Shown one piece after another: positions 1 through 35,678 of a stretch of 35,678 bases of DNA. This DNA comes from Pseudomonadota bacterium (GTDB taxonomy: Bacteria; BMS3Abin14). The position numbers were made by a program, and so were the translations under genes. Where the stretch lies: assembly GCA_003228585.1 (NCBI GenBank), contig QIEJ01000240.1, positions 1-35,678 on the forward strand, written 5' to 3'. The notes under the pieces were generated by a model. It had not been told where the DNA came from, did not search any database, and saw only the letters and a list, made by a program, of their open reading frames with translations. The stretch's first letter is position 1. Every line of letters starts with the position of its first letter.

Positions 1-854
1 TCCAGGACCCGGCCGTAGGCCTTCTCGTAGATCCTCGGAACACTTATGAGGATGGTGGGCCGGACCTCGGCCATGTTATTCATGAGTTCATCGATGCTCT
101 CGGCATAGGCGATGCGCCCGCCCACATAGAGGAACAGGTAGTAGGCGACTCTCTCGAATACATGGGACAGGGGAAGAAAGGACAGGCAGATGTCCGAGTC
201 GTTGATGTCGATGACCTTGAGCACTGACCTGATGTTGGAGAGAAAATTATCGTGGGTCAGCATGACCCCCTTCGGTTCCCCGGTCGTCCCCGACGTGTAA
301 ATGATGGTAGCCAGGCCGTCGCCGCTCCCCTCGGCAATGGACCGGCCCATGGCCTCCCACATCTCAGGTTCCGCCTCGCAGCCCCTGGTGATCAACTCGT
401 CAAAGGTCATCACGCCATCATCGCGCCTGTCTTCGGGGAAAGGGTCGAAGCAGATGATCGTTTTCAGGTCCGGAAGGTCCGACCTTATCTTGAGGATCTT
501 GTCAAGATAATCGACATTGGACACAAAGATGACCTTTGCGGCGCAGTCCCTGAGAATATACTCAAGCTGCGCGGGAGTCAGGGTCCAGTACAGCGGCACG
601 ACGACCCCGTCCATGGCAAAGGCGCCAAGGTCGGCAAAGACCCACTCCGGCCGGTTCTCAGAGAGGATGGCTACCCTGTCACCATGTTCAAGCCCAAGAC
701 ACAGCAAGCCCCGCCCGACTTCCCTGTATGTCCTGGCCAGATAGTCCCACGAGATGGACTCCCACTTGCCGTTGACCTTGCGCTCCATGATCACCCTGTC
801 GCCGTAGCGATCAGCGCGATTATCCACCATCTTGACCAGAGTATCGTCCCGCAT
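1..854 (-). CDS. Long-chain acyl-CoA synthetase / AMP-dependent synthetase (C-terminal part cut by window edge)
   Basis: Minus-strand translation from ATG at 854: MRDDTLVKMVDNRADRYGDRVIMERKVNGKWESISWDYLA...; AMP-binding motif IIYTSGTTGEPKGVMLTHDN, then SFLPLSHVFERVAYYLFLYVGGRIAYAESI and VPRIYEKAYGRV typical of FadD-like enzymes. Confidence 0.92.
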   Translation of the reverse strand, partial: MRDDTLVKMVDNRADRYGDRVIMERKVNGKWESISWDYLARTYREVGRGLLCLGLEHGDRVAILSENRPEWVFADLGAFAMDGVVVPLYWTLTPAQLEYILRDCAAKVIFVSNVDYLDKILKIRSDLPDLKTIICFDPFPEDRRDDGVMTFDELITRGCEAEPEMWEAMGRSIAEGSGDGLATIIYTSGTTGEPKGVMLTHDNFLSNIRSVLKVIDINDSDICLSFLPLSHVFERVAYYLFLYVGGRIAYAESIDELMNNMAEVRPTILISVPRIYEKAYGRVL

Positions 855-891
855 CTTATCCCCTTCCGAAGTGCAGCTTATTCATATCCCG

Positions 892-947
892 GGTTTCGAG
901 TTTCATGTTTCAAGTTTCAATCCAAGATCCAACATCCAAGATCCAAA
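892..947. repeat. Heptad array A (8 words in register)
   Basis: GGTTTCG|AGTTTCA|TGTTTCA|AGTTTCA|ATCCAAG|ATCCAAC|ATCCAAG|ATCCAAA. Confidence 0.93.
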
Positions 948-950
948 AGG

Positions 951-1144
951 AAGCGCTTCTCACCGCAGTTCCTGGGAAACCCAACTTAAAGAGACGTTCG
1001 GAGCAAAGAGGAACGAACCCTAGGGTTTTAAGAGAACTGGGTGAGAGAGACTTTGACTGCGAACATCTCTGCGGTTACCGCTTTCCGAGATCGCCACGTC
1101 ACCCTTCCACGAAGCCAGAGTGACTCGCGATGACGATCGCTTTT
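951..1144. repeat. Palindromic MITE/REP-like element, copy 1 (diverged)
   Basis: Left AAGCGCTTCTCACCGCAG; right CTCGCGATGACGATCGCTTTT; internal CCGAGATCGCCACG. Confidence 0.7.
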
Positions 1145-1151
1145 CCCAACC

Positions 1152-1183
1152 ACCTCGATACTTCGTTACATCGATACCTCAAT
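1152..1183. repeat. Octad array A
   Basis: ACCTCGAT|ACTTCGTT|ACATCGAT|ACCTCAAT. Confidence 0.9.
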
Positions 1184-1215
1184 ACATTTAAACGCCATGC
1201 GCCCTGAATTTCGAC

Positions 1216-1617
1216 TTACTCTTCCTCCTCATCGCCAAGATCGGCGATATAGTCTTCGTACTCCTCGGGTTTCATCAGGATATCGATCTGATCAGAATCA
1301 TGCATCTGGATACTTATCAGCCATCCCTCACCATAGGGGTCCTCATTGACCAGTTCCGGGCTCTCGACCAGATCAGAATTGACCTCCACAACCTCACCGG
1401 AGACGGGAGCGGTAAGATCTGAAACAGCCGTCTCGGATTCAATGATCCCGAAAGGGGCCGCCATTCCAACCTCATCATCCAGATCAGGAAGATCAATGAA
1501 GATAACCTCGCCCAGCTCTCCCTGAGAATAATCCGTTACACCTACTCTGGATCGGTTGCCCTCAGGTTTAATCCAGAGATGATCGCGCGTGTAAAGGAAA
1601 TTTTTCGGAACATCCAT
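1216..1617 (-). CDS. Glycine cleavage H-protein-like protein lacking the canonical lipoyl-lysine
   Basis: YTRDHLWIKPEGNRSRVGVTDYSQGELGEVIFIDLPDLDDEV...SDLTAPVSGEVVEVNSDLVESPELVNEDPYGEGWLISIQ is H-protein-like; the lysine motif ESVKA reads ESETA. Confidence 0.92.
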   Translation of the reverse strand: MDVPKNFLYTRDHLWIKPEGNRSRVGVTDYSQGELGEVIFIDLPDLDDEVGMAAPFGIIESETAVSDLTAPVSGEVVEVNSDLVESPELVNEDPYGEGWLISIQMHDSDQIDILMKPEEYEDYIADLGDEEEE

Positions 1618-1650
1618 TTTTTATTCCCCCCACCCTCTTTCGTTTATGGT

Positions 1651-1687
1651 CCCGGAGCCTGATGAGATTCTCCGACGGGCTCCCGGG
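1651..1687. repeat. Short palindrome, GGAGCCTGTCGGAGAA type, copy 1
   Basis: CCCGGAGCC-TGATGAGATTCTCCGAC-GGGCTCCCGGG. Confidence 0.75.
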
Positions 1688-1782
1688 TCCTGGTTCAAGA
1701 TACAGGTCTGTGTCTGGTTTGCAAGTTCATGCCTTCACACTTTGCCTGTCCCGAGCTTAGTCGAGGGGTCCTTTGATCTTCA

Positions 1783-2430
1783 TTAAAACAGATACCCTAC
1801 CCCCAGGGATATGGAGTTTTCACCGAACAGATGAGCCTCCAGATTGAAGTAGAAGTTAAAATCCATGTAGTAATCGAGACCGAACAGAAGGTGGGGGATC
1901 CCATTCTCACTCAGGCTGTTTCCTTCACCCCCAAGGTCGACATAGGAAAAAGCCAGGCCTCCATAACCATTGGTTCCTCCCGATTTTACCGCTCCTAGTA
2001 ACGCCACCTGCCCTTCGAACATGTCGTAAGACCTTGAGCTCTCCTTGCTCTGTCTCCATTGTACCTGGGTGTCCACATTGATGGACAGGCTGGACTCCTC
2101 AGGAGCGAAGACCCTGAACAGGACACCACCTCCGTAGGCGAAGCCGAGACCTCCACCAAAACCGAATTCTCCAACGCGCAGATCCGCGGTACCTAACTTG
2201 AGGTAGGGGTTGACAACCTGGCTGACGCCATACACACCCTTGAGCAAAAAGGACGCGCTGGAGACATCAGTTTTATCGATCTCTACTTCAGAATATCCAA
2301 TGGACCCGGACAGGGAAGTCTGCCCTCGATCCAGCGCCTCACCTGGAGCGCCAACATCCAGAGCGTAAGCGTACTGAGATAATGAAAGGATCAGCAAAAA
2401 AACCAGAAACAGTAAATACCGATTTGACAT
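1783..2430 (-). CDS. Hypothetical outer-membrane beta-barrel-like protein
   Basis: 215 aa with signal peptide (RYLLFLVFLLILSLSQYAYA), alternating Gly/aromatic strands and terminal aromatic residues (GVGYLF). Confidence 0.6.
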   Translation of the reverse strand: MSNRYLLFLVFLLILSLSQYAYALDVGAPGEALDRGQTSLSGSIGYSEVEIDKTDVSSASFLLKGVYGVSQVVNPYLKLGTADLRVGEFGFGGGLGFAYGGGVLFRVFAPEESSLSINVDTQVQWRQSKESSRSYDMFEGQVALLGAVKSGGTNGYGGLAFSYVDLGGEGNSLSENGIPHLLFGLDYYMDFNFYFNLEAHLFGENSISLGVGYLF

Positions 2431-2699
2431 TACTCCCTCCCGGAAAATTTATCTGAACACTCCTGTGAACAGAAGTAGTGCGTTTCACCGTCGATCTTTT
2501 TCACCATCGCAGAGCTGCGGGGCATATAGACCCCACATTGAGGATCTCTTACCATCTCCTCGCCGCCAGTGGTTCTGTGTCCCCTGGTGCCGGGTTTTGC
2601 CGAGGACGAAGGTGGGACTCGGCGCCTGGAGCCGAATAGCAGTGCGCGGATCGCCCATGCAAGAACCAACAGGAAAAAGATATACAGCAGGCTTCTCAT
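2430..2699 (-). CDS. YHS-domain protein with N-terminal membrane anchor
   Basis: N-terminal hydrophobic helix; C-terminal MVRDPQCGVYMPRSSAMVKKIDGETHYFCSQECSDKF matches the YHS/TRASH pattern. Confidence 0.78.
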   Translation of the reverse strand: MRSLLYIFFLLVLAWAIRALLFGSRRRVPPSSSAKPGTRGHRTTGGEEMVRDPQCGVYMPRSSAMVKKIDGETHYFCSQECSDKFSGRE

Positions 2700-2703
2700 A
2701 TTC

Positions 2704-3570
2704 CTAAACCTTTATCTCCCCCGCTATCTCATCCAGAATCCGTTCGGTTGCCTGGTTCCTGTTCAACGTGTAAAAATGCAGGCCTTTCACACCGAAGCTG
2801 AGCAGCTCGAGGCACTGCTCCGTAGCGTACTGAACCCCGACATCCGTCATCTCTTCAATAGTTCTGCCTTCCATTTTTTTTACAATCCGTTCCGGGATGG
2901 TGGCCCCGCACATCTGGGTGAATTTCCGGATCTGGCTGATGTTGACGATGGGCATAATTCCCGGAATGATGGGTTTTTCAATTCTGGCTGCCGCAGCACG
3001 GTCCATAAAATCATACAGATAATTATTGTCGAAGAAAAGCTGGGTTATGATGAAATCAGCGCCGGCATCAACTTTCATCTTCAGGTAATCCATATCCCGG
3101 TCGATGGAGGGCGCTTCCATGTGTCCTTCCGGATGCCCTGCGACTCCAACGGTAAAACCGTTCAGATCCCGGATGTACTCAACAAGCTGATAGGCGTTCG
3201 TAAAATCCATTTTTTTTCTGTCTTCCGGAAAATCCCTGGGTGGATCTCCTCTAAGGGCAAGAATATTCCTGATGTCCTCTTCTTTCAGTTTGTTGACAAT
3301 GTCGTTGATATCCCCACTGGATGAAGCGATGCATGTCAGATGCATCATGACATTCAACTGGTGCTCATTCTTTATCCTCAGCGTCCAATCTATGGTTTTT
3401 TCCCTCGTACCTCCACCGGCGCCATACGTCACCGACACGAAATCCGGGTCAAATCTCCTCAGCTTGCTTACCGTCTCGTCAAGGACGCTTTCACTTTCGA
3501 GGTCCTTGGGGGGGAAAAACTCGAAGGACAGCAAAGTTCTCTTTTCTTTCAGCATGTCGCTTATATTCAA
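2704..3570 (-). CDS. metF: 5,10-methylenetetrahydrofolate reductase
   Basis: FEFFPPKD, VSVTYGAGGGTREKT, NILALRGDPP, DFIITQLFFDN, PIIPGIMPI motifs. Confidence 0.95.
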   Translation of the reverse strand: MNISDMLKEKRTLLSFEFFPPKDLESESVLDETVSKLRRFDPDFVSVTYGAGGGTREKTIDWTLRIKNEHQLNVMMHLTCIASSSGDINDIVNKLKEEDIRNILALRGDPPRDFPEDRKKMDFTNAYQLVEYIRDLNGFTVGVAGHPEGHMEAPSIDRDMDYLKMKVDAGADFIITQLFFDNNYLYDFMDRAAAARIEKPIIPGIMPIVNISQIRKFTQMCGATIPERIVKKMEGRTIEEMTDVGVQYATEQCLELLSFGVKGLHFYTLNRNQATERILDEIAGEIKV

Positions 3571-3593
3571 TTAGATAAACCTCAGTGGTGTCT

Positions 3594-3642
3594 ATTCCAA
3601 ATTTCAGATTCCAGATTCCAGATCAACGTACAAAGAGCAAAC
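3594..3642. repeat. Heptad array B (7 words)
   Basis: ATTCCAA|ATTTCAG|ATTCCAG|ATTCCAG|ATCAACG|TACAAAG|AGCAAAC. Confidence 0.92.
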
Positions 3643-3818
3643 GCTTGTCATTGCGAGGACCCTGAGTCCCGCCGATGGCGGGGTCGAAGGGGACGCGGCA
3701 ATCTCAGGTAGTCGAGATCATCCGACCAGACGAGGCGTTTTACGACTGTGGCAGTCACATCTTGCTGAGATCGCCACGCTCCCACAGGATTCCGGTCGCT
3801 CGCGATGACTGCGCATTT
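3641..3818. repeat. Palindromic element, copy 2
   Basis: ACGCTTGTCATTGCGAGG ... GGCAATCTCAG ... CTGAGATCGCC ... CTCGCGATGACTGCGCATTT; nested inverted repeats. Confidence 0.88.
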
Positions 3819-3819
3819 C

Positions 3820-3878
3820 CCAAACCCCAAGTCCCTAAACCCTGATTTTCCCTTTGCGTGACTTTGTGAACTTTGTGG
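3820..3878. repeat. Heptads CCAAACC|CCAAGTC|CCTAAAC|CCTGATT followed by 9-nt words CTTTGCGTG|ACTTTGTGA|ACTTTGTGG
   Basis: Read directly at 3820-3847 and 3852-3878. Confidence 0.75.
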
Positions 3879-3887
3879 TAAAAAATT

Positions 3888-4463
3888 TTACCCTCTCCTA
3901 TTCCCGTAGATCAGCGAAAGGGTTTCGCTGCGAGTCCTCTCATCCCTGCGGAATGATCCGCGAACAGCAGAGGTCACTGTCATCGAGTTGGGCATCCTGA
4001 CGCCGCGCATGGACATGCACATGTGTTCAGCTTCGATGACCACCATGACTCCCTTGGGGGAAAGACCGTTCATGATGGCCTCAGCCACCTGTGTCGTCAA
4101 TCTTTCCTGCATCTGGGGCTGTCGAGCGTAAATATCGAGAACACGTGCAATCTTTGACAGCCCAACGATCCTTCCACCCTCCGGGATATAGGCGATATGC
4201 GCACTCCCGACGAAGGGAACCAGGTGGTGCTCGCACATTGAATGCATCGGGATATCCTTGACCAGGACCATCTCGTCGTGGGTCTCCCCCTCCACAGGAA
4301 CCAGCAGCTCCATGGCATCCACCCCGATCCCGGAGAAAACCTCCTCATAAAGATCCGCCACTCTCCGGGGAGTCTCCAGCAGACCCGGCCTTTCCGGATT
4401 CTCGCCGATCCCCTCCAGGATCATGCTCATTCCCTGCTCAATCTTCTGTCTGTTCATTTCCAC
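3888..4463 (-). CDS. folE: GTP cyclohydrolase I
   Basis: [66 protein letters not shown]. Confidence 0.97.
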
Positions 4464-5664
4464 GCTCCAGATAGTACTGGGCCATGATTCTGTCCCGCAG
4501 TTCCCCCATCGGAATCCCTGAGCTCTCAGAAAGCTCCCTGATGTCCTCGAACTCCGGTTTGACCCGCCACCGGCCCGAGGGTGAACGCCACCTCTTGACC
4601 TTCACTTTTCCATATGCTGATACGATCTCGACCATTTCACGGGTGAGAATTTTACGGGAAACCTTCCAGGATCTCAGGCCCGCGCTTCCCGAAAGATCCA
4701 GAACCGTGCGGGCCATCCGCTCCTCGCTGCCGGATGGGACCAGGACACGCAGGAGCGCGCCGATCCTTCCCTTTTTGGTGTGCGTCGGGATCATGTGGAC
4801 CTCCAGGGCTCCCGCTTCATGGAGACTGGCTGTAAGAGGAGCAAGATATTCCGGACTCACATCATCGATTCCGCACTCGATCATAACGCTTTCATCTGTC
4901 GGCAGATCCCGGGATATATGGCCCCTGAATATCCTCAGCAGGTTAGGGAAGTCCGGATTGTCCCGCCCGCCGGCTCCGGTGCCGATGCTCTCGACAATCA
5001 TTTCGGGGACAGGTCCGAATCCCACTGCAAGCTCTTTAATGAGCGCTGCGCCGGTCGGCGTAGCCAGTTCCACAGCGGGTCCTCTGGCAAAGACGGGCAT
5101 CCCTTTCACCAGGTGCGCCGTTGCCGGTGCCGGCACCGGCATCATACCATGCTCCGTGTCAACAAAACCTTTTCCGAGGTTAACAGGTCCCGACATGATC
5201 TCGCCAATTCCTAAATGGAGGATTCCCGTTGCCACGCCGACAATATCCGCCAGTGTGTCCTGTCCTCCCAACTCGTGGAGATGGACAGCTTTCCGGGCAC
5301 CATGGGCCTTTCCCTCCGCCTCTCCCAATGACTCAACAATGCGGACACATCTGTTCTTGACGCTAATGGCCAGATCAGCCGACTCGATGAGGGCGATCAT
5401 GTCATTGAGTGTTCTTCTCGGGGGTCCGTCGGTCACAACCACCTTACACCGGATCCCCGCAAGTCCTGCCCGGGTTACCTCGCTTATGTCAAATCTAACC
5501 TCGCCGGGGATGATCTTGTCCACCGCATCCACCAGCATCCGTTCGGGGAACCCCAGAGAGAGAAGCGCTCCCAGGAACATATCGCCGGATACTCCGCTGA
5601 ACGGATCGATGTAGAGAACTTTTGCTCCACTATCGGGAGCATGATTGTTGGTTTCAGGTTTCAT
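4438..5664 (-). CDS. larC: Nickel pincer cofactor biosynthesis protein LarC (DUF111), single uninterrupted ORF
   Basis: [76 protein letters not shown]; start codon lies inside a heptad repeat array. Confidence 0.93.
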
Positions 5665-5699
5665 GTTTCAAGTTCCTGGGGTTGAATCCAAGATCCATC
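5650..5699. repeat. Heptad array C, overlapping the larC start
   Basis: GGTTTCA|GGTTTCA|TGTTTCA|AGTTCCT, then ATCCAAG|ATCCATC after a 1-nt shift. Confidence 0.9.
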
Positions 5700-5820
5700 A
5701 TTGCGAGGAGGCCCGCGGGTTGTGGCCGACGCGGCAATCCGGGACATGACGACCGAAGCAGTCACAGTTCGCCGAGATTGCCACACTCCCTGCGGTCGTT
5801 CGCAATGACAACCGCTTGTT
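5697..5820. repeat. Palindromic element, copy 3
   Basis: ATCATTGCGAGGAGG ... GCGGCAATCC ... GAGATTGCCACA ... TTCGCAATGACAACCGCTTGTT. Confidence 0.88.
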
Positions 5821-5826
5821 CAAATC

Positions 5827-5882
5827 ACCTCGATACTTCGACACCCCGTTACCTCGATACTTCTTCGCCCTTACGCCCTTTT
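5827..5882. repeat. Octad array C, overlapping the larB 3' end
   Basis: ACCTCGAT|ACTTCGAC|ACCCCGTT|ACCTCGAT|ACTTCTTC|GCCCTTAC|GCCCTTTT. Confidence 0.88.
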
Positions 5883-6628
5883 TCACCCGCCCCGAGGATC
5901 AGATGGGCTGCCACCGCCGCCCCATACCCATTGTCAATGTTCACAACCGTAAGACCGCAGGCACAGGAAGAGAGCATAGTGAGCAGGGGTGTGATCCCGC
6001 TCAGGGAGGCACCATAGCCCACACTGGTGGGAACACCGATGACCGGAACGGAAACCAGGCCGGTGACTACCGAAGGGAGCGCTCCCTCCATGCCGGCCAC
6101 GGCAACGATAACCCCAGCTTCCTCCATTTCAGCGCGGAATGCGGCCAATCGGTGAAGTCCGGAAACACCAACATCGTAGGCACGAATGAATTTTCTTCCG
6201 AGGAAAGAGATGGTTTTTACCGCCTCCTCAGCAACTGGAAGATCGGAAGTGCCCGCAGCCACAACCATAACAGGAGATCCGGCGCACCGGGGAAGAGAAC
6301 CGATAGCGAGGGTTCTGGACAGCTCATCGGTAACCGCTTCTGGCCATCTGCGTTGAACAAGTTGCGCCGTTTCCGGTGAGATCCGTGTTACAAGAACGGG
6401 AGACCCGGCTTCGGTGAGCTTTTCCACGATACCCTCGATCTGCCCGGGGGTTTTATCCTGCCCGTAGATCGTCTCCGGAATCCCCCTACGCAAGCGTCGA
6501 TGGGTATCCAGCCTCGCATAATCCATGCATATGGAGGGAAGATTCGCCAGGGACGCCAGAGCCGATTCCGGCGTCTGTGCACCATCTGAGACCATCTGCA
6601 GCAGTTTTAATAGTTCGTCGCGGTTCAT
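5849..6628 (-). CDS. larB: Nickel pincer cofactor biosynthesis protein LarB (AIR carboxylase-like)
   Basis: PETIYGQDKTPGQIEGIVEKL, VMVVAAGTSDLPVAEEA, VAGMEGALPSVVTGLVSVPVIGVPTSVGYGASLSGITPLLTMLSSCACGLTVVNIDNGYGAA. Confidence 0.94.
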   Translation of the reverse strand: MNRDELLKLLQMVSDGAQTPESALASLANLPSICMDYARLDTHRRLRRGIPETIYGQDKTPGQIEGIVEKLTEAGSPVLVTRISPETAQLVQRRWPEAVTDELSRTLAIGSLPRCAGSPVMVVAAGTSDLPVAEEAVKTISFLGRKFIRAYDVGVSGLHRLAAFRAEMEEAGVIVAVAGMEGALPSVVTGLVSVPVIGVPTSVGYGASLSGITPLLTMLSSCACGLTVVNIDNGYGAAVAAHLILGAGEKGRKGEEVSR

Positions 6629-6645
6629 GTTAGTTTAGTCCAGTT

Positions 6646-7566
6646 CTAGCCCGCTCTCCACTTCGCGGCATTCATGGTGTTGGCCATCAACATTGCTCGG
6701 GTCATGGGCCCAACCCCACCGGGAACAGGTGTATACCATCCGGCCACATCCACAACGCCGGGGGAAACGTCGCCAACCAGAGTGTATCCCTTCTTCTCAA
6801 AATCCCTGATTCGGGTTGGGTCTGTGGTGATCACTTCAGGGGATTCCTCCCGACTGATGGAATTCATCCCCACGTCGATGACAGCCGCTCCTTCCTTGAC
6901 CCAATCCTTCTCCACCATAAGAGGGCGGCCCACAGCAGCGACTACAATGTCCGCTTCCCTCACAACTCCGGGAAGATCGGGCGTTTTCGAATGACAAATG
7001 GTGACGGTAGCATGGCGATGAAGTAAAAGCAGGGCCACAGGTTTACCTACAATATCGCTCCTGCCGATAACCACCGCCCGCGCACCATGGGGGTTCACTC
7101 CTGACTCATCGAGCATTCTCATGACTCCAGAGGGCGTGCAAGGCATGAGGACCGCATGGTCTCCCCGGACCAGGCGGCCGACATTGATGGGATGAAAACC
7201 GTCAACGTCCTTTGCCGGATCGATTCGGTCAAGAACGGATATCGTATCTACACCCTCGGGGAGGGGGAGTTGAACGAGAATTCCATCAACTTTATCATCC
7301 CCATTGAGACGGTTCACCAGATCAAGTATCTTCTCAGTCGGTGTCTCGGCCGGCAATCGGTGGGAAAAAGACTCAATCCCGCACCGTCCGCAATCCTTGA
7401 TTTTCATGCGAACATAGACTGACGACGCCGGATCATCTCCCACGAGGACCACCGCCAGTCCCGGAGGCCGGCCGGTTTCAGCCGCGAATCCCTCCGTTTC
7501 CGATTTGACCTCTGCCAGCACCTTTGCGGCGATCTCGTTACCATCGATTATCCTGGCTTTCCCCAT
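6646..7566 (-). CDS. folD: Bifunctional methylenetetrahydrofolate dehydrogenase/cyclohydrolase
   Basis: VVLVGDDPASSVYVRMKIKDC, VDGILVQLPLP, DVDGFHPINVGRL, PCTPSGVMRML, VVIGRSDIVGKPVA, GGVGPMTRAMLMANT. Start set at ATG 7566 (AGGAG, 7-nt spacer); the longer ORF to 7608 reads into a heptad array. Confidence 0.96.
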   Translation of the reverse strand: MGKARIIDGNEIAAKVLAEVKSETEGFAAETGRPPGLAVVLVGDDPASSVYVRMKIKDCGRCGIESFSHRLPAETPTEKILDLVNRLNGDDKVDGILVQLPLPEGVDTISVLDRIDPAKDVDGFHPINVGRLVRGDHAVLMPCTPSGVMRMLDESGVNPHGARAVVIGRSDIVGKPVALLLLHRHATVTICHSKTPDLPGVVREADIVVAAVGRPLMVEKDWVKEGAAVIDVGMNSISREESPEVITTDPTRIRDFEKKGYTLVGDVSPGVVDVAGWYTPVPGGVGPMTRAMLMANTMNAAKWRAG

Positions 7567-7588
7567 CAGTTTGCTCCTCATTGATCTT

Positions 7589-7637
7589 GTCCAAGATCCA
7601 ACGTCCAAGGATCAAAATTCCAGATTTCACATTCCAA
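7589..7637. repeat. Heptad array D (7 words)
   Basis: GTCCAAG|ATCCAAC|GTCCAAG|GATCAAA|ATTCCAG|ATTTCAC|ATTCCAA. Confidence 0.92.
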
Positions 7638-7695
7638 AGCAGCCGCAGCTTGCCCGGATTGCTTCGCCAGCCAGGCAGCTCGCAATGACAACCGC
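7638..7695. repeat. Palindromic element, copy 4 (right half only)
   Basis: CCCGGATTGCTTCGCC...CAGCTCGCAATGACAACCGC. Confidence 0.75.
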
Positions 7696-7696
7696 G

Positions 7697-8179
7697 CTAC
7701 AATGTCAACCTTGCGCCTCTCAGGGTTCGCACGGTCAGGATCCCGGTATCGGTCTGGAACTCCACAGTTCTTCCCATGTTCCCGCCGATATCCTGAGCTT
7801 CCAGGGTAACACCGTAATAGCTCAGAGTCTTGCGCGCCGCAAGCGCGTTTCTCGAGCCTATCCGCCGGCTGACACCCCTGTAGCTTCCCGGAAACATCTC
7901 TGCACCACCTGCTATCTTTGCCGACAGATCCCGAGGCAGGATGGATCTTTCCTCAAAACCCCTGATCATGGCCACAGTGGCCGTATCAGCGAATTTTCCC
8001 GGCTTGTCCGTCTCATCCCTGTTAAAAGCCAATGGTAACATGACGTGGGCCATTGCCCCCAATCGGGCTTTCTCGCAATATAGAACGATGGCAACACATG
8101 AACCGAGGCCATACGTGATCAGTTGTTGAGGCGCCTCTGCTATTTTGTATTCAGAGATCCCGACAATGGCCGGCTTCAT
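7697..8179 (-). CDS. cheD: Chemoreceptor glutamine deamidase CheD
   Basis: ITYGLGSCVAIVLYCEKARLGAMAHVMLP, KIAGGAEMF, IGSRNALAARKTLSYYGV, DIGGNMGRTVEFQTDTG. Confidence 0.95.
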   Translation of the reverse strand: MKPAIVGISEYKIAEAPQQLITYGLGSCVAIVLYCEKARLGAMAHVMLPLAFNRDETDKPGKFADTATVAMIRGFEERSILPRDLSAKIAGGAEMFPGSYRGVSRRIGSRNALAARKTLSYYGVTLEAQDIGGNMGRTVEFQTDTGILTVRTLRGARLTL

Positions 8180-8805
8180 GGATCAGATCTCAACCTGGCT
8201 GCGGCCTGCAGAAAAAGCCGTATGCTGCCGGGATCGGGGATAATTACAACCTTCACCAGACTGCCGCCGGCACTGTCCTTCAACCGGGAAACCAGAGCCA
8301 GAACCTCATCGGCATGGGATCCGATCTCCGCGAGAATTGCATCCAGTATAGCACCTGCCATGTCCTTAACAGTGATCGGGGGAAGGCTGATCAGCAGGCG
8401 TTCGGAAAGGCGTGACAAAACTGTTATGAACGCACCCGACAGAATATTACCGGTTTCAGTGAAAGCGGAATCAACAAGCTCCCTGTTCGCGGCACTGTCG
8501 ACCGGAAAAAGCAACTTTTCAAGTTCGCGCCTTCCACCGTCCGGGAAAAGAAACAGGATGTTCCCTTCCACATCACCCTGAAAGGGAACGAGAACCCCGA
8601 CAGCCGGAGTATCTGATCCACCAAACAGCGAGGGGACCTCACCCAGTGGAAGTGTGAACACCTCAGGTGACGCCACAATTACGCTGACACCGGCAAGCCT
8701 GGAGAGGGCCGAGCCTGCCTGAGCGGCACACAGTGAGCAGATTTCTTTTATGGCATCTATGTCCCCTTGAGTCAGGGACAGCATGGAGGAACGGACATCA
8801 TCCAT
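8176..8805 (-). CDS. cheC: CheC-like chemotaxis phosphatase
   Basis: DSAFTETGNILSGAFITVLSRLSE active-site-like motif; overlaps cheD by 4 nt. Confidence 0.85.
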   Translation of the reverse strand: MDDVRSSMLSLTQGDIDAIKEICSLCAAQAGSALSRLAGVSVIVASPEVFTLPLGEVPSLFGGSDTPAVGVLVPFQGDVEGNILFLFPDGGRRELEKLLFPVDSAANRELVDSAFTETGNILSGAFITVLSRLSERLLISLPPITVKDMAGAILDAILAEIGSHADEVLALVSRLKDSAGGSLVKVVIIPDPGSIRLFLQAAARLRSDP

Positions 8806-8808
8806 TTT

Positions 8809-10863
8809 CTAAACGAGATGACCAAGATCGAGAACGGGAACAATTCTTCCATCTCCAAGGACCGTCATTCCCGAATATCGCTCAAGATGGTGGAGGGGAT
8901 AGCACAGGGGTTTGACAACAATGTCCTCCTGACCTGAGATGTCATCCACGACAATGCCCACTATCCTGTTGGTGACCTCGACAAGGACCACCGTGAGGAG
9001 CTGGTTGTCGCTCAGAGCGCCAGGCAGGGCCAACATCTCCCTCAGTTCGTAGAGCGGAACGAGTTCCTCGTCTATCGTCAGATAATAACGGCCCTGACTT
9101 TCCTTGATCTGTTCGATTTCTTTGCGAACAGTCCGTATCACGCGGGTAATGGGGATGGCGAACAGATGTTCCTGAAGGTTGACCAGAAGGATCTTGACTA
9201 TGGCCACAGTGAGGGGCACTTTGAGGGTAAAGGTGGTCCCTTCACCTGTTCTGCTGATAATAGCCAGCGTTCCGCCAAGGGATTCGATTCCCGACTGGAC
9301 GACATCCATTCCCACACCCCGGCCTGACACATCGGTTACCTTTTCAGCAGTGGAGAAGCCTGGTCTGCACACGAGCATCACCGTCTCCTCGTCACTCATC
9401 ACCTCGGCCTGGTTCTTTGTTATTATACCCTTCTCGACAGCCTTCGCCTTGATCTTTTCAAGGTTCATACCCCGACCATCATCCATCAATTCGATATGAA
9501 CCATGTCCCTCTCGCGGTAAGCCCGAAGTTTTATCTGTGCACTTTTACTCTTACCCGTTTTTATTCTCTCCCCGGCCTCCTCAATTCCGTGATCTACCGC
9601 ATTTCTCAGGATGTGAATGAGAGGATCGCTCAGTTCCTCCAGAACCGCCCTGTCAAGTTCGATCTCCGCCCCCTCTACCTCCAGCGAGACCTCCTTGCCC
9701 CCCTTTCTTGCCAGGTCCCGGACAACCCTTGGCAATCTCTGTGTTACCGTATCGAGGGGATCCATCCTCACTTTCATCACTTCACCGTAAAGCCCTCCCA
9801 CCAGATGATCCAGCCTGGTCAGCACCTGTTCGGCAACGGGGGATTCGGCTCCCTGATACAGTTCCTTGAGTCGACCCTTGGTAACGATGAGTTCACCCAC
9901 CAGGTTGATGAAAGTGTCAAGAAGAGCAGTGCTGATGCGAACGGTCTTTCCGGATGGCCCCGCGGTGGCAGCTTTGACCTGAGAGACAGGGGGAGAGACC
10001 GGTTCGGGTGCAGGTGGAGGCTCGGGGGCTGGATCGGGTGCGGGGACGGGCTCGGGTGCCGGATCGGGTGCGGGGGCAGGCTCGGGGGCTGGATCGGGGA
10101 CGGGCTCGGGTGCGGGTTCCAAGGTTGGTGATCCGACGATAAATTCCCCCATCTCCGGAACATTGCCAAGGACATCCTGTAAGGAGGACGTGTCGGTTCC
10201 GGTTATCACGAGGGACACTTCTCCCTCACAATTCCCGGATTTCATCTCTTCAATGGATGGTGTAACTGATCGGATCTCCCCCAGGGTCTCGAGCCGCTTG
10301 ACCGCCAGATAGGCGCGCGCGCAGGGAACAAGGCTGTCCTCCGAAACCTTGAAGGTAACGGGAATTCCGCCTGAGGCGGGCGCCTCGGTTTCAGTTTTGA
10401 TGTCGTCAGGAACAGTGTCCGATTCAGGGATTTCGGGTGGCTTATCTGCCGGCGGTTCTTGCGTAATTTCATCAGCGGATATACCGTCGATAATGCTTTG
10501 CACCTGAGCGATATATTGATCGATGTTAAAGTCGTCGAGGGAACTGTCCCCCTCGACCGCAGCTACCATGTTCTCGAGGTAATCCACTCCACTGAAAAGA
10601 ACATCTACAACTGGTGTGGTAATCTGAGCCTTGCCCTGACGAAAGATGTCCATCATGTCCTCCAGGTGATGGCTCAGTTGGGCTATTATGCCAAAACCCA
10701 TGGAGGCGGACATCCCTTTTATGGAGTGGGCATGGCGAAACAACTCGTTAATACTATCCGCTGCCTGTCCATCCTTCTCCAGGTTAAGAATGCAGTCGTT
10801 GATCCCCTGGAGATGCTCCCTTGCCTCGGAGACAAACAGATCCTTGTATTTGGACATATCCAT
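8809..10863 (-). CDS. cheA: Chemotaxis histidine kinase CheA with long Pro/Glu/Ala-rich linker
   Basis: P1 FRHAHSIKGMSASMGF; P3-P5 VGELIVTKGRLKE, HILRNAVDHGIE, GRGVGMDVVQSGIESLGG, FAIPITRVIRTV; linker (EP/AP/DP)n. Start chosen at the internal ATG; the ORF track extends to 10908. Confidence 0.95.
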   Translation of the reverse strand: MDMSKYKDLFVSEAREHLQGINDCILNLEKDGQAADSINELFRHAHSIKGMSASMGFGIIAQLSHHLEDMMDIFRQGKAQITTPVVDVLFSGVDYLENMVAAVEGDSSLDDFNIDQYIAQVQSIIDGISADEITQEPPADKPPEIPESDTVPDDIKTETEAPASGGIPVTFKVSEDSLVPCARAYLAVKRLETLGEIRSVTPSIEEMKSGNCEGEVSLVITGTDTSSLQDVLGNVPEMGEFIVGSPTLEPAPEPVPDPAPEPAPAPDPAPEPVPAPDPAPEPPPAPEPVSPPVSQVKAATAGPSGKTVRISTALLDTFINLVGELIVTKGRLKELYQGAESPVAEQVLTRLDHLVGGLYGEVMKVRMDPLDTVTQRLPRVVRDLARKGGKEVSLEVEGAEIELDRAVLEELSDPLIHILRNAVDHGIEEAGERIKTGKSKSAQIKLRAYRERDMVHIELMDDGRGMNLEKIKAKAVEKGIITKNQAEVMSDEETVMLVCRPGFSTAEKVTDVSGRGVGMDVVQSGIESLGGTLAIISRTGEGTTFTLKVPLTVAIVKILLVNLQEHLFAIPITRVIRTVRKEIEQIKESQGRYYLTIDEELVPLYELREMLALPGALSDNQLLTVVLVEVTNRIVGIVVDDISGQEDIVVKPLCYPLHHLERYSGMTVLGDGRIVPVLDLGHLV

Positions 10864-10928
10864 AATGGTCTGCTGAACCTCCCGGATGATCCGATGGCAG
10901 GAGTACAATCAATCAAGTTCGTTGACAG

Positions 10929-11321
10929 TCAATTGCCCCTTGTATCCTTGAGAATCCTGACGACCACATCGAGTACCTTCTCCGGTTGAAAGGGCTTGAC
11001 AATAAAATCCTTTGCCCCTGAATCGAGGGCCTCCATAACCAGGCTGTCCTGTCCGAGCGCACTGCACATGATGACGTTGGCATCGGCATTGATCTGCATG
11101 ATCTCTTTGAGGGCTTCGATACCTGTCATTTCGGGCATGACAATGTCCATGGTAATTACATCGGGCATGTGTTCCTTGTACTTCTCGACTGCCTCGATAC
11201 CGTTCTCGGCTTCGGCGACAACTTCATAATCCTCTTCGCCAAACTTTTTTCCCTGGAAAATATCACTGATCATGTTACGCATGAACATTGCGTCATCGAC
11301 GATCATAACCTTAATTGCCAT
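10929..11321 (-). CDS. cheY: CheY-type single-domain response regulator
   Basis: VMIVDDAMFMRNMI, DVITMDIVMPEMTGIEAL, VIMCSALGQ, GAKDFIVKPF. Confidence 0.92.
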   Translation of the reverse strand: MAIKVMIVDDAMFMRNMISDIFQGKKFGEEDYEVVAEAENGIEAVEKYKEHMPDVITMDIVMPEMTGIEALKEIMQINADANVIMCSALGQDSLVMEALDSGAKDFIVKPFQPEKVLDVVVRILKDTRGN

Positions 11322-11830
11322 TAGTCCTCCCCTTTCGCCACAGCCCCGTCAATCCAGACGCAAAGTTTGCTCGGGTTGATCAGCGATATAAGCTTGTCCT
11401 CACTCCGGAATACCCCTTCGATAAAAGACACCTGGCTGTTCTTCTGTTCTATCTCTCTTGTCACCTCTTCCAGAACAGAATATTTCACCATGGCCAGTAT
11501 GGATTCCACCCGGATGGCGATTCCTCCCCTTTCCGGGATCAGCCGGGTCAGTAGCTTGCCAGCGGGCTCGTCAGAGATGTTGAGAATCATGTCAAGGTTT
11601 ATTACAGTCGCCAGAATCCCGTGGACATTGATCACTCCCTCAATGAAAGGCGGTGCCATCGGAAGTGGTGTTATCTCATCAAGTTCATGGATCTCGGCGA
11701 TTTCCTCCAGAGGAATCGCCAGATATTCGTTCCCGATAGCAAAGAGGATAGCTTTGTGACCCGAATCCTCCTCAAGCTCCTCCTGATCTTCAAGCTCGTC
11801 GGGTACCTCAGCCTGATCATAGGAACTCAT
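11321..11830 (-). CDS. cheW: CheW-like coupling protein
   Basis: ILFAIGNEYLAIPLEEIAEIHELDEITPLPMAPPFIEGVINVHGILATVINL. Confidence 0.92.
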   Translation of the reverse strand: MSSYDQAEVPDELEDQEELEEDSGHKAILFAIGNEYLAIPLEEIAEIHELDEITPLPMAPPFIEGVINVHGILATVINLDMILNISDEPAGKLLTRLIPERGGIAIRVESILAMVKYSVLEEVTREIEQKNSQVSFIEGVFRSEDKLISLINPSKLCVWIDGAVAKGED

Positions 11831-11841
11831 TGCTTCTCCTG

Positions 11842-13098
11842 TCAGACCTTAAACTCGTCAGCGAGTTTGTTGAGCTTGTCGGAAAGGGCCGCCAGATCCT
11901 GCGCAGAGGAGGTCAATTCCTCCATGGACGCAGTCTGCTCCTCAGTGGCCGCAGAAACCTCCTCAGTGGATGCCGCGTTGTCCTCGGCGACCTTTGAAAT
12001 CTCATCAATAGACATGGTGAGTTCCCCGGCAGCCTTGCTCTGGCTCTCGGTCATCTGTGATATCTCCTGAACTTTGCTCGTGGATTCCAGAACCGTCTTT
12101 ACGATATCCTCAAGAGCACTACCCATGGACTGGATGACCTCCTGTCCATCATCCAGGACCCCGCCTACCTCTTTCATTGACAGCAGAACCTGTTCGCTTT
12201 CGTTCTGTGTCCTCTCAACGATATTGGAGATCTTCTCAGCAAACTTTCCTGTATTCTCAGCGAGCTTCCGGATCTCCTCGGCCACCACCGCAAAACCACG
12301 GCCATATTCACCGGCTCTCGCGGCTTCAATAGTGGCGTTGAGAGCCAGAAGGGTTGTCTGCTGGGCCACACCTGTAATGATGTCCACGATATCACTGATC
12401 TCTTTGCTCCGTTCACCGAAACTCGTAACCGATTCGCTTGCATTGGAGATGGATTCGAAAACCTGACTCAGTTTGCTGATCGCTGTCTCGGTGTTCTTAT
12501 TCCCCGCCTGAGCTGTGTACCCTGCTTCAGTGGAAACACGTGCTGCATCCTTTGCCTTGGCGGCCATGGAATCGAGGTTAGAAGCCATCTGATGGATGGT
12601 CCCGGCCATCTTCTCAACCTGGCTTGCCTGTGTCTCGGCTCCTTTGCTGATGCCGTCTACAGCCGCGGCGATCTCCTCGGTGGACGCGTTCATCTCCTGC
12701 GAAGTGGCTGACAGGGTCTGGGCTGATTCATGGACTTCCTCGGAAGAACTGTTCAGGCTTTTTGCCATGAGGGACAAACGCTGCACCATGATCCTCACTG
12801 CTTCCCTGAGATCGGTGAGTTCATCCTCAAAGTTCTTTTTGGTTGGAGACAGATCCTGTGTCAGATCCCCCTTGCTGACAGCATCCGCGATGTCTCTCAT
12901 CTCGCGTATGTCCCGGGTTATGCTGGTGGCAAATACGCTCCCGATAAAGAGACCGACAGCGATAGCTGCCGAGGTGGATCCGAACTCGCTCCACCCGCCC
13001 TTGGCTCCCAAGAGGTCAAAAAGGTAGGGAACGAACACGACCACAGCTATCACCACCAGGAAGGACAGGATCAGTTTGTATCTCATTTCCATTCTCAT
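11842..13098 (-). CDS. Methyl-accepting chemotaxis protein with two TM helices, HAMP and signalling domain
   Basis: Hairpin tip region [80 protein letters not shown]; very short loop between the two hydrophobic segments. Confidence 0.95.
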
Positions 13099-13130
13099 GA
13101 CATGGAACTCCTTTTCCTACCGTGCTATCC

Positions 13131-13162
13131 AGGAACCTGACGAGGTTCTCCGACAGGCTCCT
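13131..13162. repeat. Short palindrome, GGAGCCTGTCGGAGAA type, copy 2; overlaps cheR stop
   Basis: AGGAACCTGACGAGGTTCTCCGACAGGCTCCT. Confidence 0.78.
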
Positions 13163-14069
13163 AGATCTGGGGAACGGGATCGTAATCTTCCAATGGAACA
13201 TCCCGTTTTCTATAAATCCTCTCCACTGGCGAAACATTCAGAAAGAAAAGACGGCTTCGTCCAATCAACGTTTCCGCTTTTCCGAGCATCAAATATCCGC
13301 CCGGCCTCATCTCCCTGGAAAAATTTGCAATAACCCTCTCCTGGTTATCCCTGGAAAAGTATATCAACAGGTTCCTGCACACTATCAGGTCCTTGCGGCT
13401 GCCGGGACGTTCCGTCAGAATGTTGGCAACCTTGAAGGTTACCTTTTTTTTTACGGAATCCTTGATCCTGTATCCTTTTTCATCGGGATCAAAATACGCC
13501 GTAATGTCCTCTTCATCAATGTTCTTCAGGGCTTCCTCTGCGAAAAAACCCTCCTTACCTTTGGCGATAACAGACTTGTCTACATCTGTTGCCAGAACAC
13601 GGAATGGAATATCGGCGCCCAGTTCCCTGTTGGCCTTCAACATCATAATTGCCAGACTGTAAGGTTCTTCGCCGCTGGAGCAACCTGCGCTCCAGATGTT
13701 AATCGTCCCGCTCCCCTGGCGTCCGGACAGGAGAACAGGAAGGATTTCATTCCGAAGGTACTGATAGGCTGATGGATTCCGAAAGAACTCTGTTACATTA
13801 ATGGTCAAATATTGAAAGAGCTCTTCCAGTTCCTCCATATTCCTGCTCAGAACCCTGAAGTAAAGCCCCAGATTGGGAAAACCCTTTGAGCGAACTTTCA
13901 GATAAATCCTTCGCAGTATACAGCGCTCCTTATAGGCTTCGAGGTCAAAGCCCTTCTCCCGCATGAGAAGTTCCTTTAGCGCTTCAAATGCCCAGGAGTC
14001 TTCCCTGGGAAGGCCGCCTATGTCTGAGCTTCTTCCTCCAGCCAATGTGTTATCTCTGTAACTATTCAA
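13161..14069 (-). CDS. cheR: CheR-type protein-glutamate methyltransferase
   Basis: LTINVTEFFRNPSAYQYL, INIWSAGCSSGEEPYSLAIMM, FRVLATDVDKSVIAKG, DLIVCRNLLIYF, GGYLMLGKAETL. Confidence 0.95.
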   Translation of the reverse strand: MNSYRDNTLAGGRSSDIGGLPREDSWAFEALKELLMREKGFDLEAYKERCILRRIYLKVRSKGFPNLGLYFRVLSRNMEELEELFQYLTINVTEFFRNPSAYQYLRNEILPVLLSGRQGSGTINIWSAGCSSGEEPYSLAIMMLKANRELGADIPFRVLATDVDKSVIAKGKEGFFAEEALKNIDEEDITAYFDPDEKGYRIKDSVKKKVTFKVANILTERPGSRKDLIVCRNLLIYFSRDNQERVIANFSREMRPGGYLMLGKAETLIGRSRLFFLNVSPVERIYRKRDVPLEDYDPVPQI

Positions 14070-14115
14070 GAACTCTCCGGAATTAGTATCACAACAAATC
14101 TAACAGTGTCAATTG

Positions 14116-14140
14116 GTCAGGTCCCTGCCGGGGACTTGAC
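14116..14140. repeat. Hairpin abutting heptad array E
   Basis: GTCAGGTCCC-TGCCG-GGGACTTGAC, 10-bp stem with one G/T pair. Confidence 0.8.
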
Positions 14141-14141
14141 A

Positions 14142-14183
14142 GTTTCATGTTTCATGTCAGATCAAAGATCAAAGAGCGAAGAC
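14142..14183. repeat. Heptad array E (6 words)
   Basis: GTTTCAT|GTTTCAT|GTCAGAT|CAAAGAT|CAAAGAG|CGAAGAC. Confidence 0.9.
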
Positions 14184-14193
14184 CAGGCGATTG

Positions 14194-14237
14194 CCATTGC
14201 GAGGACCCTGAGCGCACCGATACTTCGTTACCCCGAT
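14194..14237. repeat. Truncated palindromic element (left end) fused to octads
   Basis: CATTGCGAGGACCCTGAGC followed by GCACCGAT|ACTTCGTT|ACCCCGAT. Confidence 0.8.
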
Positions 14238-14249
14238 GCCGGAATCCTC

Positions 14250-15566
14250 CTACCCCAGGGTTTGATCATCCCCATCGTCGGAAAGGCCAGCCATCGGGAG
14301 GGAAAAAAGGACCCTGCAGCCTTCAGTGAAGTGCTGGTCGAGCCAGATCCTTCCACCGTGGCGTACGACAATCGCCTTGGCAATAGGCAGACCAAGCCCG
14401 GCTCCCTCGGGCTTGGAAGTCATTATATCTCCACCCTGCTCAAAACGCTGGAATGCTCTTCCCCGATCACCAAAGGAAATGCCTGGTCCGGAATCCTCAA
14501 CAGCAACTGTCATAAATCCCTCTTCCCGGATATTGCAGCAGATCTTCACATAACCGTCTCTGGGAGTAAATTTCAGCGAATTGTCCACCAGTTTATCAAA
14601 AACCTTTCTGATTTTCCCGATATCGATGGAAACCTCAGGTAATCCCTCCTGGACATCCAGAGAAAGGGTGATGCCTTTGGAATCCGAATAGGCCCGGTGC
14701 TGGTGAACCATTTCCACCAGAAACTCTCCCATGTTTATCTTCCTGAAGGCAAACGGCATGGTTCCCGAATCCAGCCTTAGAATATCGGTGCTGTCGTCAA
14801 CAAGCTTAGCCAGCCGGTATGCCGCATCCATGGATATTGTCACTTTCTCAACATGATCCGGATCGTCCAGACCACCCTTAAGAAGTTCAAGGTAACCTAG
14901 AATAATCGTTACCGGGGTTCGGAACTCATGGGAGACGTTGGTGATAAAATCCGACTTGATCTTGTCCAGAGCCTGAAGTTGATTATAGGCAGCGCTCAAT
15001 TCGTCCGCTTGAATCTCAAGGTTTCTGTATAGACGAGCTCTCTCGATGCTGACTGATGCCTGGGCTGCATAAACGCTCAAAAGCCTGAGGTCATGGTCCG
15101 ATAGCTCCCCCGTTCTTTTCCTGTTGTTCCCATTGAGCACACCGATCACCCTGTTACCTACCAACAAAGGCACACAGATAAGGGACCGTGAAGAGTAACG
15201 GCCATGGCTGCGAACCTTCCTGAAACGTGGATCCCCTTCGATATCAGATACCAGAAGGGGCTCTCCCTTCTGGGCCACCCATCCGGCCACCCCCTCACCC
15301 ACTTTGGTCCGGGTCGATTCGACAATCTCCCTGTCGAGACCTCGTGAGGCTTTGATAGTCAGATAGGTTCCCTCCACATCGAGGAGGAGAATGGAGACGA
15401 TCTGGAAACCCAGATCATCGTAGATCTGCTGGACGATCTTCTCCAGTACCTGGTCAACATTGAGTTCCATCCCCAACTCAAGGCTGAGCCGAACCACTGT
15501 CGACAACTCACCGTAACGTTCCTTTATCTCGTGGAGGTTCTCCGGGATCATCTGCTTTTCCACCAT
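14250..15566 (-). CDS. GAF-domain sensor histidine kinase
   Basis: GAF region VDQVLEKIVQQIYDDLGFQIVSILLLD...; H-box FITNVSHEFRTPVTIILGYLELL; N/G boxes DNSLKFTP, VEDSGPGIS, GAGLGLPIAKAIVVRHGGRI. Confidence 0.93.
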   Translation of the reverse strand: MVEKQMIPENLHEIKERYGELSTVVRLSLELGMELNVDQVLEKIVQQIYDDLGFQIVSILLLDVEGTYLTIKASRGLDREIVESTRTKVGEGVAGWVAQKGEPLLVSDIEGDPRFRKVRSHGRYSSRSLICVPLLVGNRVIGVLNGNNRKRTGELSDHDLRLLSVYAAQASVSIERARLYRNLEIQADELSAAYNQLQALDKIKSDFITNVSHEFRTPVTIILGYLELLKGGLDDPDHVEKVTISMDAAYRLAKLVDDSTDILRLDSGTMPFAFRKINMGEFLVEMVHQHRAYSDSKGITLSLDVQEGLPEVSIDIGKIRKVFDKLVDNSLKFTPRDGYVKICCNIREEGFMTVAVEDSGPGISFGDRGRAFQRFEQGGDIMTSKPEGAGLGLPIAKAIVVRHGGRIWLDQHFTEGCRVLFSLPMAGLSDDGDDQTLG

Positions 15567-15585
15567 TTTCTTCCACCGGACATGC

Positions 15586-16008
15586 TCAGCCGGATTTCAG
15601 GATCCGTTCGTGTTCGTCCATTAACTCAACGAGAATCTTCCTCGAGGTTTCCTTGTCGATTTCCCCGGGATTACCCATGACCCAGGTTTTGAGGGGAACA
15701 GGTTTATTCTCATCCTCAAGCCATTGGGTAAGTTTCCTGGTCTCCTCCCATGAACCCTCGTCACCGGAAGAAAGAAGCATGAGAATACCGTGAATCTGGA
15801 CCGTTGAGTCGATGAGCTTACTGGCTATGGCGAAAAGCCTGGAAGGCGCACCGGCTCCGACGATCTCCATTTCACCACCTTTTTCCTCCTTCAGGCGAAC
15901 TATTTCCCCTTTGCCCCTGGGAGCCAACTCAAATGTCCCGAAAATCGCGGCCAACAAAGCCTGGCGATCTTTCTCGTCAGGGCAAAGGAGCAGGTAACGG
16001 ATTGTCAT
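15586..16008 (-). CDS. Hypothetical protein, tentatively a nucleotide-motif-less small-GTPase-fold-like protein
   Basis: 140 aa; RYLLLCPDEKDRQALLAAIFGTFE and SRLFAIASKLIDSTVQIHGILMLLSSGDEGSWEETRKLTQWLEDENKPVPLKTWVMGNP resemble the order of elements in MglA/COG2229-like GTPases, but without P-loop or DxxG. Confidence 0.5.
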   Translation of the reverse strand: MTIRYLLLCPDEKDRQALLAAIFGTFELAPRGKGEIVRLKEEKGGEMEIVGAGAPSRLFAIASKLIDSTVQIHGILMLLSSGDEGSWEETRKLTQWLEDENKPVPLKTWVMGNPGEIDKETSRKILVELMDEHERILKSG

Positions 16009-16029
16009 CTAGTCTAAACCTCCCTGGGT

Positions 16030-16064
16030 GTTCAGGGTTCAAAATTCCAGATTCCAGATTCCAA
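16030..16064. repeat. Heptad array F (5 words)
   Basis: GTTCAGG|GTTCAAA|ATTCCAG|ATTCCAG|ATTCCAA. Confidence 0.92.
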
Positions 16065-16066
16065 AA

Positions 16067-16198
16067 TAAGCGCAGTCATTGCGAACCGGTTGGTTCGTGA
16101 AGCAATCTCGGCAAGTTGAAACAGCCGCAGTCGCTATACTCCACGAGATTGCCACGTCGGCTGCAAATCCTGGCCTCCTCGCAATGACGAGCGCTTTT
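16067..16198. repeat. Palindromic element, copy 5
   Basis: TAAGCGCAGTCATTGCGA ... AAGCAATCTCG ... CGAGATTGCCACG ... CCTCGCAATGACGAGCGCTTTT. Confidence 0.9.
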
Positions 16199-16205
16199 CC
16201 CAATT

Positions 16206-16315
16206 ACCTCGACACTTCGCTACCTCGATACCTCGTTACTTAATATCGACCGGGCGACAGTGCGACCTTGCGAGTAATATCGCCACGTCGCAAAGTCTCC
16301 AAGTCTCAAAGTCGG
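16206..16315. repeat. Octad arrays F
   Basis: ACCTCGAC|ACTTCGCT|ACCTCGAT|ACCTCGTT|ACTTAATA (16206-16245) and AAAGTCTC|CAAGTCTC|AAAGTCGG (16292-16315). Confidence 0.85.
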
Positions 16316-16319
16316 TTCC

Positions 16320-17306
16320 TCACAGCTCCAGAACCGCTGCTTTCAGCCTTCGCAGGACCTCGATCGGTTCTTCCGATTCCGAGGGAGTTGTACTCACTAC
16401 ATGGAGGTGGCCGGCGGAAATGGCATCTTTAACCATGGGATAAAAACGGAACACCGGCATCCTGGCCCGCACGAAAGCTCTTTCAACAGTTGTTCCACCT
16501 GCGAACGCACTGCATACCTGTTCCATGTCTTCTTCCGGCACATCACCTTTATCTGCTCTTGTCAGGACCGTTTCCTTCGGAGGGAGACACCGGATGGCTT
16601 CCGTCATCTCATCAATAAGTCGCACACCCTCCATGAGAAGTTCCTGCCCCCTGTAACCATCAATGTTCTCCTCCATCTCCTGCCCGGCCGGATCCAGCCT
16701 GAATCGACCCTCTTTCCAGGAAACCATCGTAAAGAATGCATCGCTCCCGGACCACGGGTCCGTCCTGGCAAACAGCGGTTGACCATCAACAAAATAGATA
16801 TTCCCGTTGTTTTCCGCGGTCTCCAGCATCAACATACCCGTCTTCCGGCCCATCTCGAGAAGCTGGATGATCTCAACCAGATCCACCTCGCTCAGCAGGC
16901 CCTCAAGGCTGCCTCGCACCTTTAGATCGTTTGCCTTTTTGATGATGGATTTGACCTTTGCCTTGAGTTCCTTGATGCTGAATGGTTTGGTGATATAATC
17001 GTCCGCTCCCATCTCGATGCCGACGACCCTCTCTTCCACATCCTTTTTCGCCGAAAGAAAGACGAAAGGAACTGATGCCGTTTCGGGCCGCCCTTTGAGC
17101 TTCCGGTACAAGCCGTATCCGTCAAGCTTCGGCATCATGATATCGGATATGACCAGGTCTGGCTTCCACGAGAGGGCCTCGCCCAACGCATCCTCACCGT
17201 CCCTCGCCTCCCTCACGTCGAAATCATCCTCAAACGCAAGGCGGAGAAGATGACGGATGTTTTCCTCATCATCGACAACGAGGATCCTGATTCTGTTGGT
17301 CGCCAT
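16320..17306 (-). CDS. Response regulator with C-terminal PATAN (DUF4388)-like domain
   Basis: REC: ILVVDDEENIRHLL, DLVISDIMMPKLDGYGLYRKLK, FLSAKKDVEERVVGIEMGADDYITKPF; PATAN-like GSLEGLLSEVDLVEIIQLLEMGRKTGMLMLE. Start ATG 17306 chosen (ORF track 17324). Confidence 0.9.
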   Translation of the reverse strand: MATNRIRILVVDDEENIRHLLRLAFEDDFDVREARDGEDALGEALSWKPDLVISDIMMPKLDGYGLYRKLKGRPETASVPFVFLSAKKDVEERVVGIEMGADDYITKPFSIKELKAKVKSIIKKANDLKVRGSLEGLLSEVDLVEIIQLLEMGRKTGMLMLETAENNGNIYFVDGQPLFARTDPWSGSDAFFTMVSWKEGRFRLDPAGQEMEENIDGYRGQELLMEGVRLIDEMTEAIRCLPPKETVLTRADKGDVPEEDMEQVCSAFAGGTTVERAFVRARMPVFRFYPMVKDAISAGHLHVVSTTPSESEEPIEVLRRLKAAVLEL

Positions 17307-17307
17307 C

Positions 17308-18894
17308 CTATTCCCTCTTTTCAAGAGCCTGGATGAAAGCCTTTACCATCCTTGGGTCGAACTGATCATTTGCATGTCTGAGCAGCTCTTCCTGAGCCTC
17401 ATTCGAATCCATCTTCCTGCGATAGGGCCTGCTGGTGGTCATGGCATCATAGGCATCGGCAATAGAGATGATTCTCCCAACAAGGGGAATCTCATCCCCG
17501 GCAAGCCCCTGAGGGTATCCCGAGCCGTCGAACCGCTCATGATGGTGCCGGATCCCGGGAACGATGTTGGAAAAGGCCCTGAATTTTGAGAGAATGCTGG
17601 CACCAATGGCAGGATGTTCCATCATGGACTCTCTCTCCCCGTCAGTCAGTTTACCTTCCTTGGTGAGAATCCCCTCGGCAATCCCGATCTTTCCGAAATC
17701 GTGCAGGAGTCCGGCAATTTTCAGCATAGTGAGAAATTTCGGACTGTATCCCATCGCATGGGCTGTCATAACCGCGAAGTCTGCGACTCTCCGCGAATGG
17801 CCATGGGTATATGGGTCTTTGGCGTCAATAGATGAACTCAAGGCCTCCAAAGTGGAGAAGAGAAGATCCGCCAGTTCACGGTAGAGATGGACACCGTGGA
17901 GAACCGACGCAGCCTGATTGGCTAAGGCTTTGGCGAATTTCAGTTCTATCTCCCCTATGCGCTCGACATTTTCCCAGGCGAAGATCAGGTAGCCCCGTCT
18001 GAAATTCTTTATCTCAAAGGGATAGGCCAGAAGGGCTCCAAGCTCCTTTTTCCATTCCGGCGACGTTTCCGAAGGCCTGATAATTACTGCCGGCCCCCTG
18101 CACTGGTAGATCAATTCCGACAGGGGTTTAGGAACCTCATCCGGTTTTCCTTCCCATGGATAATCTCCGTATCCCTCCAGGGCAACCAGTTCCCTGGCAT
18201 CGCCCATCGCGGCCAGGACGAAAAACCCGGACTTTGCGGAAAGTTTCTGAAGTCCTTTGTCCAGAATTACAGACAGTGTCTTCCGGTACTCCCTGTCCGG
18301 GGAAATACTTTCCGTAATGGTGTAAAGGAACATAAGTTCCTCGTATTTCTCCAGTAGAAACCGGGTTGTATCCTCCAGCATTTCCCGAGATACGAGTTTT
18401 TCGGTGAACTGTGCGATGACAAAATGTGCCAGGTTTTTCATCCGGGATCGATCGAACTGGGGATTTTCACGGACGGCCTCTAAAAGAAAACCGGTTTCCT
18501 CCAGGCCGACTTCTTCTTCCAGAGATCGCAGGAATCGCAGATGTTCATCGGACAGGTCCCCCACAACTGCCTGGGAGATGACTAAAGTGCCGACATTGTT
18601 CCCGGACATTGTGAGGGGCACGGTGATCATTCCCAACCCGGCATGGCACATATCGAAGACGTTTCCTTTGGTATCACGCGCAAGATTGAGGAGGGAATGG
18701 TAGGAATCGCTGCAGCGCTTGTCACCAGCTATCGTTGTTCTCAGCTTCATACAGAACGACTTCTCACCAAGTATGAAACTTGGATGATTTTCGCCCCGCG
18801 TGAAAAGGGAGAATCGCAGACCGGTAATTCGGGCTAGCGATCCGAGAAATGTGCGGATCTCATCGACAGGAAGAGTCATGTCCGGGCCGATCAT
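17308..18894 (-). CDS. PocR-like sensory domain + GAF + HD-GYP phosphodiesterase-type protein
   Basis: PocR-like FCMKLRTTIAGDKRCSDSYHSLLNLARDTKGNVFDMCHAGLGMITVPLTMSGNNVGTLVISQ; HD-GYP GLLHDFGKIGI ... HHHERFDGSGYPQGLAGDEIPLVGRIISIADAYDAMTTSRPYR. Confidence 0.92.
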   Translation of the reverse strand: MIGPDMTLPVDEIRTFLGSLARITGLRFSLFTRGENHPSFILGEKSFCMKLRTTIAGDKRCSDSYHSLLNLARDTKGNVFDMCHAGLGMITVPLTMSGNNVGTLVISQAVVGDLSDEHLRFLRSLEEEVGLEETGFLLEAVRENPQFDRSRMKNLAHFVIAQFTEKLVSREMLEDTTRFLLEKYEELMFLYTITESISPDREYRKTLSVILDKGLQKLSAKSGFFVLAAMGDARELVALEGYGDYPWEGKPDEVPKPLSELIYQCRGPAVIIRPSETSPEWKKELGALLAYPFEIKNFRRGYLIFAWENVERIGEIELKFAKALANQAASVLHGVHLYRELADLLFSTLEALSSSIDAKDPYTHGHSRRVADFAVMTAHAMGYSPKFLTMLKIAGLLHDFGKIGIAEGILTKEGKLTDGERESMMEHPAIGASILSKFRAFSNIVPGIRHHHERFDGSGYPQGLAGDEIPLVGRIISIADAYDAMTTSRPYRRKMDSNEAQEELLRHANDQFDPRMVKAFIQALEKRE

Positions 18895-18897
18895 GGA

Positions 18898-20943
18898 TCA
18901 GGATTTCTGCTCTTTATTCATAGGCAGGAAAAAGGAAAAGGTGCTCCCTGAGTCACCTGTCGAATCAAGCTCGATACGCCCATTATTCATCTCGGCAAGG
19001 CGCTTGCAGATAGGCAGCCCAAGGCCAACGCTCTCTGAAGCGCTTTTCGAAAACAGTTCGTGTTCGTGATATTTTTCGAAAATCATATCCTGTCTGTCCA
19101 GAGGAACACCGGGTCCCGAATCGCTTACAAAAACCTGGACAAAACTCATGTCAGCATCCTTGTCGCTGGTTCTGGCGCCCAGGATAATTTCCGATTCGTT
19201 GGGGCTGAATTTGATGGCATTTGAGATGAGCCGGTTGGTGATATCTATAACGCTCTCCCGGTCGGCAAACACATCCGGCAGATCGTCCTCAAACTCGGTA
19301 CGAAGCGCAATGCCACGGGCGTGGGCTGCGCCCTGGCTGTTTACCATGGATGTCAGAAGGGCATCCGTCACCGGGAAATGCTCGGGTGTGGAACGGTAAT
19401 CGGCAAGTTCAATTTTCGAGAGGCTCAGAAGGTCCTCCACGATCTCCGTCAATTTGGCCGTTTCCCTGTCAACAGCTTTAATATATTCTTTCTGACGATC
19501 TGTCGCGGGCTCGTACATCTCCTCATGGATGAGATCGGAAAAGCCCTTAAGGGATGTCAGGGGGTTCCTCAGATGGTTTGAGATATTCTCGAGGAACTTG
19601 TTCTTCATCCGGTCCAGTTCCCTCTCATCCGTGATATCCCGGAGCAGAATGATCAGACCGAGGGTCTGCTCTTCCTCCTCGTCCACAACAGCGACACTGG
19701 CCATAAGAGGAAGATCGTTTTTGATGGAAACAAACCGGATATTCCATATTGGATCCCTCTCGCCAATATGCTGTTCCTCCAGTACACTGAATGCTTCCTT
19801 CGGTATGTGGTCATAAAGGACTTCGCCTACAAGTCCCCCTTCCTCCACATCAAGGAGCTGGCATACCAGTGGATTGGCATGGATGATCTTGTAGGACCAA
19901 TCTGTGACAAGGACACCCTCCCCCATATTGCGGAGGATAGCTTCCACCCTGCTTTTCTCCAGTTCCAGAACGGTGAGCTGCTGGTCCCGTTCCTGGAGAA
20001 GGCGCAGATTATCAAGAAGAATAGATAGCTGGATGCTGATAACATCAACAAGTGCCTGGTCGTCAGCAATAAAAAATTCCTCGTGCCGACTGTAAAGCAT
20101 GATGCTTCCGAGGACACCTCGGGATGATCTGAGAATTATTTTAAGTTCCGAGGAGCAAGGCCGGCGTGAAGCCTGCTCCCCAAGTTCGCTTTCCTCGAGC
20201 AGCTTCGTGTTCAGACCGGTTATTTCAGAAAGTTCACAGCCCCGCTGTTCACTCAGCAACTTGCTCCCCTCTCTGATAATCTCCTTTTTGGAGATCTTAA
20301 GGGGCACGTTTCGGCTTTTGACAGCCACCGTTTTGCTCCCGACTCCCGGGAAAGAGAGAAAGACAACGCCAAGATCGTAATCGATGACCTGGGATATCAA
20401 CCCGAGTGTATTCTGAAGAAGAACGTCCGGACGGTCGAGGAATGAAAAAAGCTTGCCCACCTCGTTGATAATGGTCAGTTCAAGCAACTTTCGCTCCAGG
20501 ATATCATCAGCTCGACCCTTAAGGGTTTCACTGGTAAGCTCGTCCTCGCTCACCGGTTTGGCCGGAGCTCTGGCTTCCTTCAGCAAGTTGGAAACGGTCT
20601 CGATGAGGTTTTTCTCCTCAATGGGTTTGGTAACATACGAGTCGGCACCCACCTCGAGACCCCAGAACCGGTCCTTCTGGGTATCCTTCGCTGTCATCAT
20701 GACAACGGGTAGATCCTTGAGCCTGTCATCGCTCCGGATGAGGCGGCAAACCTGATAACCGCTCATCTCAGGCATGATGATATCAAGGAGCACGAGATCT
20801 GGTGGATTTTGACCTATTGATACCATGGCCTCGTGACCGTTCATGGCCCGTTCCACCTCGTAACCCTCCCTGACAAGGACGTCCTTAACCAATTCATGGA
20901 TGAAAGGGCTGTCATCCACAACCAGAATGCGCTGTCCCATCAA
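18898..20943 (-). CDS. REC-GAF-PAS-histidine kinase with atypical H-box
   Basis: REC DLVLLDIIMPEMSGYQVCRLIRS; PAS NMGEGVLVTDWSYKIIHANPLVCQLL; H-box FLENISNHLRNPLTSLKGF; HATPase ITNRLISNAIKFSP, VSDSGPGVP, VGLGLPICKRLAEMNNGRI. Confidence 0.92.
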   Translation of the reverse strand: MMGQRILVVDDSPFIHELVKDVLVREGYEVERAMNGHEAMVSIGQNPPDLVLLDIIMPEMSGYQVCRLIRSDDRLKDLPVVMMTAKDTQKDRFWGLEVGADSYVTKPIEEKNLIETVSNLLKEARAPAKPVSEDELTSETLKGRADDILERKLLELTIINEVGKLFSFLDRPDVLLQNTLGLISQVIDYDLGVVFLSFPGVGSKTVAVKSRNVPLKISKKEIIREGSKLLSEQRGCELSEITGLNTKLLEESELGEQASRRPCSSELKIILRSSRGVLGSIMLYSRHEEFFIADDQALVDVISIQLSILLDNLRLLQERDQQLTVLELEKSRVEAILRNMGEGVLVTDWSYKIIHANPLVCQLLDVEEGGLVGEVLYDHIPKEAFSVLEEQHIGERDPIWNIRFVSIKNDLPLMASVAVVDEEEEQTLGLIILLRDITDERELDRMKNKFLENISNHLRNPLTSLKGFSDLIHEEMYEPATDRQKEYIKAVDRETAKLTEIVEDLLSLSKIELADYRSTPEHFPVTDALLTSMVNSQGAAHARGIALRTEFEDDLPDVFADRESVIDITNRLISNAIKFSPNESEIILGARTSDKDADMSFVQVFVSDSGPGVPLDRQDMIFEKYHEHELFSKSASESVGLGLPICKRLAEMNNGRIELDSTGDSGSTFSFFLPMNKEQKS

Positions 20944-22445
20944 ACGTCTCCCTTCACTGAGGCAGGAAGCTCCATAACAAATCTGCTCCCCTGTTTGTCC
21001 TCCCGGTTCTCCATTCGAATCATTCCACCATGCAGTTCAAGTATTTTCCTGACAATTGCCAAACCCAGGCCGCTTCCCTTGGCTCTTTCCGGCGATGGGT
21101 GTCCCACCTGATGGTACTTTTCAAAGATACGCTCCATCTCCTCGCAGGGAACCCCCGGTCCTTCATCCAGAATCTCCACAACAACGTGGTCATTCTCCAG
21201 ATAAGCTATTGTGTCCACTGCGCCGCCCTTTGGTGAAAAACGCAGGGCATTGGAATACAGGTTCATAAGGATCTGGAGGAAACGCCTCTTGTCCCCCATG
21301 AAAACAAGGGAATCCTTATCACCCCTGATCGAAAGGCGCAGGGTTACATCTCTCTGCTTTCCCAGTCCCTCCATGCTCTTGATCCCGTATATCAGCATGT
21401 CGGACAGAACGATGGATTGGAGGTCCAGCTTCAACCTGTCCGAATCGATCTGGGCGAGATCAAGCAGATCGTTAATCAGCGCAATCATCCTGTCGGACTC
21501 GGAGTCGATGATTCTCAGGTAGTTCTTCACCGTCTCACCCGTCTCGTGTTTCTCGTTCAGGAGCAGTTCAATGAATCCTTTCATAGAGGTAAGTGGTGTG
21601 CGAAGGTCATGAGTAACGATAGAGAGGAATTCCTCTCTCCTGCGCTCCAGGTCCTTGATCTCTGTAATATCTCTCATACCGAGCAGGTATCGCGGGGCGT
21701 CCGGTCCGAGGTCCATGGAAAGACCTACCAATTCTACATCCTTGTTTTCAGATCGGCTGTTTTTAAAAGACACAGTTGTCCGTAACGGCTGCCTTGTGCT
21801 GTCGGCTACAGCCTCAAGAAAACCCTCGGGAAGAGGAAAGCTCGCCGGCAGAAAACCACCTTTCGAAGCAGGCTGATCCTGCCAACCCAACAGCTGTTCC
21901 GCCTTGGGGTTGAGGTTGACGATTTTTCCGTTATCCTCAAGAACAACCAGACCTTCATCGAGAACTCTGAAAACCTCTTCTTTTTCCCTGCCAAGGGACT
22001 TTACCTCCTCAAGACGCGCCTTGAGCTGCTGGATCAGCACTCTGTTTTCAACGGTCAACCGTTGTCTCTCAAATGCTCTTTCCACCGACCGAAGCAGGTA
22101 TTCGCGAACAATGGGTTTGCGGATATAGTCATATGCGCCCGCTTTGAGGGCATCAATAGCACTCTCAAGGGATGCATAGGCGGTAACCATGATGACCGCG
22201 ACGTCCTGATCCATCTCCCTGAGCCTGGTCAGCACATCGGTACCCGTGAGGTCCGGGAGAACGAGATCCAGGACAACCACCCGGTATCTTCCCCCGTGGA
22301 ATGCTTTCAGGGCTTCCTGACCCGAACCAGCCACTGTTACATCGTAGCCTTCCTGTCCCAGAATCTTGACAAGGAGTTCCTGAAAGAATCTTTCGTCATC
22401 GACGACAAGAACAGGTTCTTTCAACGCTTCTCCGGGTCTACTCAT
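20940..22445 (-). CDS. REC-PAS-histidine kinase
   Basis: REC VLVVDDERFFQELLVKIL, YRVVVLDLVLPDLTGTDVL; H-box FLSIVTHDLRTPLTSMKGFIELL; NLYSNALRFSP, GSGLGLAIVRKILELHGG; 4-nt overlap with next gene. Confidence 0.93.
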   Translation of the reverse strand: MSRPGEALKEPVLVVDDERFFQELLVKILGQEGYDVTVAGSGQEALKAFHGGRYRVVVLDLVLPDLTGTDVLTRLREMDQDVAVIMVTAYASLESAIDALKAGAYDYIRKPIVREYLLRSVERAFERQRLTVENRVLIQQLKARLEEVKSLGREKEEVFRVLDEGLVVLEDNGKIVNLNPKAEQLLGWQDQPASKGGFLPASFPLPEGFLEAVADSTRQPLRTTVSFKNSRSENKDVELVGLSMDLGPDAPRYLLGMRDITEIKDLERRREEFLSIVTHDLRTPLTSMKGFIELLLNEKHETGETVKNYLRIIDSESDRMIALINDLLDLAQIDSDRLKLDLQSIVLSDMLIYGIKSMEGLGKQRDVTLRLSIRGDKDSLVFMGDKRRFLQILMNLYSNALRFSPKGGAVDTIAYLENDHVVVEILDEGPGVPCEEMERIFEKYHQVGHPSPERAKGSGLGLAIVRKILELHGGMIRMENREDKQGSRFVMELPASVKGDV

Positions 22446-24883
22446 TTCCCGGTTCCTCTCTTTGCTCCTGGACGTTTCGCACCTGAAGACCGACGTTTCT
22501 TCTGTAGAGCACCTCGCGGGAAAGCCTCCTTCAGGACCTGTTCAATATCACTTACAGGAATTATCTCGAGGTTCTTCGTTACATAGGAAGGGATATCTTC
22601 CACATCAAGCATGTTTCTCTCGGGGACGACTACCCGTTTCACCTGAGCCCTTTTGGCAGCAAGAAGCTTCTCCTTGAGACCTCCTATTGGAAGGACCCGT
22701 CCTGTCAAAGTCACCTCTCCGGTCATGGCCAGGCCGGCTCTTGGAGCGACACCCGTCAGTGCGGACACGAGGGCTGTGGTTATGGCAATTCCGGCAGAGG
22801 GACCGTCCTTGGGGATGGCACCGGCAGGTACGTGAACATGGATATCACGATTGGCGATCATCTCGTGAGCGAGACCCATTTCCTTGCTGCGAGACCGGAT
22901 GTAGCTCAGGGCTGCCCGCGCCGATTCCTTCATGACCTCACCAAGGGATCCGGTCATGGTCAGGGATCCTTTTCCCTTCACAGCGGAGGTCTCGATGAAC
23001 AGAATCTCCCCGCCCACAGGGGTCCAGGCAAGTCCCATAATGACGCCAACCTGGGGTTTAGCCGGCTCGGTCATACCCGAATGTTTCGGTGGACCCAGGA
23101 ACCTGGGAAGGTTTCGCGAAGTGATCCTGGTCAGACTTTTTTGACCCATAGCAACGGTTTTGGCCGTTTTCCGGCAAAGATTTCCTATCTCGCGTTCCAG
23201 ATTCCTGACTCCAGCCTCTCTCGTATATTCGAGGATCAGTCGCTCAAGCGCCCCGTCAGATATGGACAGGAATCCGGCATCGATTCCGTTCCTTTCCATC
23301 TGACGGGCAACGAGATATCGTCTCGCAATATGGGCCTTCTCCTCGGTAGTGTATCCGGAAAGCCTGATGACCTCTATTCTGTCGAGAAGTGCTGAGGGAA
23401 TTGGATCGGTCATGTTGGCGGTGGCGATAAACATCGCTGAAGACAGATCGTATGGAACTGCAAGGTAGTGGTCTCTGAAAGCGTGGTTCTGCTCAGGATC
23501 AAGCACCTCCAACAGTGCCGATGATGGATCCCCTCGGAAGTCGGCCCCCAGCTTGTCGATCTCATCGAGCATAAACACCGGATTTCGGGAACCGGCCTGC
23601 TTCATACCCTGGATAATCCGGCCAGGAAGAGCCCCTACATAGGTCCTGCGATGGCCTCTGATCTCGGCCTCATCCCGCACTCCGCCCAGGGACATCCTGA
23701 TAAATTTCCTTCCCATAGCTCTGGCAATTGATCTGCCGAGGGATGTTTTTCCGACCCCGGGAGGGCCGACGAAGCAAAGGATGGGACCTTTCAGGCCTTT
23801 CTTCAGTTTTAGAACACCCAGATACTCCAGAATCCGCTCCTTGACCTTTTCCAGGTCGTAGTGATCCTCATCCAACACTTCAAGGGCTCTGTTAAGATCA
23901 AGCTTGTCCCTGGTTGACTTCTTCCATGGGAGTTCGACCATCCATTCCAGATAGGTTCTGATAATGGCCGATTCGGCGGAGTCGGGATGCATTTTTGACA
24001 GTCTGGTGAGCTGCTTTTCAACCTCCTTCTGGACCTCGGAAGGCATCTGCGCCTCCCTGATCTTGTTCCGGAATTCCTCAATCTCCTCTTCTTTATCGTC
24101 TTTCTCCCCCAGTTCCTGCTGGATTGTTTTCAACTGTTGACGGAGAAAATACTCTCTCTGTGTTTTGGTCATCTCCTCCTGAGTTTGATCATGGATCTCC
24201 TGCTGCATCTCCAGGATCTTCAGTTCCCTGTTCAGAATGTCGTGAATGTAGACCAGCCGTTCGCCGGGATCCTCCAACTCAAGGGCCTTTTGGGCCTCAT
24301 CCCTGTCCAGGCCCAGGCTTGACCCCGCAAGGTCCGCAAGACGGCCTGAATCATCCACATGTTCGGCGACGGCCATTACATCAGGGGGGATGGGCTTTCC
24401 AAATTGCACCATTTTGCCCAGACCTTCTCTGACGGTGCGGACCAAAGCTTCCAACTTCAGGGGGACCTGGACAGAACTCTTCTCATCAACAGGGGCAATC
24501 CTGGCGGAGAAGAACGGCTCCTGGGTGATGAACTCCCCGATCCTGCCTCTCTGGAGCCCCTGGACGAGGATCTTGGCTTTTCCATCCGGGGTCTTGAGCA
24601 TGCGGACAATCACAGAGATCGTTCCAATCTCACTGATCTGATCCGGAGCCGGATCCTCAACCTCACTCTTTCGCTGGCTGGCGAGGAAGATGATCCTGTC
24701 ACCTTTGAGTGCCTCATCAAGAGCCTTAATGGATTTCTCCCTCCCCACAATCAGGGGAACAATCATATAGGGAAATACCACCATGTCCCGGGTGGGAAGG
24801 AGAGGAAGCACTTCGGGAAGATCAACTCCAAGGCCTTCCGGTACGTCCCGGTTATTTTCCAACTTCTCCTGGTTTTCGCTCAT
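22442..24883 (-). CDS. lon: ATP-dependent protease La
   Basis: LPLLPTRDMVVFPYMIVPLIVGR; Walker A GPPGVGKTSLGRSIARAMGRKF; GALPGRIIQGMK; catalytic PKDGPSAGIAITTALVSALT. Confidence 0.98.
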   Translation of the reverse strand: MSENQEKLENNRDVPEGLGVDLPEVLPLLPTRDMVVFPYMIVPLIVGREKSIKALDEALKGDRIIFLASQRKSEVEDPAPDQISEIGTISVIVRMLKTPDGKAKILVQGLQRGRIGEFITQEPFFSARIAPVDEKSSVQVPLKLEALVRTVREGLGKMVQFGKPIPPDVMAVAEHVDDSGRLADLAGSSLGLDRDEAQKALELEDPGERLVYIHDILNRELKILEMQQEIHDQTQEEMTKTQREYFLRQQLKTIQQELGEKDDKEEEIEEFRNKIREAQMPSEVQKEVEKQLTRLSKMHPDSAESAIIRTYLEWMVELPWKKSTRDKLDLNRALEVLDEDHYDLEKVKERILEYLGVLKLKKGLKGPILCFVGPPGVGKTSLGRSIARAMGRKFIRMSLGGVRDEAEIRGHRRTYVGALPGRIIQGMKQAGSRNPVFMLDEIDKLGADFRGDPSSALLEVLDPEQNHAFRDHYLAVPYDLSSAMFIATANMTDPIPSALLDRIEVIRLSGYTTEEKAHIARRYLVARQMERNGIDAGFLSISDGALERLILEYTREAGVRNLEREIGNLCRKTAKTVAMGQKSLTRITSRNLPRFLGPPKHSGMTEPAKPQVGVIMGLAWTPVGGEILFIETSAVKGKGSLTMTGSLGEVMKESARAALSYIRSRSKEMGLAHEMIANRDIHVHVPAGAIPKDGPSAGIAITTALVSALTGVAPRAGLAMTGEVTLTGRVLPIGGLKEKLLAAKRAQVKRVVVPERNMLDVEDIPSYVTKNLEIIPVSDIEQVLKEAFPRGALQKKRRSSGAKRPGAKRGTGK

Positions 24884-24887
24884 TAAA

Positions 24888-24950
24888 GTTCCTGTGTCTC
24901 TTGTCCCGTGTTTCGGGATTCAGGTTCAAAATTCAAAATTCCAGAGCAAG
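24888..24950. repeat. Heptad array G (9 words), containing the lon Shine-Dalgarno
   Basis: GTTCCTG|TGTCTCT|TGTCCCG|TGTTTCG|GGATTCA|GGTTCAA|AATTCAA|AATTCCA|GAGCAAG. Confidence 0.88.
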
Positions 24951-25055
24951 CGTCTGTCATTGCGAGGAGCGCCGAGGTTGACGAGAACGACGTGGCAATC
25001 CCAGTTTGCCGAGATTGCTTCACGAGCCAACCAGTTCGCAATGACTGCGCATTTT
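24945..25055. repeat. Palindromic element, copy 6
   Basis: AGCAAGCGTCTGTCATTGCGAGG ... GTGGCAATCCC ... GAGATTGCTTCACG ... TTCGCAATGACTGCGCATTTT. Confidence 0.9.
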
Positions 25056-25059
25056 AATC

Positions 25060-25147
25060 GCGCCTCATCGCCTCCGTGTCCCCGCGTTGCCTGCTCGCCC
25101 ATGCGCCCAATCTCCCCCTCTCCGTGTCCCCGTGTCCCACGCTACTC
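25060..25147. repeat. Octad array G (11 words), containing the hsp20 stop
   Basis: GCGCCTCA|TCGCCTCC|GTGTCCCC|GCGTTGCC|TGCTCGCC|CATGCGCC|CAATCTCC|CCCTCTCC|GTGTCCCC|GTGTCCCA|CGCTACTC. Confidence 0.8.
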
Positions 25148-25588
25148 AGTCACCGGGATATTAACGCTTCCCCTGCGTTTCTCCTCGATCTTGGGCAGCC
25201 TGACAACAAGGAGGCCATCGACCAGGCTGGCTTTAATTCCCGAAGTGTTAACACTGGCAGGCAATTCAATAACCCTCTTGAAAAAACCGAACTCTCTTTC
25301 CAGCCGGTAGAATTTCTGGCAGTTGGTATAATGGGGCTCCTTCTTGTAACCTTCGACGATCAACCTCCCCCTGTCGAGGATAAGACTGAAATCCTTGCTT
25401 GAAACTCCGGGAATCTCCCCCTCCACGACAATTTCGTTCTCCATCTCCCACACGTCGATAACCGGATCTGAAGTCTCAGCTGCTGTTCCCGATGTTGAAG
25501 CAACCTTCGACACAAACTGGCTCAACAATCTGTTTCTCCTGGATCTCACCCACATGGTATCTGTGTAGGCATCCCAGCGTTTCCTCAT
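25142..25588 (-). CDS. Hsp20/alpha-crystallin family small heat-shock protein
   Basis: PVIDVWEMENEIVVEGEIPGVSSKDFSLILDRGRLIVEGYKK...REFGFFKRVIELPASVNTSGIKASLVDGLLVVRLPK. Confidence 0.93.
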   Translation of the reverse strand: MRKRWDAYTDTMWVRSRRNRLLSQFVSKVASTSGTAAETSDPVIDVWEMENEIVVEGEIPGVSSKDFSLILDRGRLIVEGYKKEPHYTNCQKFYRLEREFGFFKRVIELPASVNTSGIKASLVDGLLVVRLPKIEEKRRGSVNIPVTE

Positions 25589-26463
25589 TACTCTCCCCCT
25601 TGAAGAACCCGATTCTTCAGGTAGGCAAGAAGCTGCGGACCCAACTCCTCATCATTGAGGGCATACTGGATGTTGGCTATCAGGAAACCCAGAAGGTTGC
25701 CTGTGTCGTACCTCTGACCCTCGAACATGAGACCGTAGATTCCTGACTTCCCGGCCATGCCGTCCAGGGCATCCGTCAGCTGTATTTCCCCTCCCGCTCC
25801 CGGTTTGGTGGCCTCCAGATAAGTGAAAATCTCCGGCGGCAGAATATATCGACCAGCGACTGCGAGTCTGCTGGGGGCCTGGTCAGGGTCAGGCTTCTCC
25901 ACGAGGCGGGAAATGAAGAAAACTCCAGGTTCCACCTCCTCGCCCTGGACAACCCCATATCGGTGAACATCCTCCAAAGGTACCTCCTGGAGAGCCACAA
26001 CCGGTTTTCCGAACCTCTCGAAAACCTCTATAAGCTGGGCGGTGCACGGTGTCCTGGAGTCAATGATGTCATCACCGAGAAGAACGGCGAATGGATCATC
26101 GCCAACCAGACTCCTTGCACACTGGATAGCGTGACCTAATCCCTTAGGCTCTTTCTGGCGAATGGAGGCAATGTCCACCATCCTGGATACTTTTTCCACC
26201 CTTTCGAGGAGAGATTCTTTTCCCTTCTCTGCAAGGAACCGCTCGAGTTGCGGCGAGATGTCGAAATAGTCCTCGATAGAGTTCTTTCCCATCCCGGTAA
26301 CAAGAACTATATCCCTGATCCCTGAAAGCACTGATTCCTCAACAACCTCCTGAATAACCGGGCGATCGAGAAGCGGCAACATTTCCTTTGGAATGGTTTT
26401 GGTAATGGGTAAAAAACGGGTTCCCATTCCGGCGGCTGGGATGACTGCCTTTCGAACCTTCAC
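25588..26463 (-). CDS. galU: UTP-glucose-1-phosphate uridylyltransferase
   Basis: KAVIPAAGMGTRFLPITKTIPKEMLPLLDRPVIQEVVEE; FAVLLGDDIIDS. GTG at 26463 preferred (upstream GGAG); ORF track starts at 26478. Confidence 0.94.
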   Translation of the reverse strand: MKVRKAVIPAAGMGTRFLPITKTIPKEMLPLLDRPVIQEVVEESVLSGIRDIVLVTGMGKNSIEDYFDISPQLERFLAEKGKESLLERVEKVSRMVDIASIRQKEPKGLGHAIQCARSLVGDDPFAVLLGDDIIDSRTPCTAQLIEVFERFGKPVVALQEVPLEDVHRYGVVQGEEVEPGVFFISRLVEKPDPDQAPSRLAVAGRYILPPEIFTYLEATKPGAGGEIQLTDALDGMAGKSGIYGLMFEGQRYDTGNLLGFLIANIQYALNDEELGPQLLAYLKNRVLQGGE

Positions 26464-26571
26464 CTTGTCTCCCTTCATCAGTAAAATATAACAAATAACA
26501 GTAACTTATAAAATATCTTATACATGGTTGTCGAGGTGAATGTCTTAATTATAGTTTCACGTTCCCGTGAT

Positions 26572-26606
26572 TAGGGGATTAGGATTTGGAACTTGACACT
26601 AGAAAC
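26572..26606. repeat. Heptad array in the opposite orientation (galU/tRNA-Leu spacer)
   Basis: TAGGGGA|TTAGGAT|TTGGAAC|TTGACAC|TAGAAAC; minus strand GTTTCTA|GTGTCAA|GTTCCAA|ATCCTAA|TCCCCTA. Confidence 0.65.
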
Positions 26607-26626
26607 AGTAGTGGCCTGCCATGAGC

Positions 26627-26659
26627 AAGAAAACGCCTGCACGGTTTCTGCAGGCGTTT
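26627..26659 (-). terminator. Probable intrinsic terminator downstream of tRNA-Leu
   Basis: Perfect 11-bp inverted repeat AAACGCCTGCA/TGCAGGCGTTT (26631-26641/26649-26659), followed on the minus strand by TTTTCTTGC. Confidence 0.7.
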
Positions 26660-26669
26660 GCGCGTCGAA

Positions 26670-26757
26670 TGGTGCCGAAGGCGAGACTCGAACTCGCACG
26701 GGCTTTCGCCCACCACCCCCTCAAGATGGCGTGTCTACCAGATTCCACCACTTCGGC
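26670..26757 (-). tRNA. tRNA-Leu(GAG), CCA encoded
   Basis: Reverse complement GCCGAAGTGGTGGAATCTGGTAGACACGCCATCTTGAGGGGGTGGTGGGCGAAAGCCCGTGCGAGTTCGAGTCTCGCCTTCGGCACCA; 7-bp acceptor stem, anticodon stem CCATC/GGTGG with loop TTGAGGG, long variable arm, GTTCGAGTC T-loop. Confidence 0.96.
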
Positions 26758-26890
26758 AGCAGGGGACTCATTATTTTCAAAGCCTTGCCATTTGTCAAGC
26801 TTGACATCAGCCTGAATATCGTCTTAAATTATGGTAATTCCGACTCCAAACGGGGTGGAAAGGCAACCAATGTTTCATTGTTGGGTCCGA

Positions 26891-27100
26891 ATGAAGCGTT
26901 ATTCCCTGGCTGGGTGGAAGCATTCGTCAACTCGACTGTTCATAACCCTTTTCATGATAGTCATCGCAGTTTCCGCCTGGAGTTCTCCCCCGTTCTGGGT
27001 TACTTTTACATCCCTTATCCCGTTTCTGTTGCTTTACATTCCCCTCATCGGGCTAGTCCTGGAACTTCTTGAAAGAGATTGGGAGGATTGGCATCTGTAG
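26891..27100 (+). CDS. Possible small two-TM membrane protein
   Basis: MKRYSLAGWKHSSTRLFITLFMIVIAVSAWSSPPFWVTFTSLIPFLLLYIPLIGLVLELLERDWEDWHL*; two hydrophobic segments, no recognised family, weak RBS. Confidence 0.4.
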   Translation: MKRYSLAGWKHSSTRLFITLFMIVIAVSAWSSPPFWVTFTSLIPFLLLYIPLIGLVLELLERDWEDWHL

Positions 27101-27135
27101 TGACCCCTTCGGGAAAGACGGTTACCCCTCCGGGG

Positions 27136-27205
27136 AGTACTAAAGTACTAGGTTCTAAGTACATAAGTATTTAAACCTTAGTCCTTAGTACATAGCACTT
27201 AGCCC
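27136..27205. repeat. Self-inverted heptad array (10 words)
   Basis: AGTACTA|AAGTACT|AGGTTCT|AAGTACA|TAAGTAT|TTAAACC|TTAGTCC|TTAGTAC|ATAGCAC|TTAGCCC; right half resembles the reverse complement of the left. Confidence 0.85.
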
Positions 27206-27311
27206 TATTTTTAACCAATTCCCTATTTACATTTTTGTATTTTCAAATTAATCTCATCCTTATATAGCATAACTACCAAGTATCGTAACTAAAGGCAGGA
27301 ACGAGGCAGAA

Positions 27312-27731
27312 ATGAAAGATATCGAAGCAATTGTCCAGAGATTCCGTGATTCCGGCCTGAAGATCACACCACAGCGACTGAGCATATTCAACCTGCTCAA
27401 GGATAATTACGACCATCCTTCTGCCGAAGATATTTACAATAAGGCGCTTGAGATTCATCCAACCATTTCATTTACAACGGTATACAAAACCCTTCAAACC
27501 CTGCGGGATCTTGGTGAAATCCTCGAGATCAACATCGATCCCGAGAGGGCACATTATGACTCTGTGACCGATGATCATTACCACACTTTTTGCACCAGGT
27601 GCCGGGAAATAGAGGATTTAATGTCCGGACTCTACCCTGTTCAGGAATTACCAGACAACAATGTGGTCGGCGGGTTTGATGTTCAGAGCGTGCAGGTTCA
27701 CCTTGTAGGTGTGTGCGGTAGCTGTAATTAA
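27312..27731 (+). CDS. Fur/PerR family transcriptional regulator
   Basis: LKITPQRLSIFNLLKDNYDHPSAEDIYNKALEIHPTISFTTVYKTLQTLRDLGEI; CxxC metal motifs CTRC and CGSC. Confidence 0.94.
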   Translation: MKDIEAIVQRFRDSGLKITPQRLSIFNLLKDNYDHPSAEDIYNKALEIHPTISFTTVYKTLQTLRDLGEILEINIDPERAHYDSVTDDHYHTFCTRCREIEDLMSGLYPVQELPDNNVVGGFDVQSVQVHLVGVCGSCN

Positions 27732-27736
27732 TATTG

Positions 27737-27877
27737 ATCCAAAATCCAAGATCCAAAATCCAAAATAGTACTTATGTTCAAAACCGTGAGCAGGCAGACA
27801 AACGCGCTGTTTCCATTTCTTTATATTTAATTGGATGAACGAGCCCTGATCTTGGATTTTGGGTTTTGGATATTGGA
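27737..27877. repeat. Inverted pair of heptad arrays flanking an ~85-bp core
   Basis: ATCCAAA|ATCCAAG|ATCCAAA|ATCCAAA (27737-27764) and TCTTGGA|TTTTGGG|TTTTGGA|TATTGGA (27850-27877). Confidence 0.9.
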
Positions 27878-27922
27878 TTCTAATCCTGAACCGTTAATCA
27901 TAAATAACTGAAAGGAAAAAAC

Positions 27923-28030
27923 ATGGCCGAATTCAAGTGCAAAGAATGTGGAGAAACCAGAGAGGGACGCTGCAAACCCGGAAAATGCGCCGCTTGTGGA
28001 GCTGCCAACAGCTTTGAGAAACAGGAGTAG
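27923..28030 (+). CDS. RCKP-type rubredoxin-like small zinc-ribbon/rubredoxin-like protein (35 aa)
   Basis: MAEFKCKECGETREGRCKPGKCAACGAANSFEKQE*; two CxxC pairs and the RCKPGKC motif; AAAGGA upstream; below the ORF-track length cut-off. Confidence 0.85.
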   Translation: MAEFKCKECGETREGRCKPGKCAACGAANSFEKQE

Positions 28031-28038
28031 ACCGTTTT

Positions 28039-28800
28039 TTATAAAGAGATTGTCAATCCGTCAGTGGCGATTACGATCTCCCCGTCAAAGTGTTCAGCAG
28101 CATCCCGGTAAACATCATCCGGATAACAGCCGGGATTCAGGTGGCTTAAAACCAGCTTTTCCGCTCTGCATTCGGTAGCCAGATCCGCTGCCTGAGTCGG
28201 ATTCATGTGGTTTTCCTCTATTTTACCGGGACCCAGGGAGCACTCGGCAAGCAGAACATTAACTCCCGGGCCGGCCATTCGAATCAGGTCTTCGGTGGGT
28301 TCACCATCTCCGGTGTATATGCAACTGGATCTGGAATCAACATCCTGAACACGAAATGAAATATTGGGAACCGAGTGCACCGTGGGAGCGGCACTGATCC
28401 TGAAGCCCTCCCATTCAACAGTTTCACCATCCCACTCGCATATCTGAAGTTCATAGCCCGCCGGCTCCACCCAGTGTCCATAGAGGTCTCTCAATGAGGA
28501 GTAGTAACGGTTGAGCCCCGGGGGACCCATAACGCGGAGGGGCGCTTCCCTCTCAATTTCAGGAGCCCTCATGGAAAACAGGAGAGGTGCCAGGTCGATA
28601 CAGTGGTCAATGTGCAGGTGAGACAGAAGCACCCCTTGCACCATCCCGGGATTTACACCGGACAACCGGGCAAGATTCCATATGGTGCCCGGGCCCAGGT
28701 CCAGGAGAAGGATCCGATTTTCAGAACGCACGAGGTATCCCGGAGCTGATCTTTCTCTTTGAGGAACAGAAGTCCCCGATCCCAGAACAGTTAGAATCAT
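28039..28800 (-). CDS. MBL-fold / RNase Z-like metallo-hydrolase
   Basis: LTVLGSGTSVPQRERSAPGYLV, LLDLGPGTIWNL, VLLSHLHIDHCIDLAPLLF, YTGDGEPTEDLI, AEKLVLSHLNPG. Confidence 0.9.
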   Translation of the reverse strand: MILTVLGSGTSVPQRERSAPGYLVRSENRILLLDLGPGTIWNLARLSGVNPGMVQGVLLSHLHIDHCIDLAPLLFSMRAPEIEREAPLRVMGPPGLNRYYSSLRDLYGHWVEPAGYELQICEWDGETVEWEGFRISAAPTVHSVPNISFRVQDVDSRSSCIYTGDGEPTEDLIRMAGPGVNVLLAECSLGPGKIEENHMNPTQAADLATECRAEKLVLSHLNPGCYPDDVYRDAAEHFDGEIVIATDGLTISL

Positions 28801-28883
28801 CTCCCCTCCCGGCAGCGTGTCGTAAAATCGGCAATTTCTTTACCTTGACACTTTACGGGGTTGTTAACAATACTGTAGAAACA

Positions 28884-28925
28884 GTTTCAAGTTTCAAGTT
28901 TCAAGTTTCAAGTTTGACGTTTCAA
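28884..28925. repeat. Heptad array J: (GTTTCAA)x4 + GTTTGAC + GTTTCAA
   Basis: Four perfect copies at 28884-28911, then two more in register. Confidence 0.97.
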
Positions 28926-28982
28926 GTAATAATATAATCCATCCGTTTTCTCGATGCTAATATAACCGAGAGGAGCCATCAA

Positions 28983-29708
28983 CTGATTAACGGATCAACC
29001 CTTCGTCTTTTTCTGGCAGTTCTTATTGCGGCGTCCGTCATCGCCTGTTCGGGTCCTGTCAAGGATGAAACCAGCCCGACAGAGAGGCTCAAAGAAGCTC
29101 AACATGAATTCGAAAAAAAACGTTATGAGTCGGCTGCCAAGATCCTTGAAGAGATCCGGGTTGTCACCGTCGGTACCGCGGTGGGAGGAGAGATCCAGTA
29201 TCTGCTGGCCGAGTCAAACTACCGCATGAACAATTATCTCGAGGCGGATTCCTATTTTTCAGCATACCTGTCCGGGTATCCGGGTGGATCTTATGCGGAG
29301 GATGCTCTTTACAAAAAAGCGATGTCAAATCTCAAACAGATTCAGTATACATCCATCGGTTTTACCGGCTTCAGGAAGACAGTACCCCATGACAGGGACA
29401 TCAACCCTGTCAGGAACTCCCGTCTGAACTTCACCCAATACATAACAAAATATCCGGAAGGCGTGCATTCAAAGGAGGCCTCAGACTGGATCAGAGTACT
29501 CTGGGAGAAGGAAGGGCTGCATGAACTGGAGATCGCCTCATTTTATCTGAAAAAAAAGAAACGACCCGAAGCCGCTCTCAGCAGAGTAAACAAGATTCTC
29601 GATGCAGACTACCCCGAGGACATCAAGCAGAAAGCTCGTGAAATAGCAGAAGCGGCGAAGCTCAAATTAGTACCTGAAGATACCGGGAAGGAGGAGGACA
29701 CCCCATGA
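28983..29708 (+). CDS. bamD: BamD/YfiO-like outer-membrane assembly lipoprotein, probable CTG start
   Basis: In-frame extension of ORF 29181..29708: (CTG)INGSTLRLFLAVLIAASVIACSGPVKDETSPTERLKEAQHEFEKKRYESAAKILEEIRVVTVGTAVGGEIQYLLAESNYRMNNYLEADSYFSAYLSGYPGG...; lipobox VIAC, AGGAG 7 nt before CTG. Confidence 0.8.
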   Translation: MINGSTLRLFLAVLIAASVIACSGPVKDETSPTERLKEAQHEFEKKRYESAAKILEEIRVVTVGTAVGGEIQYLLAESNYRMNNYLEADSYFSAYLSGYPGGSYAEDALYKKAMSNLKQIQYTSIGFTGFRKTVPHDRDINPVRNSRLNFTQYITKYPEGVHSKEASDWIRVLWEKEGLHELEIASFYLKKKKRPEAALSRVNKILDADYPEDIKQKAREIAEAAKLKLVPEDTGKEEDTP

Positions 29709-30436
29709 TCGAAGAGAGCAATGCATCATTTCCTCCAGTGGAAACAAGTCTGGCAGAAGCCGACCTCTTCATGGTCAGAGGTCAACTGGGTGAAGCTGAA
29801 AAGACCCTCCTTGCTATTCATCAGCGGAACCCTGACTATGCGGACATCTGCAACAAGATGGGACAATTGTATTATCAAAAAGGTGATTACCTCCGCGCCA
29901 AGGAATTTCTGATCAAGGCCATTCGTTTGAACCCTGATTATACTGAAGCCTCGTTGAACCTGGCCGTCACATTTAACGAGATAGGACAATATGGAGAGGC
30001 GAAAAAAGTTGTTCAACAGGCTCGGGAGAGGGTCAGCAGGATGGATCCGCCCCTCGATCCCTTTATTTCAGGCAAGCTTGCCAACAAGCACAAGGAAGTC
30101 GGAGACATTTACAGGGAGCTTGGTCTGCTTAAGGAAAGCTCTGACGAATACCGGAAAGCCCTTGCCCTCTCTCCGGGCTTTGCCGACATTCAGGTGAAAC
30201 TGGGGGTCACCATGAGGGAGATGGGCCATATCGATGAAGCCATTGAGTTATTTGCCAAAACGGCCTCCCGGAGGCCGGATTATACAGATGCCAGAATCCA
30301 GCTGGGTATAACATACTTTTCCCGTGGTTTCGTGGACAGAGCGATGACGGAATGGGAAGAAGTTCTTAAAGTTGACCCCCATCATGTGAAAGCCAGAATG
30401 TACATGAGTTTCGTTAAGGATCAGGAACCGCCTTAA
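29705..30436 (+). CDS. Tetratricopeptide-repeat protein
   Basis: Repeats such as ADICNKMGQLYYQKGDYLRAKEFLIKAIRLNPDYTEASLNLAVTFNEIGQYGEAKK and ADIQVKLGVTMREMGHIDEAIELFAKTASRRPDY; ATGA overlap with bamD. Confidence 0.9.
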   Translation: MIEESNASFPPVETSLAEADLFMVRGQLGEAEKTLLAIHQRNPDYADICNKMGQLYYQKGDYLRAKEFLIKAIRLNPDYTEASLNLAVTFNEIGQYGEAKKVVQQARERVSRMDPPLDPFISGKLANKHKEVGDIYRELGLLKESSDEYRKALALSPGFADIQVKLGVTMREMGHIDEAIELFAKTASRRPDYTDARIQLGITYFSRGFVDRAMTEWEEVLKVDPHHVKARMYMSFVKDQEPP

Positions 30437-30551
30437 CAAAGAGGGAGGTTTCAGTGGAACTCCCGCGGAGAACCTACGCTTGACAGCATGACACGGGAAG
30501 CCTATCATTCCGTAAGCCGTTCCCAAAGGCCCTTTTGCACAGGAGAAAGTC

Positions 30552-31628
30552 ATGAAAGTGTCCCGTTTGATCCTTTTGTCGGCGGTCTGTATTCTGGTAA
30601 CCGGCCTGATGCCCGGACTGGTCAAGCAAGCCCCCGCAGGAACAGATAAGAAGGAGCATTTCGTTCAAAAGGGCGATACACTCTGGGATATATCCTCCGT
30701 CTATCTCTATGATCCTTTTCAGTGGCCGCGTTTGTGGAACGTCAATCGGGAAATTGAGAACCCTCACCTGATCTATCCCGGCCAGATAATCAACATACCC
30801 ATGGAAATTGCAGCTCAGCGGACGCAACCGGAGACCGCCAGGCCCGAGTTGCCCCCGGCCCCTGAACCGGTTGCCGAGACCAAACCCGCCCCTGAGCCGG
30901 AGCCTGTTGAAGAACCGGTGCTCGAAACCCTGCCTGTGGCGATACAGCACGAGGTCATCAAGGCCCTTAGCACTTACGGCTTCATCGCCGACAAGAAAGA
31001 AATCGGGCTTGGAACAATCACTTCTCAGGAGGAAGACCGTTTACTTATCTCATCGGGTCAGACGGTCTATGTCAAAGCCAGGGATAAGGGAGGCCTGGAA
31101 GCTGGAGAAAAGTATTCCATCGTAAGAGTCTTCGAAGAGGTGAAACATCCTGTGACCAGAAAGAGAGTCGGATATCTTGCCCGAGTCCTGGGTGATCTGT
31201 CGGTAGTTGCCACTGATGAAAAAATGGCGACAGCCGTTATCGGAGATATCTACCTTGAAACCATGATCGGTGACAAGGTTATGAAACACGTTCAACATTT
31301 GACATGGCATCGCAAGACCGGGGGCCACCCCGGGGAGGTGCTCCAGGGATACATCGTGGCCAGCCCTGACGGGAAGATGATAATGGGCAAGGGGGACGTT
31401 CTGTTCATTGACCTCGGCAGAAATGACGGCCTCGGTACCGGAGAATCGCTCTGGGTCAGGAGCTCAGACACCAAGACCAGAGATCCCGGGATGACCGGCG
31501 CCATGGCTCCCACTCAGAAGAACCTGGGAACCGTTCAGGTCATCATCGCAAGAGACAAAACCTCCGTCGCCAGGATCACCAGCAGCAACATGGAGATCAC
31601 GCCTGGAGCGAAGATCATTACCCAGTAA
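30552..31628 (+). CDS. LysM peptidoglycan-binding domain protein with Pro-rich segment
   Basis: LysM HFVQKGDTLWDISSVYLYDPFQWPRLWNVNREIENPHLIYPGQIINIP; signal peptide; PPAPEPVAETKPAPEPEPVEEPV linker. Confidence 0.92.
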   Translation: MKVSRLILLSAVCILVTGLMPGLVKQAPAGTDKKEHFVQKGDTLWDISSVYLYDPFQWPRLWNVNREIENPHLIYPGQIINIPMEIAAQRTQPETARPELPPAPEPVAETKPAPEPEPVEEPVLETLPVAIQHEVIKALSTYGFIADKKEIGLGTITSQEEDRLLISSGQTVYVKARDKGGLEAGEKYSIVRVFEEVKHPVTRKRVGYLARVLGDLSVVATDEKMATAVIGDIYLETMIGDKVMKHVQHLTWHRKTGGHPGEVLQGYIVASPDGKMIMGKGDVLFIDLGRNDGLGTGESLWVRSSDTKTRDPGMTGAMAPTQKNLGTVQVIIARDKTSVARITSSNMEITPGAKIITQ

Positions 31629-31643
31629 ATCACCCAGTAAATC
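31620..31643 (+). repeat. 12-bp tandem duplication containing the stop codon of the LysM gene
   Basis: ACCCAGTAAATC|ACCCAGTAAATC. Confidence 0.95.
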
Positions 31644-31654
31644 TTAACCGCGGA

Positions 31655-32038
31655 TTATTGACCGGATTCCGGCTCAGACCCCGATCCGGGTTCAGCAGAA
31701 CCGGTATCCGTCTGCGGTACATCGGCCTGCTCGGCCGGTATCGCCTGACCGGCCTGATCCGGCACCTCTATGGGAATCTGCACTTCCGGAGCGATGGAAC
31801 CTTTGATCCTGCCTGAGGAAACATAGGCAAGGCTCAACGAGGTCAGCATGAAGACGACAGCGGCAGTGGTTGTCAGTTTGGCCATAAAACCGGCTGGGCC
31901 GGCGCTTCCGAAAACTGTCTGGCTTGCACCTCCAAACGCCGCACCCATTTCCGCGCCCTTTCCAGTCTGAAGGAGCACTACCAGTATCAGAAACACCGCG
32001 ACTGTGACGTGAAGTATTTTCAACAGAACAATTAGCAT
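31655..32038 (-). CDS. secG: Preprotein translocase subunit SecG
   Basis: ILHVTVAVFLILVVLLQTGKGAEMGAAFGGASQTVFGSAGPAGFMAKLTTTAAVVFMLTSLSLAY. Confidence 0.95.
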   Translation of the reverse strand: MLIVLLKILHVTVAVFLILVVLLQTGKGAEMGAAFGGASQTVFGSAGPAGFMAKLTTTAAVVFMLTSLSLAYVSSGRIKGSIAPEVQIPIEVPDQAGQAIPAEQADVPQTDTGSAEPGSGSEPESGQ

Positions 32039-32067
32039 TCTTTCCTTCGTCCTCCTCTACTTTTTCC

Positions 32068-32826
32068 TCAATCCCTACCGAAATTAACGATCCGGGAAAA
32101 GCTGTCAACATCGAGGCTTGCGCCGCCCACCAGGGCTCCGTTTATGTCCTTCATAGCCATTAATGCGTCCACATTGTCGGGTTTGACGGATCCCCCGTAA
32201 ATAATTCTGATCTTTTCCGAAACCTTTTCTCCGAGGACATTTCCCAACAATCCCCGAATAAAACCGTGCACTTCCTGAGCAGCTTCAGGGCTGGAGGTCT
32301 TTCCGGTTCCTATGGCCCAGACGGGTTCGTAGGCTATAACCAGTTCCTCCCCGCTATCAAGGACGATATCCTCAAATCCTCCCCGCATCTGTCTTTCTAT
32401 CACTTCAAACGTCTTTCCGTACTCTCTTTCCCCCAGTGTCTCACCGACACACAGGATAGGGACAAGCCCCTCCTGAAGAGCGGAATGGACCTTCCTTCCC
32501 ACCTCGCCGTCACCTTCACCAAAATACTGCCTTCTCTCTGAATGTCCCAGGATGACAAAACGACATCCCAGATCACGGAGCATCACGGGGCTGATCTCAC
32601 CAGTGTACGCGCCTTCCTGCTCCCAGAACATGTTCTGGGCAGCCAGGAAAAGACCTGCTTCCCTCAAAACCACACCCACGGCGGAAAGGGCCACGAAAGG
32701 AGGAGCAACAGCGACCTGAATTTCAGGGATGACCCTTAAATCAGGCAGCATCTCCTGCACCAGATCCACCGCCTCCGAAACTGTTTTATGCATCTTCCAG
32801 TTCGCCACGATTAACGGTGTCGGCAT
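32068..32826 (-). CDS. tpiA: Triosephosphate isomerase
   Basis: PLIVANWKMHKT, AAQNMFWEQEGAYTGEISP, FVILGHSERR, VIAYEPVWAIGTGK, IIYGGSVKPDN. Confidence 0.98.
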   Translation of the reverse strand: MPTPLIVANWKMHKTVSEAVDLVQEMLPDLRVIPEIQVAVAPPFVALSAVGVVLREAGLFLAAQNMFWEQEGAYTGEISPVMLRDLGCRFVILGHSERRQYFGEGDGEVGRKVHSALQEGLVPILCVGETLGEREYGKTFEVIERQMRGGFEDIVLDSGEELVIAYEPVWAIGTGKTSSPEAAQEVHGFIRGLLGNVLGEKVSEKIRIIYGGSVKPDNVDALMAMKDINGALVGGASLDVDSFSRIVNFGRD

Positions 32827-32896
32827 GGGTCTGAATCTCCTCTCATGCAGAAGGCGGGCTATATCACCGTTGCATTACCTTGTCAACTGTAACCAG

Positions 32897-32966
32897 GGTT
32901 CCACGTTTCAGGTTCCAGGTTTCATGGTAGATCAAAGAACAAAGAGCAAAGAACGAAGTATAAGCG
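32897..32966. repeat. Heptad array H (10 words)
   Basis: GGTTCCA|CGTTTCA|GGTTCCA|GGTTTCA|TGGTAGA|TCAAAGA|ACAAAGA|GCAAAGA|ACGAAGT|ATAAGCG. Confidence 0.93.
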
Positions 32967-33064
32967 CTTGTCACTGCGAGGAGGCCCGTATAATGCGGCC
33001 GACGCGGCAGTCTCAGATAGTTGAGATCGCTTCGTCCCGCTGGTCCTCGCCATAACAACCGTTT
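32961..33064. repeat. Palindromic element, copy 7
   Basis: TAAGCGCTTGTCACTGCGAGGAGG ... GCGGCAGTCTCAG ... TTGAGATCGCTTCG ... CCTCGCCATAACAACCGTTT, followed by TTCTCCTC|TTCTCCTC (33063-33078). Confidence 0.87.
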
Positions 33065-33117
33065 CTCCTCTTCTCCTCACCTGATTTTCGCTCCGGATCG
33101 TCAGCCGGGAGGGAAAA

Positions 33118-34308
33118 TCACTGATCATCCAGAGCATTGAGCCCCGGAAGTTCACCCGTTTCGAGGAGCTTCAGGAAGGCTCCGCCTCCGGTGGAGATAT
33201 AATCGATCTTTTCAGAGTTACCGGTAGCGTGAACGGCCACGTCTGTATCCCCTCCCCCAAGAATGGTCAGGGCAGGTGATTGAGCCACGATATCGACCAT
33301 TGAGAAGGTTCCCTTGCTGAACTGGGAAAGCTCGAAGACACCCATGGGGCCATTCCAAACGATGGTTCGAACCCCGGAAAGTGCCGAACGAAACAGGGCG
33401 ATAGTCGCAGGACCTATGTCCAGCGCCATACAGTCCTCAGGTATCTCCTGTACAGGATAGGTTCGCGCCTCCACTAATTCCCCTCTGGCTTTGGCGGCAA
33501 CGGCATCTACCGGGAGATAGAAGGGGATCCCCAGCTCCCTGGCACGATCCATAATATCCCGGGCAAGCTCCAACATCTCTTTCTCCACCAGAGACCGGCC
33601 GACACAGTACCCCATCGATTCGAGAAATGTATAGGCCATCCCCCCTCCGATGATAATTTTATCAACCTTTTCGAGGAGCCGCATTATGGCCTTGATCTTA
33701 TCGGAGATCTTGGCGCCACCAAATATGGCGGCCAGCGGCCGGACGGGATCTTCCAGGGACTTGTGGAAATAGTTGAGCTCGTTTTTGACCAGGAATCCTG
33801 CGACCGCGGGTTTCAACAGTTCCGGCACACCGATCATGGAGGCGTGTTGTCTATGCGCGTTGGCGAAGGCATCATCGATGTAGACATCTCCCAATAAAGC
33901 CAGACGCCTGGAGAACTCCGGGTCGTTGCTCTCCTCCCCGGCGTGAAACCGCAGGTTTTCCAGGAGGAGAACCTCCCCCGGCTGTAATTCTCCCGCCAGA
34001 TGTTCGGTTTCGTCACCGATACAGTCAGGAGCCAGGCGCACATCCTGATGGAGAAGCCTCCCCAGGCGTTTTGCCACCGGAATGAGGCTCATTTCCGGTA
34101 TGACCTTGCCCTTGGGCCTTCCCAGGTGGCTCATGAGAATGACGCTGCCGCCAGCGTCCAGAACATGGTTAATGGTGGGCAAGGTGGATCTGATTCGGAT
34201 ATCGTCAGTGATATTCCCGTTGCTGTCCAACGGGACGTTGAAGTCAGCTCGAACGAGAGCCTTTTTGCCGGCAAAATCGACGTCTTCGACAGTCTTCTTT
34301 TTCAGCAA
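33118..34308 (-). CDS. pgk: Phosphoglycerate kinase
   Basis: [71 protein letters not shown]. Confidence 0.98.
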
Positions 34309-34309
34309 A

Positions 34310-35320
34310 TCACACCCCGTATAGATATTTTACCAGATCCACGAGTCGCACTGCATAGCCGTACTCGTTGTCGTACCAGGAGAGGACCTTTGCCATGGTG
34401 CCATCGACGACCTTGGTCATGGGAGCGTCAAAGATAGATGAGGCTTGATCCCCGTTGAAATCAGATGAAACCAGCGGCTCATCATTGTACTTCAGGTATC
34501 CAGCCAGAGGGCCTTCCTCAGAGGCTTTTTTCATCTCCCTGTTGATACTCTCCGCATCTGTCCTGGTACCGACCTCCACAGTCAGATCCACCAGTGACAC
34601 ATTGGGAGTCGGAACCCGGACAGCCAAACCGTCCAGCTTGCCTTTGAGCTGAGGCAGAACCTCTCCAACCGCGGACGCGGCTCCTGTGGTAGTAGGGATC
34701 ATCGACAGTGCGGCAGCCCTGGCACGGCGCAGATCCGGGTGAGGAGTGTCCAGGAGCCTTTGATCGCTGGTGTATGAGTGAATTGTAGTCATAACACCGT
34801 GAACAATCTTGAAATTCTCGTCGAGAACCTTGGCTATGGGAGCCAGGCAATTGGTCGTGCAGGAAGCGTTCGAGATTATCCTGTCGCGCTCCCTGTCCAG
34901 CTGCTGGTGGTTCACCCCCATCACGACGGTTATATCCGGGTTTTTCCCCGGAGCGGAAATAATAACGTGGCCGGCTCCGGCTTCGAGATGTTTTGACGCA
35001 CCTTCCCGTGACCTGAAAAGACCCGTGCACTCGAGGACTGCGTCAACACCCAGCTCCTTCCAGGGAAGTTTTTCAGGGTCCCTCTCCCCCAGGACCTTGA
35101 TCAGACGACCGCCGATTTTTATTCCATTTTCCGTTGTTTCAACCTGGTCCTTCTCCGGAAGGCACCCGTGGACGGAATCATGGCAAAAGAGAAAACTCAA
35201 GGTTCCCGGATCGGTGAGATCATTGACAGCCACAAATTCAATGGCGGGATCAGACAGAGCACTCCTCAATACAAGCCTGCCAATGCGCCCGAAGCCATTT
35301 ATAGCTACTCTGACGGCCAT
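34310..35320 (-). CDS. gap: Glyceraldehyde-3-phosphate dehydrogenase
   Basis: VAINGFGRIGRLVLR, ISNASCTTNCLAPIAKVL, HSYTSDQRLLD, DLTVEVG, SWYDNEYGYA; RBS AAGGAGGT upstream. Confidence 0.98.
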   Translation of the reverse strand: MAVRVAINGFGRIGRLVLRSALSDPAIEFVAVNDLTDPGTLSFLFCHDSVHGCLPEKDQVETTENGIKIGGRLIKVLGERDPEKLPWKELGVDAVLECTGLFRSREGASKHLEAGAGHVIISAPGKNPDITVVMGVNHQQLDRERDRIISNASCTTNCLAPIAKVLDENFKIVHGVMTTIHSYTSDQRLLDTPHPDLRRARAAALSMIPTTTGAASAVGEVLPQLKGKLDGLAVRVPTPNVSLVDLTVEVGTRTDAESINREMKKASEEGPLAGYLKYNDEPLVSSDFNGDQASSIFDAPMTKVVDGTMAKVLSWYDNEYGYAVRLVDLVKYLYGV

Positions 35321-35347
35321 AGATGCATACCTCCTTCGAGTGGTATC

Positions 35348-35479
35348 AGGGCAGGAGAACTCTGCCCTTCCTTTAATATTGGTTCATCCAAGAAACCAGT
35401 ACCTGGTTTTGAAACCTGTTTTCTCACGCCGACTCGTCGCAAAAGTTAATTTACCACAGTGTGACCATTAAAAGGTCAC
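35348..35479 (-). promoter_or_regulatory. Inverted repeats in the leader region upstream of gap
   Basis: AGGGCAG/CTGCCCT (35348-35368), AAACCAG-TAC-CTGGTTT (35393-35409), GTGACC-ATTAAAA-GGTCAC (35461-35479). Confidence 0.5.
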
Positions 35480-35678
35480 TCCACAGGGTTTCACAAAGAT
35501 TCTGTCTCACGCCCGTTCCCTCTGGTCACTCAAGCCGCTAAGGACGCCAAGGAGTTCATGAACAAAGATCCTCCTCACCGAAGCTGATTGAGCCTTGCAG
35601 GTCGGGATAAAAGTGAACTTTGATCCCGAGTCGCAATGCTCAGCCAGCTGATTTCAGGGAAATCTCTCTCCTCATGGG

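Follow-up and report, generated by a model that had tools for sequence, protein, structure and literature searches.

Intergenic arrays of about four copies of short, exchangeable words at gene edges in a BMS3Abin14 bacterium

Introduction

That heptamers are over-represented in bacterial intergenic spacers has been known since 2007 or earlier, and to our knowledge no cause has been accepted. Heptameric intergenic tandem repeats (STRRs) built from a few fixed words are known from cyanobacteria, and the STRR literature that we consulted for comparison describes neither paired arms nor a four-unit mode. The 'global regulator binding sites' of Geobacter metallireducens, each made up of four octanucleotides in tandem (GTTGCTYN, last base free), occur as opposite-strand pairs at variable distance (PMC2700814). 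The same species carries five tandem heptanucleotides MTYCTGA and 49 elements with four GGGACCG heptamers; these sites were read as being of the IHF/HU type, and insertion sequences lie near some of them (PMC2700814). The GGGAATC repeats of Xanthomonas and the GGGGA(C/T)T repeats of Nostoc use one G-rich word and were explained by G-quadruplexes (PMC4692102). In Beggiatoaceae, TAACTGA direct repeats are intergenic, occur in 2-6 copies near start codons and were read as a translational signal, and repeats of this type show indels in 7-nt steps in Cyanothece (PMC4679880).

Here we analyzed a stretch of 35,678 nucleotides (hereafter the window; contig QIEJ01000240.1, assembly GCA_003228585.1) from a bacterium of the GTDB lineage BMS3Abin14, in whose spacers a preliminary description had noticed arrays of 7-nt words. 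The arrays resemble the Geobacter sites in being built of about four 7- or 8-nt units in tandem and, in genus g4, in pairing on opposite strands at variable distance (gaps of 12-143 nt), an arrangement confined to a minority of sites in the host genome. They differ in that Geobacter repeats a small number of word classes many times, whereas dozens of words are found per genome here, and in that the arms of a spacer agree in their word and words turn over between congeners. The Beggiatoaceae repeats differ in being one word, with related heptamers rare, placed in forward orientation to the gene. Unlike the Xanthomonas and Nostoc repeats, the words described here mostly lack G-tracts and yet keep the four-unit architecture, so that a quadruplex cannot be the general cause; the main words (ATCTCA, ATTCCA, ATCCAA, GTTTCA and ACGCAG) contain no G3 tract, and the four G-tracts of at least three bases that define a quadruplex are thus missing. 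Since precedents are known, the arrays appear to be a variant of an already known, unexplained kind. The opinion that they are not a named system holds for the ensemble and has to be tempered by the close precedents in Xanthomonas, Geobacter, Beggiatoaceae and cyanobacteria.

Results

All 12 of the 12 stretches listed in the preliminary description were confirmed in place, with a lag-7 identity of 0.54-0.90; at lags 5 and 9 the same stretches gave 0.13-0.38 and 0.10-0.32, respectively. First-order Markov shuffles carried out stretch by stretch reached the observed score at p <= 0.0005-0.0015, and every listed array passed. The following features were assigned in the window.

893..919, + strand, four-unit block GTTTCR+N (shuffle test, read directly)
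920..946, + strand, second four-unit block, ATCCAA+N (N = G,C,G), directly behind the 893..919 block
1155..1187, + strand, 8-nt array of the TCGATACC type, bordering the opposite end of the spacer that holds the 893..946 blocks
3594..3620, + strand, four-unit block ATTYCA+N, with degenerate CAAAR units running on to 3642 (shuffle test)
3648..3808, unstranded, palindromic repeat element E (TCATTGCGAGG...CCTCGCAATGA) in the spacer centre
5651..5677, + strand, four-unit block GTTYCA+N (shuffle test)
5698..5808, unstranded, element E between heptad block and 8-nt array
5826..5857, + strand, 8-nt array facing the 5651..5677 block from the opposite edge of their spacer
7589..7637, + strand, degenerate blocks, TCCAAR then ATTYCA (p <= 0.0015)
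14142..14182, + strand, two GTTTCA units, then an AGATCAA-type block (shuffle test)
16030..16063, + strand, block of GTTCAAA/ATTCCA units (shuffle test)
16076..16187, unstranded, element E, with the heptad block on one side and the octad arrays on the other
16205..16239, + strand, 8-nt array of the TACCTCGA type
16283..16313, + strand, second 8-nt array, of the GTCTCAAA type
24888..24950, + strand, two degenerate blocks upstream of lon (shuffle test)
24957..25044, unstranded, element E
27136..27170, + strand, GTACTAA-type array, left arm of an inverted pair (shuffle test; pairing by eye)
27171..27206, - strand, right arm of the 27136..27170 pair, inverted, same word
27737..27763, + strand, left arm, four ATCCAA units (N = A,G,A) (shuffle test)
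27852..27878, - strand, right arm in the same spacer as 27737..27763, four inverted ATCCAA-type units (N = T,A,A)
28883..28927, + strand, six-unit GTTTCA array between divergent genes (shuffle test)
32898..32924, + strand, four-unit block GTTYCA+N (shuffle test)
32929..32958, + strand, second four-unit block, AGANCAA

The lag-7 excess was examined in 415 kb of the host genome, sampled in stretches. Spacer identity showed a sharp peak at lag 7 (0.286, against 0.267-0.268 at the neighbouring lags), with 0.279 at lag 14, while coding DNA gave 0.244 at lag 7. In this sample the spacers contained 64 lag-7 segments, where the Markov null gave 0 and the coding density predicted 0.7, and segments at other lags numbered 11 (lag 8), 5 (lag 9) and 0 (lags 4-6 and 10-12). 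Arrays are rare in coding DNA. The excess is thus confined to spacers, in agreement with the view of an intergenic system, and the first condition that the preliminary description had named as refuting it, the absence of a lag-7 excess, did not hold. The proposal that arrays recur in most spacers overstates their frequency (one is present in 50 of the 153 spacers measuring 80 bp or more). They were found throughout the GTDB phylum of the host, sampled here as one family with 12 species, and were rare in Firmicutes control loci, which were mainly-Firmicutes loci from a contig scan with GalU that recovered no relatives of the host lineage.

The basic unit is a word of about 6 nt followed by one loosely constrained base, and the most constant feature of a block is its unit number, with a sharp mode at four (62, 217 and 47 arrays with 3, 4 and 5 units) that was seen in three genomes. 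Pooled by word family, the core columns of ATCTCAN deviate in 4-11% and column 7 in 50% of cases. The same pattern of conserved core and loose base was found for ATCCAAN; most of its arrays belong to the host genome (16/23 inward), where arms rarely match. It does not extend to every family: CCAAAGN when pooled gave 0-12% core deviation against 67% at the loose column, but CCAAAG and AGTACC both fail an unbiased test of the one-loose-base pattern. Tested array by array, there was no general excess of columns hit twice (31 against 29.2), and the pattern therefore rests on the pooled word families. The period is not solely 7, as there are also arrays of 8 nt and some of 9 nt. A step of 7 nt therefore dominates without being exclusive, and the data do not support a generating process whose step is held strictly at 7 nt, as had been proposed. 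Word changes within arrays, described earlier as switches in constant register, do exist; most of them are junctions of two four-unit single-word blocks, at which, read by eye, the spacing is 0 or 4 nt rather than 1, so that the register is not strictly kept. Such back-to-back blocks occur at 893-919 (GTTTCR x4) and 920-946 (ATCCAA x4) and again at 32898-32924 and 32929-32958.

The words are drawn from a limited dictionary. In genome G008, 338 arrays fall into 55 word families, and the ten largest families account for 65% of the arrays in G008 and 61% in G003, compared with 20% and 23% for random words. Most large families are strand-polar (31:5, 26:6 and 25:3, for example, in G008), the blocks adjoin gene edges, and the inward strand is biased overall (TCC 127:10 and CCA 118:11 in the host genome). 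In same-word arrays from different spacers the N letters agree no better than chance. Copying and pasting of whole 27-mers between spacers was rejected on the shared N letters in G008 (161 against 158 +/- 2).

In genus g4, 41-53% of block pairs at the two edges of a spacer have a common word, against a background of 6% (about 6-10x), and a word is shared across a gene in only 4-5%, a value that led us to reject gene cassettes flanked by matching arrays. The arms of one spacer rarely match in the host genome (2/8, background 17%). When two arms were compared, the core matched in 93% and the variable column in 27% (N-letter matches 3/21), indicating that the arms are not recent copies of each other. 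Matched pairs were equally frequent in all gene orientations in G008 (++ 8%, -- 7%, +- 6%, -+ 7%), which points to a role at the level of DNA rather than of the transcript; the intrinsic-terminator pattern, with convergent pairs enriched and divergent pairs absent, was not observed for them.

Orthologous spacers keep their blocks, mostly with other words (8 of 31 edges share the word). Related species thus carry blocks in the same gaps but built from different words, and the architecture outlasts the sequence. Whole words were exchanged between congeners whose flanking genes are 70-87% identical, and the lengths of their array-bearing orthologous spacers differed by multiples of 7 in 2 of 35 cases, showing no preference. 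In some orthologous pairs both arms changed their word together (e.g. L121 4519 and L126 16004).

Discussion

We propose, with a probability of roughly 0.4, that the arrays are DNA-level binding arrays for several putative word-specific proteins that would act on the spacer as DNA. Each block would offer about four adjacent 6-bp sites one base apart, or in some families 7-bp sites with a period of 8, taken from the limited dictionary, strand-polar, set against gene ends and often forming inverted pairs across the spacer. The putative proteins might, for example, bridge the two spacer edges, or the blocks might act as the ends of small non-autonomous elements. A block would be created by local duplication, have a limited lifetime, decay and be replaced by a block of another word. 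In favour of this reading are the limited dictionary, the strand polarity, the conserved cores beside one loose base, the four-unit mode, the matching arms in g4 with their independence of gene orientation, and the chance-level agreement of N letters between spacers. Against it count the rarity of matching arms in the host genome, the families that lack the loose-base pattern, and the duplication signatures described below. Retention of the word at so few orthologous edges would be odd for functional binding sites.

The main rival to the binding arrays is a mutational generator without function, which we consider possible but doubtful. In this scenario a repair or replication process not yet known would make short tandem copies at gene edges (W -> WaW -> WaWbWaW, with a filler base per junction), a block would be copied inverted to the opposite edge, and neutral decay would leave survivors only in non-coding DNA. 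Such a process would suit the scarcity of arrays in coding DNA and the turnover of words at conserved sites. Four-unit arrays show an excess of N1 = N3 (98/196 against 60 and 67; in G008, 93/217 against 57 and 59), a duplication scar that needs no reader, and unit similarity in long arrays of the host genome drops with unit distance from 0.81 to 0.42. With the arrays masked, a residual lag-7 signal persists in every dinucleotide (1.31, 1.35), as duplications decaying without selection would produce; because no single dinucleotide accounts for it, we rejected a fixed dinucleotide contact recurring every 7 nt in DNA outside the arrays. The generator is opposed by the limited, strand-polar and recurring dictionary, by arms that match in their cores and not in their N letters, and by the small number of isolated two-unit intermediates (119 in G008, 54 expected), which we regard as few. 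Ordinary 7-nt slippage (STRR/SSR expansion) is very improbable. Heptamer SSRs are over-represented in many bacteria, for which a polymerase-footprint cause has been proposed (PMC4692102), and the arrays do consist of tandem copies of one short intergenic unit. However, instead of a broad distribution falling monotonically, the copy number of dictionary-word arrays peaks sharply at four (33, 92, 11 and 2 arrays with 3, 4, 5 and 6 units), and slippage predicts neither inverted matched arms nor polarity, a dictionary or unmatched N letters. We agree with the preliminary description, partly supported overall, that simple one-unit slippage does not explain the arrays, which call for either a generator or a repeated contact.

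Arms that share a word and in some orthologous pairs change it jointly are also what would be expected if they were kept complementary for an RNA or cruciform hairpin, made of 6-bp helices with 1x1 mismatches and serving as a boundary structure. Matched spacers indeed fold better than their shuffles (median z -2.3; the remaining array spacers gave -1.1). We nevertheless consider such hairpins unlikely, because base pairing as such gives no reason for repeating a word four times, many array spacers lack a second arm that matches, matching in the host genome is near background, gene orientation has no effect, unlike for a terminator, and no Rfam family matches the window. That the blocks are by-products of transposition, as targets or footprints of MITE-like repeats, seems least credible of all. 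In the host genome, element E is often flanked by a heptad array on one side and an octad array on the other (11/34 copies), 25 of 74 arrays are within 60 nt of an E end, and in G003 a different repeat is located within four-unit arrays; this second repeat, however, targets AANNTT-like sites and lies mostly outside arrays in G006, and elements of this kind are missing from most arrays. We rejected MITE insertion as the cause on the same target sites and the lack of a tie to arrays in G006. RVT_1, searched in 12 genomes, was absent from the host genome and 9 others, and a reverse transcriptase as array maker (CRISPR, DGR or other RT-made repeats) was rejected. REP/RAYT elements were likewise rejected, the host genome having no match to PF01797 (Y1 transposase, RAYT).

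The dozens of words found in one lineage separate what is constant (about four copies, a spacing of 7-8 nt, polarity and mirrored arms) from the variable word, and such a many-word lineage argues against G-quadruplexes and plain slippage as explanations of the known cases. We suggest, tentatively and as a reading that may well prove wrong, a phylum-wide intergenic system defined by architecture and not by sequence, in which a word would be repeated four times with a free base after each copy but the last and mirrored at the spacer edges, the word itself being exchangeable over time. If this is true, the 'quadruplex' repeats of Xanthomonas and the 'regulator sites' of Geobacter would be single-word cases of the same system.

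Extent of the seven-nucleotide periodicity

The preliminary description had reported dispersed arrays of 7-nt words in the spacers of the window between 892 and 33078. The array coordinates that it listed were correct, with a lag-7 identity of 0.54-0.90 per stretch, above first-order Markov shuffles (p <= 0.0005-0.0015). We then took 415 kb of the source genome (G000; 2.09 Mb, 276 contigs, the window being contig C5), with genes called by a simple hexamer model. Autocorrelation, the check that the description had proposed, gave peaks at lags 7, 14 and 21 in the spacers of this sample and none at these lags in its coding DNA. By local score the spacers held 64 lag-7 segments (0 in Markov-resampled spacers, 0.7 expected from the coding density), 11 at lag 8, 5 at lag 9 and 0 at lags 4-6 and 10-12. 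G008, a related genome of the same phylum, had 132, 38 and 10 segments at lags 7, 8 and 9. Firmicutes control loci yielded 12 lag-7 segments in 175 kb of spacers, per kb about 20-fold below the own genome. Eleven of the phylum's 12 genomes carried a single word pattern, RTTYCAR x3. Among 49 genomes sampled from other lineages it occurred only in G035 and G049, and the former has similar arrays.

The stretch 1216-16008 of the window holds one-carbon/folate genes (GcvH, MTHFR, GTP cyclohydrolase I, FolD), nickel-insertion (LarC-like) and AIR-carboxylase-like (LarB-like) genes and, after these, a chemotaxis cluster (CheD, CheX/CheC, CheA, CheW, MCP, CheR). Within the CheA-like histidine kinase gene, 9999-10117 encodes a repetitive linker of Pro/Ala/Ser type, with repeat periods of 60/30/12-18 bp.

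Anatomy of the blocks

The sharpest feature of the arrays is their unit number. Runs of dictionary (recurring) words with 3, 4, 5 and 6 units occurred 33, 92, 11 and 2 times in G008 plus G003, both of genus g4, and 11, 36, 7 and 1 times in the own genome. A word-free count of 3, 4 and 5 units gave 62, 217 and 47 in G008 (1.2 Mb) and 49, 116 and 26 in G003 plus G011. The three-unit figure of this word-free count is weakened by score-based detection; the dictionary-word count is independent of such detection. Four-unit arrays were also found among octads, arrays of period 8 (25 collected). One spacer (L121, a sampled DNA stretch with its own coordinates, 8611-9031) is nearly all 8-nt units (GTGTCTAN / GTATCTAN) over ~400 bp, far above the four-unit norm. 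By eye, the word changes seen in the preliminary description fall mostly between adjacent blocks:

Window 893-919, GTTTCR block, adjoining 920-946, ATCCAA block
Window 32898-32924, GTTYCA block, adjoining 32929-32958, AGANCAA block

The dictionary is limited: 338 arrays fell into 55 families (139 for random words), and ten families covered 65% of them (20% for random words). Pooled by word, core deviation was 4-11% against 50% at the loose base N for ATCTCAN, 0-12% against 67% for CCAAAGN and 2-10% against 40% for ATCCAAN (mostly own genome). Since N is left free in consensus matching, this pooling is circular in part. When consensus mismatch was allowed in any column within arrays, N still ranked first or close to first by deviation in 8 of 10 families; in CCAAAG and AGTACC it did not. 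The most variable column held 0.586 of deviations against 0.518 +/- 0.009, and a test on distinct-base counts gave no excess. The "6+1" grammar of the units is supported but not proven.

Placement, polarity and matching arms

Blocks lie close against gene ends, the median gap in G008 and G003 being 6-7 nt on the stop side and 25-31 nt on the start side. Their strand polarity follows the spacer edge, not transcription, and CA, AG, TCC, CCA, CAA and CAG dominate reading inward from either flanking gene (in the own genome, TCC 127:10 and CCA 118:11).

In genus g4 the same word stood at opposite spacer edges in 53% of cases in G008 (n=92) and 41% in G003 (n=54), compared with a background of 6%, 4-5% across one gene and 8-14% on the same side. 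In 32 matched pairs the arms had the same letter at 440/472 core positions (93%); in the variable column they did so at 18/66 (27%), which is close to chance. N letters of the arms agreed in 3/21 of a second, word-based set. The matched-pair rate in G008 was independent of gene orientation (++ 17/204, +- 7/109, -- 15/205, -+ 9/138), and matched spacers folded somewhat better relative to shuffles (median z -2.3, vs -1.1 for other array spacers). Arm matching in the own genome was near background (2/8), although two spacers of the window, at 27136-27206 and 27737-27878, appear paired.

Turnover between related species

Among 135 orthologous spacer pairs (G008 vs G003/G011, flanks 70-87% identical), 31 edges had blocks in both species, 59 in one and 180 in neither, and only 8 of the 31 had a common word. 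When both orthologues measured 80-400 bp, block presence was strongly correlated between species (28/7/13/31; odds ratio 9.5, p = 1e-5). The length differences of array-bearing spacers did not favour multiples of 7 (2 of 35). Words were replaced, for example, at:

L121 4519, ATCTCA/ATCTCA in G008, GTTCCR/ATTCCA in G011
L217 11655, GTAC-type arms in G008, GAAGGA-type arms in G003

Other repeats in the spacers

Element E (TCATTGCGA...TCGCAATGA; TCATTGCGAGG...CCTCGCAATGA), a palindromic intergenic repeat of 74-161 bp with 34 copies in the 415 kb, is a frequent spacer centre in the own genome, and 11/34 copies are flanked by heptads and octads on opposite sides. A second, MITE-like repeat of ~154 bp (GAYAGRGTCGCAAAAAGTC...GCGAAGTCATC) has duplicated AANNTT-like targets, apparently the reason why several G003 copies sit within heptad arrays and interrupt them. 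Neither repeat accounts for most arrays.

Element E: window 3648-3808, 5698-5808, 16076-16187, 24957-25044
MITE-like repeat: L142 17511-17770, L144 12396-12762, L148 2136-2582; about 43 places in genome G006

A word array of ~9-nt period, CTTTGCGTGACTTTGTGAACTTTGTGG, lies at window 3855-3893, close to where the GTP cyclohydrolase spacer begins. Inverted pairs of ~9-nt units (AACAGGGATGAAGGGGATAAAGGGGAT...ATCCCCTTTATCCCTGTTAA; L128 about 8990-9030, L130 about 5840-5900, L137 about 19840-19960) resemble the class 4 sites (CCYTC) of Geobacter and are possibly of the same kind as the heptad blocks, with another period.

Origin and possible function

Limited dictionary, polarity and loose N favour a reading, to which we give a probability of about 0.4, in which the words would be read as DNA by several putative word-specific proteins at multi-site arrays on spacer edges. 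It is somewhat less probable that an unknown duplication process generates blocks that nothing reads, for which three traces speak. The first and third loose letters of four-unit arrays agreed in excess (98/196 vs 60 and 67; in G008, 93/217 vs 57 and 59), which is the scar of a doubling of WaW into WaWbWaW. With the arrays masked, the lag-7 signal persisted for all dinucleotides (1.31 in G008, 1.35 in G003), as decayed blocks would leave it. The third is word turnover. Isolated two-unit pieces were few (119 vs 54 expected), and same-word blocks of different spacers had N letters in common no more than chance. Protein-read words and reader-free duplication may both be partly true.

Plain slippage, already held insufficient in the preliminary description, does not fit the unit number, arms, dictionary and polarity. 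Orientation independence and the many unpaired arrays speak against a transcript-level hairpin or terminator, and reverse transcriptase and RAYT, considered as generators, are both absent from the own genome.

The architecture of the blocks is common to repeats already known. In Geobacter metallireducens, sets of four tandem GTTGCTYN octanucleotides are paired on opposite strands, MTYCTGA occurs in five units, and GGGACCG forms 49 elements of four units (PMC2700814); in Xanthomonas, GGGANTN arrays peak at four units, include about 70 inverted pairs and are placed like the blocks here (PMC4692102); Beggiatoaceae carry TAACTGA repeats (PMC4679880). What sets the present blocks apart from these cases is the large number of words, the matching of arms and the turnover of words.
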